NCBI RefSeq assembly: GCF_002269385.1
Contig: NZ_CP022957.1
Location: 2,289,001-2,353,000, forward strand
DNA length: 64,000 nucleotides
Source: Maribacter cobaltidurans
GTDB taxonomy: Bacteria > Bacteroidota > Bacteroidia > Flavobacteriales > Flavobacteriaceae
Direction of reading: 5' to 3'
Shown: in pieces, positions 1 through 64,000 of the stretch
Layout of the letters: the number at the start of each line of letters is the position of its first letter
Numbering within the stretch: the stretch's first letter is position 1
Notes under the pieces: model-generated
The model's input: the letters and a program-made list of their open reading frames with translations, nothing else
Database searches by the model: none
What the model was told of the DNA's origin: nothing
Made by a program: the position numbers and the translations under genes

Positions 1-408
1 ACCTTCGACATGGCGTACCCAAACCCGATTATGGTATATGCCGATAAGGAAAAGATACAACAAGTGCTCACCAACCTTTTGGTAAACTCCATTAAATATG
101 GCAATGAAAACGGGACTACTGAGGTGAGTGTTGAAAACCTTGTGAAGAATAAGGTAATCGTAAGGGTAACGGACAATGGTGAAGGAATTCCTGCCAACCA
201 TATTCCAAGATTGTTTGAGCGTTTCTACAGGGTCGATCAAAGTGGTAGTAGGCGCGAAGGAGGCAGTGGTTTGGGATTGGCTATTGTTAAACACGTCATC
301 GAGGCACATGGGGAAAAAATCTACGTTGAGAGTTCAGAGGATGTAGGTTCCGAGTTTTCTTTCACCCTAGAGAAAACCAAATCGGAAAATAGGAAAGCCA
401 AAAAATAA
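1..408 (+). CDS. Sensor histidine kinase, C-terminal catalytic part (PhoR-like), truncated by window start
   Basis: This is the ATP-binding half of a membrane sensor kinase; the reading frame is open to base 1, so the N-terminal sensor and the phospho-acceptor His lie outside the window. Visible HATPase_c landmarks are an N-box (QQVLTNLLVNSIKYG), a G1 box (DNGEGIP), an F-box region (LFERFYRVD) and a G2 box (GGSGLGLAIVKHV). The order and wording fit PhoR-type kinases of Bacteroidota, which usually pair with an OmpR-family regulator encoded upstream. The protein ends in a Lys-rich tail (KSENRKAKK). The ATG at base 10 is internal to the domain and is not a real start. The next gene follows after about 46 bases in the same direction. 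Confidence 0.9.
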   Translation, partial: TFDMAYPNPIMVYADKEKIQQVLTNLLVNSIKYGNENGTTEVSVENLVKNKVIVRVTDNGEGIPANHIPRLFERFYRVDQSGSRREGGSGLGLAIVKHVIEAHGEKIYVESSEDVGSEFSFTLEKTKSENRKAKK

Positions 409-427
409 AGACCCGTATCAATTTTCT

Positions 428-435
428 TAGCTTTG
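428..435 (+). promoter_or_regulatory. Possible -7 box (TAGCTTTG) for trmB
   Basis: TAGCTTTG matches the Bacteroidota -7 consensus TAnnTTTG and lies 19 bases upstream of the trmB GTG. No convincing TTG -33 box is seen at the usual distance, so this is a weak call. Confidence 0.3.
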
Positions 436-454
436 CGTTCTTATAGGAAATATT

Positions 455-1123
455 GTGGGCAGCAAGAACAAGCTAAAAAGATTTAAGGAAAATGAGACCT
501 TTCCCAATGTAATTCAGCCGACTCGGGAAGAGGTAGTGGATGGTTTTTCACTTCAAGGAAACTGGAGTGACCATTTTAAAAATGACAACCCAATTGTTTT
601 GGAACTTGGCTGTGGAAAAGGAGAATACACCGTTGGGTTGGCAAAAAAATATCCTGATAAAAATTTTATAGGAATTGATATTAAGGGGGCAAGATTTTGG
701 CGTGGTGCTAAAACGGCTTTGGAGGATGGTTTGCCCAATGTGGCTTTTTTAAGAACTCAGATTGAATTGGTGGATTTGTTATTTGGTAAAAATGAGGTCT
801 CAGAAATCTGGATTACCTTTCCGGATCCTCAAATAAAATATAAACGCACCAAGCACCGAATGACCAATACCGCTTTTTTGGAAAAATATAGGCAAATTCT
901 GGTACCGAATGGACTAATGCATCTTAAGACCGATAGTGAATTCATGCATGGTTATACACTTGGGCTGTTACATGGCCTGGGATTAGAAGTCGTCTACGCC
1001 AATCATGATGTTTACAAAAATGAAGGTAGTCCTAAGGATGTTTTGGAAATACAAACATTCTATGAAAATCAGTATCTTGAGAAAGGGAAACCAATAACCT
1101 ATATACAGTTTAGGATACACTAA
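455..1123 (+). CDS. trmB: tRNA (guanine-N7-)-methyltransferase TrmB
   Basis: TrmB transfers a methyl group from S-adenosylmethionine to N7 of guanine-46 in the variable loop of many tRNAs, in the cytoplasm. The 222-residue protein has the class I methyltransferase SAM loop (ELGCGKGEYT, residues 50-59), the acidic end of strand 2 (FIGIDIKGAR, about 71-80) and the TrmB-specific TFPDPQ motif (121-126) followed by a basic KYKRTKHR stretch for tRNA binding. The GTG start at 455 is chosen because MGSKNKLKRF is the usual N-terminus of this protein in Flavobacteria. It ends 4 bases before the LysE-type gene, so the two are probably co-transcribed. Confidence 0.95.
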   Translation: MGSKNKLKRFKENETFPNVIQPTREEVVDGFSLQGNWSDHFKNDNPIVLELGCGKGEYTVGLAKKYPDKNFIGIDIKGARFWRGAKTALEDGLPNVAFLRTQIELVDLLFGKNEVSEIWITFPDPQIKYKRTKHRMTNTAFLEKYRQILVPNGLMHLKTDSEFMHGYTLGLLHGLGLEVVYANHDVYKNEGSPKDVLEIQTFYENQYLEKGKPITYIQFRIH

Positions 1124-1127
1124 GCGC

Positions 1128-1757
1128 ATGCAACATTTGCTCATTCTTTTCTTCGCAACATTTTCAGCGGCGTTTATGGCCACTGTACCTCCTGGATTAC
1201 TGAACTTGAATGCAGCAAAGACCAGTGTGGAGAAAAATAAGCTCAATGGAATTATCTTTAGTTTGGGTGTGTCCACCGTCATCATGCTCCAGGCAACCAT
1301 AGCTGTTTTTATCTCAAAGTTTCTGGATAGAAACCAGGAGGTTGTTTCAACTTTACTTGAGCTGGCCATAGTCGTTTTTGCAGGGTTGGCCATTTATTTT
1401 TTTATTGCCGCTAAACGAAATAAAAAGAAAAAAATAAAAGCGCTAAAAATCAGTAAAAGAAATAGTTATTTTAAGGGAATGTTCCTAGCTACACTGAATT
1501 TTTTGACCATCCCTTACTACAGCGGTTTGAATATTATGTGGAATGCTTCTGGATGGATCAAGTTTATGTTCTTGGACATTGCCATTTTTGTACTTGCTGC
1601 AGGTTTGGGCACTTTTTCTGTACTTTACCTGTATGTTTTTTACTTTGATAAATTGGAGCATAAAACGAATAAATTTGAAAGGAACGCGAATTATATTCTT
1701 TCCTTTCTCATGGTAATTCTTCTTATTATAACCGTTGCTCGAGTCATAAATCGCTAA
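1128..1757 (+). CDS. LysE/RhtB-family amino-acid exporter
   Basis: This is a 209-residue integral membrane protein of the LysE superfamily, whose members export amino acids or small polar metabolites. The N-terminal helix (about residues 3-28) carries the family hallmark of a Pro-Gly pair followed by small and polar residues (ATVPPGLLNLNAAKTS, about 18-33). Further helices fall near 41-62, 72-93, 125-140, 144-170 and 187-206, with a very basic cytoplasmic loop (KRNKKKKIKALKISKRN) between the third and fourth. The topology and length fit the family. The substrate cannot be told from the sequence. The gene sits 4 bases after trmB and one base before the alkyltransferase-like gene, so all three are likely one transcript. 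Confidence 0.85.
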   Translation: MQHLLILFFATFSAAFMATVPPGLLNLNAAKTSVEKNKLNGIIFSLGVSTVIMLQATIAVFISKFLDRNQEVVSTLLELAIVVFAGLAIYFFIAAKRNKKKKIKALKISKRNSYFKGMFLATLNFLTIPYYSGLNIMWNASGWIKFMFLDIAIFVLAAGLGTFSVLYLYVFYFDKLEHKTNKFERNANYILSFLMVILLIITVARVINR

Positions 1758-1758
1758 T

Positions 1759-2091
1759 ATGGAGGATAACCGGAACTTTTTTGAAAAGGTATATGAGGTG
1801 GCCAGACAAATACCTTACGGTAGGGTAACATCCTATGGAGCTATCGCTAAATATTTGGGAGCGGCCAGAAGTGCAAGAATGGTAGGATGGGCTATGAACG
1901 GTGCTGGAAAAATGGAGGATGTTCCCGCGCATCGGGTGGTCAATAAAGCTGGACTTTTAACTGGGAAGCATCATTTTGAAGGCACTAACCTTATGCAGCA
2001 ATTATTGGAGAGCGAAGGTGTTAAGGTCGTGGATAATCAGATTCAGCATTTGGAAAAATACTTCTGGGACCCTTGGAAGGAACTGGGATAA
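1759..2091 (+). CDS. Alkyltransferase-like protein (ATL), catalytic Cys replaced by Ala
   Basis: This 110-residue protein matches the DNA-binding domain of O6-alkylguanine-DNA methyltransferase (MGMT/Ogt). It has the helix-turn-helix region (IPYGRVTSYGAIAKYLG, about 18-34), the Asn hinge and Arg-finger neighbourhood (SARMVGWAMNG, 38-48), and the active-site loop. In true MGMTs that loop reads PCHR; here it is PAHR (residues 56-59), so the alkyl-accepting Cys is missing. Known ATL proteins (for example E. coli YbaZ, fission yeast Atl1) lack the Cys, bind O6-alkylguanine, and hand the lesion to nucleotide excision repair. The same role is inferred here. The gene is convergent with the sensor kinase gene that ends at 2097. 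Confidence 0.85.
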   Translation: MEDNRNFFEKVYEVARQIPYGRVTSYGAIAKYLGAARSARMVGWAMNGAGKMEDVPAHRVVNKAGLLTGKHHFEGTNLMQQLLESEGVKVVDNQIQHLEKYFWDPWKELG

Positions 2092-2096
2092 TCGTT

Positions 2097-3443
2097 TTAA
2101 TCGAAAATCATTGTAAATACCGTTTTATCATCGGAAATTACATTGATACTTCCCCCATGAAGTCGCATTATCTGTTTGGAGAGGCTTAACCCGATACCTG
2201 TTCCGGAATTTTTTGTAGTGAAGAACGGAACAAAAATTTCATTTAACAGGTCAGGGGGGATTCCTGCTCCATTATCCCAAACTTGTATGTATTTTTTGTT
2301 CATTTCATTGATGCCACAAATGAATTTTATCATTCCATTTTCCTGACCTTCCAACGATTGTTTGGCATTCTTGCCCAAATTTAATAGTACCTGCGATATT
2401 TGTTGTGAATCAATATACAGCTCCAGTTCCTTAGGCTTTACTTCGATTTCTATGCTCACTGGATTTTCTTGATTCTGTTCTTCTAACAACAGTTTTACCC
2501 GCTCCAAAAGCCTACCGGCGGAAACAAGTTCTTTCTCAGGTTCTGGAACACTTAGGAATTTACGGTAAGATTGGACAAAACTCATAAGATCGTTCCCTTG
2601 GTCCTTAATGACTTCCAATCCTTTTGCCGTATTTTTTATTTGGTCCTTACTAAATTCGGTAGGATGGGTATTGGAACTTCCCTTTTTGAAATACTTAAGG
2701 ATGGATTCCGAAATAGAGGTAATAGGAGTAATCGTGTTCATGATTTCATGGGTCAGAACCCGAATCAATTTTACCCAGGAATCCGTTTCCTTTTCATCCA
2801 ACTCCCGATGAATATCGTGAACCACAACCAATAATAGATCTTGTCCTTCAATGGTCAACGGGGTACATTTAATACTTAAATCCCGTTTTCCCCTTTCATT
2901 ACCAAGTTGGTAGATTCTATTTTCAAAGGGCTCCAATTTTTGAAAGAGCTGATATAGGTCTTGATCTACCTGGTTCAACTGTTTTATGTGATTCAACGGA
3001 CGATAATTCAGTAATTCCTGTACGGTAGGGTTGGCAAACAGAATATGTCCTTTCGAATTAATGGTGAAAATACCAATATCCGCCTGTCTTAAAATTTCCT
3101 GATAATATTGTTCCTGGGCCTGCTTCTTTAAATGAATATCCTGTATCATGCTGTTGAGCATGTTTAGGCTATGATTGAGCTCTTCCAAGGATTTTACACT
3201 CAGTTTTTCCGGAAATCTCAAGGTAAAATCCTCATTTTTAATGGCATCAAAAAAATAGGCAATTTTACGATTGGTCTGATTTACGTAATTGATCAGAGCA
3301 GTGGTTTGGGCAATTATTATTAAAACACCTATACCGCAACCAACATAACTCTCCTTGAAAAAAAGATATGTGGAAAGCACAACCGTAAGGACTATAAGAC
3401 CAATCCTAAAAACCAACTGGAGGTATATATTGCGGCTTACCAT
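2097..3443 (-). CDS. Intramembrane-type sensor histidine kinase (NtrB-like) paired with the sigma-54 activator
   Basis: This 448-residue kinase is the partner of the NtrC-family regulator 2 bases upstream in the same operon. Two hydrophobic helices lie at about residues 8-28 and 33-53 with only about five residues between them, so there is no periplasmic sensor domain. A linker with HAMP-like character (about 55-105) and a PAS domain (about 110-215) follow. The dimerisation/phospho-acceptor box contains His232 (LTHEIMNTITPI), an NtrB-type H-box. The ATPase domain has an N-box (VLLNLGKNAKQSL), G1 (DNGAGIP) and a combined F/G2 region (PFFTTKNSGTGIGLSLSKQ). I infer that it phosphorylates the neighbouring regulator and that its stimulus comes from within the membrane, perhaps from one of the permeases encoded downstream of the divergent promoter. 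Confidence 0.9.
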   Translation of the reverse strand: MVSRNIYLQLVFRIGLIVLTVVLSTYLFFKESYVGCGIGVLIIIAQTTALINYVNQTNRKIAYFFDAIKNEDFTLRFPEKLSVKSLEELNHSLNMLNSMIQDIHLKKQAQEQYYQEILRQADIGIFTINSKGHILFANPTVQELLNYRPLNHIKQLNQVDQDLYQLFQKLEPFENRIYQLGNERGKRDLSIKCTPLTIEGQDLLLVVVHDIHRELDEKETDSWVKLIRVLTHEIMNTITPITSISESILKYFKKGSSNTHPTEFSKDQIKNTAKGLEVIKDQGNDLMSFVQSYRKFLSVPEPEKELVSAGRLLERVKLLLEEQNQENPVSIEIEVKPKELELYIDSQQISQVLLNLGKNAKQSLEGQENGMIKFICGINEMNKKYIQVWDNGAGIPPDLLNEIFVPFFTTKNSGTGIGLSLSKQIMRLHGGSINVISDDKTVFTMIFD

Positions 3444-3445
3444 AA

Positions 3446-4810
3446 TTATTTAGAGGTTTTTTTAAGCTTGTTGTAGAGCGTTTGCCTGGAAATTCCAAGC
3501 TCTTCGGCAGCTGCACTATAATTACCATCATGTTTGTTCAAGGCGTTGGAAATCATGATCAATTCCATCTCCTCAAGAGTACTTGGTCCGTTTTCCATGG
3601 ATATGGAACCTTTGGATTCTAGTAAAAAATCATCAGGCTTCAAAACATTACCTTCACTCAAGATAACCGCCCTTTCCATGGTATGGAGCAATTCCCTTAC
3701 ATTTCCCGGCCAAGCATAGGCCATTATTTTATCCTGGGCCTGTTGGTTTATCCGTAGTCCCTGTTTTCCATACTTGCTTATGAATTTGTTCAAATAGAAA
3801 TCGGCTAATACGAGAATGTCGTTCTCACGTTCCCTAAGGGGTGGTACTTCTACGCGAATGGTGTTGATTCGATATAGGAGGTCTTCCCGAAACAAGCCAT
3901 CGGAAACCATTTTATCCAAATTGCAATTGGTGGCACAGATAAGCCTAATATCAATGGGAATGGGTTTGTTGGAACCCACCCTAACAATAACCCGGTTCTG
4001 TATGGCGGATAATAATTTGGCTTGCATTTGTAATGAAAGATTGCCAATCTCATCCAAGAATAAGGTTCCCCCATTGGCCGCTTCGAATTTTCCGGCCCTA
4101 TCCTCCTTTGCATCGGTAAAGGAACCTTTAACATGGCCAAATAATTCGCTTTCAAAGAGATTTTCTGAAATGGAACCCATATCCACAGAAATAAAAACCT
4201 CATTTTGCCTTGCGGATAGTTTATGTAACTCCCTTGCGATGAGCTCTTTTCCAGTTCCGTTTTCACCGGTTACCAGGACATTTACATCGGTTTTGGCTAC
4301 TTTTTGGACCAAGGATAGTACGCGGTTCAAGGCCTTGGAGTTCCCTATGATGTAATTTGAGTTTTGGTTGATTACCTGCTTAAGGTTTGTCTCCTTCTCT
4401 TTAAGCTGTACTACTTCTTTTTGCGTTTTTCTAAGCTCATAGGCAGATTTTACGGTGGTCAATAACCGTTCGTTGTTCCATGGTTTAAGAATAAAGTCGG
4501 ATGCACCCTCCTTTAATGCCTCCACGGCCAAGTTTATTGCACCATAAGCGGTCATCATGATTACCGAAATATGAGGTGCCTTCTTCTTTATTTCCCGTAG
4601 CCAATATAATCCTTCGTTCCCAGTATTTACACCGGCAGAAAAGTTCATGTCCAGTAAAATAATGTCCAAAGCGCTAAAATTGGGAAAAGATGAAATTTGG
4701 TTCGGATTGGAGATTGTTTGCACGCTCTTATATTCGAACTGAAGTAAGATTTCAAGGGCACTTAAGACACTTTTATTGTCATCTATGACTAATATTTTTG
4801 CATCCACCAT
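3446..4810 (-). CDS. NtrC-family sigma-54-dependent response regulator (REC-AAA+-Fis)
   Basis: This 454-residue bacterial enhancer-binding protein activates sigma-54 RNA polymerase from a distance. The receiver domain (about 5-120) has the acidic pair DD, phospho-acceptor Asp54 (ILLDMNF) and Lys109 (ILKPW). The AAA+ domain (about 150-385) has Walker A GENGTGKE (182-189), the sigma-54 contact loop as GSFTDA (229-234; family consensus GAFTGA), Walker B LFLDE and an arginine-finger region LLYRINTIRV. A Fis-type helix-turn-helix closes the protein (NYSAAAEELGISRQTLYNKL, about 430-449). It is transcribed divergently from the tolC-led export operon, and the inverted repeats at 4876-4914 lie between them. 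It is therefore the natural candidate to bind the matching repeats before P4, P6 and P12. Its own promoter was not identified. Confidence 0.93.
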   Translation of the reverse strand: MVDAKILVIDDNKSVLSALEILLQFEYKSVQTISNPNQISSFPNFSALDIILLDMNFSAGVNTGNEGLYWLREIKKKAPHISVIMMTAYGAINLAVEALKEGASDFILKPWNNERLLTTVKSAYELRKTQKEVVQLKEKETNLKQVINQNSNYIIGNSKALNRVLSLVQKVAKTDVNVLVTGENGTGKELIARELHKLSARQNEVFISVDMGSISENLFESELFGHVKGSFTDAKEDRAGKFEAANGGTLFLDEIGNLSLQMQAKLLSAIQNRVIVRVGSNKPIPIDIRLICATNCNLDKMVSDGLFREDLLYRINTIRVEVPPLRERENDILVLADFYLNKFISKYGKQGLRINQQAQDKIMAYAWPGNVRELLHTMERAVILSEGNVLKPDDFLLESKGSISMENGPSTLEEMELIMISNALNKHDGNYSAAAEELGISRQTLYNKLKKTSK

Positions 4811-4853
4811 AAAACTATAGCATTACCAGTTGATTGAGATAAATCTACAAATT

Positions 4854-4914
4854 GACAGGTATACTTGTCTACAAGTGTCAAAATATTTTACAATATCTGT
4901 ACAAGTATTTTACA
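4854..4914 (+). promoter_or_regulatory. Upstream activator sites for the sigma-54 regulator (copy 1, before tolC)
   Basis: Two 17-bp inverted repeats are seen: TGTCAAAATATTTTACA (4876-4892) and TGTACAAGTATTTTACA (4898-4914), centres 22 bp apart. A further palindrome GACAGGTATACTTGTC (4854-4869) lies one more 22-bp step upstream and may be a third site. The same pair, with the same spacing, precedes P4, P6 and P12. The centre of the proximal site is 73 bp from the GG of the -24 element. Binding by the NtrC-family protein is inferred from location and symmetry. Confidence 0.7.
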
Positions 4915-4977
4915 GTACATTCAAATATTTGTTTTTGAATTTATTATAAAACACTGAAATACAGTTTTTTAAGATTG

Positions 4978-4992
4978 TGGCATATAAATAGT
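4978..4992 (+). promoter_or_regulatory. Sigma-54-like -24/-12 promoter for the tolC-led operon
   Basis: TGGCATATAAATAGT places GG at 4979-4980 and the -12 G at 4991, ten bases between, as in sigma-54 promoters (TGGCACnnnnnTTGC). The C of the -12 GC is replaced by T. Transcription would begin near 5003, which makes the ATG at 5021 the usable start of the tolC-like gene. Confidence 0.6.
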
Positions 4993-5020
4993 ATTGAGAA
5001 TGGCATACCATTTTAAAAAT

Positions 5021-6367
5021 ATGACGCATAAACTTAAAATAGCACTATTTACACTTCTTTTGATAGGGGTGAACATAAGCGCCCAAGAAAAATGGACGTT
5101 GGATGAATGTATTGCCTACGCACTTGAAAATAACTTACAGTTAAATGATTTTGAATATACCAATCAATCTAACAAGGAAACCTATGCTCAGTCCATAAGA
5201 AACTTGCTTCCCTCTGTTAATGCAAGTTCAAGTTACGTTATTAATTTTGGGCGTAGTACGGACCCCTTCACCAATGATATTGTAACTACAGAATTTTTCA
5301 GTAATAATTATTCTTTGGAATCATCCATAGATTTATTTCAGGGTTTCCAAAAGATTAATGCTATCAAGGCTTCCAAATTTTTATTTAAGGCCACCAAGGA
5401 GGAAGTATTACAACAGAAATTTCTCTTGGCCTTCAGGGTCATGCAAGCCTTTTATGACATTCAATTTTTTCAAGGCTTGGTAGCCATATCCAAGGAGCAA
5501 CTACAAGTTTCGAAATCGAACTATGATTTGGTAAAAAGACAAATAGATTTGGGGCTAAAGGCAGGTGCTGATTTATACGAAGCGGAGTCCTTATTGCTTA
5601 CGGATGAATTGAACCTTACCCAGAGTGAGAATCAATTGGCAGCAGCTGAACTTAAACTTATTCAAGAAATGAATCTTGAAGACACATCAGAAATTACTAT
5701 TCAAGAAGAATTGGCTGAGGTAGGGAAAAATTTTATTACGGACGAAATAAGGTCGGATTCCATTTACTCTACCGCTAGGGACTTTTTACCCTTAATTAAA
5801 GCCCAGGAATTTCGTGCCAAGGCTGCCAAGAAACAAATAGGTGTGGCCCGGGGAAGACTATATCCCTCTCTAACGCTTTTTGCGGGCATTGGCACGGGGT
5901 ATTTTGAAACCACAAGGGACACTCTGGGAAATACGTTGCCTTTTAGGGAACAATTCAGGGACAATACCAGCCAATATATTGGGGTAAGCCTTAATGTACC
6001 CATTAGCAATGGATGGTCCGCCAGATCAAGGATTAAACAATCCAAGATTGAAAGGTTAAGGGCGGAAAATAATTTGAAGACACAGGAACAGGTGCTCTTC
6101 CAGACCATTCAGCAATTGGTTCAGGACCACAATTCGCTCTTGGTGGAATTGGAGCAGAGCAACCAGAAAGTAGAAGCTCAAAACTTGGCATTTACCATTG
6201 CCCAAAAACGATATGAAAAAGGGTTGATCAATGCATTGGAGTTATTTACCGCAAAAAATCTGTTTGCCAATGCGCAAAATGAGAATTTGCAGGTAAGGCT
6301 AAGATCGGAAATCAATAAAAGCACTTTGGATTTTTACAGGGGACTTCCCGTATTTAACATTAACTAG
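5021..6367 (+). CDS. TolC-family outer membrane efflux protein
   Basis: This protein forms the outer-membrane channel of a tripartite exporter. From the ATG at 5021 it is 448 residues, with a signal peptide (MTHKLKIALFTLLLIGVNISAQ) cleaved around Ala-Gln-Glu before the mature WTLDECIAYALENN start typical of OEP proteins. Two long Gln/Leu/Ala-rich coiled-coil repeats follow, each about 200 residues, with the Pro-containing turns NLLPSVNAS and GRLYPSLTL marking the strand-helix junctions of the TolC fold. In-frame starts also exist at 4994 (TTG) and 5000 (ATG), but the sigma-54-like promoter would place the transcript start at about 5003, favouring 5021. It is the first gene of an export operon and is followed after 19 bases by the adaptor. 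Confidence 0.92.
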   Translation: MTHKLKIALFTLLLIGVNISAQEKWTLDECIAYALENNLQLNDFEYTNQSNKETYAQSIRNLLPSVNASSSYVINFGRSTDPFTNDIVTTEFFSNNYSLESSIDLFQGFQKINAIKASKFLFKATKEEVLQQKFLLAFRVMQAFYDIQFFQGLVAISKEQLQVSKSNYDLVKRQIDLGLKAGADLYEAESLLLTDELNLTQSENQLAAAELKLIQEMNLEDTSEITIQEELAEVGKNFITDEIRSDSIYSTARDFLPLIKAQEFRAKAAKKQIGVARGRLYPSLTLFAGIGTGYFETTRDTLGNTLPFREQFRDNTSQYIGVSLNVPISNGWSARSRIKQSKIERLRAENNLKTQEQVLFQTIQQLVQDHNSLLVELEQSNQKVEAQNLAFTIAQKRYEKGLINALELFTAKNLFANAQNENLQVRLRSEINKSTLDFYRGLPVFNIN

Positions 6368-6386
6368 AATTAGATTAAAGAATAGC

Positions 6387-7637
6387 ATGGATATACAATT
6401 AGAAAAGAAAAAAGGATTACGCCCCAAACATTATGGTTACATCGCCTTGGGCTTATTGTTATTATTTGTGGGGTATCAATTGCTTTTTGCGACTTCGGTT
6501 TCAACGTTTAGGACAGAAAAAGACAAGCTTTCAATCGCCGAAGTTTCCCAAGGTAAGTTTGATGATTACATTACTATCAATGGTAATGTGGCTCCTATCA
6601 CTACCATTTACATGGATGCCTATGAAGGAGGTAGGGTTACGGAAAAGTTGATTGAGGAAGGTGCCATGGTTAAAAAGGGAGATATTATCCTAAAGTTGGA
6701 GAATATGAACCTTTATGAGCAAATATTGGCCAGTGAAAGTAATTTGGCTTTAAAACAAAATGATCTCCGCTCAACAAAATTGACATTTGATTCCCGTCAA
6801 GTGGAGGGAAGACGTTCCTTGGCAACTGCCAGTACAGATTTGCAGCGGTTAAAAAGAAACTATGAGCAGAACAAGGCCTTGTACGAGGATGAGCTGATTT
6901 CTCAAGAGGAATATCAGCTGTCAAAGGAAAACTACGAACTTTCCAAGAAGCAATATGAGATTGTTAAGGTACAGACGGAGAACGATAATGAGTTGAGGGA
7001 AAAATCACTACCAGTTTTGGAGGCCGATTTAAATCGTATGCAGAAGACCTTGGGCATGGTATACCAACGATTAGATCATTTAAATGTGCGTGCCCCGGCC
7101 GATGGACAGTTAGGCTTTTTGGATGCGGAAATAGGTCAGAATATTTCCCAAGGTCAACGAATAGGACAGATTAACGTGCTTACGGATTATAAGATTGAAG
7201 CCGATATAGATGAGCACTACATTGACCGTGTGAAGAGAGATTTGAGCGCTGTTTTGGAACGGAACGGGAACGAATTTCCCCTAAAGGTTAGAAAGGTTTA
7301 TCCCGAGGTTAGAAATGGAAGGTTTAGGGTCGATTTGATTTTTACAGAAAATAAGCCGGAAACTATTCGTGCCGGGCAAAGCTACAATATCAGATTACAG
7401 TTAGGGGAATCCAGTGATGCCTTATTGGTTCCCAAAGGTAGTTTCTTCCAAAGTACGGGCGGTCAGTGGATATTTGTTGTGGGTCCAGATGGAGAAGAAG
7501 CCTTAAAAAGACCTATTAGAATCGGAAAACAAAATTCTCGCTATTACGAAGTTTTGGAAGGTTTGGATGCCGGTGAAAAGGTAATAACCAGTAATTATGA
7601 CAGCTTTGGGGAAGCTGAAAGAATAGTATTAAAATAA
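6387..7637 (+). CDS. HlyD/RND-type periplasmic adaptor (membrane fusion protein)
   Basis: This 416-residue adaptor would bridge the inner-membrane ABC complex and the TolC-type channel. One membrane helix lies near residues 16-37. It is followed by a beta-barrel/lipoyl segment (GNVAPITTIYMDAYEGGRV, EEGAMVKKGDIILKLEN), a long coiled-coil hairpin (about 105-225, including the LYEDELISQEEYQLSKENYE turn), the second lipoyl half (LNVRAPADGQLGFLDAEIGQ) and a C-terminal barrel/membrane-proximal domain ending in AGEKVITSNYDSFGEA. It lies between the tolC-like gene and the ATPase gene and shares their direction. This adaptor-channel-ATPase order is the common arrangement for MacAB-TolC-like systems. 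Confidence 0.92.
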   Translation: MDIQLEKKKGLRPKHYGYIALGLLLLFVGYQLLFATSVSTFRTEKDKLSIAEVSQGKFDDYITINGNVAPITTIYMDAYEGGRVTEKLIEEGAMVKKGDIILKLENMNLYEQILASESNLALKQNDLRSTKLTFDSRQVEGRRSLATASTDLQRLKRNYEQNKALYEDELISQEEYQLSKENYELSKKQYEIVKVQTENDNELREKSLPVLEADLNRMQKTLGMVYQRLDHLNVRAPADGQLGFLDAEIGQNISQGQRIGQINVLTDYKIEADIDEHYIDRVKRDLSAVLERNGNEFPLKVRKVYPEVRNGRFRVDLIFTENKPETIRAGQSYNIRLQLGESSDALLVPKGSFFQSTGGQWIFVVGPDGEEALKRPIRIGKQNSRYYEVLEGLDAGEKVITSNYDSFGEAERIVLK

Positions 7638-7699
7638 AAAAAACTGTCACATTCGGATATACTGGATGTCATTATAACAATCAATTAAATCAAAAAAGG

Positions 7700-8398
<699 letters not shown>

Positions 8399-8464
8399 CA
8401 GGGAGTTTATTCAATAGCCCTGAACACAGTCTAAGGGTCAATCAAAAAAAACAATCAAAAATGA

Positions 8465-9238
8465 ATGGTCATGAAAATTTTCAAAAGTAAGATCCCATCT
8501 CTTAAGACAATCTCAGTTGCATTCACTTTGTTGTTCGCAATTACATCGGTTTCTGCTCAGTCGGAAATAGACGTGGATCCTTTTGAAAAGGTAATCATAA
8601 GCCCACATATCGAAGTAACCTTTGTAGAAGGTGCTAAGGAAATGGTAGAAGTACATTCCAACACCCAACCACTTTCAAAACTGAATATTGAAGTAGTTGG
8701 TAAAACCCTTCGGATATACCTGGATGGTGCCAAAACCTATACGGAAAGTAAAGACGTAGAGGGTGATAATTATGATTACAAAGTTCCCATCTATAACGGC
8801 ACAGTGGTCAAGGCAACCGTTACGTATAAAAACCTGGAAGAATTGTCTTTGCGGGGAGAAGAAAAATTCATTTGTAAAAGTACAATCGACCAAAATGAAT
8901 TTACCCTTAAAATTTTTGGCGAATCTCAAGTGTATTTTAACGAAGTCAAATTAGGTGACTTGTCCACGACCATTTATGGAGAAAGTTTTCTTGAACTTAA
9001 GGAAGGTAGTATTGATAGCCAAAAAATTACCGCTTATGGAGAAACCAAGGTAAACACCTTGAATGTTAATTGCAACAAAGCAAAAATAACGGCCTACGGT
9101 GAAGGTAGTTATCGACTTTCGGTAAAGGACCGATTAAAAGTCACCGCCTTTGGCGAAGCTACCATTGCCTATGAAGGTTCGCCCGAAGTAAAAAAGGGAT
9201 TAGTTATTGGCGAGGCCACCATCCAGAAAATGAATTAG
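8465..9238 (+). CDS. Secreted DUF2807 (GIN-domain) protein inside the export operon
   Basis: This 257-residue protein has a signal peptide (about residues 3-32, ending TSVSAQ) and then a right-handed beta-helix-like domain. The repeats carry a recurring G-E pair on successive rungs (FGESQVYF, YGESFLEL, YGETKVNT, YGEGSYRL, FGEATIAY, IGEATI). This pattern is typical of DUF2807, the putative auto-transporter head GIN family, which is common in Bacteroidota and has no established function. The gene sits between the ATPase and the first permease, 3 bases before the latter, so it is co-transcribed with an exporter. Whether it is cargo, a periplasmic partner or an envelope-stress factor is unknown. 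ATG 8465 and ATG 8471 are both possible starts; the second gives the cleaner signal peptide (MKIFKSK). Confidence 0.85.
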   Translation: MVMKIFKSKIPSLKTISVAFTLLFAITSVSAQSEIDVDPFEKVIISPHIEVTFVEGAKEMVEVHSNTQPLSKLNIEVVGKTLRIYLDGAKTYTESKDVEGDNYDYKVPIYNGTVVKATVTYKNLEELSLRGEEKFICKSTIDQNEFTLKIFGESQVYFNEVKLGDLSTTIYGESFLELKEGSIDSQKITAYGETKVNTLNVNCNKAKITAYGEGSYRLSVKDRLKVTAFGEATIAYEGSPEVKKGLVIGEATIQKMN

Positions 9239-9241
9239 GCC

Positions 9242-11623
9242 ATGTTTAAGAACTACATAAAGATTGCCTGGAGAAATTTTATAAAAGGAAAATTATATTC
9301 TTTTATCAATTTATCAGGTTTGACTATTGGAATGACCTCTTTTATTCTGATAGCGCTTTTTGTTCAGTATGAAATCAGTTATGATAAGCAACATGAACAT
9401 GTAGATGATATTTACCGAGTGATTAGCGAACAACCGGGCAATATATATAAAGGAACCGATTTGTTTTCTGGCACTCCTTTTCCTTTGGGAACCGCTATGG
9501 TTGAAGATTTTCCGGAGGTAAAAGCTAAAACAGCCTTTGATTTACGAAAGAATCTGTTGAGTACGGATGAAGAGGCGTTTAATGAAAAAGGTATTTTTGC
9601 CGATAAGGGTTTTTTTGATGTATTTACCGTTGAGTTAATTTCAGGAAAGGGGAAATCAGCTTTGGAGGAACCATCCAATATTCTTGTCACCGAAAGTTTA
9701 GCCAAAAAGTATTTTGGAAATCAATCTCCATTAAACCAGAACATTACTTTTGATCGGAATACCCAATTTACGGTTAAAGGCGTTATTGCCGACCCGCCTA
9801 AAAATCAACATTTCAGCTACTCCTATATTGCTTCCGTCAGTGACGCCCCATACTATTCGACCAATAAAAGCGCATGGGGAAATAATACGGCCGTCACTTA
9901 TGTCAGATTGGAGAGCGGAACAGAGCCCGAAGAATTGGAAAATAAGCTTTTGGTGTACCAAAAGAATTATGAGGAAGAATATGCGAAGTATGGTCTTGAA
10001 CCCGCTATTTTTAGGCTGCAACCTTTAAAGGATATTCATCTCCACTCCAAAGTAAATTTTGAACTGGAACCTAATGGAGATATGAACTATGTTTACCTCT
10101 ATAGCTTGATCGCCTTGGTAATTTTATCATTGGCGTCCATTAATTATATGAATTTGACTACCGTAAGGGCGGCACAAAGAGCGAAGGAAATTGGAATAAC
10201 CAAGGTTTTGGGAGCCAAAAAACATCAACTTAAAGCTCAATTCTTGGGCGAATCATTTCTTTTTACCATTTTTAGTTTTGTACTTGCTTTAGGTTTGGCC
10301 TCGGTACTTTTGCCCTTATTCGGTCAATTGTTGGGCAAGAACATTCCTTTTCAATATGCTGGTAATACTTGGCTCCTTTTTGGCATGTTCGGTATGGCCA
10401 TTTTAACGGGGGGACTTTCCGGTCTTTATCCCGCAGTTTTCCTTTCCCGTGTTTCCCCCGTAAAAGCCTTTAAGGGTAATTTTTTAAAAAATAACGGAAG
10501 AAATGCGTGGATTAGAAAAGGTTTGGTAGTAGGGCAATTTACCGCGGCAATTGTTCTGGCTATAGGCAGTTTGATTATCTACCAACAACTACAATTTACG
10601 CAAGACAAAAACTTGGGTTATACTAAAGAACATATTGTTCACGTGCCATATTCCACCAATGAGATTGCCAGTAATGAAAATGTAATCCGAAATGAACTGC
10701 TTAAGAACCCCAGGATAAAAAAGGTTTCAATGAGCACTCAAATTCCGCTGAATTTTGATAATCAAGGTCCTATTTCTAATTGGGAGGGTAACACAACCAA
10801 GGAGTTGCTTGGAGTATACCGAACCTTTGTAGACTATGACTTTGTAGATGTTTTAGGTATGGAAATCGTAGAAGGCAGGGCATTTTCCAAGGATTTTGCA
10901 ACAGATGAAAATGAGGGATATATTATTAATGAAGCAGCTGCGAAGGCTTTAGGTTGGAAAACATCGGTAGGTAAGGAATTCGATGAGGGTCATGTAATAG
11001 GTGTTGTCAAGGATTTTCATATTCAAAAATTTAATCTAGCTATTGAACCTTTATATATGCGATTAAGACCGCAGTGGGCCAAAAATTTTGGTGAGGTAAT
11101 CATGACCATTGATGTGGAGAATTTTGAAGAAACCAAAAAATATATCACCTCAGTTTTGAATGCCGCAGTTCCTTTAGTGCCTTTTGATGTTAAATTTTTG
11201 GATGATACGTATGCCCAACTTTACGATAGTGAAATCAGATTGGGCAGCACATTCAATATTTTTACCGTATTGGCACTTATTATTGCGAGCATGGGTATGT
11301 TCGGTTTGGTATCCCATAGTATTTTGCAACGTACCAAGGAAATAGGTATACGAAAAGTTTTGGGTTCTTCCACTGTTGCCATCGTGTCACTCATCTCTAA
11401 AGATTATTTAAGGTTAGTGGTCATCGCATTGCTTACTGCGTGTCCAATGGCCTATTATTTTATGAACGATTGGCTTCAAGGTTTCGCTTACCGAATTGAA
11501 ATAGATTGGTGGGTGTTCCTACTGGTAGGTTTTATGGCATTAATAATCGCCATAGTTACCATCAGTTTTCAAAGTATAAAAGCATCTTTAGCAAACCCCG
11601 TAAAAAGCTTAAGGACGGAATAG
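9242..11623 (+). CDS. FtsX/MacB-type ABC permease P1 (double MacB_PCD-FtsX architecture)
   Basis: This 793-residue permease defines the architecture of the array: an internally duplicated MacB. Helix 1 (about 23-43) is followed by a first extracytoplasmic MacB_PCD domain (45-280), FtsX helices 2-4 (283-303, 337-360, 376-396), helix 5 (428-447), a second PCD (about 450-668) and helices 6-8 (about 672-693, 719-741, 757-777). A cytoplasmic coupling segment follows helix 2 (AKEIGITKVLGAKK, about 314-327) and another follows helix 6 (RTKEIGIRKVLGSS, from 697). Other family marks are ESLAKKYFGNQSPLNQ, VKGVIADPP, LQPLKDIHLHS and the C-terminal NPVKSLRTE. The MacB family exports peptides, antibiotics or lipoproteins; the substrate here is unknown. 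The gene begins 3 bases after the DUF2807 gene. Confidence 0.93.
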   Translation: MFKNYIKIAWRNFIKGKLYSFINLSGLTIGMTSFILIALFVQYEISYDKQHEHVDDIYRVISEQPGNIYKGTDLFSGTPFPLGTAMVEDFPEVKAKTAFDLRKNLLSTDEEAFNEKGIFADKGFFDVFTVELISGKGKSALEEPSNILVTESLAKKYFGNQSPLNQNITFDRNTQFTVKGVIADPPKNQHFSYSYIASVSDAPYYSTNKSAWGNNTAVTYVRLESGTEPEELENKLLVYQKNYEEEYAKYGLEPAIFRLQPLKDIHLHSKVNFELEPNGDMNYVYLYSLIALVILSLASINYMNLTTVRAAQRAKEIGITKVLGAKKHQLKAQFLGESFLFTIFSFVLALGLASVLLPLFGQLLGKNIPFQYAGNTWLLFGMFGMAILTGGLSGLYPAVFLSRVSPVKAFKGNFLKNNGRNAWIRKGLVVGQFTAAIVLAIGSLIIYQQLQFTQDKNLGYTKEHIVHVPYSTNEIASNENVIRNELLKNPRIKKVSMSTQIPLNFDNQGPISNWEGNTTKELLGVYRTFVDYDFVDVLGMEIVEGRAFSKDFATDENEGYIINEAAAKALGWKTSVGKEFDEGHVIGVVKDFHIQKFNLAIEPLYMRLRPQWAKNFGEVIMTIDVENFEETKKYITSVLNAAVPLVPFDVKFLDDTYAQLYDSEIRLGSTFNIFTVLALIIASMGMFGLVSHSILQRTKEIGIRKVLGSSTVAIVSLISKDYLRLVVIALLTACPMAYYFMNDWLQGFAYRIEIDWWVFLLVGFMALIIAIVTISFQSIKASLANPVKSLRTE

Positions 11624-11646
11624 TTTTTCAAATAAAAACCGGAATC

Positions 11647-14028
11647 ATGATTAAAAACTATATCAAAATCGCTTGGAGAAATATTAAGGGCAACAGATTG
11701 TTTTCATTGATTAATATTATTGGTCTTTCCATAGGGTTGGCCATTGTTATTTTGTTGTTTTTGTTCATTTCGCATGAACAGAGTTTTGATACTATGTTCC
11801 CTAAAAAGGACAGGATTCATAGGGTTTTGGTAGAAACAGATGGTGATTTTGGTTATGAAACTTGGGCCAAGGCACCCCCTGTTGTAGCAAGTAGCTTGCA
11901 AAAAGAAGTGACCAATGTGGAAAAAGCGGCCAGAATGTTGAAGCATAATTTTGGTCGTACGGCATCGTTACGTGTTAACGATCAGAATTTTACGGAGGAC
12001 CGGTTCTATTGGGTAGATAAAGAGTTGTTGTCCATATTTGATATTTCCATATTAAAAGGAAATAAGGTAGGTGCCTTGGATCGGCCAAATACGGTAATCA
12101 TCTCGGAAAAGACCGCACGCATGTATTTTGGAAACGACGATCCTGTTGGCCAGGTACTACTCGTTGATGGTAGCAGAAAGCTAGAGGTAACAGGGGTGTA
12201 TCAGGATTTTCCTGAAAACAGTACTTTGGATGCCAATGTAATGGCCTCCAGTAATGGTTATTGGTTTTATGAGAATACGTCTTGGAGCAATTCTAGTTTT
12301 GAAACCTATTGCCTTCTAAAGAAAAATGTTTCTCTTGAAGCTACTTTGATTCAAGTGGACAAAATGTTGGATGCCAACGTACCCAAAGAGAACCAATGGT
12401 ACTCCCTTTCCTTGCAGCCTTTGAGCAAAGTACATTTGTATTCCGCTTCTTTCGGCAATACCTATACATCCCGCGTTGGGGACATCAATGAAGTGAGAAA
12501 TCTAGGTTATTTGGCTGTACTTATACTATTGATTGCCTGCATGAACTATATGAACCTTACCACAGCACGATCTCAAAAGCGCTCAAAAGAAGTGGGTATC
12601 AGTAAAACCCTCGGAGCAACCTCTCAGTCTTTGATAGGTAGGTTCTATATGGAAACCGGATTAATTACAGCCATTTCAATGATGTTGGGTTTGTTTTTGG
12701 CAATTATGGTGTTACCTGCCTTTAATGTCTTGACCGACCAACAACTAAAAATCGACCTTTTGCTTAACGGTAAATTTTTAGCTGTTCTCGTTATCATTTG
12801 GGCCATAACTACTTTTTTATCGGGAATATACCCAGCGCTTTATTTGTCCCGATTCTTACCAAAACAAATCTTATCCCCTTCCTTAAAACAGGGTAAAGGA
12901 AACTTGGTGGTAAGAAAGGGATTGGTGGTATTGCAGTTTGCTGCTTCAGCATCTTTGATTGTGGGCGTTTTGGTTATCTATCAACAATCCCAATTTATTC
13001 AAAACAAGAATTTAGGCTTTGCTCCGGAAAACGTAATGGCCATATCTGTAAGGGGATTACGAGGAATAGAGAATCAAAATGCCATGGCGCAAGAACTAAA
13101 GAGTTTAACCGATGTTACTTCGGTGGCCATGGCCCAAGGATATCCCAGTGTTGACGTAAGCGGACGTACCTTAAGAAAAAATCAATCGGAAGAACATGGG
13201 TTGAATATCCAGACCAATGTGGCAGATGCTGAAATAATTGATGTCTTAAATTTGAAACTTTTGGCCGGACAAAAACTTCCAGCACATAAAAGTGAAGGCG
13301 ATACACTAGTGGAAGTTGTACTTAACAAAAAAGCTATTGATTATTTAGGATTTTCTCCTGAGGAAGCCATTGGTAAAGAGGTGTATATCGGAGTTCCCAA
13401 TACCATTGTAGGCGTAGTGGACAATTTTAATTATGAATCGTTGCGCCAACCTATCGGTGCCTATGCATTTCATAATGGCAATAGTGAAGGCAAATCCTTT
13501 ATGTTGGTGCGGTTTAAAACGGGAAATATTTCCAACACGTTGTCGGGTTTAAAAACAGCTTTTAACAAAGTAGCCCCTAATCTAGATTTTGACTATACCT
13601 TCCTAGACCAGAATCTAGAAAACCTTTATGCCCGTGAAAAAAGGGCCGGGCAAATAAGTATAGTATTCTGTATGCTGGCCATTTTCGTGGCCGCCTTGGG
13701 CTTGTTCGGTTTGGCCGCATTTACTGCAGAACAGCGAAGAAAAGAAATAGGAATACGCAAGGTTTTGGGCGCTTCGGTTGCCAGTGTAGCGCAAATGTTA
13801 TCCAAGGATTTTGCAAAATTGGTGCTCATTGCATTACTGTGCGGTTTTCCCTTGGCCTATTTTCTTATGGAAAATTGGTTAGAAGGTTTTGCTTATCGCA
13901 TACAAATTCATTGGTGGGTATTTATCATATCTGCAATTGTAGCCTTGGGTATAGCCCTGTTAACGGTCAGTTTTCAATCCATTAGGGCTGCACTGACCAA
14001 CCCCGTAAAAAGCTTACGGACGGAATAA
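11647..14028 (+). CDS. FtsX/MacB-type ABC permease P2
   Basis: This is a 793-residue paralogue of P1, starting 23 bases after its stop. The ATG at 11647 is used because it gives MIKNYIKIAWRN, the N-terminus shared across the array; the frame is open back to 11506, but that part overlaps the end of P1. Helix 1 lies near 18-42. Coupling segments are SKEVGISKTLGATS after helix 2 and RRKEIGIRKVLGAS after helix 6; the first lacks the usual Arg (GISK instead of GVRK). The first PCD has the TARMYFGNDDPVGQ and VTGVYQDFPENS landmarks and LQPLSKVHLYS before helix 2. It ends NPVKSLRTE. A 203-base gap with no clear terminator follows. Confidence 0.92.
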   Translation: MIKNYIKIAWRNIKGNRLFSLINIIGLSIGLAIVILLFLFISHEQSFDTMFPKKDRIHRVLVETDGDFGYETWAKAPPVVASSLQKEVTNVEKAARMLKHNFGRTASLRVNDQNFTEDRFYWVDKELLSIFDISILKGNKVGALDRPNTVIISEKTARMYFGNDDPVGQVLLVDGSRKLEVTGVYQDFPENSTLDANVMASSNGYWFYENTSWSNSSFETYCLLKKNVSLEATLIQVDKMLDANVPKENQWYSLSLQPLSKVHLYSASFGNTYTSRVGDINEVRNLGYLAVLILLIACMNYMNLTTARSQKRSKEVGISKTLGATSQSLIGRFYMETGLITAISMMLGLFLAIMVLPAFNVLTDQQLKIDLLLNGKFLAVLVIIWAITTFLSGIYPALYLSRFLPKQILSPSLKQGKGNLVVRKGLVVLQFAASASLIVGVLVIYQQSQFIQNKNLGFAPENVMAISVRGLRGIENQNAMAQELKSLTDVTSVAMAQGYPSVDVSGRTLRKNQSEEHGLNIQTNVADAEIIDVLNLKLLAGQKLPAHKSEGDTLVEVVLNKKAIDYLGFSPEEAIGKEVYIGVPNTIVGVVDNFNYESLRQPIGAYAFHNGNSEGKSFMLVRFKTGNISNTLSGLKTAFNKVAPNLDFDYTFLDQNLENLYAREKRAGQISIVFCMLAIFVAALGLFGLAAFTAEQRRKEIGIRKVLGASVASVAQMLSKDFAKLVLIALLCGFPLAYFLMENWLEGFAYRIQIHWWVFIISAIVALGIALLTVSFQSIRAALTNPVKSLRTE

Positions 14029-14162
14029 AAGCCCCTCTATCCTTATGACATCTCCTAGGAAGGGAGAGAAAAAGGAATTGACAAGTTTGATGTGGATTTG
14101 AGGGTCAAGAAGTTAGTTATAAGACAGTAGACAAAAGAAAAATAAAACAACCATGTCGCTTG

Positions 14163-14215
14163 CTCCCCTCCGCCTGTGCTGAGCGCAGTCGAAGTATTGG
14201 AGGGGGTGGGGGAGG
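14163..14215 (+). repeat. Dispersed CTGAGCG-type repeat inside a G/C-rich hairpin, upstream of P3
   Basis: TGTGCTGAGCGCAGTCGAAG (14175-14194) is a copy of the short repeat found before six permease genes. This copy is framed by CCCCTCC (14165-14171) and GGAGGGG (14199-14205), which can pair, and is followed by more G-runs up to 14215. The whole sits 17 bases before the P3 start codon and stands out in AT-rich DNA. The rest of the 203-base gap after P2 shows no promoter I can recognise. Confidence 0.6.
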
Positions 14216-14231
14216 CCAAAAAACGAGAATT

Positions 14232-16610
14232 ATGTTTAAAAACTATATCAAAATCGCGTGGCGAAATCTTTGGAAGAATAAAGGCTACAGTGCTCTCAAT
14301 ATTTTTGGCTTGGCCATTGGTATAACCTGTGCAAGTCTAATATTACTTTGGGTAGAAGACGAAGTGAATTATGATAGTGTTTTCCCAAAACAAGATTTGG
14401 TATACTACGTACCGACCAATCAAACTTTTGAAGGTGAAGTCTACACATTTTATTCGACGCCAGGGCCTTTAGCAAAGGATTTAAAGGATGAAATACCGGA
14501 AATCACCAAATCTTCTAAGACTTGGGGTGGAGAAATTTTACTTTCTGATGGCGAAAATGGAATCAATCGATATGGCAGGTATGTAGACCCTGATTTTTTG
14601 GATATTTTCAGTCTTAAGTTTTTAGAGGGAGAATTAAAAGGCGCGTTATCAAGTCCGGATGGAATCATCTTGACCCAAGAAACCGCCGCAGCGCTTTTCG
14701 GTTCAGACAAAAAAGTGCTTAACCGTGTTATAAAGGTTAACGATGAATATAGTTTTACGGTTACCGGAGTTGTTGAAAACTTGCCTAATAATGTTACGTT
14801 CGGGTTCAACTGGCTACTGCCTTTTGAACGATTCCAACTTGGGGATGAGGATATGTCTTGGACGGAAGAGTATGGTAATAATTTTGCCGACACTTTTGTA
14901 GAACTTGCCCCAAATTCAGATTTTAAAGAAGTTGATACTAAAGTAAGGTCAATGATCGCCTCGAAAATGGATAGCAAGGATGACTCACCTAATGAGGCTT
15001 TTTTACATTCCATCAAAGATTGGCATTTACGTTCAGATTTTAGAGGAGGTAAGAGTATTGGAGGGCAAATTACCTTTGTTCGCTTAGTAGCATTCATCGC
15101 ATTGATTATCCTACTCATAGCGTGTATAAATTTTATGAATTTATCTACGGCAAGAAGTGAAAAAAGGGCCAATGAAGTAGGAGTTAGAAAAGTCTTGGGT
15201 TCCGGCAAGAAACTATTGATCTCCCAATTTATGATGGAAGCCTTGATTATGGCAGGTATTTCCGCTTTGCTTAGTGTTGTTTTGGTGCTGGTGTTATTAC
15301 CATCCTTTAACACTTTGGTTGAAAAGCAAATTGAATTAAGGTTGCTTGAACCATTACACCTAGTTTCTCTTTTGACGATTACCTTGGTTTCCGGTCTTTT
15401 GGCGGGGTGGTACCCTGCGCTATATCTTTCGTCTTTTAGACCGGCCCAAGTACTTAAGGGAAGTGGTAAAAGTCAAGGTAGCGCAACATTGATTCGAAAG
15501 GGGCTTGTGGTCACCCAATTTGCGGTATCTATAGTTTTCATTATTTGCAGTATTATAATCTATCAGCAAATAGAACATGTAAGGGCCCGTGATGTAGGGT
15601 ATGAAAAAGAGAATTTAGTCAATGTATCCGTTAGCGGTGATATGGTAAATAAATTCTACCCTATAAGGGAAGAAATGATTGCTTCCGGGACCGTTGAGAA
15701 TGTTGCCCTTACTAATTCTTATATGTTATCCAGTGGCAACAACGGATCGGGTTTGAGCTGGCAAGGAGGGGTAAATACTGAAGATGTTCTTGTGAGGTTC
15801 AGATATGTGAGCCCTAGTTTTTTTAATACTGTTGGCCTAGAAATGCTTGAAGGTCATGGTTTTAATGATGACAGGGCGGTGGATAGTACCAATGTAATTA
15901 TAACGCAATCTTTTGCCGCTCTTATGGGGGATAATAGCGCCCTAGGTAAGACCATCACGCGTAATGATACCAATTATAATGTAATTGGAGTGGTCAAGGA
16001 TTATCTCTATGGAGATATGTACGGTAATGGAAAGACAGGCCCGGTCATGTTCTTTAATAATTATGATTTTGGCAATGCCATGTACATAGGTATAAGACCT
16101 GAATCATCAAGAAAAGAGGCATTGATGGCGATTGAAAAAATACTCAAGGAATACAATCCTGCGTTTCCTTTTGAATATCGTTTTGAAAATGACTTGTTTA
16201 ATTCCAGGTTCAGAAATGAGGAATTGGTTGGTGAGCTTTCCAAAATATTTTCTCTTTTGGCCATTATTATTTCTTGTCTGGGATTGCTTGGACTTGCTGC
16301 CTATACAGCAGAGCAACGTAGAAAGGAAATTGGTGTAAGAAAAGTATTGGGAGCCAGTGTTTCGGGTATTGTCAACCTACTTTCAAAAGATTTTATGAGG
16401 TTGGTATTTATCTCCATTTTGATCGCTATTCCATTGGCATGGTATGCGATGCAAAACTGGTTGGAAAGTTTTGCTTATCGCATTGAAATCAATTGGTTGG
16501 TATTTGTCATTGCTGGCGTTGTTGCCATCACAATAGCGCTATTAACGGTTAGCTATCATGCGATAAAATCGGCACGAGCCAACCCGGTTAAAAGTTTACG
16601 GACGGAGTAG
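14232..16610 (+). CDS. FtsX/MacB-type ABC permease P3
   Basis: This is a 792-residue member of the array. The frame is open upstream to 14160, but that part only translates the intergenic repeat into a low-complexity ACAERSRSIGGGGGG stretch, so the ATG at 14232 (MFKNYIKIAWRNLWKNKG) is the real start. Coupling segments are ANEVGVRKVLGSGKK and RRKEIGVRKVLGAS. Helix 1 contains FGLAIGITCASLILLWVEDE; the LILLWVxxE wording is shared with P9 and suggests these two are closer relatives. The first PCD is relatively acidic (DGENG, DSKDDSPNE), and the segment before helix 2 reads HLRSDFRGGKSIGGQI. It ends NPVKSLRTE. P3 is the last gene before the first internal sigma-54-like promoter. Confidence 0.92.
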   Translation: MFKNYIKIAWRNLWKNKGYSALNIFGLAIGITCASLILLWVEDEVNYDSVFPKQDLVYYVPTNQTFEGEVYTFYSTPGPLAKDLKDEIPEITKSSKTWGGEILLSDGENGINRYGRYVDPDFLDIFSLKFLEGELKGALSSPDGIILTQETAAALFGSDKKVLNRVIKVNDEYSFTVTGVVENLPNNVTFGFNWLLPFERFQLGDEDMSWTEEYGNNFADTFVELAPNSDFKEVDTKVRSMIASKMDSKDDSPNEAFLHSIKDWHLRSDFRGGKSIGGQITFVRLVAFIALIILLIACINFMNLSTARSEKRANEVGVRKVLGSGKKLLISQFMMEALIMAGISALLSVVLVLVLLPSFNTLVEKQIELRLLEPLHLVSLLTITLVSGLLAGWYPALYLSSFRPAQVLKGSGKSQGSATLIRKGLVVTQFAVSIVFIICSIIIYQQIEHVRARDVGYEKENLVNVSVSGDMVNKFYPIREEMIASGTVENVALTNSYMLSSGNNGSGLSWQGGVNTEDVLVRFRYVSPSFFNTVGLEMLEGHGFNDDRAVDSTNVIITQSFAALMGDNSALGKTITRNDTNYNVIGVVKDYLYGDMYGNGKTGPVMFFNNYDFGNAMYIGIRPESSRKEALMAIEKILKEYNPAFPFEYRFENDLFNSRFRNEELVGELSKIFSLLAIIISCLGLLGLAAYTAEQRRKEIGVRKVLGASVSGIVNLLSKDFMRLVFISILIAIPLAWYAMQNWLESFAYRIEINWLVFVIAGVVAITIALLTVSYHAIKSARANPVKSLRTE

Positions 16611-16684
16611 CGCAATACAATATCGTTTTCTGATTTAAATGTATTGATTATAAATAGATTACAGCGCTTTTTTAAGAATCTATC

Positions 16685-16723
16685 TGTAAATAAACTGTAC
16701 ACTTTCTGTCAAAAAAATTTACA
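16685..16723 (+). promoter_or_regulatory. Upstream activator sites (copy 2, before P4)
   Basis: TGTAAATAAACTGTACA (16685-16701) and TGTCAAAAAAATTTACA (16707-16723) are 17-bp inverted repeats with TGT/ACA ends, centres 22 bp apart. The proximal centre is 63 bp from the GG of the -24 element. They match the sites before tolC, P6 and P12 in form, order and spacing. Confidence 0.7.
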
Positions 16724-16776
16724 CCTTTAAAAGTGAAGAATTAGTCAAAACACTGTAAAACAGAGGGTTGAATAGT

Positions 16777-16791
16777 TGGCACGAAATTGGG
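16777..16791 (+). promoter_or_regulatory. Sigma-54-like -24/-12 promoter for P4
   Basis: TGGCACGAAATTGGG has GG at 16778-16779 and the -12 G at 16790, ten bases between. The -24 part is a perfect TGGCACG; the C of the -12 GC is replaced by G. The predicted transcript start near 16802 leaves a leader of about 58 bases that contains a dispersed repeat. Confidence 0.65.
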
Positions 16792-16822
16792 CTTATACTA
16801 ATATGAACTAATGCATCAACCA

Positions 16823-16847
16823 GTGCTGAGCGTAGTCGAAGCATCAA
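16823..16847 (+). repeat. Dispersed CTGAGCGTAGTCGAAG repeat, upstream of P4
   Basis: GTGCTGAGCGTAGTCGAAGC plus ATCAA, lying in the predicted 5' leader of P4, 13 bases before the start codon. It is nearly identical to the copies before P5, P6 and P10. Confidence 0.7.
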
Positions 16848-16859
16848 AAAACGAGAACC

Positions 16860-19247
16860 ATGATCAAGAATTATTTTAAAATCGCTTGGAGAAGCTTAAA
16901 AAAAAGGAAGGGTTTCGCCACAATCAACATTTTGGGCTTGGCACTTGGTTTTGGCTGCAGTATTTTAATTTTTCTATTTGTTCAACATCATCTACAATTT
17001 GATAATTTCCACAAAAATTCGGACCGAATCTATCGGTTCAATACAGAGGAGCATCGGGATATTGTGGATTACGAGGCGTCTGTACCTCCGGGATTTGCAA
17101 ATGCCTTTAAACAGGATTATGATTACGCCGAAATAGTGGCAAAAAGTGCCGATCGTGAAAATTGGCTCATTTCCATTGAAAATGGTTCCGAAAAAAAACA
17201 GCTAAAAGCAAATATATCCTTTGCGGAAGCAGATTTTTTTAAAATATTCAACTACCCATTGATTGATGGTACTAATCAAGCTCCTATTACAGAGCCCAAT
17301 ACCGCTTTGATTACCGAGCAATTGGCAAAAAAATTGTTCGGGGATACAGATCCAATTAATAAAGATTTCGTTCTTGAAAATTTAGAAACGATAAGGATTA
17401 CTGGTGTGCTCAAGAATCTGCCAAAAACGACCTTGAACAAATCGCAACTCTTTGTCTCCTTCGAAACAATTAAGAACTATGATGAATTTCTCGCATCTGA
17501 GGGTTGGGGCGGTATTAATTCCAGTTTACATTGCTATGCGCTAATGCGGCCGGATCAGGACATTGCTTTAATAGAGGAGCAACTTAAAGGCTACGTTGAA
17601 AAATTTCGTCCAAATAGCAAGAATGTGCACCATTATAAAGTGCAGCCACTGGCGGATGTTCATTTTGATGAAAGATATAGTGGAGGAATCGACCCCAAAA
17701 CGCTATGGATATTTTCTTTAATAGGTTTCTTTATTCTCATAATAGCAAGTATCAATTTTATAAATATTTCCACGGCACAATCCACTAATCGCTCAAAGGA
17801 AGTTGGGGTTCGTAAGGTTTTGGGAAGTTTCAAGGGACAATTGTTTTGGCAATTTATGGCCGAAACATTTATTGTGAGCCTGCTTGCACTTCTTTTTGGA
17901 GCTTTGCTATGCTCTTTGGTTTTGCCTTCCTTTAACTCGATGTTCGATATAGAGCTTTCCGTTAAAGGGCTGTTGAACATTAAATTCCTAGGATTTATTT
18001 CGGTTATATTGGTATTGGTTACTCTTTTGGCGGGAAGTTATCCAGGATTACTTCTGTCTAGGATAGCCCCGATTTTGGCTCTAAAAAGGAAATTATCACA
18101 AAAGGATACAGGCGGTTATTTGACCAGAAAGACGTTAGTGGTCACACAATTTGTAATAAGTATTGTGCTTATAATCGGGGCCATTGTGATAAGTAAACAA
18201 TTAAAGTATGCCATCAATTCCGATTTGGGTTTTGAAAAGGAAGGAATTGTTATGGTGGAAATTCCGGATGATATTGAACCTATACAATTACAAGGTTTAA
18301 AAGAACGCATAGCGCAAAATGCCGGTGTAGAAAGCGTTACGGCCTGCTTTGCGTCGCCAGGGGCTGGTGATAACAATTGGGGAACTAGTGTCCGGTTCAA
18401 TAATAGGCCAGAGGCGGAGGATTTTAATATTCAGGCCAAAGCGGGCGACAAAAACTACTTGAATACGTTCAATTTGGAACTGGTCGCCGGACGGATTTTT
18501 TATGAAAAAGACTCGGTAGACGAGATTTTAGTAAATGAAGATTTTGTCAGAAAAGTGGGTCTATCCAAAATGGAGGATGTTCTGAATAAATCGGTCAATA
18601 TTAGCAATGACTTTATCCAAGGAAAAATAGTAGGGGTAGTTGCGGATTTTCATGATCAAGATTTTCATGCCCATATTAATCCTATATTCATTACGCCTCA
18701 CCCAAGACTATACACCGAAATAGCCGTAAAAATTAATCTAGAAAATACGAAGAGCGCATTGACACATCTTGAAAACGAGTGGAGCTCGTCCTTTCCGGAT
18801 TATGTATTTGAGTATTCTTTTTTGGATGATCGGGTGGCGGAACTTTATGAGACAGAACAGCGTTTTCTATCTCTCATTGGAATCTTTTCTGGTATGGCCA
18901 TTTTTATCGGTTGCTTGGGAATCTATGGGCTCATATTGTTCTTCGTAGTACAGAAAACAAAGGAAATAGGCATTAGAAAGGTATTGGGGGCAAGCATTAA
19001 TTCAGTGGTACAGTTATTAACCAAGGATTTTTTAAAACTTGTGGGGATTGCATTTTTGATTGCATCTCCCATTGCTTACTATTTTATGAATCGATGGCTA
19101 GAAGGCTATACCTATAGTATTGAAATACATTGGTGGGTATTTGCCTTGGCAGGGGGCTTTGCCTTGGTCATTACTTTTGTAACAGTGGGATTTCAATCCC
19201 TGAAATCGGCGCTTGCCAATCCTGTAAAAAGTCTAAGAACGGAATAA
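16860..19247 (+). CDS. FtsX/MacB-type ABC permease P4
   Basis: This 795-residue permease is the first gene behind an internal sigma-54-like promoter. It starts MIKNYFKIAWRSLKKRKG; helix 1 (LGLALGFGCSILIFLFVQHH) has an unusual Cys-containing stretch. Coupling segments are SKEVGVRKVLGSFKG and KTKEIGIRKVLGAS, both canonical. The PCD landmarks are EQLAKKLFGDTDPINK and VQPLADVHFDERYSGG, where the usual IHLHS is replaced by VHFDE. The last helices precede NPVKSLRTE. P5 begins 50 bases downstream and is probably on the same transcript. Confidence 0.92.
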   Translation: MIKNYFKIAWRSLKKRKGFATINILGLALGFGCSILIFLFVQHHLQFDNFHKNSDRIYRFNTEEHRDIVDYEASVPPGFANAFKQDYDYAEIVAKSADRENWLISIENGSEKKQLKANISFAEADFFKIFNYPLIDGTNQAPITEPNTALITEQLAKKLFGDTDPINKDFVLENLETIRITGVLKNLPKTTLNKSQLFVSFETIKNYDEFLASEGWGGINSSLHCYALMRPDQDIALIEEQLKGYVEKFRPNSKNVHHYKVQPLADVHFDERYSGGIDPKTLWIFSLIGFFILIIASINFINISTAQSTNRSKEVGVRKVLGSFKGQLFWQFMAETFIVSLLALLFGALLCSLVLPSFNSMFDIELSVKGLLNIKFLGFISVILVLVTLLAGSYPGLLLSRIAPILALKRKLSQKDTGGYLTRKTLVVTQFVISIVLIIGAIVISKQLKYAINSDLGFEKEGIVMVEIPDDIEPIQLQGLKERIAQNAGVESVTACFASPGAGDNNWGTSVRFNNRPEAEDFNIQAKAGDKNYLNTFNLELVAGRIFYEKDSVDEILVNEDFVRKVGLSKMEDVLNKSVNISNDFIQGKIVGVVADFHDQDFHAHINPIFITPHPRLYTEIAVKINLENTKSALTHLENEWSSSFPDYVFEYSFLDDRVAELYETEQRFLSLIGIFSGMAIFIGCLGIYGLILFFVVQKTKEIGIRKVLGASINSVVQLLTKDFLKLVGIAFLIASPIAYYFMNRWLEGYTYSIEIHWWVFALAGGFALVITFVTVGFQSLKSALANPVKSLRTE

Positions 19248-19253
19248 AAACCT

Positions 19254-19282
19254 GTGCTGAGCGTAGTCGAAGCATCAATCAA
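19254..19282 (+). repeat. Dispersed CTGAGCGTAGTCGAAG repeat, upstream of P5
   Basis: GTGCTGAGCGTAGTCGAAGC followed by ATCAATCAA, filling most of the 50-base gap between P4 and P5. The copy before P6 is identical over this whole stretch. Confidence 0.7.
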
Positions 19283-19297
19283 AATAAATCATCGAAC

Positions 19298-21730
19298 ATG
19301 TTTAAAAATCATATCAAAATCGCCTGGAGGAGTTTAAAGAAACAACCCTTTTTTACATTCCTAAACACCTTTGGCCTTGCCATTGGTATGACGGGAGCCT
19401 TACTTATTTCATTGTATATCTATGATGAATTAGGGTATGATAAAATGTTTGCCGATGTTGAACGAATACATCGTTTAAACGCAGATATCAAATTTGGGGG
19501 TCAAGTAGAGTACCAACCAGAGGTGTCCGCACCTATGGCCGAAGCCATCTTGAACGACATTTCACAAGTTGAGGCCGCTACCCGATTTCGAAGTACCGGT
19601 GCTACGCTCATCAAAAAAAGTGGTGAGGTAAACAGTTTTAAGGAGCCAAGAACTACCTATGCCGAAACCAGTATGTTCAGTTTACTTGGGCTAGAGTTGC
19701 TGCATGGTGATGCAAGTACGGCCCTGGACGAGCCCAATACGGCGGTTATCTCCCAAACTCTTGCCCAAAAACTTTTTTCGACAGAAAACGCCATTGGAAA
19801 ATCCATAGATATTGACGTTTACGGCACCTATACGGTTTCTGGAGTAATACCAGATCTTCCAAAAAATTCTTTTTTACAGGAAAGGAACCTTTTCCTGTCC
19901 ATGGCAGGTTATCCGGATGCGCGAGAAGGTGCCTGGGGCAGCCATAATTATTATACCCTTATAAAACTTAAGAAAGGCATACAGCCCAATGAAATATATC
20001 CAGGACTCAATGCCATGGTCGGTAAATACGTAATCCCTTTTGTTCAAAGCTTCTTTCCCGGTATTACTTTGAAACAGTTTGAGGAAAGCGGAAACTATAT
20101 AAAGTATAGTACCATCCCCTTGACCGATATTCATCTACACTCGAACCGTAGTCCGGAATTCAGTCCCAACGGCAATATTCAGAACTTGTACATTTTAGGG
20201 GCAATAGGTATTTTCTTGATTATACTGGCCAGTATCAATTTTATGAACTTGAGCACCGCCCAGTCCCTCAAACGCGCCAAAGAGGTGGGTGTTCGTAAAA
20301 CCTTGGGTTCAGGTAGGTCTGGGCTTATAAGACAATTTTTAACGGAATCTGGCCTAATATCATTTGGTTCATTGCTGGTCGCAGTAATCCTTTCTACTGC
20401 TCTTTTGCCGGTATTCAATCAACTTTCGGGTAAAAATCTTGAAATTCCTTTTACCAATCCTTTGTTTTTGCTTCTTCTCGTAATTGCAACACTAATTTTA
20501 GGTTTTCTTTCAGGCAGTTACCCTGCACTTTTTATGTCGCGTTTTGTTCCGGTCAAGGTTTTGAAGGGAACTGGTGACCAAAGTCTGGGCGGAAGTAGAA
20601 CTCGTAACATATTGGTCATTTTTCAGTTTGCTGTTTCGGTCTTGCTTATTATAGCCACCTTGGTGGTGTACCAACAGCTCAACTTTATTAAAGGCAAAGA
20701 CCTTGGGTATGCCAAAGACCAGGTTTTGGTGGTAGATGACGTTTATCTATTGGGGAATAAAAGGCAAGTGTTCAAGAAAGAAATAGAGGGCTTGACACAA
20801 ATAGAGCATGCTACATTGAGCAGTTTTTTACCAACCCCTTCTAACCGTAGCGACAGCTCGTTTTTGTTGAATGAGGACCGTAGCCAAGAAAAAGCGGTGC
20901 AAATGCAGGAATGGCAAGCGGATTATGACTATGTGAAAACCATTGGCTTGGAATTGGTGGCCGGTAGGGATTTTGACCCTCGTTTTGGAACAGACTCTAC
21001 GGCGATTTTAGTCAACGAAACCACAGTTAAAAAAATGAACAGCACACCAACGGAAGTTTTGGGCAGACAATTGGTTGAGCTTAACCAAGGTCGTGGAGAG
21101 TCTATTTATACGATTATAGGTGTGGTAAAGAATTTCAATTTTGAAACCCTTCACAATGAAATTGATGCCTTGGGTATTTTTCCCAGCAATAATGCGGGTA
21201 GATTGGCCATTAAATTAGGAGAGGGTGATTTAAACCGTACCCTAGCTCAAATTGAAGGGGTTTGGAACCAAATGGCCGTAGGCAAGCCCTTTTCCTATCA
21301 TTTTATGGATGACTCATTTAACCAAAGCTATGAGGCCGAACAACGATTGGGAACCATTTTTATGATTTTTACCATGCTTTCTATTTTGATTGCCTGTTTG
21401 GGACTTTTTGGCTTGGCAGCCTTCAATGCACAAAAAAGGGTTAAGGAAATTGGGGTACGCAAGGTGTTGGGTGCTATTGTAGGCCAGATTACCTACCGTT
21501 TGTCCATGGATTTTTTAAAGTTGGTTTTCGTATCCATTCTCGTTGCCTTACCCTTGGGTTGGTTTGTCATGAACAGATGGTTGCAAGATTTTGCTTATCG
21601 AATTGACCTGCCTTGGTGGGTCTTGTTTTTAGCTGCATTTATGGCAGTGGCCATAGCACTAATAACGGTTAGTTGGCAAAGTTTAAAAGCGGCTATGGCC
21701 AACCCTGTAAAAAGTCTAAGAACAGAGTAG
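19298..21730 (+). CDS. FtsX/MacB-type ABC permease P5 (close duplicate of P6)
   Basis: This is an 810-residue permease. The open frame runs back to 19130 through the dispersed repeat and the end of P4; the ATG at 19298 gives the family start MFKNHIKIAWRSLKKQPFF. It is strikingly like P6, with the same N-terminus through helix 1 (FLNTFGLAIGM, GALLISLYIYDEL), the same NADIKFGG, the same PLTDIHL before helix 2 and the same TPS(N/S)RSDS(S/T)F in the second PCD. Coupling segments are AKEVGVRKTLGSGRSG and RVKEIGVRKVLGAIVG, the second with Ile in place of the usual Ser after LGA. It ends NPVKSLRTE. Confidence 0.92.
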   Translation: MFKNHIKIAWRSLKKQPFFTFLNTFGLAIGMTGALLISLYIYDELGYDKMFADVERIHRLNADIKFGGQVEYQPEVSAPMAEAILNDISQVEAATRFRSTGATLIKKSGEVNSFKEPRTTYAETSMFSLLGLELLHGDASTALDEPNTAVISQTLAQKLFSTENAIGKSIDIDVYGTYTVSGVIPDLPKNSFLQERNLFLSMAGYPDAREGAWGSHNYYTLIKLKKGIQPNEIYPGLNAMVGKYVIPFVQSFFPGITLKQFEESGNYIKYSTIPLTDIHLHSNRSPEFSPNGNIQNLYILGAIGIFLIILASINFMNLSTAQSLKRAKEVGVRKTLGSGRSGLIRQFLTESGLISFGSLLVAVILSTALLPVFNQLSGKNLEIPFTNPLFLLLLVIATLILGFLSGSYPALFMSRFVPVKVLKGTGDQSLGGSRTRNILVIFQFAVSVLLIIATLVVYQQLNFIKGKDLGYAKDQVLVVDDVYLLGNKRQVFKKEIEGLTQIEHATLSSFLPTPSNRSDSSFLLNEDRSQEKAVQMQEWQADYDYVKTIGLELVAGRDFDPRFGTDSTAILVNETTVKKMNSTPTEVLGRQLVELNQGRGESIYTIIGVVKNFNFETLHNEIDALGIFPSNNAGRLAIKLGEGDLNRTLAQIEGVWNQMAVGKPFSYHFMDDSFNQSYEAEQRLGTIFMIFTMLSILIACLGLFGLAAFNAQKRVKEIGVRKVLGAIVGQITYRLSMDFLKLVFVSILVALPLGWFVMNRWLQDFAYRIDLPWWVLFLAAFMAVAIALITVSWQSLKAAMANPVKSLRTE

Positions 21731-21803
21731 CGTTTAAGTATGATTTTCTGATTAAGACATGTTGATTATAAAGGTGTTGTAAATTCTTTTTGGCGGTTCT
21801 TGT

Positions 21804-21842
21804 TGTAAATAAATTGTACATGATTTGTCAAAATATTTTACA
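21804..21842 (+). promoter_or_regulatory. Upstream activator sites (copy 3, before P6)
   Basis: TGTAAATAAATTGTACA (21804-21820) and TGTCAAAATATTTTACA (21826-21842), centres 22 bp apart; the proximal centre is 63 bp from the -24 GG. The second site is identical to the distal site before tolC (4876-4892). Confidence 0.75.
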
Positions 21843-21859
21843 CCTTTAAAAAGAAAAAA

Positions 21860-21894
21860 TTAGACAATTATTTGTAAAACAGGTAATTGTCTAA
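21860..21894 (+). promoter_or_regulatory. Perfect 11-bp inverted repeat between activator sites and promoter of P6
   Basis: TTAGACAATTA (21860-21870) and TAATTGTCTAA (21884-21894) are perfect complements around a 13-base spacer, ending just before the -24 element. The corresponding region before P4 has only a degenerate version. It could be a binding site for a second regulator or for a DNA-bending protein. Confidence 0.5.
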
Positions 21895-21895
21895 T

Positions 21896-21910
21896 TGGCA
21901 CGGAATTGGA
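21896..21910 (+). promoter_or_regulatory. Sigma-54-like -24/-12 promoter for P6
   Basis: TGGCACGGAATTGGA has GG at 21897-21898 and the -12 G at 21909, ten bases between. The -24 TGGCACG is perfect; the -12 C is replaced by A. Transcription would start near 21921. Confidence 0.65.
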
Positions 21911-21941
21911 CATTACGTTTTATGAGCCAATACATCAATCT

Positions 21942-21970
21942 GTGCTGAGCGTAGTCGAAGCATCAATCAA
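21942..21970 (+). repeat. Dispersed CTGAGCGTAGTCGAAG repeat, upstream of P6
   Basis: GTGCTGAGCGTAGTCGAAGC followed by ATCAATCAA, inside the predicted leader of P6 and 13 bases before its start codon. Identical to the P5 copy. Confidence 0.7.
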
Positions 21971-21983
21971 AAAATAGTCGATC

Positions 21984-24419
21984 ATGTTTAAAAATCACAT
22001 CAAAATCGCCTGGAGGAGTTTAAAAAAACAACCCTTTTTTACCTTCCTTAACACTTTTGGACTTGCCATTGGTATGGCGGGAGCCCTACTGATTTCATTA
22101 TACATCTATGATGAATTGACCTATGATACCATGTTTGCGGATGCAGACCGAATCTATAGGATTAATGCGGATATTAAATTTGGTGGCGATGCCCGAAAGT
22201 ATGCCGTAAGTCCTGCACCTATGGCAGATGCCTTGCAAAGTGATTTTTCTGAAATTGAAGTGGTTACCAGGTTTAGGACTCGGGGTAGTGCTTTGGTCAG
22301 GAAAGTAGATGCTGAAGCCAACGTCAAGGAGGAGCAAACGACTTTTGTAGATGCCACTTTTTTTGAGATGTTCGGGATTGAGCTGTTGGCAGGTGATCCC
22401 AATACAGTACTTAAGAATCCGAATACTATAGTAATGACAAGGTCGGCAGCGGAAAAACATTTTGGGGTTTCCAATGCCTTAGGTCAGGATTTAATATTGA
22501 ACAACGAGGAGCCATTTACGGTTACGGGAGTGATTGAAGACTTACCCAATAACTCTTTTCTGAGGGACTACAGTTTGTTCGAGGCTATGGCCGGTAATGA
22601 GGATTCCGAAATAGTAAATTGGGGCAGTAACAACTATCAGACATTTTTCAAGTTGATTCCATCCGCGGATATAGCGGATATTAAAGAACCGTTGGAAGGC
22701 TTCTTGAGTAAATATGTAATTCCTGGGGTACAGCAGTTTATGCCAGGAATAACCGAGGAACAGTTCAAAGCTGCGGGAAACCACTTGATTTACAGTACAA
22801 TCCCTTTGACCGATATTCATTTAAGTTCCAATTTGGTTGCCGAAATGAGTTCCAACAATGATATGCAGAGTATTTATATACTCTCCTTTATCGCAATCTT
22901 TCTAGTGGTTTTGGCCTGTGTTAATTTCATGAATCTTTCTACGGCACAATCCTTGAAACGGGCCAAAGAGGTGGGCGTCCGTAAAACCTTAGGCTCCAAT
23001 AAAAAGGATTTGGTAAGGCAGTTTCTGGTAGAGTCTGGTCTAATTTCTTTTATATCGTTGCTTTTGGGACTGTTTTTGGCGGTATCGGCCCTGCCCTTCT
23101 TCAATGACTTGGCAGATAAGGACATTTCACTTCCGTTTCTAAATCCTTTCTTTTGGTTGATTCTTCTCGGAGGGGTTGTTCTGCTTGGATTATTTTCGGG
23201 AAGTTACCCGGCATTTTTTATGTCAAGGTTCATTCCTGTGAACGTGTTAAAGGGAGGCGGACAAAGCAGTGTAGGGGGTGGAAAAATAAGGAACTCCCTA
23301 GTGGTCTTTCAGTTTGCCATATCCGTGTTTTTGATTATCAGCACTTTGGTGGTGTATCAGCAATTGAAATATATACAGAGCAAAGATCTTGGATTTTCTA
23401 AAGATCAGGTGTTAGTAGTGAACGATGTTTATACAGCGGGCAGCAAGGCCAACTCGTTCAAGGAACAGGTAAAGCAATTAGGCTTTGTTAAAAACGCCAC
23501 CTTGAGTAGCTTTTTTCCAACGCCTTCCAGTCGGAGTGATAGTACTTTCTTTCCTGAAGAAGGGCTAACAGATCAGGAAAATGCGGTAAGTATGCAAACT
23601 TGGGGTGTGGATTATGACTATGTACTCACTATGGGTTTTGAGTTGGTTGCCGGACGTAATTTTGATGAAAATTTCGGCAATGATTCAACGGCTATCATAG
23701 TCAATGAAACTGCGGTAAAAGTAATGAAACTTACCCCCGAGACTGCTTTGGGGGAAAGATATTCACCTAACTTCAATGCTGAAAACCCCGAGTTTTTTAC
23801 CATCATAGGAGTGGTAAAGGATTTCCATTTTGAATCCATGAAGGAGGAAATAGATGCATTAAGTCTAAGATTGGCCAATAATGCCTATGCCATGGCCATT
23901 AAGATAGAGGCGGGCAATTTTGAGAATGCCGTTTCAAAAATCGAGAATGTATGGAACAGTATTGTATCAGGAGAACCCTTTAACTACTACTTCATGGACG
24001 ATTCCTTCAACGACTCCTACCAGAGTGAACGTAGATTGGGAAATATTTTTGTCATATTCACCATACTATCCATTATCATTGCTTGTTTGGGATTATTTGG
24101 ATTAGCTGCCTTCAATGCCGAAAAACGGGTCAAGGAAATAGGTGTACGTAAAGTACTTGGAGCGAGTGTGACACAAATTTCGGTAAAGCTCACCATGGAT
24201 TTTTTAAAGTTAGTGGGCGTGGCCATTTTAATTTCTTTACCACTAGGATGGTATGCTATGGACAAGTGGTTAGAGGATTTCTCCTATAAAATTGATATCC
24301 CTTGGTGGGTTTTCGCATTAGCCGCCTTCTTGGCCATAGCCGTTGCGGTCATTACGGTGAGTTACCAAAGTATTAAGGCATCTATTGTAAATCCTGTAAA
24401 AAGTTTAAGAACGGAGTAA
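21984..24419 (+). CDS. FtsX/MacB-type ABC permease P6 (close duplicate of P5)
   Basis: This is an 811-residue permease whose N-terminal 70 residues differ from P5 at only a handful of positions; similarity continues through both FtsX domains. Coupling segments are AKEVGVRKTLGSNKKD and RVKEIGVRKVLGAS. PCD landmarks are SAAEKHFGVSNALGQ and VTGVIEDLPNNSFL. It heads the third predicted sigma-54 unit, which could run through P11, since the following gaps are only 17-82 bases. It ends with VNPVKSLRTE. Confidence 0.93.
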   Translation: MFKNHIKIAWRSLKKQPFFTFLNTFGLAIGMAGALLISLYIYDELTYDTMFADADRIYRINADIKFGGDARKYAVSPAPMADALQSDFSEIEVVTRFRTRGSALVRKVDAEANVKEEQTTFVDATFFEMFGIELLAGDPNTVLKNPNTIVMTRSAAEKHFGVSNALGQDLILNNEEPFTVTGVIEDLPNNSFLRDYSLFEAMAGNEDSEIVNWGSNNYQTFFKLIPSADIADIKEPLEGFLSKYVIPGVQQFMPGITEEQFKAAGNHLIYSTIPLTDIHLSSNLVAEMSSNNDMQSIYILSFIAIFLVVLACVNFMNLSTAQSLKRAKEVGVRKTLGSNKKDLVRQFLVESGLISFISLLLGLFLAVSALPFFNDLADKDISLPFLNPFFWLILLGGVVLLGLFSGSYPAFFMSRFIPVNVLKGGGQSSVGGGKIRNSLVVFQFAISVFLIISTLVVYQQLKYIQSKDLGFSKDQVLVVNDVYTAGSKANSFKEQVKQLGFVKNATLSSFFPTPSSRSDSTFFPEEGLTDQENAVSMQTWGVDYDYVLTMGFELVAGRNFDENFGNDSTAIIVNETAVKVMKLTPETALGERYSPNFNAENPEFFTIIGVVKDFHFESMKEEIDALSLRLANNAYAMAIKIEAGNFENAVSKIENVWNSIVSGEPFNYYFMDDSFNDSYQSERRLGNIFVIFTILSIIIACLGLFGLAAFNAEKRVKEIGVRKVLGASVTQISVKLTMDFLKLVGVAILISLPLGWYAMDKWLEDFSYKIDIPWWVFALAAFLAIAVAVITVSYQSIKASIVNPVKSLRTE

Positions 24420-24436
24420 TCATCAAACCACAGATT

Positions 24437-26818
24437 ATGCTAAAACAACATCTAAAGCTTTTTCTCAGGAACGTTCGTAGCAACAAGGGCACTTTTCTAA
24501 TCAACACCATGGGACTGGGTGTTGGTATAGCCTCTTTTTTGGTGTTGGCACTTTATGTATATAATGACGTCACCTATAACCATTTCAATAAAAACCTATC
24601 CAATATCTATAGGATACAGGAGATTTACGAGGACGGGGAGGGCACGGTCACTAGAGGATTGGTACTTCCTAAAATAATGGAGGACATACCGGAGGTTGTA
24701 AACGGGACTAGGGTTTTTGATTGGGACGAACATCGATTGGCATTTGGGAAGGTGGCTTTTCCGGAGCAGGTATTTTATGCGGACAAAGGTTTCTTCTCGG
24801 TCTTTACCTTTCCTTTTGTGGAAGGTGATGCAAAGAAAGTGTTAGACGATAAGTTTAGTGTCGTTATCAGTAAGCCAATAGCCGAAAAGTACTTTGGTAA
24901 GACCTCTGCAATTGGTAAGGAATTGCAGGTAGGGTTTACTGAAAACTATTTGATTGTAAAAGGGGTGGTGGATATCCCTGAAAATTCTTCGGTAAAATTT
25001 GATGTGATAGCTTCTTATGAAACCGGCGAAACTTTATCACCTTGGATAGTTGGTGTGCATGATTGGTACAATACCTTTTCAAAATCCTATCTCGTTTTAC
25101 AGGATGGTGTCGGTCCAGAGGCGATAGCGGATAAACTTGAACGTATCGTTAAGGAAAATTTCCTCCCGGTTGGGGAAAGTACCATTCAATTGAGCCTATT
25201 ACCTTTTGCGGAGTATCATGCCAAAGTGGAATCCAACCAAACGTTGATCCTTATTTTGGCCTTAATCGCTTTAGGAATAATCGGTATTGCCATTGTCAAT
25301 TTCATCAATTTGACCGTGACCAATTCTTTGGCCCGTACCAAGGAAATAGGAATTAAAAAAGTGCACGGAGCCACAAAAAAGCATGTAATTCAGCAAATAA
25401 TGGTAGAATCTTTGGCTCTAGGTCTCATCGCTTTGGCCTGTGGCATATTGCTTATGACCGGGTTCTTGCTGCCATCGTTCAACCGATTGTTTGAAACAAA
25501 TCTATCCATTAGCTCGTTCGACCCCTTATTTTTAGGTGCATTGGTGTTGGGTATTTGGGCTGTTGTGGGCTTGTTCTCTGGTTTGGTTCCTTCATTTTTA
25601 TGGTCCAAAAGTAAATTGGTGGAAAATCTACACGGCAAAGTTACGGCGAAACAAAAGCCAGGTTTCTCGAAATATGCATCTATTGTCGTACAGTTTGTCA
25701 TTGCCATTATGCTGATTTCAGGTACCCTCATCGTTCGAAAACAGATTGATTATATGGTCAAGAAAGACCCAAAATTCGATGCAGAAAATACAATAGTACT
25801 ACAAACGGATTACTGGCAATATCCCGATACGGAAGCGGCATCCCAAAAACTAAAAATTTTGGCGGATGAATTGGACGCTAGCCCCTTGGTTTCTTCCGTA
25901 AGCTTTACGGGTAGCGTGCCTGGGGATTATGATGAAAATTATAATGGATTTTATATGGAGGGTCATTCTGATAAGGCGGATATTTTCCTTAGAAAATCCT
26001 ATGTAGGGGAAGACTATTTTAAGACGCTTGGAATTCCCATTAAAAGTGGTCAAGGGTTTGAAAGAGATGGACTTTTATTGGAAAATACCGTGGTGCTTAA
26101 TAAAGCGGCAATGGACCAATTGGGATTCACTACGGCTCAAGAACAGGTTTTAAGGGAGGGAAGTCCGGATGGTCAACCCTACAGGGTCATTGGTGCCATT
26201 GAAAATTTTACCTATCAAGGCGTACAGAATGAAATGCAACCACTGGCGCATTTTTATACACAACAGGAGAATTACACCGATTGGGAATATTTAGCCATTA
26301 GGGCCCAGGAAGGAGCTTCCCTTCAAGTAATTGAATTATTGGAGGACCAATGGCAGACCTTACTGCCCAATGCTACTTTGACCCATTTTTTCGCCGATGC
26401 AAAACTGGATGCCTATTACAAAGAATACGAACGGGTGAATACGTTGATTATGTGGTTTTCATTTTTGGCAATACTACTCTCGTGTATCGGACTTTTTGCC
26501 ATAGCCTCGTTCGCAATGGCCAAAAGAACCAAGGAAATTGGGATTCGAAAAGTAAATGGGGCAAAGGTTTCGCAAATTTTGAACTTACTGAACAAGGACT
26601 TTTTAAAATGGGTAGTCGTCGCCTTTATCATTGCAGTACCATTTGCCTATTATGGCGCACAGAAATGGTTGGAAGGTTTTGCCTATAAAACCCAGGTTAG
26701 TTGGTGGGTCTTTGGCTTGGCCGGGCTCGCAACGCTGTTAGTGGCCCTTGCAACCGTAAGTTGGCAAAGTTTTAAAGCGGCCAGGGCCAACCCGGTTAAA
26801 AGTTTACGTGCGGAGTAA
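24437..26818 (+). CDS. FtsX/MacB-type ABC permease P7
   Basis: This 793-residue permease follows P6 by 17 bases. Its N-terminus (MLKQHLKLFLRNVRSNKG) lacks the IAWR wording of most copies but aligns with it. Coupling segments are RTKEIGIKKVHGATKK and RTKEIGIRKVNGAK; in both, the Leu of the usual KVLGA is replaced (His, Asn). The linker between helices 4 and 5 (LWSKSKLVENLHGKV) has lost the SRFxPVxVLKG form seen in most paralogues. The first PCD retains KPIAEKYFGKTSAIGK. It ends NPVKSLRAE. These features mark it as one of the more diverged copies, with helices intact. Confidence 0.9.
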   Translation: MLKQHLKLFLRNVRSNKGTFLINTMGLGVGIASFLVLALYVYNDVTYNHFNKNLSNIYRIQEIYEDGEGTVTRGLVLPKIMEDIPEVVNGTRVFDWDEHRLAFGKVAFPEQVFYADKGFFSVFTFPFVEGDAKKVLDDKFSVVISKPIAEKYFGKTSAIGKELQVGFTENYLIVKGVVDIPENSSVKFDVIASYETGETLSPWIVGVHDWYNTFSKSYLVLQDGVGPEAIADKLERIVKENFLPVGESTIQLSLLPFAEYHAKVESNQTLILILALIALGIIGIAIVNFINLTVTNSLARTKEIGIKKVHGATKKHVIQQIMVESLALGLIALACGILLMTGFLLPSFNRLFETNLSISSFDPLFLGALVLGIWAVVGLFSGLVPSFLWSKSKLVENLHGKVTAKQKPGFSKYASIVVQFVIAIMLISGTLIVRKQIDYMVKKDPKFDAENTIVLQTDYWQYPDTEAASQKLKILADELDASPLVSSVSFTGSVPGDYDENYNGFYMEGHSDKADIFLRKSYVGEDYFKTLGIPIKSGQGFERDGLLLENTVVLNKAAMDQLGFTTAQEQVLREGSPDGQPYRVIGAIENFTYQGVQNEMQPLAHFYTQQENYTDWEYLAIRAQEGASLQVIELLEDQWQTLLPNATLTHFFADAKLDAYYKEYERVNTLIMWFSFLAILLSCIGLFAIASFAMAKRTKEIGIRKVNGAKVSQILNLLNKDFLKWVVVAFIIAVPFAYYGAQKWLEGFAYKTQVSWWVFGLAGLATLLVALATVSWQSFKAARANPVKSLRAE

Positions 26819-26839
26819 ATTAAACGGTATCAATTGAGG

Positions 26840-26860
26840 TCACTGAGCGTAGTCAAAGTA
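26840..26860 (+). repeat. Degenerate CTGAGCGTAGTC repeat, upstream of P8
   Basis: TCACTGAGCGTAGTCAAAGTA is a variant of the repeat that has CAAAG in place of CGAAG. It lies 30 bases before the P8 start. Confidence 0.55.
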
Positions 26861-26890
26861 AAATACTAGTACAATCAAAAAACGAGTATC

Positions 26891-29311
26891 ATGTTTAAAA
26901 ACTATTTGAAAATCGCTTGGCGGAATCTTACCAATAACAAAATTTACTCTTGGATTAACATCGGCGGACTGGCCATCGGCATCGTTGCCTGTTTGCTGAT
27001 TCTGCAATACGTTGTATTCGAATTGAGCTATGAAGATTTTCATGCCAAGAAAGAGCGCATCTATCGCGTACGGCAAGACCGCTATGACAATGGCAAACTG
27101 GCAACACAATGGGCGGCAGGGGCGTATGCCGTTGGAAACTCCTTTAAAGAGGCGATTCCCGAAATTGAAGAATATGTCAAAGTTGTGGAAACGAGTGATA
27201 TTCTCGTAGAGGTCGACAACCGGCCCTTGAAAATCGAAAAAGTGTTCTTTGCCACCAACTCTTTCTTTGATGTTTTTTCCTATCCGTTGATTTATGGGGA
27301 CGTTACCTCTGTATTGAGCGCGCCGAATACCGCCGCCCTATCCGAAACGACCGCATTGAAGATCTTTGGAACCAAGGACATTGTCGGAAAAAACCTAAGA
27401 ATCAGTGGTGACCGAACCTACAAAATTACTGGCGTCTATCAAGATATGCCCGTCAATACACAACTCCGTCCTAATTTTTTGGCTTCCTACAAAACCTTTG
27501 TCTCCATGAACACCAATAATGATGGTTCCACTCCGGAGGAAGCTTGGACATGGGATGGTTGTCTGACTTATTTACTGTTGCAAAAAGGGGTAAATCCGGC
27601 CCAGGTAGAGGCAAAATTTGCACCAATAGTCGAAGAGGGCGTTGGGGAGTTGTTGAGAAGTTTCAACGCTTCTGTCAAATATAGTTTACAACCCCTTACC
27701 AATATTCATTTGGATTCTAATTACATGGATGAACCGGTTCCCAACGGAGATGGAAAAACCATATACCTATTATTAGGCATAGCGTTCTTTATCATCTTAA
27801 TAGCATGGGTAAACTATATTAATTTGTCCACAGCAAGGGCAATTGGACGTGCCAAGGAGGTAGGTATTCGTAAGTCTGTGGGGTCTCAACGAGGGCAATT
27901 GGTCGTCCAGTTCTTTTTTGAGTCGGTCGTATTCAATGGTCTGGCATTGGTATTGGCACTCATGCTAATGATTGTTGCCCTTCCCTTTTTCAATGAAATT
28001 TCAGGTCAACCGGTATCATACACTTTGTTCGAACAAGGCAGATTTTGGCTAGGTCTCATTGCCCTATTTGTCGTAGGTGTGGTTTTATCTGGATTATACC
28101 CGGCAATTGTTTTATCGCGGTTCAGGCCTGTTGAAGTGTTAAAGGGCAAGATGGTCAGTACTACAGAGGGAGCTTTTTTAAGAAAAGGACTTGTTATTCT
28201 GCAATTTACGGCCTCTTTATTTCTATTGATAGGCTCCTTTGTTGTATATCAGCAAATCCAATTTATGCGAGACCAGTCTCTCGGTATCAATATTTCCCAA
28301 ACGTTGGTGCTACCTCCTCCGATAGTATCAGATTCCACTTTTGTCCAAAAGAAAGAAGCATTCAAAGAAACACTTTTACAGTATTCACTTATTGAAGATG
28401 TGGCCGTATCTTCATTTGTCCCTGGGATGGGCCCTGGCGATAATGCTGGAGGAATCCGATTGCTCAGCCAGGATGATACCGAACAAAAGCAATATCGTTT
28501 TATACGAGTAGATTATGATTTTGCAGACGTTTTTGAAATAAATATTATAGCTGGGCGTAAGTTTTCAAAGGACTTTGGCACCGAACGGACCAATGTCATC
28601 TTTAATCGAAAAGGAATAGAACAACTGGGTTTTGATAATCCAGAACAGGCAATAGGCGAACAAATCGAATTTTGGGGCGACCAATGTGAAATTGTCGGAG
28701 TAGTGGAAAATTTTCATCAGGAATCGCTTCGCGATGCCTATGAACCGCTGATACTGATTTTGAATCCTGATGTGTATGGATATTTTTCCATAAAAATTGA
28801 AACTTCACAGATTGCCCAGACCATTGCCCGGGCACAGACCGAATGGAACGATTTTTTTCCGGGCAATACATTTGAATACTTTTTCCTCGACGAGAGGTTT
28901 AATGAACAGTACAAGGTGGATCAAAGGTTTGGCCAAGTATTCGGCCTTTTTACCTTACTAGCCATATTTGTCGCATGTCTGGGCCTGTTCGGACTTGCTT
29001 CGTTTACGGCCTTACAACGAAAAAAAGAGATAGGAATCCGTAAAGTTTTGGGAGCATCTGTACCGGGCATTTTAAGGCTATTATACAAGGAGTTTGCAGT
29101 ATTACTCATTATCGCGTTTTTGATTTCCATACCCCTAGCATGGTTCAGTATAAGTAAATGGTTGGAGGGGTATGCCTTCCGAATAGCTATAAACTGGAGC
29201 TTTTTTCTGTTGCCCTTTATTGCCATTTTGGTCATTGCTTTGGTAACGGTAAGCTTTCAGACATTAAAAGCCTCTTTGGCCAACCCCGTAAAAAGTTTAC
29301 GCACCGAATAA
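26891..29311 (+). CDS. FtsX/MacB-type ABC permease P8
   Basis: This 806-residue permease starts MFKNYLKIAWRNLTNNKIYS. Its first coupling segment, AKEVGIRKSVGSQRGQL, is nearly the same as that of P10, pointing to a shared origin or gene conversion. The second is RKKEIGIRKVLGAS. PCD landmarks are ETTALKIFGTKDIVGK, ITGVYQDMPVNT and LQPLTNIHLDSNYMDE. The DNA near the start is visibly richer in G and C than most of the array. The C-terminus is NPVKSLRTE. The gap to P9 is 23 bases with no room for a promoter. Confidence 0.92.
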   Translation: MFKNYLKIAWRNLTNNKIYSWINIGGLAIGIVACLLILQYVVFELSYEDFHAKKERIYRVRQDRYDNGKLATQWAAGAYAVGNSFKEAIPEIEEYVKVVETSDILVEVDNRPLKIEKVFFATNSFFDVFSYPLIYGDVTSVLSAPNTAALSETTALKIFGTKDIVGKNLRISGDRTYKITGVYQDMPVNTQLRPNFLASYKTFVSMNTNNDGSTPEEAWTWDGCLTYLLLQKGVNPAQVEAKFAPIVEEGVGELLRSFNASVKYSLQPLTNIHLDSNYMDEPVPNGDGKTIYLLLGIAFFIILIAWVNYINLSTARAIGRAKEVGIRKSVGSQRGQLVVQFFFESVVFNGLALVLALMLMIVALPFFNEISGQPVSYTLFEQGRFWLGLIALFVVGVVLSGLYPAIVLSRFRPVEVLKGKMVSTTEGAFLRKGLVILQFTASLFLLIGSFVVYQQIQFMRDQSLGINISQTLVLPPPIVSDSTFVQKKEAFKETLLQYSLIEDVAVSSFVPGMGPGDNAGGIRLLSQDDTEQKQYRFIRVDYDFADVFEINIIAGRKFSKDFGTERTNVIFNRKGIEQLGFDNPEQAIGEQIEFWGDQCEIVGVVENFHQESLRDAYEPLILILNPDVYGYFSIKIETSQIAQTIARAQTEWNDFFPGNTFEYFFLDERFNEQYKVDQRFGQVFGLFTLLAIFVACLGLFGLASFTALQRKKEIGIRKVLGASVPGILRLLYKEFAVLLIIAFLISIPLAWFSISKWLEGYAFRIAINWSFFLLPFIAILVIALVTVSFQTLKASLANPVKSLRTE

Positions 29312-29334
29312 AACATTAATCAAAAACAAAAAAC

Positions 29335-31695
29335 ATGTTTAAAAACTATTTGAAAATCGCATGGAGAAATTTGGTTCGTAACAAGAGCTTTTCATTGTTG
29401 AATATTTTAGGTTTGTCCATTGGCCTCACCGTAACCGCACTGATTCTGTTATGGGTCAATTACGAAATGGGTTTCAATCAGTTTCATGAGAACAAAGACC
29501 GTATTTACCAGGTCTATAATAAGTATGAGGTTGATGGCGAAATTTGGACATGGAACTCCACCCCCAAGGTTATGGCTACGGCCATTAAAACAGATTATCC
29601 TGAAGTGGAGGAGGTTTCACGCTATTTCTACGAGAATACGTTTTTATTCAGTAAAGGCGATAAGAACTTAAAATCTACGGGAACCATTGTGGACCCTAGT
29701 TTCTTAAAAATATTCAGTTTTCCATTGGTGGAGGGAAACATAGAAACCGTTCTTGATGATGTAAACGCCTTGGTCGTTACCGAAACCTTTGCAAAAAAGA
29801 TGTTTGGAAATGAACCGGCAGTAGGCCAAATCGTGAAAATGGACAACGCTAATAATTTCAAGGTAACAGGAGTTTTAAAAGATCTTCCATCAAATACCGA
29901 ATTCAATTTCGAATACTTACTGCCTTGGGCCTACCTGAAACAAAAGGGATGGGATGATCAGAATTGGAGAAACAACTCCATCGCCACATACGTCCTATTA
30001 AAAGAAGGTACAAATTACACCTCATTTTCAGAAAAGATTAAGACGCTACGAAAAACTTACGATAAGGATGCCCCAAACATGGTCACTTATCTCTATCCAT
30101 ATAAACGTTCACACCTTTATTCTGAATTTGAGAATGGGGTGGAGGTTGGCGGGTTGATCGATGTGATTCGTCTTTTCACTATTATAGCCATTATCGTTCT
30201 GGTTATCGCTTGTATCAACTTCATGAACCTGAGTACCGCCCGTAGTGAAAAAAGAGCAAAAGAGGTTGGCGTGCGAAAGGTGGTTGGTGCCCGGAAAAAA
30301 GCATTGATATTCCAGTTTATAGGGGAGTCTTTGTTAATCTCTACATTGGCGGCCATAGTGGCTTTGATTGTTTTGGTACTGGTTCTCCCGGCATTCTCCC
30401 AACTCATTGATCGGGAGTTAAGCATTGATTGGTTAAACCCCATGTTTTGGGCTATGACCTTATCCATAATTCTTTTAACCGGCGTGCTTGCAGGAAGTTA
30501 TCCTGCCCTTTATTTATCTTCATTTAAACCTACAGCGGTACTCAAGGGTACGTTCAGCAAAATCAATACGTTGATTACACCTCGCAAGGTCTTGGTGGTG
30601 CTACAGTTTGCGGTCGCCATTGTATTGATTACCGCCACCCTTGTGATAAAACAACAGATCAGCTCCGTTCAAAACCGCAAGTTGGGGTATAACAAGGACC
30701 AGCTTATTTATGTGCAAATGGAGGGTGATATTGAAAAAAATTACACCAATATTTCTAGCGAACTTTTGGACGGTGGTATTGCCTCATCGATCTCAAAGAC
30801 GAATTCTCCCATAACGGAAAGCTGGAGTAATTCTTGGGGTTTAGATTGGAAAGGAAAAAGCGAGGACAACAAAACTTTGGTGCATAGGCTTGTAGCTGAT
30901 AATAATATCATTAAAACGATGGGATTACAGCTTTTGGAAGGGAGGGATTTGGATTTAAAACAATATCCTACCGATTCCACGGCCATGATTTTGAACGAGT
31001 CTGCCGTTGCACTTATGGGGTTTGATGATCCTTTGGGACAAGTAGTCAGGGACAACGGTATTGAGTGGCATATTGTTGGCGTGGTGGAGGATTTTGTGTA
31101 CAACTCCCCTTTTCAAAAAATAGAGCCTATGGTAATCGAGGGTGCTAAAGGATGGTTCGAAATGGTTCATATAAAGTTTAATAAGGACAAGCCCATTGCA
31201 TCTAATTTGGCATCTACAGAAGAAATCTTTAAAAAATACAATCCAAACTATCCCTTTAACTATGAATTTGTTGATGCCGACTATGCTCAAAAATTCATAA
31301 GTGAGCAACGTATAGAAAAATTGGCCAGCTTATTTACCCTTTTGACCATCTCAATTTCTTGTTTGGGACTCTTTGGCTTGGCTAGTTATATGGCCCAAAA
31401 TAGAATTAAGGAAATAGGGGTTCGCAAAGTGTTAGGTGCTTCCGTAAACGGTATTACGGCCTTGTTGTCAAAAGATTTTTTGAAATTGGTCTGCATTTCA
31501 CTATTTATTGCCATACCCGTTTCATGGTATGTGATGAACCGTTGGTTGCAAGATTTTGCATATCGAATAGAACTTTCATGGTGGATTTTTGGTTTGGCCG
31601 GTCTAGCAGCGCTTGGCATCGCGTTTATTACGGTCAGCTACCAGGCAATCAAAGCTGCAAGATCAAACCCGGTTAAAAGTTTGCGTGCAGAGTGA
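29335..31695 (+). CDS. FtsX/MacB-type ABC permease P9
   Basis: At 786 residues this is the shortest member of the array, with all eight predicted helices present. It starts MFKNYLKIAWRNLVRNKS; helix 1 reads LGLSIGLTVTALILLWVNYE. Coupling segments are AKEVGVRKVVGARKK and RIKEIGVRKVLGAS. The segment before helix 2 departs from the LQPLxDIHL form (LYPYKRSHLYSEFENG), which is close to P3 and P10 in ending with a (G/K)xxxGG turn. In the second PCD the sequence WSNSWGLDWKGK recalls WSNRGGFTWEGK of P10. It ends NPVKSLRAE and is followed by an 82-base gap. Confidence 0.92.
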   Translation: MFKNYLKIAWRNLVRNKSFSLLNILGLSIGLTVTALILLWVNYEMGFNQFHENKDRIYQVYNKYEVDGEIWTWNSTPKVMATAIKTDYPEVEEVSRYFYENTFLFSKGDKNLKSTGTIVDPSFLKIFSFPLVEGNIETVLDDVNALVVTETFAKKMFGNEPAVGQIVKMDNANNFKVTGVLKDLPSNTEFNFEYLLPWAYLKQKGWDDQNWRNNSIATYVLLKEGTNYTSFSEKIKTLRKTYDKDAPNMVTYLYPYKRSHLYSEFENGVEVGGLIDVIRLFTIIAIIVLVIACINFMNLSTARSEKRAKEVGVRKVVGARKKALIFQFIGESLLISTLAAIVALIVLVLVLPAFSQLIDRELSIDWLNPMFWAMTLSIILLTGVLAGSYPALYLSSFKPTAVLKGTFSKINTLITPRKVLVVLQFAVAIVLITATLVIKQQISSVQNRKLGYNKDQLIYVQMEGDIEKNYTNISSELLDGGIASSISKTNSPITESWSNSWGLDWKGKSEDNKTLVHRLVADNNIIKTMGLQLLEGRDLDLKQYPTDSTAMILNESAVALMGFDDPLGQVVRDNGIEWHIVGVVEDFVYNSPFQKIEPMVIEGAKGWFEMVHIKFNKDKPIASNLASTEEIFKKYNPNYPFNYEFVDADYAQKFISEQRIEKLASLFTLLTISISCLGLFGLASYMAQNRIKEIGVRKVLGASVNGITALLSKDFLKLVCISLFIAIPVSWYVMNRWLQDFAYRIELSWWIFGLAGLAALGIAFITVSYQAIKAARSNPVKSLRAE

Positions 31696-31738
31696 CACAT
31701 TTTAAAAAAAAGATAGTCTTTATAAAAAACATCAACCT

Positions 31739-31763
31739 GTGCTGAGCATAGTCGAAGCATCAA
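31739..31763 (+). repeat. Dispersed CTGAGCATAGTCGAAG repeat, upstream of P10
   Basis: GTGCTGAGCATAGTCGAAGC plus ATCAA, with one G-to-A change from the common form. It ends 14 bases before the P10 start. Confidence 0.65.
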
Positions 31764-31777
31764 AGAAATCATCAATC

Positions 31778-34177
31778 ATGTTTAAAAACTATCTAAAAAT
31801 CGCTTGGAGAAACCTTCTAAAAAACAAAGGTTATACTTTAATCAATGTTGGTGGGCTGGCATTGGGCATGGCCGTCACCTTGATTATTGGCCTTTGGATA
31901 CAGGACGAACTTTCATACAACGGTTATTTTAAGAACAAGGAAAAAATCGCCCAGATTTATCAATCCCAAACATTTAATGGAAAAACAGGTTCAGGGCCGG
32001 CCATACCAAGACCCCTTGAAAAAGCATTGAGAGACGGTTACAGCGACAATTTTGAGCATTTGATCATGTGTTCCTGGACCAATGACCATTACCTTAAATA
32101 TGGGGAGAAAAGTATTTCCAGATCGGGCAATTATATGCAGCGTGTAGGTCCGGAACTTTTTAATCTGGAAATTATAAAAGGAGAAAAGGACGGATTAAGG
32201 GAAATCAATTCCATAATGCTATCGGAGTCCACGGCCAATGCACTCTTCGGAAGTGAAGACCCAATCGGTAAAATCGTAAGGGTAAGCAATGAGCACGATA
32301 TGAACGTAAGTGCCGTCTACAAGGATATCCCGTTTAATAATTCCTTTAATGATACAGATTGGATTATTTCGTGGGAAAAGTATTTGGCCAATAATGAATG
32401 GATACGAAATGCGGAGGACCAGTGGGGCAATAATTCCTTTCAAATGTTTGTTCAAATAGCAGATAACACCTCCATTGATGCAGTTACAAGAACCATAAAG
32501 GATGTAAAGAAAAATTTGAATGAGGATACGGCGGAATTCAATCCCCAGATTTTCCTCTTTCCAATGAAAGATTGGTACCTAAGAAGCAGTTTCGAAAACG
32601 GAAAGCAAGTAGGCGGTCGCATAAAATATGTATGGCTTTTTGGTATTATCGGTGCATTTGTGTTACTGTTGGCCTGTATCAACTTTATGAACTTAAGTAC
32701 GGCTCGCTCTGAAAAACGGGCCAAGGAGGTGGGAATCCGGAAATCTATCGGTTCCCAAAGGGGACAATTGATCTATCAATTTTTGAGCGAATCCTTTTTG
32801 GTCGTACTATTCGCCTTTTTCTTGGCACTATTGATCGTACTCCTATCCCTTAACGGTTTTAACGAACTGGCAAGAAAGGAGATTTCCTTTCCTTGGGGTA
32901 ACGGGCTTTTTTGGTTGGTATCCTTAATTTTTATTTTGTTCACGGCGTTACTGGCAGGTAGCTATCCTGCCTTATATCTTTCGTCCTTTAGACCTGTGGA
33001 TGTGCTGAAAGGAACTTTTAAAGTGGGGAAATATGCCGGATTGCCCAGAAAAATATTGGTGGTATTGCAGTTTACGGTTTCGGTGGCATTTATTATAGGA
33101 ACGGTCATTGTGATGCAACAGATCAATCATGCCAAAAATAGGCCGATTGGTTATGACAAGGAAGGATTGATACAGGTTCCAACGTTCAGTCAGGATTTTA
33201 ACGGTAAGTATGATTTGATGCGAACCGAATTTCTAGAATCCGGAGCAGTGGTGGAAATGTCTTCTTCTAGCAGTCCTACCACTCGGATCTGGTCCAACAG
33301 GGGAGGTTTTACATGGGAAGGAAAGCCGGAGGGGTTTCAAGAAGACCTAGCTTGGACCGAGGTCTCACCGGAATATGCAAAGTCACTCAACCTAAAAATA
33401 GTAGAGGGCAGGGATTTTTCAAGGGAGTACGCCACAGATTCTTTGGGTGTGCTTATCAATGAAACGGCCAAAAAATATTTAGGAATGCCCGATCCAGTAG
33501 GTAAATTTTTAAAGGACGACGATGAGGAAGATCCAAATCCACCTTTAAAAATTATTGGCGTGGTGCAGGATATGATTACCCAATCGCCATACGAGCCGGT
33601 AAAACAAGGTGTTTACGTGTATGACCGGTATAACAATTCCAGCTATTACAACCTAAGGTTAAATCCGCAGCAAAGTGCCAATCAGAATATCGCGGTCATT
33701 GAGAGGGTCTTTAAAGAACATTTTCCTGCAATACCATTTGAGTATGAGTTTATAGACGCGGAGTATGGCGAAAAATTTGCCTCCGAGGAGCGAATAGGTA
33801 CACTTTCGGGCATATTTACCGCCTTGGCCATTCTGATCAGCTGTTTGGGACTTTTTGGGCTGACATCCTTCGTTGCGGAGCAGCGCAAGAAGGAAATTGG
33901 TGTTCGTAAGGTGTTGGGCGCATCTATATTCAACGTATGGAACATGCTTTCAAAAGACTTTTTAAAACTGGTCATCATTTCTTGTTTTATCGCTGTCCCC
34001 ATTGCCTATTTCATTATGAACGGATGGCTTCAGGAATATCCTTATCGAGTTGTCTTAAAGTGGTGGATTTTTGCATTGGCTATGTTGGGAGCACTCGGTG
34101 TAACCTTACTTACCGTAAGTTTTCAGGCGATTAAAGCCGCCAAGGCAAACCCGGTAAAAAGTTTACGAACGGAGTAA
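31778..34177 (+). CDS. FtsX/MacB-type ABC permease P10
   Basis: This is a 799-residue permease. The frame extends 39 bases upstream through the repeat (MLSIVEASKK), so the start is set at 31778, giving MFKNYLKIAWRNLLKNKG. Coupling segments are AKEVGIRKSIGSQRG, almost the P8 version, and RKKEIGVRKVLGAS. Helix 1 contains GGLALGMAVTLIIGLWIQDE. PCD landmarks are ESTANALFGSEDPIGK and VSAVYKDIPFNNSF; the segment before helix 2 is YLRSSFENGKQVGGRI, P3/P9-like. An acidic run, KDDDEEDPNPP, sits in the second PCD. It ends NPVKSLRTE, and P11 begins 49 bases later. Confidence 0.92.
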   Translation: MFKNYLKIAWRNLLKNKGYTLINVGGLALGMAVTLIIGLWIQDELSYNGYFKNKEKIAQIYQSQTFNGKTGSGPAIPRPLEKALRDGYSDNFEHLIMCSWTNDHYLKYGEKSISRSGNYMQRVGPELFNLEIIKGEKDGLREINSIMLSESTANALFGSEDPIGKIVRVSNEHDMNVSAVYKDIPFNNSFNDTDWIISWEKYLANNEWIRNAEDQWGNNSFQMFVQIADNTSIDAVTRTIKDVKKNLNEDTAEFNPQIFLFPMKDWYLRSSFENGKQVGGRIKYVWLFGIIGAFVLLLACINFMNLSTARSEKRAKEVGIRKSIGSQRGQLIYQFLSESFLVVLFAFFLALLIVLLSLNGFNELARKEISFPWGNGLFWLVSLIFILFTALLAGSYPALYLSSFRPVDVLKGTFKVGKYAGLPRKILVVLQFTVSVAFIIGTVIVMQQINHAKNRPIGYDKEGLIQVPTFSQDFNGKYDLMRTEFLESGAVVEMSSSSSPTTRIWSNRGGFTWEGKPEGFQEDLAWTEVSPEYAKSLNLKIVEGRDFSREYATDSLGVLINETAKKYLGMPDPVGKFLKDDDEEDPNPPLKIIGVVQDMITQSPYEPVKQGVYVYDRYNNSSYYNLRLNPQQSANQNIAVIERVFKEHFPAIPFEYEFIDAEYGEKFASEERIGTLSGIFTALAILISCLGLFGLTSFVAEQRKKEIGVRKVLGASIFNVWNMLSKDFLKLVIISCFIAVPIAYFIMNGWLQEYPYRVVLKWWIFALAMLGALGVTLLTVSFQAIKAAKANPVKSLRTE

Positions 34178-34226
34178 TTATTTAGTTAAATAACGGGAGC
34201 TAAAACACTATAAAAACGACACAGCT

Positions 34227-36617
34227 GTGAATTTTGTAAAAATGGCATTTAGACGTCTGTTCCGTAAAGGGGAGCAGACCACTACACGTATCATATCCTT
34301 AATTGCTGGGCTAGCCTTTGGAATGTTATTATTGTCCGAGGTACTATACTATTACAGTTATGATGGTTTTTATCCAGATGCGGAACGCCTGTATGTAGTG
34401 CATGAAAACTTTAATATGGATACCTCCTCTGAGGAGCTCGATACCTCTTCCAGGGTAAGTGGGGCCATTGCTCCGGCGCTTCGTGAGGAAGTGCCCGGTG
34501 TAGAGATGGCTACACGTTTCAATCCCATGGGAAAATCCGTTTTTTACACAGAGGACAAAAAAAACTACGAAGCGGATTTTTCATTGGCGGACGAATATGC
34601 CTTTGACGTCTTACCAAGAACCATGATAAGTGGTAATGCCAAGGAAGTTCTGAGCAGTCCGATGAGCTGCATGGTTTCCGATAAGTTGGCTTCCCAAATG
34701 GGAGGAAACGTTATGGGCAAGGTTATTGAACTTAAGAAATATCCCGGGAAAAAGCTTACGATCAATGGTGTTTTCAAAGCCATTCCTGAAAATACCAATT
34801 ATAATTATGATGTACTTGTCTCCATGGTTTCCACCAAGGAATTTATGTGGGACGGTACCCAAAATTGGATGGGCAACGACCGTTATTATGCCGTGGTAAA
34901 ACTGGAGGAAGGTGTTTCGCCGACAGATTTGGCGCCCGCAATACGTAAGATGCAGGAAAAAAATCAGGATATTGCCAAATTGGAAGAGGAACAGCCCGGT
35001 ATCATCTTTAAATATAGTTTAAAGCCCATCCAAAGTTTATATGTGGACGATGTAAAGAATATGATATTGATTCTTACGACCATAGCCCTAACCGTATTGA
35101 TAGTGTCATTGTTCAATTATCTTTTGCTCACCATGAGTGTTTTGGTGAACAGGGCTAAAAGCTCGGCTATACATAAAACCTGTGGAGCGGGATCCTTGAA
35201 TCTGCAAAGGCTAATTTTTTCCGAGACTGCCCTGTTGTTCTTGATGTCCATTTTAGGAGCCTTTTTGACACTATGGTTAATAAAACCCTTTGCCGAGGTG
35301 CAGTTGGGACACAAACTCTCCTCAGTTCTGAATCCTCAAGTGGTATGGCCCTTATTATTTTTTATGGCCCTGTTGATAGGAGCCGCAAGTTACTTTCCGG
35401 GAAGGTTTTATTCGCGTATTCCAGTGGCTACCGCTTTCCGTAACTATCAACAAAAAAAAGGCAAATGGAAATTGGCCCTATTGGCCTTTCAATTCGTGGG
35501 AGCTACTTTTATATTGACCATGTTGACCATTGTGGTCATGCAGTACAATAGTGTAATAGGAGCGGATCATGGGTATGGCACCAAGGGCATTTATTTCGGT
35601 TCCACTTCGGGTATGGAAGGGAGTAAAGTAAATACCCTTATACATGAACTTGAGGGAATTCCCGGTGTTGATATGGTGGGTATTGGAGAAAAAATTCCTT
35701 TGGGTGGTGCTCCAGGTAACAACGTCAAGTCCGCCGATGGAAAAGAATTGTTCAACGTAGCAGATTTTTATACAATAGATGAGAATTATATGTCCATTTT
35801 GGGTATACCTATAACTGAAGGGGAGAATTTTTCAGCAGAGAATTCTGCTGTGAACGATATGCTCATCAGCAAAAAAGGGGCCGATAAACTCGTGCTGAAC
35901 GGATGGAAGGAAATCGTAGGGCAACCGGTGGACATTACCCAACACGGACCAGCTACGGTTCGGGGAATCTTTGATGATTTCGTAATCAACACACTAACAC
36001 AACCCGATGACCGTCCGGCAATTTTCCATTATGCCCCGCAAGCAAAGTTTGTGGCAGATAAGGAAGAAGATGCCTCATTTGCCTTCCATTTGCTTATAAA
36101 GACAAAAGAAGGCGTTGGAGCGGATATGCTTCAAAAAATTACGGACGTTTTCAACGAATATTTACCCTATCGTGATGCAGTGGTAAAAAACTTGGATGCA
36201 GAATTGGTGTACGCCTACCAAAGTGAGAAAGGTTTTAGAAATGCAATTTTGGCGGGTAGTGCCATTATTTTGTTAATTACCATTATAGGTCTCTTTGGTT
36301 ATACGGCCAATGAATCCGTAAGACGAAAGAAGGAACTGGCTATTAGGCGTATCAATGGTGCCACTTTAGGTGATATTTTAAAATCCTTTCTCGCCGATCT
36401 TGAATTTATGGCGATACCTGCCGTTCTATTGGGATTGGCAGGGGCATGGTTCACTGCAAATAAATGGATGGAAAACTTTGCTTTCAAGACAGAATTACAT
36501 TGGGGAATCTTTTTGGCCAGTAGTTTTTTTGTGCTATTGCTCATTGGGTTGATTGCAACGATCAATTATGTTAAAGCCGCAAACCAGAATCCCGTTGAGT
36601 CTTTAAGGGCGGAGTAA
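34227..36617 (+). CDS. Divergent FtsX/MacB-type permease P11 with altered coupling motifs
   Basis: This 796-residue protein keeps the eight-helix, two-PCD plan but is the most diverged copy. The GTG at 34227 is preferred over the ATG at 34242 because it yields NFVKMAFRR, aligning with NYLKIAWRN of its relatives. After helix 2 the usual AKEVGVRKxLG reads AKSSAIHKTCGAG, losing the Glu-Val-Gly core; after helix 6 it reads RRKELAIRRINGAT, again without the Gly. PCD landmarks are also worn (SDKLASQMGGNVMGK), and SRIPVATAFRNYQ replaces SRFxPVxVLKG. It ends NPVESLRAE. It may be served poorly by the ATPases, or have become a sensor or regulatory subunit; that is inference. Its reading frame is intact. 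Confidence 0.88.
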   Translation: MNFVKMAFRRLFRKGEQTTTRIISLIAGLAFGMLLLSEVLYYYSYDGFYPDAERLYVVHENFNMDTSSEELDTSSRVSGAIAPALREEVPGVEMATRFNPMGKSVFYTEDKKNYEADFSLADEYAFDVLPRTMISGNAKEVLSSPMSCMVSDKLASQMGGNVMGKVIELKKYPGKKLTINGVFKAIPENTNYNYDVLVSMVSTKEFMWDGTQNWMGNDRYYAVVKLEEGVSPTDLAPAIRKMQEKNQDIAKLEEEQPGIIFKYSLKPIQSLYVDDVKNMILILTTIALTVLIVSLFNYLLLTMSVLVNRAKSSAIHKTCGAGSLNLQRLIFSETALLFLMSILGAFLTLWLIKPFAEVQLGHKLSSVLNPQVVWPLLFFMALLIGAASYFPGRFYSRIPVATAFRNYQQKKGKWKLALLAFQFVGATFILTMLTIVVMQYNSVIGADHGYGTKGIYFGSTSGMEGSKVNTLIHELEGIPGVDMVGIGEKIPLGGAPGNNVKSADGKELFNVADFYTIDENYMSILGIPITEGENFSAENSAVNDMLISKKGADKLVLNGWKEIVGQPVDITQHGPATVRGIFDDFVINTLTQPDDRPAIFHYAPQAKFVADKEEDASFAFHLLIKTKEGVGADMLQKITDVFNEYLPYRDAVVKNLDAELVYAYQSEKGFRNAILAGSAIILLITIIGLFGYTANESVRRKKELAIRRINGATLGDILKSFLADLEFMAIPAVLLGLAGAWFTANKWMENFAFKTELHWGIFLASSFFVLLLIGLIATINYVKAANQNPVESLRAE

Positions 36618-36703
36618 GCATGGCTCAACACCAAGAATTTTAAAGGATACCTTATAAAATGGGTCAAAGTAATTTTGGTAACCCATTGTACTTTGAAAGT
36701 CGT

Positions 36704-36742
36704 TGTAAATATATTGTACATGTTTTGTCCAAATATTTTACA
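36704..36742 (+). promoter_or_regulatory. Upstream activator sites (copy 4, before P12)
   Basis: TGTAAATATATTGTACA (36704-36720) and TGTCCAAATATTTTACA (36726-36742), centres 22 bp apart; the proximal centre is 63 bp from the -24 GG, exactly as before P4 and P6. The flanking sequence is otherwise little conserved, so these blocks look selected. Confidence 0.72.
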
Positions 36743-36795
36743 GTCTCTTGGTCTTGATGAAATTTAAGTGTTTTAAAATCAGACGTTTATTGAAG

Positions 36796-36810
36796 TGGCA
36801 TGAAATTAGT
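36796..36810 (+). promoter_or_regulatory. Sigma-54-like -24/-12 promoter for P12
   Basis: TGGCATGAAATTAGT has GG at 36797-36798 and the -12 G at 36809. Its TGGCAT and AGT ends are the same as those of the tolC promoter. Transcription would start near 36821, about 37 bases before the P12 ATG. Confidence 0.6.
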
Positions 36811-36857
36811 TTTACAAATTATGACTAGGTTCATCATCTCATCAAGAAACGAATATT

Positions 36858-39272
36858 ATGTTTAAAAACCATCTAAAAATCGCTTGGCGAAATATAAAAA
36901 AGGACAAGCTCTTTACCATTATCAAAATAGGAGGTTTTTCCATTGGGATAGCAGCCTGTTTGTTAATAGCCCTTTTCATAAATAATGAATTGAGCTATGA
37001 TAATCACTACCAAAAAAAGGATAGAATATTTAGGGTGGTAATGCAAGGAAGTATGGATGGTGAGGTTTTGAAAAGTGTTCATTTTCAAAGACTTTTTGCA
37101 GAAACTTTGGAATCGACCTACCCAGAAATTGAGAAAGCCGGTAAAATAAATACAAGCGAATTGTTTGGTGCGGGAAAAAGGACACTGAGAATTCAAGGGT
37201 CTTCACAAAACATTTTGGATGACGGTTTTGTTTTTGCCGATCAGCGGGCAGTAGAGATATTGGAATTGGACCTTTTAGAGGGCGATAGGGATGAGGTTTT
37301 TAAAAACCCTAGCAGTATAATACTCACCGAAGATAAGGCTCAAAGGTATTTTCCAAATGGCGATGTATTAGGAAAGACCTTGTTTTTGGATGATAACACG
37401 GACAAGCCCTACACCATAACTGGGATTGTAAAAAATAATCCCGCTATCAAATCCCATTTTGATTTTGATTTTTTACTCGTCATAGAAGACAAAAATACCA
37501 GTTGGACCACAACCAATTATTTTACCTATGTGCTTGTGGATGAAAACACCAATATCCCTGCCTTGGAAGAAAAAATGGGCGCCATATTGGAGAATTATTT
37601 TATTCCCGCCCAAATGGAAAGGGGGATGGGCGAGGATTTTATGGAAGTATTGAAAACCCTGGAGTACAAATTACAACCCATTGGAGATATCCATTTGAAA
37701 TCGGATATAAAAATGGGGGACGGACTCAAACATGGCGATATACGTTTTGTTTGGTTATTTGCTGCTATTGCTGGTTTTGTTCTCTTGTTGGCGGTCATAA
37801 ATTTCATTAATCTTTCCACGGCAAAATCGGCCAATAGGGCAAAGGAGGTTGGACTCAGAAAAACGGTCGGGGCATTTAAGGGTAATTTGATCAGCCAGTT
37901 TTTGACCGAATCCATTATCTATAGTTTTATCTCATTTTTTATAGGGGTTTTGTTGGCCTGGCTTTTATTGCCAACCTTCAATTCCATTGCTGATAAAAGC
38001 ATAATGATGCCTTGGGCTTCATGGTGGTTTTTACCTATTATCGTTGTTTCGGCTTTGGTAATTGGCCTTTTTGCAGGTCTTTATCCAGCATTCTATTTAT
38101 CCGCCTTTAAGCCGGTTAATGTCCTTAAGGGCAACCTTAGTATGGGAAGTAAAAGTGGTGGTTTACGAAGTGGTCTCGTCGTTTTTCAGTTTACGACCTC
38201 GGTAGTTCTGATCATAGGAACCCTAATTATCTACAAACAAATGAACTTTATCCTTGATAAAAAATTGGGCTATGACAAAGAACAGGTATTGGTGGTACAA
38301 GGGGCAAACCTATTGAACAATCGGGCCCAAGCATTTAAGGAAAGGTTATTGGGACTTTCAGAGGTAAAGGAAGTATCCATCAGTGATTATCTTCCGGTTG
38401 AGGGAACCAAGCGTAATGGAAATAGTTTTAGGAAATCAGCATCGGGAACGGAGGAAAGGTCCGTTCCAGCACAGATTTGGAGAGTGGATTATGACTATAT
38501 ACATACATTAGGCCTCCAAATAAAAAGTGGGCGAGGATTTTCCAAGGAATTTACCAATGATTCCTCGGCAATTGTAATCAATACCAGTATGGCCAAAAAG
38601 TTGGGATTGGATGATCCAATTGGAAAACAGATAAATAATGGGCAGGATTGGACCATCATTGGTGTTTTGGAGGATTTTCATTTTAAAAATTTAAAGGAGG
38701 ATATTGAACCCTTAACCTTGGTATTGGGGAATGCACCCAGTATGGTTTCCGTGAAACTTGACAACGGGGTAAGTGATGGCGCCATTGAGAACATTAAAGG
38801 CATATGGAACGATTTTGTGCCCAATCAAACATTTGAATTTACATTTCTTGACCAGGAATATGCCCAAATGCACGACGACGTAAAACGGATGGGAAAAATA
38901 TTCAACAGTTTTGCGATGTTCGCCATTCTTGTGGCGTGCCTTGGATTGTTTGCGTTATCAGCCTTTTTAGTGGAACAGCGAAAAAAAGAAATAAGTATAC
39001 GGTTGGTACTTGGGGCACCTTTTAAAAGTATCTATCAATTGCTGACCTTGGATTTTATGAAGTTGATCTTCCTCTCCATCTTAATTGCCGTTCCGGTAGG
39101 GTGGTATATGATGAACAGATGGTTGGAAGATTTTGCATATAGAATAAATATAGGGTGGGATATATTTTTGATGGCCGGCTTTATCGCTTTATTGGTGGCA
39201 TTGCTTACCATTAGCTATCAGTCCATAAGTGCCGCATTGCTAAAACCTTTGAACAATTTAAGGTCGGAATAA
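36858..39272 (+). CDS. FtsX/MacB-type ABC permease P12
   Basis: This 804-residue permease heads the fourth predicted sigma-54 unit, which would run P12-P15 and the second ATPase. It starts MFKNHLKIAWRNIKKDKL. Coupling segments are AKEVGLRKTVGAFKG and RKKEISIRLVLGAP; the second has Ser for Gly, Leu for Lys and Pro for Ser at normally fixed positions. It is also the only copy whose tail is not NPVxSLR: it ends LKPLNNLRSE. PCD landmarks are EDKAQRYFPNGDVLGK and LQPIGDIHLKSDI. The second PCD shows strong P5/P6-like wording (YDKEQVLVVQGANLL, RVDYDYIHTLGL). Confidence 0.91.
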   Translation: MFKNHLKIAWRNIKKDKLFTIIKIGGFSIGIAACLLIALFINNELSYDNHYQKKDRIFRVVMQGSMDGEVLKSVHFQRLFAETLESTYPEIEKAGKINTSELFGAGKRTLRIQGSSQNILDDGFVFADQRAVEILELDLLEGDRDEVFKNPSSIILTEDKAQRYFPNGDVLGKTLFLDDNTDKPYTITGIVKNNPAIKSHFDFDFLLVIEDKNTSWTTTNYFTYVLVDENTNIPALEEKMGAILENYFIPAQMERGMGEDFMEVLKTLEYKLQPIGDIHLKSDIKMGDGLKHGDIRFVWLFAAIAGFVLLLAVINFINLSTAKSANRAKEVGLRKTVGAFKGNLISQFLTESIIYSFISFFIGVLLAWLLLPTFNSIADKSIMMPWASWWFLPIIVVSALVIGLFAGLYPAFYLSAFKPVNVLKGNLSMGSKSGGLRSGLVVFQFTTSVVLIIGTLIIYKQMNFILDKKLGYDKEQVLVVQGANLLNNRAQAFKERLLGLSEVKEVSISDYLPVEGTKRNGNSFRKSASGTEERSVPAQIWRVDYDYIHTLGLQIKSGRGFSKEFTNDSSAIVINTSMAKKLGLDDPIGKQINNGQDWTIIGVLEDFHFKNLKEDIEPLTLVLGNAPSMVSVKLDNGVSDGAIENIKGIWNDFVPNQTFEFTFLDQEYAQMHDDVKRMGKIFNSFAMFAILVACLGLFALSAFLVEQRKKEISIRLVLGAPFKSIYQLLTLDFMKLIFLSILIAVPVGWYMMNRWLEDFAYRINIGWDIFLMAGFIALLVALLTISYQSISAALLKPLNNLRSE

Positions 39273-39304
39273 ATTTATCTATTCATTGTATAGGAAAGTG
39301 GAAT

Positions 39305-41677
39305 ATGCTTAGAAACTATCTAAAAGTCGCTTGGAGAAACCTTTTACGAAACAAGATTTATTCGATTATTAATATCTGTGGATTGGCGATAGGACTGGCG
39401 GTTTGCATGCAAATTGTACTTTATACTGGTCATGAATATAGCTATGACAAATTCCATAAAAATATAGATGATATCTACAGGGTAGAAACCGAAATTAAAT
39501 TTGGCAATGATCCAATATTTCTGCCATATATGGGATATACGGATGGTTCAGAAAGTGCTCAAGTAATACCTTCAATCGAAGATTTTCAGCGTTATTTGAC
39601 CAGTTCAAGGGTAACAGTTGAAAACCCTGAAAATCCTGCATTAAAATTTTTAGAGGATAAGCTGTTATTTGCGGATGATAATTTTTTCAACTTCTTTTCT
39701 TTTGAACTTCTAGAAGGAGATGCAGACCAACTGTTGCAGAATCCTTTTTCCATCGTATTGACAGAAAGCACGGCGAAAAAATATTTTGGAAACCAAGACC
39801 CCATAGGTAAGACCCTTCGCTATGACGGTGAGCATGATTTTATCGTAACTGGTGTCGCCCAGAATTCACCTTCCAACTCCAGTATTCAATTCGATTTTGT
39901 GGCAACAGTTTCCAGTTTGACTAATATGGAAAACCTGAAATTTCATATTGAGGATAACTCCCCGGAATTTAACACGTATTTTAAATTAAAAAAGGACATT
40001 AAGCCGACAATGGTGGAAATGGCCTTGTCTAATATCAGCAATTTTACGGGTGATGACCATTCTTTATCTAACAGAAAATTTATATTAAAACCATTTCAAG
40101 AGCTTCATTTAACGGGAAACTCATCCAATATTAAGTATATTGAAATATTTCCTTATGTGGCACTTCTCATTTTACTGTTGGCATTGGTCAATTATGCAAG
40201 CCTCTCAACCGCTCATGCAGCAACCCGTTCAAAGGAGATTGGAGTAAGAAAGGTTTTGGGGGCGAATAGAAAGTCCATTGCGGTTCAGTTCTTTTTTGAG
40301 TCCGTATTGTACACAACAATTGCTTTTGCTGCTGGTTACGTTCTGTGCATGCTGTTTCAGCCCTATTTTTTTGACTTTTTACAAATACCCATTGACAACG
40401 CCTTTTTGTATAGCCGGAATATGCTTATTTCATATACAATACTTTTTGTAATGACCGTCCTGTTAGCGGCAACCTATCCAGCTATTTTACTTTCTGCCTA
40501 TCGTCCAGTTATGGCTCTTTATGGAAAAATAAGGAAGCAAGAAGGAGCTATAAGCGTTAGAAAATTCTTTACCGTTTTTCAATTCTCCATTTCAGTTATA
40601 TTGATAATTTGTGGTATAGTTATTGATCGGCAGATGGATTTTTTTAGATATGCAGAAACAGGGGTTGACCGAGAAAATACAGTTATGCTTTCATTTTCTG
40701 CAAAGGTAGGTGAACACTTTACAGCATTTAAGGAATCAGTTTTGGCATTGCCCCAAGTCGCTCAGACAAGTGCCTCCAGCACTCCCCTTTATAAAGGGCA
40801 TAACATGATGGGTGTACAACGAAACGAAAGTGAGGAAATGGCTTTTTTACCTTTTATGAATGTTGATTCAAATTTTATATCGCTGTTGAATCTAAAATGG
40901 GAAATACCATTAGCTGGTCTTAATACTTTAAACGAGGGTAGCGAATTTGCATTGATAAACGAGGCCACTATTGAAAAGTTAAACCTCAACAAAAATCCTG
41001 TAGGTCAAAAAATTAATAATCAATATGAGATAAAAGGTGTTTTGAAGGATTTTGTTTATACATCGTTACATCACAAAATAGGGGCACTTTGTTTATTGGT
41101 CAATTCAAATGGAAAGACCTCTCCTTGGCTAGAAAATGGTGGCACAATGTTTATAAAAATAGCACCCAATGTTAATTTTCCTACTTTTTTAGACCAGCTC
41201 AAAAATGTTCACATAAAATATGATGAGCAAAATCCATTTGAATACTATTTTTTGGATGATGTTTTTGACGCACAATACAAGGCTGAAGATCGGCTGGTAA
41301 AAATATTCAGTGTTTTTACAGCTTTTGCAATTTTAATTGCGGCCATGGGATTATTTGGGCTTATAACATTTATCGCAGTTCAAAGAAGAAAGGAAATTGG
41401 GATTCGAAAGGTGCTAGGTGCCTCTGAGAGAAATGTAGTATCGTTATTGTCAAGGGATTTATTAAGACTAGTATTGATATCCTCTCTTTTAGCGTCTCCG
41501 TTAGCTTATTGGTGGTCAAAAAATTGGTTAGAGGACTTTGCATATCGCATCTCCATAACCTGGTGGATGTTTGGGATTACTATTATTGGGACCTTGGTAA
41601 TTGCACTCATGACATTAAGTTTTCAGGTCATAAAAGCAGCAAGGGCCAATCCTGTAAAAAGTTTAAGGTCGGAATAA
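39305..41677 (+). CDS. FtsX/MacB-type ABC permease P13
   Basis: This 790-residue permease starts MLRNYLKVAWRNLLRNKI, 32 bases after P12. Coupling segments are SKEIGVRKVLGANRKS and RRKEIGIRKVLGAS, both canonical. PCD landmarks are ESTAKKYFGNQDPIGK, VTGVAQNSPSNSS and LKPFQELHLTGN. The coding DNA looks more AT-rich than its neighbours. It ends NPVKSLRSE, and the last 13 bases plus the whole 32-base spacer to P14 nearly copy the corresponding junction between P12 and P13. This points to recombination within the array. Confidence 0.91.
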   Translation: MLRNYLKVAWRNLLRNKIYSIINICGLAIGLAVCMQIVLYTGHEYSYDKFHKNIDDIYRVETEIKFGNDPIFLPYMGYTDGSESAQVIPSIEDFQRYLTSSRVTVENPENPALKFLEDKLLFADDNFFNFFSFELLEGDADQLLQNPFSIVLTESTAKKYFGNQDPIGKTLRYDGEHDFIVTGVAQNSPSNSSIQFDFVATVSSLTNMENLKFHIEDNSPEFNTYFKLKKDIKPTMVEMALSNISNFTGDDHSLSNRKFILKPFQELHLTGNSSNIKYIEIFPYVALLILLLALVNYASLSTAHAATRSKEIGVRKVLGANRKSIAVQFFFESVLYTTIAFAAGYVLCMLFQPYFFDFLQIPIDNAFLYSRNMLISYTILFVMTVLLAATYPAILLSAYRPVMALYGKIRKQEGAISVRKFFTVFQFSISVILIICGIVIDRQMDFFRYAETGVDRENTVMLSFSAKVGEHFTAFKESVLALPQVAQTSASSTPLYKGHNMMGVQRNESEEMAFLPFMNVDSNFISLLNLKWEIPLAGLNTLNEGSEFALINEATIEKLNLNKNPVGQKINNQYEIKGVLKDFVYTSLHHKIGALCLLVNSNGKTSPWLENGGTMFIKIAPNVNFPTFLDQLKNVHIKYDEQNPFEYYFLDDVFDAQYKAEDRLVKIFSVFTAFAILIAAMGLFGLITFIAVQRRKEIGIRKVLGASERNVVSLLSRDLLRLVLISSLLASPLAYWWSKNWLEDFAYRISITWWMFGITIIGTLVIALMTLSFQVIKAARANPVKSLRSE

Positions 41678-41709
41678 ATTTATCTATTCATTGTATAAGA
41701 AAGTAGAAT

Positions 41710-44160
41710 ATGCTTAGAAACCATTTCAAAATTGCCTGGAGAAATATTTTTAAAAACAAGGTGTTTTCTTTCATTAATGTAATAGGGCTGTCCATAGGTA
41801 TTTGTGCGGCCATGGTCATTGGGGCTATTGTGTATTATGATTTTTCCTTTGATACATTTCATCTTGACAAAGAGCGTATCTATCGGGTGGTAAGCGTTTT
41901 TGAAACAAAAGAGGGTACCTTCTCCAATAGGGGGGTGCCCATACCCTTGATGCGCACTTTTAAAGAAGGTGTATCCGGAGTAGAAGTTGCGGCTCCATTT
42001 TTCAATACATCATTCCATAAAGTTGAAAACCAAGAGGACGACCTTAAGTTCAAAAACGCCGAAGACGCCCTTTTTGCTGGTGATAATTACTTTAACGTGT
42101 TCCATTACGAGTGGTTGGTCGGCGATAAGAAAACGGCACTGTCACAACCTGCCCAAGTGGTATTGGAACAAAAAAGGGCTAAAAAATATTTTCCCCATAC
42201 AAAACTTGCCGAAATAGTGGGCCGCACCTTAATGTACAACGACTCCATACCTGTAAAAGTCACTGGGGTTGTGGCCGGTTTTACGAACAATACCGATTTC
42301 AATTTTTATGAGTTTATGTCGCTCCCTTCCGCAAAGCTGTTCGGTGAAAGTGATATGGCCACCGATGAAGAGTGGAATAGTACCAGTTCGGGCAACCAAC
42401 TCTTTTTTAAGGTAAACGGGGAAGGGGCTATGGATAACGTTCAGGCCAGACTGGATGCTTTGGCCGAGGAGCACAAAAGTACGGAACCTTGGGCGGCCGA
42501 TGAAAAACGATTATTTGCGCTTCAACCTTTGGAAGATCTTCACTTTGGTGGAAAATACAACAACTATCCCTTTAACAATTCGGAGCATTCGGGCGACCTA
42601 AAAGTGTTAAAGGCCCTAGGATTTGTGGCTCTCTTCTTGCTTTTGTTAGGGTGTGCCAACTTTATTAACCTTAGCTCTGCGCAAGCGCTGACAAGGGCCA
42701 AGGAAATTGGAATCCAAAAAACCTTGGGCAGTTCCAAGAGACAATTGATCGTTCAATTTTTGTGCGAGACGTTTTTATTGACCATAGTGGCGGCCCTACT
42801 TTCTGCTTTGCTAGCCCCATTACTGTTGAAACAGTTTACGGATTTTCTGCCTTCGGGCATAGATTTAGACGTGCTGTACTCTCCTTGGGGGCTGGCTTCA
42901 ATCTTACTGTTAGTCGCTACGGTAAGCCTGTTATCCGGGTTTTATCCAGCATTTGTATTGTCCAAATTTAGGCCGGTTTTGGTATTAAAAGGACAAATGG
43001 TAAAAGGCAACAAGGGAACCCGTCTTCGTAAGACCTTAACGGTATTCCAATTTGCGGTGGCGCAGGTTTTCATTATTGCCACAGTTTTGGTTGGCAAACA
43101 ATTATATTATGCAATGAACAAAGATATGGGCATTAAAACCCATGCCTTGGCTTTTGTCCATTTGCCATGGAACGGAAATACCGATACAAAGACCCAATCT
43201 TTTTTTGATAGGGTAAAAAACATCAATGGGTTATCCAATGTGAGTCTGGGCGGAAACCCACCGGCGTCCAATAATGTGCAATCTACCATACTTACTTATT
43301 ATAAGGATGGCAAGGAAACCCATCAAGGGACGGAAATGCTCAAAGGTGACCTTACCTACTTAGATACATATGGTATACCTTTGCTGAGCGGTAGGGAACG
43401 TTTAAATGACAGTATAAAGGAGTTTGTTGTAAATGAGGCCTTTGCTAAAGGTCTAGGTTTTCAAGACCCTTCCCAAGTAGTGGGAAGCATTGTAAAGCTG
43501 GATACCACCAACATACCCGTTGTAGGTCTGATACGGGATTTTAACCAACGCTCGTTACGGTCCTCCATTAAACCCTTGGCCATATACGGTCAGTGGAACA
43601 AGAACTCATGGAGCAGGTATACTACACTGCACTTTGACCTAGGACCGGATTCCAAATCGTGGCAGGATGCTATTAAAGAAGTAGAAAATGCCTGGGCAAC
43701 GGTCTATCCCGATGAAGAGATAACCGTCAATTTCATGGATGACACCGTTAAGGGATTTTATAACAAGGAACGCCATACGGCGCAATTACTGAAATGGGCT
43801 GCTGGGCTGGCCATTCTAATCAGTTGCTTAGGTCTTTTCGGACTTGTCATTTACACCACGGAAAGACGCACCAAGGAGATTGGTGTAAGAAAGGTTTTAG
43901 GGGCCAATCTGCTCCAATTGAACCTATTGCTCAGCAAGGAATTTATGGTGTTGGTATTTATCGGTTTTGCCATTGCCGCTCCGTTGGGCTGGTGGGGCGT
44001 TAACAATTGGCTGCAGGATTATGCTTATAAGACAACGCTTAGTTGGTGGGTTTTCGCTGCCAGTGGGTTGGGAATGGTCATTGTAGCACTTATCATCATA
44101 GGACTCCGAATTTTTAGAACGGCGAATATCAATCCCGTGGAAAGTTTACGAACGGAATAA
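41710..44160 (+). CDS. FtsX/MacB-type ABC permease P14
   Basis: At 816 residues this is the longest copy. It starts MLRNHFKIAWRNIFKNKV; helix 1 reads IGLSIGICAAMVIGAIVYYD. Coupling segments are AKEIGIQKTLGSSKRQ, with Gln for the usual Arg, and RTKEIGVRKVLGAN. The first PCD carries a longer insert around QKRAKKYFPHTKLAEIVG, and the segment before helix 2 is LQPLEDLHFGGKYNNYP. It ends NPVESLRTE, sharing Glu for Lys with P11. P15 follows after 41 bases. Confidence 0.91.
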   Translation: MLRNHFKIAWRNIFKNKVFSFINVIGLSIGICAAMVIGAIVYYDFSFDTFHLDKERIYRVVSVFETKEGTFSNRGVPIPLMRTFKEGVSGVEVAAPFFNTSFHKVENQEDDLKFKNAEDALFAGDNYFNVFHYEWLVGDKKTALSQPAQVVLEQKRAKKYFPHTKLAEIVGRTLMYNDSIPVKVTGVVAGFTNNTDFNFYEFMSLPSAKLFGESDMATDEEWNSTSSGNQLFFKVNGEGAMDNVQARLDALAEEHKSTEPWAADEKRLFALQPLEDLHFGGKYNNYPFNNSEHSGDLKVLKALGFVALFLLLLGCANFINLSSAQALTRAKEIGIQKTLGSSKRQLIVQFLCETFLLTIVAALLSALLAPLLLKQFTDFLPSGIDLDVLYSPWGLASILLLVATVSLLSGFYPAFVLSKFRPVLVLKGQMVKGNKGTRLRKTLTVFQFAVAQVFIIATVLVGKQLYYAMNKDMGIKTHALAFVHLPWNGNTDTKTQSFFDRVKNINGLSNVSLGGNPPASNNVQSTILTYYKDGKETHQGTEMLKGDLTYLDTYGIPLLSGRERLNDSIKEFVVNEAFAKGLGFQDPSQVVGSIVKLDTTNIPVVGLIRDFNQRSLRSSIKPLAIYGQWNKNSWSRYTTLHFDLGPDSKSWQDAIKEVENAWATVYPDEEITVNFMDDTVKGFYNKERHTAQLLKWAAGLAILISCLGLFGLVIYTTERRTKEIGVRKVLGANLLQLNLLLSKEFMVLVFIGFAIAAPLGWWGVNNWLQDYAYKTTLSWWVFAASGLGMVIVALIIIGLRIFRTANINPVESLRTE

Positions 44161-44201
44161 AGGGACTAAAATAAAGTCAGAATCAATCAAAAAATAATAT
44201 C

Positions 44202-46610
44202 ATGATCAAAAACTATCTAAAAGTCGCTTGGAGAAATTTAATTAAGGATAAGACAAATACATCCTTGAATATAATTGGGTTATCAATAGCATTTGCGGTT
44301 GCCATTTTATTGGGAATGGCCGCTTTGTATCAGCTTTCCTTTGATAATTTCCACGAAAACGGTGCATCCATCTATAAAATTGTCAGAACCCAACAAACCC
44401 CAAAAGGTCCTGAAGCAGGTACGGTACAACCTGCACCCTTGGCACCTGCCTTAGAGGCTGAGGTCCCAGGAGTGAAACGGATTACTAGGTATTTGCAGGA
44501 CGGTACCCTTGCTTTTTACAACGATAAGGAAGTAGATATGGATGTTGTTTGGGTAGACCAAGATTTCTTTTCCATGTTCAGTTTCCCAATTTCCAACGGA
44601 AATGAAACGGAACCTTTGAATGACCTGAATGGTGTAGTATTAACAAAAAAAGCGGCGGATAAACTATTCGGTTCTACGGATATTATTGGTAAAACAGTGA
44701 ATCTATTGGTAAATGGCATTCAAAAACCATTTACGGTAAGTGCCATTACGGATGATATTGTACCTCAAAGCACGTTGGAATTTGAAATTGCCGCACGTTT
44801 TGAAAGTCATAAGGATTATTTTGATAATAAGGAGCAGTGGGATTCCCAATATCATGATGTATATGTTGAATTGGATGAGGGCGTGACCGCTTCTGGTTTT
44901 GAAAATATTAGTGCCTCTTTTGTAGACCTACACTATAATGAAGGGATAGAAATGTTAAAAAGGGATGGGGCTTCCCCGGATTCCAACGGCCGATTTATAG
45001 ACTTGAGATTAGTACCCATGACCGATGTTCATTTCACCAGTTTAAAAAACGGAACTATACAGATTAGTAGAGGCATGCCCTATCTCATTTTAGGAGTTGC
45101 TTTTTTAATCCTATTCATTGCCTGTGTCAACTATATCAATATGAGTATTGCCAAAACGGCAAAACGTCTCAAGGAAATTGGGATGCGTAAAACCTTGGGG
45201 GCCCAAAAAAAGCAGCTCTTTTTTCAATTTTGGAGTGAAAGTCTTTTTGTATTTGGGGTATCCATAGGTGTCGGCGTATTGTTGAGCTTGGTATTTTTAG
45301 ATGAGTTTAAAACCATGTTCAACACTCATATTTCGGCAGAAATGTTGTGGAACCCTACGGCAATTATAGGCCTACTTGGCATGGTGTTAGCCATATCCAT
45401 GTTTGTGGGTGGATACCCGGCAATGCTGATGAGTCGTTTGGGGACCATTCAATCTTTAAAAGGAAAACTGGAATCTACAGGGAGCAACAAGGTTAGGGAT
45501 GTGCTTATGGTATTTCAATTTGGGATTGCCATATTATTGATTATAGGCACTTTGGTGTTATGGGGACAAATTGAATACATGCGTAACAAAGATTTGGGCT
45601 ATGATAAGGAACAGGTGGTTTCCTTTCCGTTGAATGGAAAGCGTAATAGTAATGACGTGGTAGATTTACTGAAGGATGAATTAAAGGGTAATCCGGATAT
45701 CCTATCTGTTAGTGGGGCTGATAATAACCTTGGACTTGGAAAGGATGGCAGCCGATCATCCAGTAAAATTGGTTTTGAATATAAAGGCCGAGCCGTAAAG
45801 ACTAATTTTTTGGTCGTAGACCATGATTATATTAAAACCTTGGGATTAGAGCTAGTGGCAGGTAGGGATTTTGAAAGCGCCGCCGATAGTTTAGGCGTGG
45901 TCATTAACGAGTCAATGGCCAAGGAATTGGAGGAAGAAGACCCACTTACAGCACAATTGGAACTTGATGATGGCGTTTATTATCCGGTCCTTGGAGTCGT
46001 CAAGGATTATAATTTCAATGATTTGGACAGGGCTATTGAACCCATTACTTTTTACATGAGTAGAGAATGGGGGCTTACCTACGCCTATGCAAAAGTGGCA
46101 CCCCAGAATATGGCTAGCTCTTATGATGCCTTGGAGCGTACTTGGAAAAAATTGGAACCGAATGCTACATTTTTGGGTTCTTTTTTAGACGAGAATGTTG
46201 ACAGAACCTTTAGAAGTGAAAAAACAACGGCCAAAATGATTACAAGCGGTTCACTCATTGCAATCATATTAAGCTGTATGGGTCTTTTTGCGATGTCCCT
46301 GTTAATTGTTGCACAGCGCACTAAGGAGATAGGGATTAGAAAGGTGGTAGGCGCCAGTGTAACGTCCATTACGTATATCCTCACCAAGGATTTCTTGAAA
46401 TTGGTAATGTTGGCTTTCCTCATTGCTTCTCCCATTGCATGGTATATAATGCGACAATGGTTGCAAAACTACGCCTATAGAATAAACTTAGGTGTTGGGT
46501 TCTTTGTTGGAGCTGGAGCCATTGCCGTTACAATAGCATTATTGACTATTGGAACCAGGACCATTCAAGCGGCACGGGCCAACCCGGTTAAATCACTAAG
46601 AGACGAATAA
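44202..46610 (+). CDS. FtsX/MacB-type ABC permease P15 (last of the array)
   Basis: This 802-residue permease starts MIKNYLKVAWRNLIKDKT and lies 44 bases before the second ATPase gene, so the two are likely translated from one message. Coupling segments are LKEIGMRKTLGAQKK and RTKEIGIRKVVGAS. Helix 1 (IGLSIAFAVAILLGMAALYQ) lacks the Gly of the common LxIGxxxA pattern. PCD landmarks are KKAADKLFGSTDIIGK and LVPMTDVHFTSL. The linker MSRLGTIQSLKGKLE replaces SRFxPVxVLKG. It ends NPVKSLRDE, with Asp in the variable position of the tail. Confidence 0.91.
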   Translation: MIKNYLKVAWRNLIKDKTNTSLNIIGLSIAFAVAILLGMAALYQLSFDNFHENGASIYKIVRTQQTPKGPEAGTVQPAPLAPALEAEVPGVKRITRYLQDGTLAFYNDKEVDMDVVWVDQDFFSMFSFPISNGNETEPLNDLNGVVLTKKAADKLFGSTDIIGKTVNLLVNGIQKPFTVSAITDDIVPQSTLEFEIAARFESHKDYFDNKEQWDSQYHDVYVELDEGVTASGFENISASFVDLHYNEGIEMLKRDGASPDSNGRFIDLRLVPMTDVHFTSLKNGTIQISRGMPYLILGVAFLILFIACVNYINMSIAKTAKRLKEIGMRKTLGAQKKQLFFQFWSESLFVFGVSIGVGVLLSLVFLDEFKTMFNTHISAEMLWNPTAIIGLLGMVLAISMFVGGYPAMLMSRLGTIQSLKGKLESTGSNKVRDVLMVFQFGIAILLIIGTLVLWGQIEYMRNKDLGYDKEQVVSFPLNGKRNSNDVVDLLKDELKGNPDILSVSGADNNLGLGKDGSRSSSKIGFEYKGRAVKTNFLVVDHDYIKTLGLELVAGRDFESAADSLGVVINESMAKELEEEDPLTAQLELDDGVYYPVLGVVKDYNFNDLDRAIEPITFYMSREWGLTYAYAKVAPQNMASSYDALERTWKKLEPNATFLGSFLDENVDRTFRSEKTTAKMITSGSLIAIILSCMGLFAMSLLIVAQRTKEIGIRKVVGASVTSITYILTKDFLKLVMLAFLIASPIAWYIMRQWLQNYAYRINLGVGFFVGAGAIAVTIALLTIGTRTIQAARANPVKSLRDE

Positions 46611-46654
46611 AAAATAACTAAGAAATAAAAAAACCTTACATTAAACAGAAAACT

Positions 46655-47320
46655 ATGTTGTTACAGTTAAAGAATATATTCAAATGGGTCAACTCTGGCG
46701 GACAGCGTGTCTTTTTATTGAAGGACATTAATTTGGAAGTAGAAGAGGGAGAGTTTATTTCCGTAATGGGCCCTTCGGGTTCTGGTAAATCCACCTTATT
46801 GAATGTTATAGGAATGTTGGACACCTTTGACGAGGGCGAATATAATTTCTTGGATGAATCTGTGCACACCCTAAAGGAGAAACACCGTTCCAACCTGTAC
46901 AAGGAATATATCGGTTTTGTTTTTCAATCCTATCATCTCCTGGATGATTTAACGGTACAGGAAAACTTGGAAATGCCCCTTCTGTATAAAAAATTCAAAG
47001 GCTCTGAGCGTAAGGCCATGGTTGCCGATATGTTAGATCGATTTAATATCGTGGGAAAAAAGGATTTGTTCCCTGCACAGTTAAGTGGAGGGCAACAACA
47101 GCTTGTTGGGGTGGCCAGGGCATTGATCGCCAATCCCAAGTTGATTTTAGCCGATGAGCCAACGGGTAATCTTAACTCCCAACAAAGTGAAGAAATAATG
47201 GAGCTGTTCAAAAAATTAAACCAGGAAGATGGGGTCACCATTATTCAAGTCACGCATTCCGAAAAAAATGCGGCCTATGGCTCACGGATTATCAATTTGC
47301 TGGACGGGAGAAAGGTTTAA
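46655..47320 (+). CDS. Second ABC ATP-binding protein (MacB/LolD type) with two altered motifs
   Basis: This 221-residue ATPase closes the permease array. Walker A is intact (GPSGSGKST, 39-47), as are the Q-loop (FQSYHLLDDLTVQENL, Gln91), Walker B (LILADE, 163-168) and the switch His (VTH, 201). Two places differ from the first ATPase (7700-8398). The signature helix reads LSGGQQQLVGVARA, with Leu150 where Arg is usual. The D-loop reads NLNS, where NLDS is usual. A role as the dedicated partner of P12-P15, perhaps as a dimer with the first ATPase, is inference. Its stop is 9 bases from the convergent toxin gene. Confidence 0.92.
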   Translation: MLLQLKNIFKWVNSGGQRVFLLKDINLEVEEGEFISVMGPSGSGKSTLLNVIGMLDTFDEGEYNFLDESVHTLKEKHRSNLYKEYIGFVFQSYHLLDDLTVQENLEMPLLYKKFKGSERKAMVADMLDRFNIVGKKDLFPAQLSGGQQQLVGVARALIANPKLILADEPTGNLNSQQSEEIMELFKKLNQEDGVTIIQVTHSEKNAAYGSRIINLLDGRKV

Positions 47321-47329
47321 TTTGTATTA

Positions 47330-47722
47330 TTATTTCCATTCCTTTAATCCATTATTGGAAACTTTATAGAAATATGGTCTTTGTTTCAAATTCTCATGTA
47401 GTTCGACCTTTTCCTTAATGAGCTTCCAACTCTTTAAAATCAAATGAACTTTTTCTGAATATTTTTCGCTGCCAAAGCTTAAAGCAAAAACCGATACTTT
47501 ATGACGTTTCAGCAATTTAATATGTGCTTTAAGGGCCTTTCTATCAAACGTTACCAAAACTCCTTTCTTTTTTGAAATCTTTGGAATTAGATTAGGATCT
47601 TTAATGCCTGGTTTGAATATTCTTCTTGTCGGACTTACACTGTGCTTACCTTCTAATTTTTCGATTAGATTCAATGCGTCAGGAATATTATTGTCGAAAT
47701 TCTCGTCAAAGAAAAACTCCAT
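47330..47722 (-). CDS. PIN-like toxin, VapC45/DUF5615 type
   Basis: This 130-residue protein starts with MEFFFDENFDNNIPDALNL and has a conserved second acidic position in LVTFDRKA (Asp60), with KDPNL (Asp42) between. Asp-Glu-Asn near the N-terminus and a central TxD are the acidic marks of PIN-like nucleases of the VapC45/DUF5615 group, which lack the classical longer PIN fold. Such toxins are thought to cut RNA. The start codon shares one base with the stop of the antitoxin gene upstream, the usual antitoxin-first operon. The catalytic assignment is inferred from motif position only. Confidence 0.75.
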   Translation of the reverse strand: MEFFFDENFDNNIPDALNLIEKLEGKHSVSPTRRIFKPGIKDPNLIPKISKKKGVLVTFDRKALKAHIKLLKRHKVSVFALSFGSEKYSEKVHLILKSWKLIKEKVELHENLKQRPYFYKVSNNGLKEWK

Positions 47723-48387
47723 TAAGCAGATTGATTGTAATAGGAAATCGCATCATTTATAGTCTCATAATTGAGATTGTAAATGTTTGAAATTAACTCC
47801 TTGCTATCTCCTGCGTTGTACATTTCAGCAACACTTTGGACGAGAATATTTGTGTTTTTTATTGTTGGCTCGCCAAACTGATGTTCAGGATCTATTATAA
47901 TAGATTTTTCTTTTCCTAATGGATAATAGGATTTTGCAATATTTTTCGAGTTATACTCGATTTTCTTACAAAAAGGAAGGACTATGCCTTTGATTGCAGT
48001 TTGCTTGGATTCATCTGCTTTTATTAAATCCTTGCTATCTAATTCAAAAAGAATATCAGATCCAGAAATCAATATTTCATGATGAGCAAACGGATAGGGC
48101 GTTTTTAATTCTTTGGAAAGAAATTCATGCGCTTTGAAAGTTGTTGGATATTTAATACCGTGTTCACGTAGAGTGTAAAAAATTTTTATTTCAACAAGGC
48201 TTAAAAAATTTACAGCTTTATGACCTTCAATATCCAATAAATACTTATGATTTGATGAATCTTCGAGTTTATAGTTATAATAATAATTGAAAATATGCGA
48301 AATCTTATTCTTCTTAATTTTAAGAATATCGGAAATGCTTGTAATTGTATATATACCAGCTCCTAGTTCAAGTTTTTCGCGTACCAT
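47722..48387 (-). CDS. Antitoxin with N-terminal HTH and C-terminal DUF433 domain (VapB45-like)
   Basis: This 221-residue protein has an N-terminal helix-turn-helix-like start (GIYTITSISDILKIKKNKIS) and a C-terminal DUF433 region (IIIDPEHQFGEPTIKNTNIL, then VAEMYNAGDSKELISNIYNL and INDAISYYNQ). This layout and length match VapB45-type antitoxins, where the DUF433 part binds the PIN-like toxin and the N-terminal part binds the operon promoter. It overlaps the toxin gene by one base. The two genes are clearly more AT-rich than the neighbouring genes, which suggests acquisition by transfer. Autoregulation is expected from the family but no operator was identified. Confidence 0.75.
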   Translation of the reverse strand: MVREKLELGAGIYTITSISDILKIKKNKISHIFNYYYNYKLEDSSNHKYLLDIEGHKAVNFLSLVEIKIFYTLREHGIKYPTTFKAHEFLSKELKTPYPFAHHEILISGSDILFELDSKDLIKADESKQTAIKGIVLPFCKKIEYNSKNIAKSYYPLGKEKSIIIDPEHQFGEPTIKNTNILVQSVAEMYNAGDSKELISNIYNLNYETINDAISYYNQSA

Positions 48388-48536
48388 CGTTATCTCAATA
48401 TTATAAATAGTGACTTGTTATAGATTGTTGCCATTATCAATAACTAATTTTGTATCAATTAATTGCTTTAATTGATTTACTTCTAATATAATGTATAGTT
48501 TAGTTATTTTTTGTTAAAGAATGCAAATTTAAGATA

Positions 48537-50207
48537 TTAATCCATGTACCCTTCTGGATGCATTTCATCAAATTCCGTGTTTTCTTGAAAGGCTTTTGCC
48601 AATAGAAGAATACTGGCCTCGTCATAGAGATTCCCTACCAAAGTGATGCTGGTGGGGTGTTTGTCCTTGTCCAACCCGGTTGGAATGGCAATAACGGGGT
48701 GTCCCGTTAAATTCGTAATGACCAACTGTCTATTTCCAAAGGATGGTGAGATGATGACGTCGTAATCTTTGATCAGTTCGTTCATTTTCTCAATCAATAC
48801 TTCCCGATGTCTATTGGCCTGTAGGTATTCTACTGCCGGAATAAATCGGGCCTGACGAAGGGAATTGGCCCTAGAGCGTTGGTCCTGTTCCACCATTTTG
48901 TCCACATCTGCCGAAAGGACCAAGTCATCAAAAAATGCACCTGCCTCGGCCCTCAAAATAATATCAAAACTATTGAAAGGCACATCATCCGGTAATTCTA
49001 ACGAATCCATTTTTATGCCCATTTTTTTAAAAATCTCCAAGGCTTTGGTCAGATTGTCCTTTGATTTTGAGGTATCCTTGTCGATATCTTTTTTTAGGTA
49101 TCCTACCTTAAGGGTGGCAACATCTTTGTTTTTGTCAAAACCAAAAGGATAGTCCGTGGTAGTAGGGTCTTTAGGGTCTTTTCCAGATATGATGCTGTAA
49201 ACAATTGCGCAATCTTGAGCATTACGGGCCATAGGACCAATTTTGTCCATGGACCAACTTAAGCTCATAACACCATACCTGCTTACACGACCATAAGTAG
49301 GGCGTAGGCCGGTAATGCCATTACGGGTACTGGGGGAAGTAATACTGCCCAAGGTTTCGGTACCCAACGCAAAGGGAACCAGTCCTGCCGAAGTAGCTGA
49401 CCCGGAACCTGCAGATGAACCGCTTGCCCCTTGTTTTATATCCCAAGGGTTTTTTGTTTTACCACCAAACCAAACATCCCCACGCGCCAAGGAACCGGAG
49501 ACCAATTTGGCAATCAATACTCCCCCGGCATCTTGAAGTTTTTCCACCACAGTAGCCGTCATATCAAATTCCTGATTTTTGTAAGGTTCCGCTCCCCAAG
49601 TGGTTTTATAACCTTTGACGGACATAAGGTCTTTTACTCCATAGGGAATACCATGTAAGATGCCTCGGTATTTACCGGCTTGCAATTCCGCATCCAATTT
49701 TTTGGCCTGTTCCATGGCCAGTTCCTCCGTTATCGTAATGGTAGATTGAAGAACATTATCATACTTTTTTATCCTGTCAATGAAGAATTGGGTCAATTCA
49801 ACCGAAGTAATCTTTTCGTTTTTAATCAAGGAAGCCAATTGCGGAATGGTATAAAAAGCCAATTCCGATTTTAAGGTGGGCACTTCCACGCTATCGGGAA
49901 TATCCCAAGATGGAATTCCCGCTTGGGTTTTTTGTGAAAAGTGAAAGGGTAAAGGATCAAATTTTATGGCGGGAAACACCGTATAATCCAAAGGGTATTT
50001 TCGCAAGGAGTCATATCCTTTCTTGTTTCTTTTCAAATAAGGATACAGGGTGTCAATCTGTTTTTTGGTAAAGGAAAGTCCCACTAAATCTTGACTTCGT
50101 TTTACATCTTTTTTTGAGAACTTTTTTGATCCCCCGCAGGCACTTAGAAAAAAAGTCAATATCAATACAACTAAAAATATGTGTTTACCACAAAAGGACT
50201 TTTGCAT
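48537..50207 (-). CDS. Amidase-signature family lipoprotein
   Basis: This 556-residue protein carries a lipoprotein signal (FLVVLILTFFLSAC, Cys24), so it is exported and membrane-anchored, unlike the cytoplasmic GatA. The amidase signature triad is visible: Lys192 (GVKDLM), the cis-Ser268 (SGSSAGSGSATSAG) and nucleophile Ser288 (GTETLGSITSPS; family usually TGGSIR). A long N-terminal region (25-110) precedes the catalytic domain. Envelope amidases of this type in Bacteroidota are usually assigned as amide or peptide-amide hydrolases; the substrate is unknown. The 149-base gap on its 3' side is AT-rich and must hold the toxin-antitoxin promoter. The 202 bases upstream are shared with the divergent mrp promoter region. 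Confidence 0.88.
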   Translation of the reverse strand: MQKSFCGKHIFLVVLILTFFLSACGGSKKFSKKDVKRSQDLVGLSFTKKQIDTLYPYLKRNKKGYDSLRKYPLDYTVFPAIKFDPLPFHFSQKTQAGIPSWDIPDSVEVPTLKSELAFYTIPQLASLIKNEKITSVELTQFFIDRIKKYDNVLQSTITITEELAMEQAKKLDAELQAGKYRGILHGIPYGVKDLMSVKGYKTTWGAEPYKNQEFDMTATVVEKLQDAGGVLIAKLVSGSLARGDVWFGGKTKNPWDIKQGASGSSAGSGSATSAGLVPFALGTETLGSITSPSTRNGITGLRPTYGRVSRYGVMSLSWSMDKIGPMARNAQDCAIVYSIISGKDPKDPTTTDYPFGFDKNKDVATLKVGYLKKDIDKDTSKSKDNLTKALEIFKKMGIKMDSLELPDDVPFNSFDIILRAEAGAFFDDLVLSADVDKMVEQDQRSRANSLRQARFIPAVEYLQANRHREVLIEKMNELIKDYDVIISPSFGNRQLVITNLTGHPVIAIPTGLDKDKHPTSITLVGNLYDEASILLLAKAFQENTEFDEMHPEGYMD

Positions 50208-50379
50208 TCAATAAGGAATTGGTTGGCTTCTAAAATACTACAATTACAGCTTTTTAAACTTTAATTTCTAGAATAAAAATCGGTATAAATTCGTTTTTGT
50301 ATTTATGTTAAAATAAAAAGTTCTTATTGTTTTATCTTCAATTTCAATGCTCTAACTTCTTAATCTCATACCTAAGGCC

Positions 50380-50387
50380 TATCTTTG
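50380..50387 (+). promoter_or_regulatory. Possible -7 box (TATCTTTG) for the mrp operon
   Basis: TATCTTTG matches the Bacteroidota -7 consensus TAnnTTTG and lies 22 bases before the mrp ATG. A clear TTG box at -33 is not seen. Confidence 0.4.
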
Positions 50388-50409
50388 TTGTTTAGAATGA
50401 ATATATATA

Positions 50410-51552
50410 ATGAAGATAGATAAAAAGGAGGTTTTAAAGGCTTTGGAAACCATTACGGTTCCTGGTGAAGGGCAGAATATGGTGGAAAGTGGATCCGTGA
50501 AAAATATTCAGATTTTTGGGGATGAGGTAGAGGTAGACATCACCATAAAAAATCCAAGTCTTCAGGCCCGTAAAAAAACGGAGGTTGAAATCCTTAAGGC
50601 CATCCATAAGAAAGTGTACGAAAAGGCAAAGATAAAGGTGAACATCAAGGTAGATGCTCCTTCCACTCCCCCTAAGGTCAATGAAATTAAAGGAAAGCCA
50701 ATTCCCGGCATTCAAAATATTATAGCTGTAGCCTCGGGTAAAGGTGGTGTAGGCAAATCTACGGTAACGGCAAACTTGGCGGTTACTTTGGCGAAGATGG
50801 GTTTCAAGGTAGGACTATTGGATGCCGATATTTATGGACCTTCCATGCCCATTATGTTCGATGTGGCCCATGAAAAACCCTTGGCGGTAAATGTCAACGG
50901 AAAGTCCAAAATGAAGCCTGTTGAAAATTATGGGGTAAAATTACTTTCGATTGGATTTTTTACCCAACCGAACCAAGCCGTTATTTGGAGGGGGCCAATG
51001 GCCTCAAAGGCATTGAACCAAATGATTTTTGATGCCCATTGGGGAGAAATAGATTTTATGTTGTTGGATCTACCCCCTGGAACTGGGGATATCCACTTGA
51101 GCATTATGCAATCCATGCCCGTGACAGGTGCGGTAGTGGTAAGTACTCCGCAAGAAGTCGCCTTGGCCGATGCTCGAAAAGGAGTGGCCATGTTCCAACA
51201 AGAATCCATTAATGTCCCCGTTTTAGGAATTGTAGAAAATATGGCCTATTTTACTCCAGCGGAGTTGCCTGATAATAAGTACTATATTTTTGGGAAGGAG
51301 GGTGCTAAACACTTAGCGGAAGACTTGGATGTTCCTTTTTTGGGTGAAATACCCTTGGTACAGAGTATACGAGAGGCCGGTGACGTAGGTAGGCCGGCAG
51401 CCTTGCAAACCGCAACACCTATTGAATCTGCCTTTGAGGAACTGACCAAAAATGTGGTTCAAGAGGTAGTGAACAGAAACGAAAATATTCCGCCAACTGA
51501 GGCGATCAAGATAACAACAATGGCAGGCTGTTCTGCCGTTAAAAAGAAGTAG
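50410..51552 (+). CDS. Mrp/NBP35-family P-loop ATPase, Fe-S cluster carrier, lacking the CXXC
   Basis: This 380-residue protein joins an N-terminal MIP18/DUF59 domain (about 1-90, VPGEGQNMVESGSVKNIQI) to a ParA/MinD-like ATPase domain. The deviant Walker A GKGGVGKST is at 110-118, with DADIYGPSMP and LLDLPPGTGDIHLS following. Family members bind and pass on Fe-S clusters. In many of them a CXXC follows VENMxYF and bridges the cluster between two subunits. Here that stretch reads VENMAYFTPAELPDNKYYIF with no Cys; only a single Cys remains near the end (MAGCSAVKKK). The next gene, 2 bases downstream, encodes a NifU domain with a CXXC. Cytoplasmic Fe-S maturation is the inferred role. Confidence 0.9.
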   Translation: MKIDKKEVLKALETITVPGEGQNMVESGSVKNIQIFGDEVEVDITIKNPSLQARKKTEVEILKAIHKKVYEKAKIKVNIKVDAPSTPPKVNEIKGKPIPGIQNIIAVASGKGGVGKSTVTANLAVTLAKMGFKVGLLDADIYGPSMPIMFDVAHEKPLAVNVNGKSKMKPVENYGVKLLSIGFFTQPNQAVIWRGPMASKALNQMIFDAHWGEIDFMLLDLPPGTGDIHLSIMQSMPVTGAVVVSTPQEVALADARKGVAMFQQESINVPVLGIVENMAYFTPAELPDNKYYIFGKEGAKHLAEDLDVPFLGEIPLVQSIREAGDVGRPAALQTATPIESAFEELTKNVVQEVVNRNENIPPTEAIKITTMAGCSAVKKK

Positions 51553-51554
51553 TT

Positions 51555-51806
51555 ATGACAACAATGACTTCGGATGACTTAAAAGAAAAAGTAGAAAAGG
51601 CCTTGGATGAAATTCGTCCCTTTCTGCAAAGTGATGGTGGGGATATCTCCTTGATTTCCATCGATAATGGAAATTCCGTAAAGGTGAAGTTACACGGTGC
51701 CTGTGTGGGATGCAGTGTAAATCAAATGACACTAAAAAGTGGTGTTGAAATGACCATTAAAAAATATGCCCCCCAAATAGAAGAGGTTATCAACGTAGTA
51801 GAATAA
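51555..51806 (+). CDS. NifU C-terminal domain (Nfu-type) Fe-S scaffold protein
   Basis: This 83-residue stand-alone NifU_C domain would carry a labile Fe-S cluster between two monomers. The cluster-binding pair is Cys50 and Cys53 in GACVGCSVNQMTLKSGVE. The preceding ALDEIRPFLQSDGGDISLI is the typical start of the fold. It begins 2 bases after mrp, so the two are almost certainly translated together. A short Thr/Met-rich N-terminus (MTTMTSDD) offers an alternative ATG four codons in. Confidence 0.92.
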   Translation: MTTMTSDDLKEKVEKALDEIRPFLQSDGGDISLISIDNGNSVKVKLHGACVGCSVNQMTLKSGVEMTIKKYAPQIEEVINVVE

Positions 51807-51870
51807 CCTGATAATAATCATAAATTTTAAACTTTCCCACGAGTAGTTTAGCCAGCTAATAGCGCTATAC

Positions 51871-52929
51871 ATGATTAAAACAGATATACTTATAATAGGG
51901 GCCGGTCCAACAGGCCTTTTTGCCGTTTTTGAAGCAGGATTGTTACAATTAAAATGCCACCTTATCGATGCGTTACCGCAAGCTGGTGGACAATGTTCTG
52001 AGATATACCCCAAAAAACCCATCTATGATATTCCAGGTTTTCCGGAAGTTCTTGCCGGTGATTTGGTGGATAACCTCATGGAACAAATTAAACCTTTCCA
52101 ACCCAGTTTTACTTTAGGGGAAAGGGCCGAAACCATTGAAAAATTAGATGATGGTACCTTTGTGGTCACCACAAATAAGGGGACCCAACATAACGCTCCG
52201 GTAGTGGCCATTGCCGGAGGGCTTGGAAGTTTTGAGCCAAGAAAGCCCTTGTTGGAAAATCTTTCGGAATATGAGGATAACGGGGTATCTTATATGATAA
52301 AAGATCCTGAGGTTTATCGTGATAAAAAGGTCGTTATTGCAGGTGGTGGTGATTCTGCATTGGACTGGAGCATATTTTTGGCCGATGTTGCATCCGAAGT
52401 GACCTTGGTACACCGAAGAAACGAATTTAGAGGTGCCCTGGATTCGGTTGAAAAGGTACAAAACCTCAAAAATCAAGGAAGGATTAACCTAATAACCCCT
52501 GGAGAAATAGTAGGCTTACAAGGGGAAGGGCAATTAGAATCGGTTACGATACGGAAAACTACCAACGCCGCCGAAGATATTACTTTGGAGGTAGATAATT
52601 TTATACCCTTGTTTGGACTTTCACCCAAATTAGGGCCAATTGCGGATTGGGGTTTGGAAATTGAAAAAAATGCCATCAAAGTAGACACGTTCGACTATCA
52701 AACCAATATTCCCGGAATCTATGCCATTGGGGATGTTAATACCTATCCCGGCAAACTCAAATTGATTTTGTGTGGTTTCCATGAAGCCACATTGATGTGT
52801 CAAAGTGCCTATCAAAGAATATTTCCAGATAAAAAATACGTTCTAAAGTACACGACCGTTGGAGGTATTAACGGATTTGATGGTTCAAAAAAAGAAGCTC
52901 CCAAAGCAGTAATAAAAGCGATTGATTAA
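51871..52929 (+). CDS. Ferredoxin-NADP+ reductase, thioredoxin-reductase-like type
   Basis: This 352-residue flavoprotein moves electrons between NADPH and ferredoxin. It has an FAD dinucleotide motif GAGPTG (10-15) and an NADPH motif GGGDSA (158-163), followed by a basic VHRRNEFRG stretch that reads the 2'-phosphate of NADPH. The FAD site near the C-terminus is GIYAIGDVNTYPGKLKLI. The redox CXXC of true thioredoxin reductases is absent from the NADPH domain, which with the length places it in the YumC-like ferredoxin reductase group. The next gene, one base downstream, encodes a ferredoxin, its likely partner. Confidence 0.92.
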   Translation: MIKTDILIIGAGPTGLFAVFEAGLLQLKCHLIDALPQAGGQCSEIYPKKPIYDIPGFPEVLAGDLVDNLMEQIKPFQPSFTLGERAETIEKLDDGTFVVTTNKGTQHNAPVVAIAGGLGSFEPRKPLLENLSEYEDNGVSYMIKDPEVYRDKKVVIAGGGDSALDWSIFLADVASEVTLVHRRNEFRGALDSVEKVQNLKNQGRINLITPGEIVGLQGEGQLESVTIRKTTNAAEDITLEVDNFIPLFGLSPKLGPIADWGLEIEKNAIKVDTFDYQTNIPGIYAIGDVNTYPGKLKLILCGFHEATLMCQSAYQRIFPDKKYVLKYTTVGGINGFDGSKKEAPKAVIKAID

Positions 52930-52930
52930 A

Positions 52931-53263
52931 ATGACCGATATAAAAATCAAAATAACCGACCGTGACGGTGTATTGCATGAAGTAGATGCCCCAACCGATA
53001 TGAACATGAACCTGATGGAAGTGGTGCGTTCCTATGAATTGGCTCCTGAAGGAACTATTGGGATTTGCGGAGGAATGGCCATGTGTGCGTCTTGCCAATG
53101 CTATGTGAAATCTGACCATGACTTACCGGAGAAAAGTGATGATGAAGAGGCCATGTTGGCGGAGGCTTTTAATGTTCGTGAGAACAGCCGTCTTGGGTGC
53201 CAGTTACATATTAGTGAGGATATGGACGGACTGGAAGTTGAGCTTGCACCTGAGGAACTTTAA
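52931..53263 (+). CDS. 2Fe-2S ferredoxin, adrenodoxin type
   Basis: This 110-residue protein has the cluster ligands Cys46, Cys52, Cys55 and Cys90 in the C-X5-C-X2-C...C pattern (GICGGMAMCASC and RLGCQLHI) of vertebrate- and Isc-type ferredoxins. An additional Cys57 follows. The ATG at 52931 is chosen over a TTG at 52922 because the latter lies inside the reductase gene and adds only three residues. The acidic segment HDLPEKSDDEEAMLAEA is the usual reductase-docking face. As the last gene of the Mrp-NifU-reductase operon, it probably supplies electrons for Fe-S assembly or a related reduction. Confidence 0.92.
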   Translation: MTDIKIKITDRDGVLHEVDAPTDMNMNLMEVVRSYELAPEGTIGICGGMAMCASCQCYVKSDHDLPEKSDDEEAMLAEAFNVRENSRLGCQLHISEDMDGLEVELAPEEL

Positions 53264-53282
53264 CAAATTCAAATTCAAGAGT

Positions 53283-53366
53283 CAAGTTCAAACCCATAAA
53301 GAAATAATTCAAATTTTAGATGAGTCTCTACTGAATTTGTATTTGATCTTGAACTTGCGTTTTTTT
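53283..53366 (+). terminator. Likely terminator between the ferredoxin gene and the convergent exporter gene
   Basis: CAAGTTCAA (53283-53291) pairs with TTGAACTTG (53349-53357), and TTTTTTT follows at 53360-53366. The long loop contains further complementary ATTCAAAT and ATTTGTAT stretches, so a compound hairpin is possible. It stands between two convergent genes, where a terminator is expected. Confidence 0.45.
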
Positions 53367-53372
53367 AGCTAA

Positions 53373-55112
53373 CTATATCCTCGCCTGATACGTAAACAGA
53401 TTATAGTATCTACCCTCGGTGGCTATCAATTCCTCATGGGTGCCTTGTTCTGCAATCCTTCCATTTTCAATGACCAAGATTTGATCGGCCTTTCTAATGG
53501 TACTCAAACGGTGGGCAATGACAAAGGTTGTTCGACCTTTGGTAAGTTCAGCCAAACTTTTTTGAATTAGGGATTCGCTCTCGGTATCCAGATTGGAAGT
53601 GGCTTCGTCCAGTATCAAAATTTGTGGATTTGCCAGTACGGCACGTGCAATAGCAATACGTTGTCGTTGGCCACCCGAAAGTTTTACCCCCCGCTCCCCA
53701 ATGACGGTGTCCAGACCATCATCGAATCTATCAGTGAATTCATCAACATAAGCAGCTTTAACGGCATCCCGTAGTTCTTGCTCGGTAGCATCCGGCCTGG
53801 GGAAAAGAATATTTTCACGGATGGTGCCTTCAAATAGAAAGTCGTCCTGTAGGACCACTCCCAAAAACTGGCGGAAACTGGTTAGGTCAACCTTTGAAAG
53901 GTCAATACCATCAATGGTTATGGTTCCGGAATCCGGATTCAGAAAACTGGCTGCCAAACCTGCTATAGTCGATTTACCCGAACCGGAGCTTCCAACAAGC
54001 GCTATGACATCTCCTGCCTTGGCCTCAAAACTGATATTGTGCAATACCTCCTTGTCCTCCTCATAGGCAAAGGAAACATCCTCAAAGCGCATGTCGCCTT
54101 TTATTTGTTTTAGTTCAATGGTCCTGTCCTTATCATCTGCCTCGGTCACTTGATTCATGAGTTCTTCGGTTCGGTCCAATCCGGCCAAGGCTTCAGTAAG
54201 CTGACTTCCTATATTGCTCATTTGAACAATGGGGGCGACCATAAGGGCCAATAGAAAGGTAAATTCAAAATACTCGCCTGTACTTAATTCGCCCTGCATC
54301 ATTTTGTATCCTCCAAAACCCATCATAATGCCTGTAGTGGCCAATCCTAAAAGAAAGGTAGATGAACTGGTCATTACCGCTGTTGCCGTTAAGCTTTTCT
54401 TTACGTTTTGATATAAACGTTCCACGCCTTCTTCAAATACTTTTCCTTCCTGTTCTTCGGCATTAAAGCCTTTAATGACCCGTATTCCTCCAAGAGTTTC
54501 CGTTAGTCGGCCTTTCACCTCTGCATTTATTTTGCCTCTTTCCCTAAAAACCGGCCTAATGATCTTGAAGGCTTTTAAGGCAATTACTGCAAACAGTATC
54601 AAGGGGATAAAGGTCAGTAAGGTCATAGTGGGGCTAATTCGTAATAAGAGAATAAGGGAAACAACCGCCGTAATGGTTCCTCCAACCAATTGTACAAGAC
54701 CGGTTCCAATAAGGTTACGTACACCCTCCACATCGCTCATGATTCTGGATACCAGTGCGCCCGACTTTGTATTGTCAAAAAAGCGAATGGGAAGTGCAAG
54801 TACTTTTTTTTGGACCTGCGCGCGAAGTTCCGATATCATAAACTGCGCCTGTATACTCAGTACTTTTGTCAATAGAAAGGACATAATGGCCTGTACCAGA
54901 AACGAAAGAATTACAACGATTACCAGAATTTTTAAAAAGTCATAGTTCTTATTAGGAACAATATCATCCAAAAAGTACCGAAGGGATACCGGGGCCACAA
55001 AACTTGCCGCCTTACTGATAACGATTAACAATAGTCCGATAAAAACCAGTTTTCTTCTGGGCCAAATAATAGTTTTAAATGCCTGTAGGGTACTAACCTT
55101 TTTTTCTGCCAT
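53373..55112 (-). CDS. ABC exporter, fused membrane and ATPase domains (MsbA type)
   Basis: This 579-residue half-transporter has six predicted membrane helices (roughly 18-40, 56-80, 135-155, 160-180, 250-275, 283-300) followed by the ATPase domain. The membrane part has the family's FFDNTKSGALVSRIMSDV coupling region and GGIRVIKGFNAEE. The ATPase has Walker A GSSGSGKST, Q-loop VVLQDDFLFEGTIRENI, signature LSGGQRQRIAIARA, Walker B ILILDEATS and the switch His in VIAHRLSTI. It would act as a homodimer, exporting lipids or other hydrophobic compounds; the substrate is not evident. It is convergent with the ferredoxin gene and appears to be transcribed alone. Confidence 0.9.
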   Translation of the reverse strand: MAEKKVSTLQAFKTIIWPRRKLVFIGLLLIVISKAASFVAPVSLRYFLDDIVPNKNYDFLKILVIVVILSFLVQAIMSFLLTKVLSIQAQFMISELRAQVQKKVLALPIRFFDNTKSGALVSRIMSDVEGVRNLIGTGLVQLVGGTITAVVSLILLLRISPTMTLLTFIPLILFAVIALKAFKIIRPVFRERGKINAEVKGRLTETLGGIRVIKGFNAEEQEGKVFEEGVERLYQNVKKSLTATAVMTSSSTFLLGLATTGIMMGFGGYKMMQGELSTGEYFEFTFLLALMVAPIVQMSNIGSQLTEALAGLDRTEELMNQVTEADDKDRTIELKQIKGDMRFEDVSFAYEEDKEVLHNISFEAKAGDVIALVGSSGSGKSTIAGLAASFLNPDSGTITIDGIDLSKVDLTSFRQFLGVVLQDDFLFEGTIRENILFPRPDATEQELRDAVKAAYVDEFTDRFDDGLDTVIGERGVKLSGGQRQRIAIARAVLANPQILILDEATSNLDTESESLIQKSLAELTKGRTTFVIAHRLSTIRKADQILVIENGRIAEQGTHEELIATEGRYYNLFTYQARI

Positions 55113-55228
55113 GATGCAAAAATACCTTTTTGTTTAGAAGTGTATGGAATAACTTTAAGAAGCCAACAAAAAATGGGTCCGAGAACAAAAGTTCCATTCA
55201 TTGAATTACCGAATGATTTTTGGGATGA

Positions 55229-55903
55229 TTATTTCAATATGCTACCATCCTCCATTTCAATGATGCGATCTGTGCGTTTTGCAAAATCATTATCGTGGGT
55301 TACTACCAAAAGCGAAAGCCCCTTTTCTTGGGCAAGATTCTTAAAGATATTAAAGACATTTTCAGAATTATGGCTATCTAGATTTCCAGTGGGTTCATCG
55401 CCCATAAGAATGGTAGGGTTGTTGATCAATGCGCGGGCTATGGCCACACGTTGTTTTTCACCACCAGAAATGCGGGAAGCCCTTTGTTGGGCCAAATGCC
55501 CAATATGGAGCATTTTTAATTTTTCATGGGCGTCATGTTCAATTTCTTTCAAGGATTTTTCGGCAAGTTTTTTTGCTGGCAGCATTACGTTCTCAAGTAC
55601 GCTGAATTCCGCGAGCAGATAATGAAACTGAAATACAAACCCTATGTGCCTGTTTCTTATCCTTGAAAGTTCCTCATTGGATTTACCGGTTATCAGTTGA
55701 TCATTTAGATAAAGTTCACCTGTATATTCCGTATCCATGGTGGACAGAATATAAAGCAACGTAGATTTTCCACAACCGGACTTTCCCACTATTGAGGTAA
55801 ATTCCCCGGGTTGAATCCCAAAAGAAATATCCTTAAGTACATGGAAATCCTTGGGTTTGTAGAAGTGTTTATTAATGTTCCTTGTTTCGAGTACTAATTT
55901 CAT
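55229..55903 (-). CDS. ABC ATP-binding protein of the second adaptor-permease-ATPase exporter
   Basis: This 224-residue LolD/MacB-type ATPase is encoded 17 bases after its permease. It has Walker A GKSGCGKST (40-48), Q-loop FQFHYLLAEFSVLENV, signature ISGGEKQRVAIARA, Walker B ILMGDE, D-loop NLDS and switch His in VVTHD. All motifs are intact. Together with the two upstream genes it forms a three-gene operon like macA-macB split into permease and ATPase parts, separate from the large array, with no sigma-54-like promoter seen in front of it. Confidence 0.92.
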   Translation of the reverse strand: MKLVLETRNINKHFYKPKDFHVLKDISFGIQPGEFTSIVGKSGCGKSTLLYILSTMDTEYTGELYLNDQLITGKSNEELSRIRNRHIGFVFQFHYLLAEFSVLENVMLPAKKLAEKSLKEIEHDAHEKLKMLHIGHLAQQRASRISGGEKQRVAIARALINNPTILMGDEPTGNLDSHNSENVFNIFKNLAQEKGLSLLVVTHDNDFAKRTDRIIEMEDGSILK

Positions 55904-55920
55904 GACGTAGGTTTGGGGCT

Positions 55921-57183
55921 TTAGGTTCCCCTGATTATTTTAATAGGGTCCATATTTTTCGCTTTATTGGCAGGTAGATATCCGGCGATAAAGGTGGATA
56001 GTAAGGCAAAGCCGATACCTATGGCATAATAGAGCGGATTATAATTGATGGGATAGGTTTTTATTGTGGGAAGTGCCTCTGTCTCAAAGGGTGTGTTGTC
56101 AATCAACACCGAAAGGCCAAACCCAACCATAAGGCCCAGAATACCGCCCAATAGTCCAATAATGACTGCCTGACTGATGAAGATAAGGGACACGTCCCTG
56201 CCCGAAAAACCCGTAGCTTTTAAGATGGCAATATCCTTCATTTTCTCATAAATCAGCATATTGAGAATGTTATAAATACCGAATCCGGCAACAATCAATA
56301 AGGTTAGGGAAACAGCATAGGTAATCAGGTTTCGTATGCTCGAGCCCGTTTCGAACTGTGCATTGGCTTCTTTGATATCTATGGCCTGTATGTCAAATTG
56401 TCTCTCCCATCTTATTGCCATCGCGGGCGCCGCTTCTATATCAAACAATTTTATATGAATGTCCGTGATATAGTTTTCAGGTTGTCCTAAAATTCGCTGG
56501 GCCGTTTTCAGGTTTACATAGCTCTGGGAATTATCTATCTCTGCCAATCCGCTTTGATAGATACCTACAATTTTTAGGGGAAAAATAGAGCCCGAAACCG
56601 TGGCAACCTGAATACGGTCACCTACCGAGAGCGACATTTTATCCGCGAGCCCCGCACCAAGTAAAATACCATTGGCGTTGTTCTTTAAGGCTTCTGGACT
56701 TCCCGATACAATATAGTCGTTGATATTGGAAAGTCGGGCTTCTTCCATGATATCGGCCCCGATTAGCATACCTCCTAATTCTATTGAACCTGAAAGATAG
56801 AAAATCTGGGCCTGCAACTGCGGGGTAGCGCCCTTAACGTCGTCATTGGTTTTAAGATACTTTAATATGGGCAGTGCATTGTGAATTTTTATTTGGGTTT
56901 CCTTGGGTTTTATGGATGTAACTACATTGAAGCCCCCCTCAAAATCGGTATATAAGGAAATAGGTTGCTTTTTGGATGGCGCAATTTCGTTGTATAATCG
57001 AACATGGGGTGTGCGATTAAGGGTAAGTCCGTCGAGTAGGTTGTTCAACCCGGTCATGAAGCCGGCCATGGTAATATAAGCCCCTATACCAAAAGTTACA
57101 CCTAGGGCAGCGGTCACCGTACTTTTCATCTTGGTCGTTAGATGTGTTCGTGCAATTTTTAAGATGACACTCCAGTTGGTCAT
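55921..57183 (-). CDS. FtsX/MacB-type ABC permease, classical four-helix form
   Basis: This 420-residue permease has one membrane helix at about 20-42, an extracytoplasmic MacB_PCD domain (about 45-285) and three C-terminal helices (about 292-315, 342-370, 388-410). It is thus about half the length of the P1-P15 proteins and would act as a dimer. The coupling segment after helix 2 is YEKMKDIAILKATGFSGRD, a LolC/LolE-like form. The protein ends NKAKNMDPIKIIRGT. It starts inside the last codons of the adaptor gene (4-base overlap), so translation is coupled. Confidence 0.91.
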   Translation of the reverse strand: MTNWSVILKIARTHLTTKMKSTVTAALGVTFGIGAYITMAGFMTGLNNLLDGLTLNRTPHVRLYNEIAPSKKQPISLYTDFEGGFNVVTSIKPKETQIKIHNALPILKYLKTNDDVKGATPQLQAQIFYLSGSIELGGMLIGADIMEEARLSNINDYIVSGSPEALKNNANGILLGAGLADKMSLSVGDRIQVATVSGSIFPLKIVGIYQSGLAEIDNSQSYVNLKTAQRILGQPENYITDIHIKLFDIEAAPAMAIRWERQFDIQAIDIKEANAQFETGSSIRNLITYAVSLTLLIVAGFGIYNILNMLIYEKMKDIAILKATGFSGRDVSLIFISQAVIIGLLGGILGLMVGFGLSVLIDNTPFETEALPTIKTYPINYNPLYYAIGIGFALLSTFIAGYLPANKAKNMDPIKIIRGT

Positions 57184-58262
57184 TCTTCGGGCTTTAGAAT
57201 GGCGGTGTTTTCATCTATTCCTTCCAGAACTTCCACCTGATCTAGGCTCTGCAGTCCAATTTTCAACTGTACAATCCCGTTCTTTGTACGTACTTGATTC
57301 CCATTGATTAAATAGGACTTGGGCAGGGTCAATACATTTTCCTTTTCCGCAATAATGATATTACCCTCTCCTGCCAATCCCGGATATAAGGTTTTTGGAG
57401 GGTCTTTAAAAACGCCCTCTACCTTGAATGTCTGTGAGCGCTCATCTTTTCTTGGATAAATTTTATGGATGGATGCTTCAAAAACGGTGTTTTTATAGGC
57501 ATCCAAGGTAACCAGTACTTGTAATCCCGGGGAGATTTTTACAATATCCACTTCGTCCACAAGCAACTCGATTATAAATACATCCTTACTGCCTACCGCC
57601 GCCAAAGGTTCCATAGTGGTTACAATTTCTCCGGGTTGCTTAAAAAGTGCATAGACTTTTCCGTTTATTTTACTAGTGACGGTAAAATCCTCTACATTGG
57701 TTTTTGCGGTTTTGTAACTGTTACGGGCTTGCTGCCATTGCGTGGAAAGTTCTTTTTTTGTGCGATCGTAGCGATTTTTAGCCAATCGAAATTTGTTTTG
57801 GGAGAGTTCATAGGCCAATTTTTTATTCTCAAACTGTACTTGGGAACCGATCTGTTGCTCCCAAAGTCTTTTTTGTCGAAAATAATTGATAGAGTCGTTC
57901 CTTAAGGAAAGTTGGGCTGCTTGAATTTCATCCTCCAATGCGGTTAGAACGGCAGCACTGCCCTTGTAATTTTCCTCTGCCAAATTCAGGTTTAACCGGG
58001 CGTTGTCCGCATTGAGTTCTGGTGCGGAATTTATAATCTGAATCAAAGGATCTCCATTTTTGACCAAATCGCCCTCTTCCACCAAATTAGTTTTCAAAAT
58101 TCCGGATACGGCGGCAAATGCCTGATAAAGACTATCCGGTTGAACCTTTGCTGAAGCATAGACAGATTCTGTCATGAACATTTTCTTAGGATAGACCTTT
58201 TCCTCTTGATTCCCACAGGAAATGAACCATAATGTGATGAACAATAAAGCAACTTTTCTCAA
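57180..58262 (-). CDS. HlyD/RND-type adaptor, lipid-anchored
   Basis: This 360-residue periplasmic adaptor has a lipoprotein signal (MRKVALLFITLWFISCGNQ, Cys16) rather than the membrane helix of the adaptor at 6387. It has the split lipoyl domain (LKTNLVEEGDLVKNGDPLI and VTSKINGKVYALFKQPGEIV), a coiled-coil hairpin (about 80-190, with LWEQQIGSQVQFENKKLAYE at the turn) and a C-terminal barrel with RTKNGIVQLKIGLQSLDQVE. It is the first gene of the three-gene exporter operon. No TolC-type gene is adjacent, so it may share one encoded elsewhere. Confidence 0.9.
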   Translation of the reverse strand: MRKVALLFITLWFISCGNQEEKVYPKKMFMTESVYASAKVQPDSLYQAFAAVSGILKTNLVEEGDLVKNGDPLIQIINSAPELNADNARLNLNLAEENYKGSAAVLTALEDEIQAAQLSLRNDSINYFRQKRLWEQQIGSQVQFENKKLAYELSQNKFRLAKNRYDRTKKELSTQWQQARNSYKTAKTNVEDFTVTSKINGKVYALFKQPGEIVTTMEPLAAVGSKDVFIIELLVDEVDIVKISPGLQVLVTLDAYKNTVFEASIHKIYPRKDERSQTFKVEGVFKDPPKTLYPGLAGEGNIIIAEKENVLTLPKSYLINGNQVRTKNGIVQLKIGLQSLDQVEVLEGIDENTAILKPEE

Positions 58263-58422
58263 TGGACCGTTTCTTTACGTACCGGTATGGTTAAATACCA
58301 ATGAATTAGATTACTAAATTACCGTGTTTATTCAAAGCTACACGATTTTAAGCATACAAAAACTGACAATCGTCATACCATACGGCCCTGGTTTTTTAAA
58401 AATGCGGGAGCATATACTTAAA

Positions 58423-58453
58423 TTGGTAAAAGAGAATACATTTATGTACCTTC
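58423..58453 (+). promoter_or_regulatory. Possible promoter of the penicillin acylase-family gene
   Basis: TTG at 58423-58425 and TACCTTC at 58447-58453 are separated by 21 bases and lie just before the start codon at 58474. The pair resembles the Bacteroidota TTG / TAnnTTTG promoter but the second box is imperfect. The remaining bases up to the divergent adaptor gene show nothing else recognisable. Confidence 0.3.
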
Positions 58454-58473
58454 AAAAGCGTAAAGAATAGTGT

Positions 58474-60660
58474 ATGAAAGGTGTATTTTACTTTGCCGTA
58501 TTTTGTCTATTGATGGCCTGCGGGTCCAAGGAAATAATGAATCCCGAAGTTGAAAAATGGAAGGCCCAAGCGGCGGAAATAGAAATTATTCGGGATGATT
58601 TTGGGGTGCCCCACATTTATGGTAAGACCGATGCGGATGCCGTCTTTGGACTGTTATATGCCCAGTGTGAGGATGATTTCAATCGAGTAGAGCAAAATTA
58701 TATTTGGGCCACGGGCAGGCTGGCGGAAGTGGAAGGAGAGGAAGCCATTTATAGTGACTTAAGGGCGAAACTTTTTATGACCGAAGCAGAGGCCAAAACC
58801 AACTATGACAAAAGTCCCGAATGGTTAAAAAAGCTCTGTGATGCTTTTGCCGATGGTATTAATTACTATTTGTACACGCACCCGGAAGTAAAGCCAAAAT
58901 TATTGACCCGATTTGAACCTTGGATGCCCATGTATTTTAGTGAAGGCAGTATCGGTGGGGATATCGAACGTATTTCTACACGAAAAATTGAGTCTTTTTA
59001 TGAGAGTGGGATGGAACTTCCTGAAATGGAATTGATGAAGATAAAGAAGCAGGAAGAAATGGCCGAGCCTCAGGGCTCCAACGGCATAGCCATATCGGGT
59101 AAATTAACACAATCAGGGAACGCCATGTTGCTGATCAATCCGCATACTTCCTTTTATTTTAGGGGCGAGGTTCATGTGGTAAGCGAGGAAGGCCTAAATG
59201 CTTATGGTGCGGTTACTTGGGGGCAATTTTTTGTATATCAAGGGTTTAATGAAAAAACAGGTTGGATGCATACCTCCACGTATACGGATGTGATGGATGA
59301 GTTCAAGGAAACCATCGTTAAGAATGATGGAAACCTGTTTTATCAATATGGTGAGGAGCTCCGGCCAATAGATTCCACTACGGTTACCCTAAAATATAAA
59401 ACGGACACAGGAATGCAAGAACGCACATTCCCCATGTACCGTACACACCATGGACCCATTACACATGCGGTGGAAGGACAATGGACCGCCTCTGCCATGA
59501 TGTGGGAACCTGTAAAGGCCTTGGAACAGTCTTTCGTTAGAACTAAAAAGGACGGTTATGAAGCATTCAGGGAAATGATGGACATTCGAACCAATTCATC
59601 CAACAATACGGTCTATGCTGATGCCGAAGGAAATATTGCCTATTTCCATGGGAACTTCGTGCCCAAAAGGGATGTCAGCTTTGATTACTCGCAGCCAGTG
59701 GATGGAAGTAATCCTCAAACCGATTGGCAAGGACTTCATACCGTTGATGAAAATATTCTGGTACTGAACCCGGAAAATGGATGGATACAGAATTGTAACT
59801 CCACACCCTATACCTCAGCGGCGGAATTCAGTCCTAAAAAAGAGGAGTATCCCTACTATATGTCCAAAGACCAGGAAAACTTTAGGGGGATACATGCTAT
59901 TGAATTATTGACTGATCGGAAAGGGTATACCATTGATAGCCTCATTCAATTGGCCCATGATCCGTATTTACCTGCTTTTAAAGTTTTAATACCAGATTTG
60001 ATCCAAACTTATGATGACAATATCAATAAAGAGGATAAAATAAGTAAACCTATAGAAGTATTGCGAAACTGGGATTTTAAGACATCTAAAGAATCGATAC
60101 CTATGACATTGGCCCATTATTATGGCACTTTGGTTTACCAGCGTATGAATAGACCAGAGGGATTATCTTCAATGGAATTATTAGAACATTGGATTGAAAA
60201 TGGCGACTATGTTGGAAAGTTCCAATTGTTGTTAGAAGCTATTGAGGTTTTAGAAAAGGACTTTGGTACTTGGCAAATGCCTTGGGGGGAAGTCAACCGC
60301 TACCAGCGTTTAAACGGCGATATCGTACAGACTTTCAGCGATAGTTTACCCAGTGTTGGGGTGGGTTTTGCATCAGGGACATGGGGAGCTTTGGCCGCTT
60401 ATGGAGCTAGATATACTACCCCAGGAGCCAAAAAAATCTATGGCACCCGAGGTAATAGTTTTGCGGCCGTAGTAGAGTTTGGGGATAAGGTAACCGCAAA
60501 AACCATTTTGGCAGGCGGTCAAAGTGGTGACCCCAAATCACCTCATTTTGATGATCAAACGGAGCGATATATCAATGTTAATTGGAAGGACGCCGCCTAT
60601 TACAGGGACGATGTGCTTAAAAGGGCACAAAAAACATATCATCCTGGGGAAACCAAATAA
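58474..60660 (+). CDS. Penicillin acylase-family lipoprotein (Ntn-hydrolase)
   Basis: This 728-residue protein has a lipoprotein signal (FAVFCLLMAC, Cys16), so it would be envelope-anchored. The alpha-chain region has the family motif IIRDDFGVPHIYGKTDADAV (about 38-57) and YAQCEDDFNRVEQNYIWATGRLAE. Self-cleavage would occur before Ser202 (PQGSNGIAISG), making it the N-terminal nucleophile of the beta chain. The beta chain has LLINPHTSFYFRGEVHVVS, GWMHTSTYTDVMDE and the conserved RTHHGPI and NSSNNTVYADAEGNIAYFHG. Family members hydrolyse amides such as penicillins or acyl-homoserine lactones, and many have no assigned substrate. It is a single-gene unit, convergent with the agmatine deiminase gene 22 bases away. 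Confidence 0.9.
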   Translation: MKGVFYFAVFCLLMACGSKEIMNPEVEKWKAQAAEIEIIRDDFGVPHIYGKTDADAVFGLLYAQCEDDFNRVEQNYIWATGRLAEVEGEEAIYSDLRAKLFMTEAEAKTNYDKSPEWLKKLCDAFADGINYYLYTHPEVKPKLLTRFEPWMPMYFSEGSIGGDIERISTRKIESFYESGMELPEMELMKIKKQEEMAEPQGSNGIAISGKLTQSGNAMLLINPHTSFYFRGEVHVVSEEGLNAYGAVTWGQFFVYQGFNEKTGWMHTSTYTDVMDEFKETIVKNDGNLFYQYGEELRPIDSTTVTLKYKTDTGMQERTFPMYRTHHGPITHAVEGQWTASAMMWEPVKALEQSFVRTKKDGYEAFREMMDIRTNSSNNTVYADAEGNIAYFHGNFVPKRDVSFDYSQPVDGSNPQTDWQGLHTVDENILVLNPENGWIQNCNSTPYTSAAEFSPKKEEYPYYMSKDQENFRGIHAIELLTDRKGYTIDSLIQLAHDPYLPAFKVLIPDLIQTYDDNINKEDKISKPIEVLRNWDFKTSKESIPMTLAHYYGTLVYQRMNRPEGLSSMELLEHWIENGDYVGKFQLLLEAIEVLEKDFGTWQMPWGEVNRYQRLNGDIVQTFSDSLPSVGVGFASGTWGALAAYGARYTTPGAKKIYGTRGNSFAAVVEFGDKVTAKTILAGGQSGDPKSPHFDDQTERYINVNWKDAAYYRDDVLKRAQKTYHPGETK

Positions 60661-60682
60661 TTGGTCTTTCGTTGAATTCTAT

Positions 60683-61717
60683 TTATTCCGGTATTTGTTG
60701 GCTTAAGCAGTGCAATGTCCCAAAGCCCCAAATTAAATCGATACAGTTGATACCGATGACTTCTCGGTCAGGGAAGCACTCCGCTAAAATGTTCAGTGCG
60801 ATTCGGTCATTGGAATCATTGAAGGTGGGGACCAAAACAGCACCGTTAATAATTAAGAAATTAGCATAACTCGCTGGCAATTCCAATGCTTCGAAAATGA
60901 TGGGTTTTGGCATCGGTAATTCTACAATTGTTAAAGGTTTCCCATTTTCCAACCTAGAAGAACAGAGTCGTTCTACATTATCTTGAAGTGTTTTATAGTT
61001 TTTGTGCGCCTTATTTGTTTCAACCACGGTCACTACAGTATCGGCATTTACAAATCGGCACAAATCATCTACATGGCCATGTGTGTCATCCCCGATGACC
61101 CCTTCTCCCAACCAAATCGTATTGGTTATTCCCAAATATTCTTGGAATACAGCTTCATAATCGGCTTTTGTATAACTTGCATTCCGAACCTGAATTGAAG
61201 GATGTAAAAGACATTCTTCGGTAGTTATCAACGTACCTTTTCCATTGACTTCCAAGGCACCACCTTCCAAAATAACTTTATTTCCCTTGTAAGTCGCTTG
61301 AGTCAGCGGGACTTTCAAAAAATCTGAAACTACGGCAGGCACATGTTTATCCAATTGCCAATTGTTGTACTTGGCCCATCCGTTGAAATTAAAATTTATC
61401 GCTTCCAATTTTCCATTATTCTTAACGATAATAGGTCCGGAGTCGCGCATCCAACTTCGGTTGGTTTTATGGATGATAAATGAAACTCTATCAAGGTCAA
61501 CCGAAGCCATGAGCAGTAGGTCGGATACTTTTTCCTTTAAGGATTCATGGGCAACAACTAAGAATACGGTTTCAAAAAGGGAAACTTTTTTAATGAACTC
61601 TACAAAAGCCCACTGAATGGCTTCATACTTCCCAGGCCAATCTTTGCCATTGTGCGGAAAGCACAATAAAACACCTTTCTGTCGCTCCCATTCCGCTGGA
61701 AATCTTCTTTTACCCAT
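60683..61717 (-). CDS. aguA: Agmatine deiminase (peptidyl-arginine deiminase family)
   Basis: This 344-residue cytoplasmic enzyme converts agmatine to N-carbamoylputrescine and ammonia. The catalytic Cys is Cys337 in FGTLHCLSQQIPE near the C-terminus; the acid/base His lies in DDTHGHVDDLCRF. N-terminal WERQKGVLLCFPHN and central RSWMRDSGPIIV and ILEGGALEVNGKGTLIT complete the guanidino-modifying enzyme fold. It lies 5 bases downstream of the N-carbamoylputrescine amidase gene, the next enzyme of the pathway, which supports agmatine rather than protein arginine as substrate. Confidence 0.92.
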   Translation of the reverse strand: MGKRRFPAEWERQKGVLLCFPHNGKDWPGKYEAIQWAFVEFIKKVSLFETVFLVVAHESLKEKVSDLLLMASVDLDRVSFIIHKTNRSWMRDSGPIIVKNNGKLEAINFNFNGWAKYNNWQLDKHVPAVVSDFLKVPLTQATYKGNKVILEGGALEVNGKGTLITTEECLLHPSIQVRNASYTKADYEAVFQEYLGITNTIWLGEGVIGDDTHGHVDDLCRFVNADTVVTVVETNKAHKNYKTLQDNVERLCSSRLENGKPLTIVELPMPKPIIFEALELPASYANFLIINGAVLVPTFNDSNDRIALNILAECFPDREVIGINCIDLIWGFGTLHCLSQQIPE

Positions 61718-61722
61718 AAGAC

Positions 61723-62607
61723 CTAGTCCAAAGCCCTTTTGGTGAGATCTCCAAATGCATCAATACGTCTGTCCCTAAAAAAAGGCCAGTTTTGTCGTAC
61801 ATTTTCCTGAAGGGACAAATCCACTTCGGCCATAAGGATTTCTTCCTTGTCATGGGAGGCCAAGGCCAGAATCTCCCCTTGGGGACCACAGATAAAGGAT
61901 TTTCCCCAAAACTCGATTCCATCCGTATCCGGTATATATTGTTCCAACCCGATCCTGTTTGCGGCCGCCACAAAAATACCATTGGCAACGGCATGCCCTT
62001 TCATCACGTTCATCCATGCCCCGTACTGGTTTTCCCCATATTGGGCCTTTTCAGAAGGATGCCATCCAATCGCGGTGGGGTAGAACAGAACCTCGGCGCC
62101 CTTTAATGCGGTTAAACGGGCCGCTTCTGGATACCATTGGTCCCAACAGATCAACGTACCAATATTTCCCTTTTGCGTACTTATGGATTGAAAACCAAGG
62201 TCTCCAGGTGTAAAGTAAAATTTTTCATAAAAGTGAGGATCATCCGGGATGTGCATTTTACGATACAAGCCTGCTTGGCTTCCATCGGTATCGATGATAT
62301 AGGCGCTATTGTGATAGATACCGGACATCCGCTTTTCAAAGAAGGGAACAATGATAACGACTCCCAATTCCTTGGCCAAGTTGCTAAAAGCAGTAAAGGA
62401 AATATCGCCAAGAGGTTCGGCTATCGAGAAGTTTTCCACATCCTCACTTTGACAAAAGTAATGGCTGCTATAGAGTTCCGGAAGGCAGATAACTTCGGCA
62501 CCTTGATGGGCCGCTTTCTTGATCCATTCCACACATTTTTTCCGATTTTCCTCGGCAGTATTATTCAAATTGAGCTGAACTACAGCTACTTTATAATTTT
62601 TGGACAT
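61723..62607 (-). CDS. aguB: N-carbamoylputrescine amidase (carbon-nitrogen hydrolase)
   Basis: This 294-residue nitrilase-superfamily enzyme would hydrolyse N-carbamoylputrescine to putrescine, CO2 and ammonia. The Glu-Lys-Cys triad is Glu44 (VICLPELYSSHYF), Lys118 (YRKMHIPDDP) and Cys155 (LICWDQWYPEAARL). The FYEKFYFTPGD segment is typical of AguB. With the deiminase gene downstream it makes a two-step arginine-decarboxylase-linked route to putrescine; no arginine decarboxylase gene lies in the window. It is first in the operon. Confidence 0.93.
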   Translation of the reverse strand: MSKNYKVAVVQLNLNNTAEENRKKCVEWIKKAAHQGAEVICLPELYSSHYFCQSEDVENFSIAEPLGDISFTAFSNLAKELGVVIIVPFFEKRMSGIYHNSAYIIDTDGSQAGLYRKMHIPDDPHFYEKFYFTPGDLGFQSISTQKGNIGTLICWDQWYPEAARLTALKGAEVLFYPTAIGWHPSEKAQYGENQYGAWMNVMKGHAVANGIFVAAANRIGLEQYIPDTDGIEFWGKSFICGPQGEILALASHDKEEILMAEVDLSLQENVRQNWPFFRDRRIDAFGDLTKRALD

Positions 62608-62707
62608 TAAAGAAGATTATTTTGGATATTTAAAGATATTAAATAGAAGATGAACGCTCTACCAAATACTTCATAAAGATAAAATTAAGGGGAGGGAAAA
62701 TTAAAAC

Positions 62708-63358
62708 CTAATCCTTGGTGACAATCAGCGTTGCCTTGGAACCGGAAGATAATAACCACTTATTGGAGTAGAGCAACTGACCGTTTTCGTCATACACATC
62801 AACTTGTGCCGTATTGGGAGCGGAGGAACCATGGTTAAGTGCCTCAAAATCTATTTTGTTGAAGCCAGGCTGTAAATCGACATTTACACCTTTAAAGGCC
62901 CCTGTCAATAACATATTGGGCTCAACTACCATATCGTTTACGTAAATTTTTACCCGGTCTCCATCCACATATTCATGGTCCCTACAAACAATTCCCACAA
63001 ATTTTCCGTTACTTTTTATGTCACCCAAATATTGATCGGGAAAAAATTGTCCAGAGCCATTAAGACGTTCGCCTGGTCCGATACGCGGGTCAATTTTAAG
63101 TCCTGTGCCAGCTTGTACAAGCTCTTCGTCCGGAAGCATTTTTACGGGGTTTCTTGTGGTCATATCCAATTTGGGTTGTTCCTTGATGACCGATGGGATA
63201 TTCAAAACCGAACCCGAATTGGTCTTGCCCGAATTATCGATTGGATTGACCGCATCGATTTTCAATGGTTTTTGCTTAGGTAGGTCTGTTTGGGCCTGAA
63301 CCCATCCAAACACCAATAGGCAAAGGGCTATACTAAATGAAAACCGTTTGTTCATCAT
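62708..63358 (-). CDS. Secreted protein of unknown function
   Basis: I do not recognise this 216-residue protein. It has a signal peptide (MNKRFSFSIALCLLVFGWVQAQ), then a Pro/Asn-rich linker (about 24-85: KPLKIDAVNPIDNSGKTNSG and so on), and a compact C-terminal domain (about 100-216). That domain alternates strand-like segments (FVGIVCRDHEYVDGDRVKIY, MVVEPNMLL, GVNVDLQPGFNKIDFEALNH, AQVDVYDENGQLLYSNKWLL). The pattern suggests an Ig-like or other beta-sandwich domain. No transmembrane segment follows the signal, and no lipobox is seen. Start codons at 63358 and 63355 are both possible. It stands between the agmatine operon and the dipeptidase gene, on the same strand as both. Confidence 0.8.
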   Translation of the reverse strand: MMNKRFSFSIALCLLVFGWVQAQTDLPKQKPLKIDAVNPIDNSGKTNSGSVLNIPSVIKEQPKLDMTTRNPVKMLPDEELVQAGTGLKIDPRIGPGERLNGSGQFFPDQYLGDIKSNGKFVGIVCRDHEYVDGDRVKIYVNDMVVEPNMLLTGAFKGVNVDLQPGFNKIDFEALNHGSSAPNTAQVDVYDENGQLLYSNKWLLSSGSKATLIVTKD

Positions 63359-63448
63359 GATGAAACAATAATTGGAATAAAGATAACAAATACCCTGCCA
63401 CAGGGACTTAACGGGGTGTTAAATTCGACTAATGTACTATTTGTTATT

Positions 63449-64000
63449 TCAATCCGGTAGATGAAGCTGAAGGAACCGTACAAAATTACCGTGCATAATG
63501 TTGATTATATCTTCATTGGTATATCCTCTTTTTTCAAGCATTGAAGGAATTTTTTGGAGATCGGCAATAGTGTCTATGTCCTTTGGGGATTGCTCCAACC
63601 CGAAGCCTCCATCCAAATCGGTACCAATTCCCACGTGCAGGGCGTTACCGGATAATTGGCAGATATGGTCAATGTTCTGTATGGTGTGCTCCAAGGAAAC
63701 TCCAGTGCTCTCCGGGGTAGACTTTCCACGGATCCAATTGGGTACCATCATCCAAGCATCCAAGGCCATACCAATAACCGCTTTCCTGTCTATAAGTTCC
63801 TTTATTTGTTCATCTGAAAATTGTCGGTTATGATTTACGAATTTTCTGCAGTTATTATGGCTGGCCCAAATGGGCCCTTGATAGACTTCCATGGTTTCCC
63901 AGAAGCTTTGGTCGCATAGATGGGTAGCGTCCAATATGAGTTTCAGCTTTTGAATTTCCTTAAGTAGTTCCTTGCCTTTTCTACCTATTCCTCCTATGGA
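63449..64000 (-). CDS. Membrane dipeptidase (peptidase M19), C-terminal part, cut by window end
   Basis: The frame is open to base 64000, so the N-terminal part of this metallo-dipeptidase lies outside. The visible 183 residues include LILDATHLCDQSFWE with the conserved Asp and His, SHNNCRKF with the metal-binding His, and GIGTDLDGGFGLEQSP with the catalytic Asp. These are the marks of the M19 renal-dipeptidase family, which cleaves dipeptides including those with D-residues. The ending IINIMHGNFVRFLQLHLPD matches the usual C-terminal GxNxLR-type helix. An internal TTG at 63934 is not a real start. Confidence 0.9.
   Translation of the reverse strand, partial: SIGGIGRKGKELLKEIQKLKLILDATHLCDQSFWETMEVYQGPIWASHNNCRKFVNHNRQFSDEQIKELIDRKAVIGMALDAWMMVPNWIRGKSTPESTGVSLEHTIQNIDHICQLSGNALHVGIGTDLDGGFGLEQSPKDIDTIADLQKIPSMLEKRGYTNEDIINIMHGNFVRFLQLHLPD

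Follow-up and report, generated by a model that had tools for sequence, protein, structure and literature searches.

The locus described here raises the question of how a large set of export genes lying beside a two-component system could be controlled, and by which protein. The window, a 64,000-nucleotide stretch of the Maribacter cobaltidurans genome (contig NZ_CP022957.1), had received a first-pass annotation in which the NtrC-type regulator encoded at 3446-4810 was proposed to control at least four units over a 42-kb locus. The proposal was supported by the domains of the regulator, its co-occurrence with the operators, the export genes targeted and the presence of rpoN, from which binding to the operators, the transcript starts and a dependence on sigma-54 are predicted. 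Judged from its sequence, the locus very probably represents a local, self-contained two-component sigma-54 regulon in which enhancer, loop and promoter are helically phased.

Gene content of the locus and its operator pairs

The following genes and gene units were identified (window positions, strand in brackets).

2097..3443 (-): histidine kinase with PAS and HATPase domains (Pfam, sequence, relatives)
3446..4810 (-): NtrC-type response regulator, predicted operator binder, with receiver, sigma-54 AAA+ (loop GSFTDA) and Fis-type HTH domains (Pfam)
5021..16610 (+): unit 1, with TolC, HlyD, ABC ATPase, DUF2807 protein and three FtsX/MacB permeases
6387-7637 (+): HlyD of unit 1 (domain search)
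7700-8398 (+): ABC ATPase of unit 1 (domain search)
16860..21730 (+): unit 2, with two FtsX/MacB permeases
21984..36617 (+): unit 3, with six FtsX/MacB permeases
36858..47320 (+): unit 4, with four FtsX/MacB permeases and the second ABC ATPase (46655-47320)

The four units jointly span the 42-kb locus with one TolC, one HlyD, two ATPases and 15 MacB/FtsX permeases, and MacB_PCD was matched by all 15 permeases in the genome search. The best NCBIfam matches of the permeases tested (four of the 15), the adaptor and the ATPases were the ADOP permease TIGR03434 and the DarBCD exporter. All of these scores were below the curated cut-offs: 262-338 bits for ADOP (cut-off 622.3) and 145-177 for the DarBCD permease (cut-off 700) in the four permeases, 212.1 for the DarBCD adaptor (cut-off 450), and 301.7 and 243.4 for the DarBCD ATPase (cut-off 375). 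The listed tolC start, a TTG at 4994, lies upstream of the predicted transcript start near 5004, and the ATG at 5021 is therefore the likelier start of the gene. Rfam and tRNA scans of the window returned nothing.

Two further observations concern the coding units. The DUF2807 (head GIN domain) protein is encoded at 8465-9238, between the ATPase and the first permease of unit 1. The 17-mer CTGAGCGTAGTCGAAGC (0-2 mismatches) occurred six times on the + strand just upstream of permease starts (14179, 16826, 19257, 21945, 26843, and 31742), and its exact form three times in the genome, all in the window; it could be a leader element common to these genes or could have been left by duplication.

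Upstream of the units, the eight 17-bp sites reported by the first-pass annotation were all recovered at the starts listed below. Each reads TGT-N11-ACA, and they form four pairs with a start-to-start distance of 22 bp and a gap of 5 bp.

4876..4892 (no strand): operator, unit 1, distal (motif position and genome scan, as for all eight)
4898..4914 (no strand): operator, unit 1, proximal
16685..16701 (no strand): operator, unit 2, distal
16707..16723 (no strand): operator, unit 2, proximal
21804..21820 (no strand): operator, unit 3, distal
21826..21842 (no strand): operator, unit 3, proximal
36704..36720 (no strand): operator, unit 4, distal
36726..36742 (no strand): operator, unit 4, proximal

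The genome, a single 4.64-Mb contig, was scanned for pairs at 22-bp spacing using a strict pattern that fixes 12 outer letters (TGT and ACA of both sites). Four matches were obtained, all at this locus, and the reversed pattern used as a control gave 0 in the whole genome, which excludes chance. A 16-letter version with up to 2 mismatches added one match in the whole genome, at an unlike place (reversed control: 6), and the strict and relaxed scans together therefore show that the pair marks this locus only. In the whole-genome scan at up to 2 mismatches no pair was found near other MacB-type genes (e.g., near 0.40 and 0.94 Mb). The search string originally suggested, TGTnnAAAnnnTTnTACA, proved unsuitable: with 18 letters it was one too long, and at 2 mismatches it returned 20 matches against 16 expected by chance, and a single match coincided with any of the eight sites.

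The spacing was equally strict elsewhere. In 116 loci (1.93 Mb; 80 picked by their regulator and most of the others by the pair itself) 272 single sites were found, and all 96 of 96 distinct neighbours within 17-120 bp were exactly 22 bp apart. The consensus over 108 promoters was approximately TGTMAAAWWWTTKKACA, twice per promoter, and the two palindromic sites lie ~88-120 bp upstream of the predicted transcript start.

Promoters and a third palindromic element

The following promoter-associated features were assigned.

4840..4854 (-): conserved block TAAANCTACAAATTG between the pair and the regulator gene (tolC promoter stack)
4947..4971 (no strand): third element, 25-bp imperfect palindrome, unit 1 (tolC promoter stack, matrix score)
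4978..4993 (+): -24/-12 promoter, unit 1, TGGCAT...TAG (motif position, promoter alignment)
5001..5007 (+): second TGGCAYA, spanning the predicted transcript start (letters conserved in tolC promoters only)
16746..16770 (no strand): third element, unit 2 (matrix score)
16777..16792 (+): -24/-12 promoter, unit 2 (motif position)
21865..21889 (no strand): third element, unit 3 (matrix score)
21896..21911 (+): -24/-12 promoter, unit 3 (motif position)
36765..36789 (no strand): third element, unit 4 (matrix score)
36796..36811 (+): -24/-12 promoter, unit 4 (motif position)

As previously noted, TGGCAY-N5-T-N-G follows every pair in the window (at 4978, 16777, 21896, and 36796), with 73, 63, 63, and 63 bp between the proximal site centre and the GG in units 1-4. 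On its own the motif TGGCAY-N5-T-N-[CG] was unremarkable, with nine + strand matches in the window, five of them within genes. An alignment was read in which 108 distinct promoters with both pair and TGGCAY were stacked and in which T12 and G14 of the -12 half had not been used for row selection. Both letters were invariant in the 61 tolC promoters of the alignment and were present in 94% (T12) and 89% (G14) of the other 47 rows, some of which are chance or sister rows. Position 13 was A in 77%, C in 11% and G in 11% of the 61 tolC promoters, a position that is T in the -12 element TTGC. Likewise, the -12 half in the window is T-[A/G]-G, not TTGC. At the -12 place, groES has CTGC in its promoter in this genome.

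Distances were determined in 102 promoters, i.e., the 108 without the + strand rows of L016 and L107 (opposite strand), L056 (contig end) and three sister-branch rows. The pair was 62-64 or 72-75 bp from the -24 box and at no other distance: the proximal centre lay 72-75 bp from the GG in the 78 tolC promoters, and among the 24 permease/ATPase promoters 62-64 bp in 13 and 72-74 bp in 11. The gaps between the three parts fall into classes ~10 bp apart, which is one helical turn.

These data bear on the alternative that the sites bind a repressor or a regulator independent of sigma-54, TGGCAY being a by-product of conserved leaders. This reading would be favoured by the departure of the -12 half from TTGC and by the second TGGCAYA across the start in tolC promoters. 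It is opposed by the two narrow distance classes in the 102 promoters, by the unselected and yet invariant T and G in the 61 tolC promoters, by the sigma-54 AAA+ domain of the partner protein, and by rpoN, present once in the genome (one PF04552 match, 175.8 bits), and we regard it as very improbable.

The second TGGCAYA is located 23 bp past the -24 box; most of its letters were 85-93% conserved in the 61 tolC promoters and were not conserved in the other 47 alignment rows, some tolC promoters among them. It was considered as a second sigma-54 promoter and rejected because G is missing from its -12 place (position 36: A64 T23).

The stacked tolC promoters also contained an element that the first-pass annotation had overlooked. 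This third element is an imperfect palindrome, TAA-N5-TGA-N3-TCA-N5-TTR, whose position relative to the -24 box is fixed, the centre lying 19 bp before the T of TGGCA. A matrix trained on the 78 tolC promoters only was applied to the 24 permease/ATPase promoters, with 80 offsets tried per promoter, and the best offset was -33 in 22, -34 in one and -32 in one; offset -33 held in both distance classes of these promoters. Among 128 TGGCAY-N5-TNG places without an exact pair just six scored above 4, and all six have a pair that deviates by one or two letters. A score of at least 12 was reached at 227 positions of the 80 regulator loci, of which 82 were at the right distance from TGGNA and ~80 away from any promoter, and because of the latter the letters of the third element alone are not specific.

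Two assignments of the element were rejected. It was not filed as a plain IHF site because the strict form WATCARNNNNTTR (WATCARN4TTR) stood at the fixed place in just 28 of the 102 promoters; the resemblance was retained, and the genome has two HU/IHF-family genes (genome positions 4441145 and 2204903). Nor is it part of all sigma-54 promoters of the genome, since the groES promoter, the one promoter compared, is without it (best score -4.4 over 80 offsets). No TGG[CT]A[CT] box was found within ~1 kb upstream of grpE. Two other enhancer-binding proteins (EBPs; genome positions 522354 and 2492832) are encoded within ~3-6 kb of grpE and groES, which fits a report on Flavobacterium psychrophilum that chaperones are under sigma-54 control (PMC9723704).

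The regulator, its relatives and their operators

For comparison, the best 80 among the regulator matches listed were taken as related loci, with regulators 78-97% identical; the closest regulators were mostly from Maribacter. The AAA+ loop was GSFTDA in 66 and GAFTDA in 14 of the 80, not GAFTGA, with the F, the T and the last A kept, and GENGTGKE was present in 80/80. The kinase was found in 79 of the 80 loci; its two TM helices joined by a loop of ~5-6 residues (layout inspected in 20 of the 79) correspond to an intramembrane-sensing layout as read from the sequence. On the regulator strand the conserved block at 4840-4854 holds TAGATTTA, which is similar to the sigma-A -7 box TAnnTTTG (PMC9723704), and may possibly be the regulator's own sigma-A promoter. 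A sigma-A promoter overlapping the operator was dropped as a candidate, the conserved TAGNTTTA block being 29-36 bp from the pair.

In 77 of the related loci enough upstream DNA was available (L026, L050, and L072 were excluded for having too little). The exact pair was located between the regulator gene and the divergent tolC in 73 of them, and the remaining four had one letter changed in one site. In 71 of the 73 tolC loci TGGCAY followed the proximal centre at 72-74 bp; the other two, from Zobellia, have CGGCAY at 73 in its place. Among 149 genomes of the family, the strict pair was detected in 17 (control: 0 in each) and a regulator of at least 62% identity in 19 (next best listed: at most 50%). 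Sixteen genomes had both (hypergeometric P = 1.3e-17, kinship among genera ignored). The one genome with a pair and without a close regulator (G142) has unlike letters, and of the three regulator genomes without an exact pair, two carry it in a form with 1-2 letters altered and the third is truncated by a contig end.

The targets were consistent as well, across many genera. The 16 other family genomes contain 31 pairs, and 29 of these stand in front of a gene for TolC, an FtsX permease or an ABC ATPase, with a TGGCAY or CGGCAY box (in one case CGGAAC) at a distance of 62-75 bp; the two pairs without an export gene at the right place were that of G142 and one of six in G018 (L112). In a redundant set of 122 pair matches the gene downstream was TolC in 57, HlyD of a tolC operon in 31, FtsX in 25, and the ATPase in one; three matches preceded a regulator gene (L009, which is G142, and L043 and L075 on the wrong strand) and five preceded none of these (L016 +, L031, L056, L107 +, and L112). 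At one locus (L106, genome G129) the gene behind the switch is neither tolC nor a permease gene but encodes an ABC ATPase with 90% identity to that at 46655-47320. In a sample of the phylum the pair occurred in 8/395 genomes, four of which, our own included, had operator-like letters and belonged to the same family. A wider spread in the phylum was rejected, as the other four genomes had no TGGCA box at 60-76 bp; in one of these four (G348) a TGGCA box was at 53 bp, with no export gene found there.

The repetition of the switch could also be a leftover of tandem duplication kept by recent descent and not by function. Units 2-4 do share their site letters and the 63-bp spacing and form a tandem array. 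On the other hand, the parts stay in register before tolC across loci with regulators of 78-97% identity, most of the intervening positions carrying little information, and the same switch precedes dispersed permeases in other genomes. The six sites of G018 are distributed over three contigs, and an export gene still follows five of them, which argues against mere local duplication. Of all the alternatives, this one is in our view the least credible.

That the neighbouring regulator is the protein which reads the pairs is an assignment by neighbourhood and co-occurrence, because the genome contains four strong matches to PF00158 (11 in total, seven of them weak). Another of its EBPs might therefore bind the pairs while the neighbouring regulator acts elsewhere, and binding of the latter to the sites is itself a prediction. 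Against this stand the presence of the regulator in 16 of the 17 pair genomes, the position of the pair beside its gene in 73 of the 77 loci, and the make-up of the other three strong PF00158 proteins, two with another recognition helix and one showing no terminal HTH. Moreover, recognition helix and operator letters both differ in a sister branch. We consider the involvement of another EBP improbable, if the least so of the alternatives weighed, and retain the neighbouring regulator as the putative binder.

The sister branch comprises 30 related regulators among the matches listed, 45-50% identical, for which 14 loci were fetched. In all 14, genes for a kinase, HlyD, ATPase and FtsX adjoin the regulator gene, and the HTH ends in [TS]R[AT]ALYRR, as opposed to SRQTLYNK in the main branch. 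Palindrome pairs exactly 22.0 bp apart were found in nine of the 14 loci with spacings of 20-24 allowed, eight of these nine resembling the 16-bp TGTTCG-N4-CGAACA. Two further loci (L132 and L133) have a 22-bp pair by the outer letters, and L125, L127, and L130 have none by either rule. The third element scored best at -33 in six sister loci (weakly in L128 and L130) and at -43/-42 in six, i.e., one helical turn further from the -24 box, whereas L123 and L131 gave no clear best place. Operator letters thus vary with the regulator branch while spacing and third element are common to both, and it is this that most strongly suggests a common factor as the reader of the third element.

These loci may tentatively be viewed, with slightly less than even confidence, as a flavobacterial family of export switches with fixed geometry and changeable address, in which a 22-bp pair with regulator-specific letters, a shared loop-fixing palindrome read by a common factor, and gaps of whole turns are combined. 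If so, sigma-54 enhancers would have in the third element a new component, symmetric and close to the promoter, that is matched to a non-standard -12 box.

Proposed mechanism and comparison with known systems

From the arrangement of these parts we infer the following course of events. With two membrane helices and a link of ~5 residues, hence almost no outside loop, the kinase probably responds to the membrane or to the transporter, by analogy with the sensing proposed for Bce kinases (PMC10314905); the signal could be a stress on the membrane or the exporter's own state. The kinase would phosphorylate the adjoining NtrC-type regulator, dimers of which would occupy both TGT-N11-ACA palindromes; the 22-bp spacing, about two helical turns, places these on the same side of the helix. 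The bound regulator would then assemble its AAA+ ring and reach the sigma-54 polymerase at TGGCAY-N5-TNG via a DNA loop. The 25-bp palindrome most likely holds a DNA-bending dimer that would shape this loop, and the gap classes differ by whole turns as looping would require. The expected output is four transcripts, one per copy of the switch.

An address code for sigma-54 control would thereby become available in a phylum where, according to the literature search, few EBPs have known sites, and for this export locus, large and so far uncharacterised, the regulon could be predicted from sequence. Related regulators with different helices and operators and with the same 22-bp spacing and phasing constitute a natural experiment, and the sister systems would allow tests of how the loop for sigma-54 activation is built and of what binds the third palindrome.

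The general kind of system, a paired-site sigma-54 enhancer, is already known. As in NtrC/ZraR-type enhancers, there is a response-regulator EBP, two upstream palindromes, a -24/-12-like promoter and rpoN. Unlike in these, the site centres are 22 bp apart, the -12 half is T-[A/G/C]-G, the loop is GSFTDA and a third palindrome stands in the gap. In the classical glnA enhancer the site centres are 32 bp apart. The IHF consensus is WATCAANNNNTTR, and as in IHF-assisted sigma-54 promoters an element whose right half resembles this consensus lies between enhancer and promoter; the third element differs in being symmetric, in being centred just 19 bp before the -24 box, and in carrying the strict consensus in just those 28 of 102 promoters.

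A literature search in which few subscription journals were covered found no description of the operator, the regulator, the exporter or the third element. TGT and ACA half-sites at distances of 9, 11 or 12 bp are known as operators of Desulfovibrio EBPs (PMC4641369). The sites reported here share the 11-bp distance with these and differ from the operators described there in their exact doubling at 22 bp, their targets and their phylum. For Bacteroidia, a PSSM survey placed FtsX-type permeases under sigma-54 and claimed the first evidence for this (PMC12316311). In F. psychrophilum sigma-54 promoters were mapped and one was mutated; the printed selection of targets includes chaperones, gliding and envelope genes among others and contains no such exporter (PMC9723704). 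Finally, the locus resembles in its layout the Bce-type modules of Firmicutes, in which a membrane kinase adjoins FtsX-type ABC permeases (PMC10314905); the kinase of the present locus has two TM helices joined by a very short loop. The locus is distinguished from these modules by its NtrC-type sigma-54 regulator, its TolC and HlyD partners, and its 15 double MacB-type permeases.
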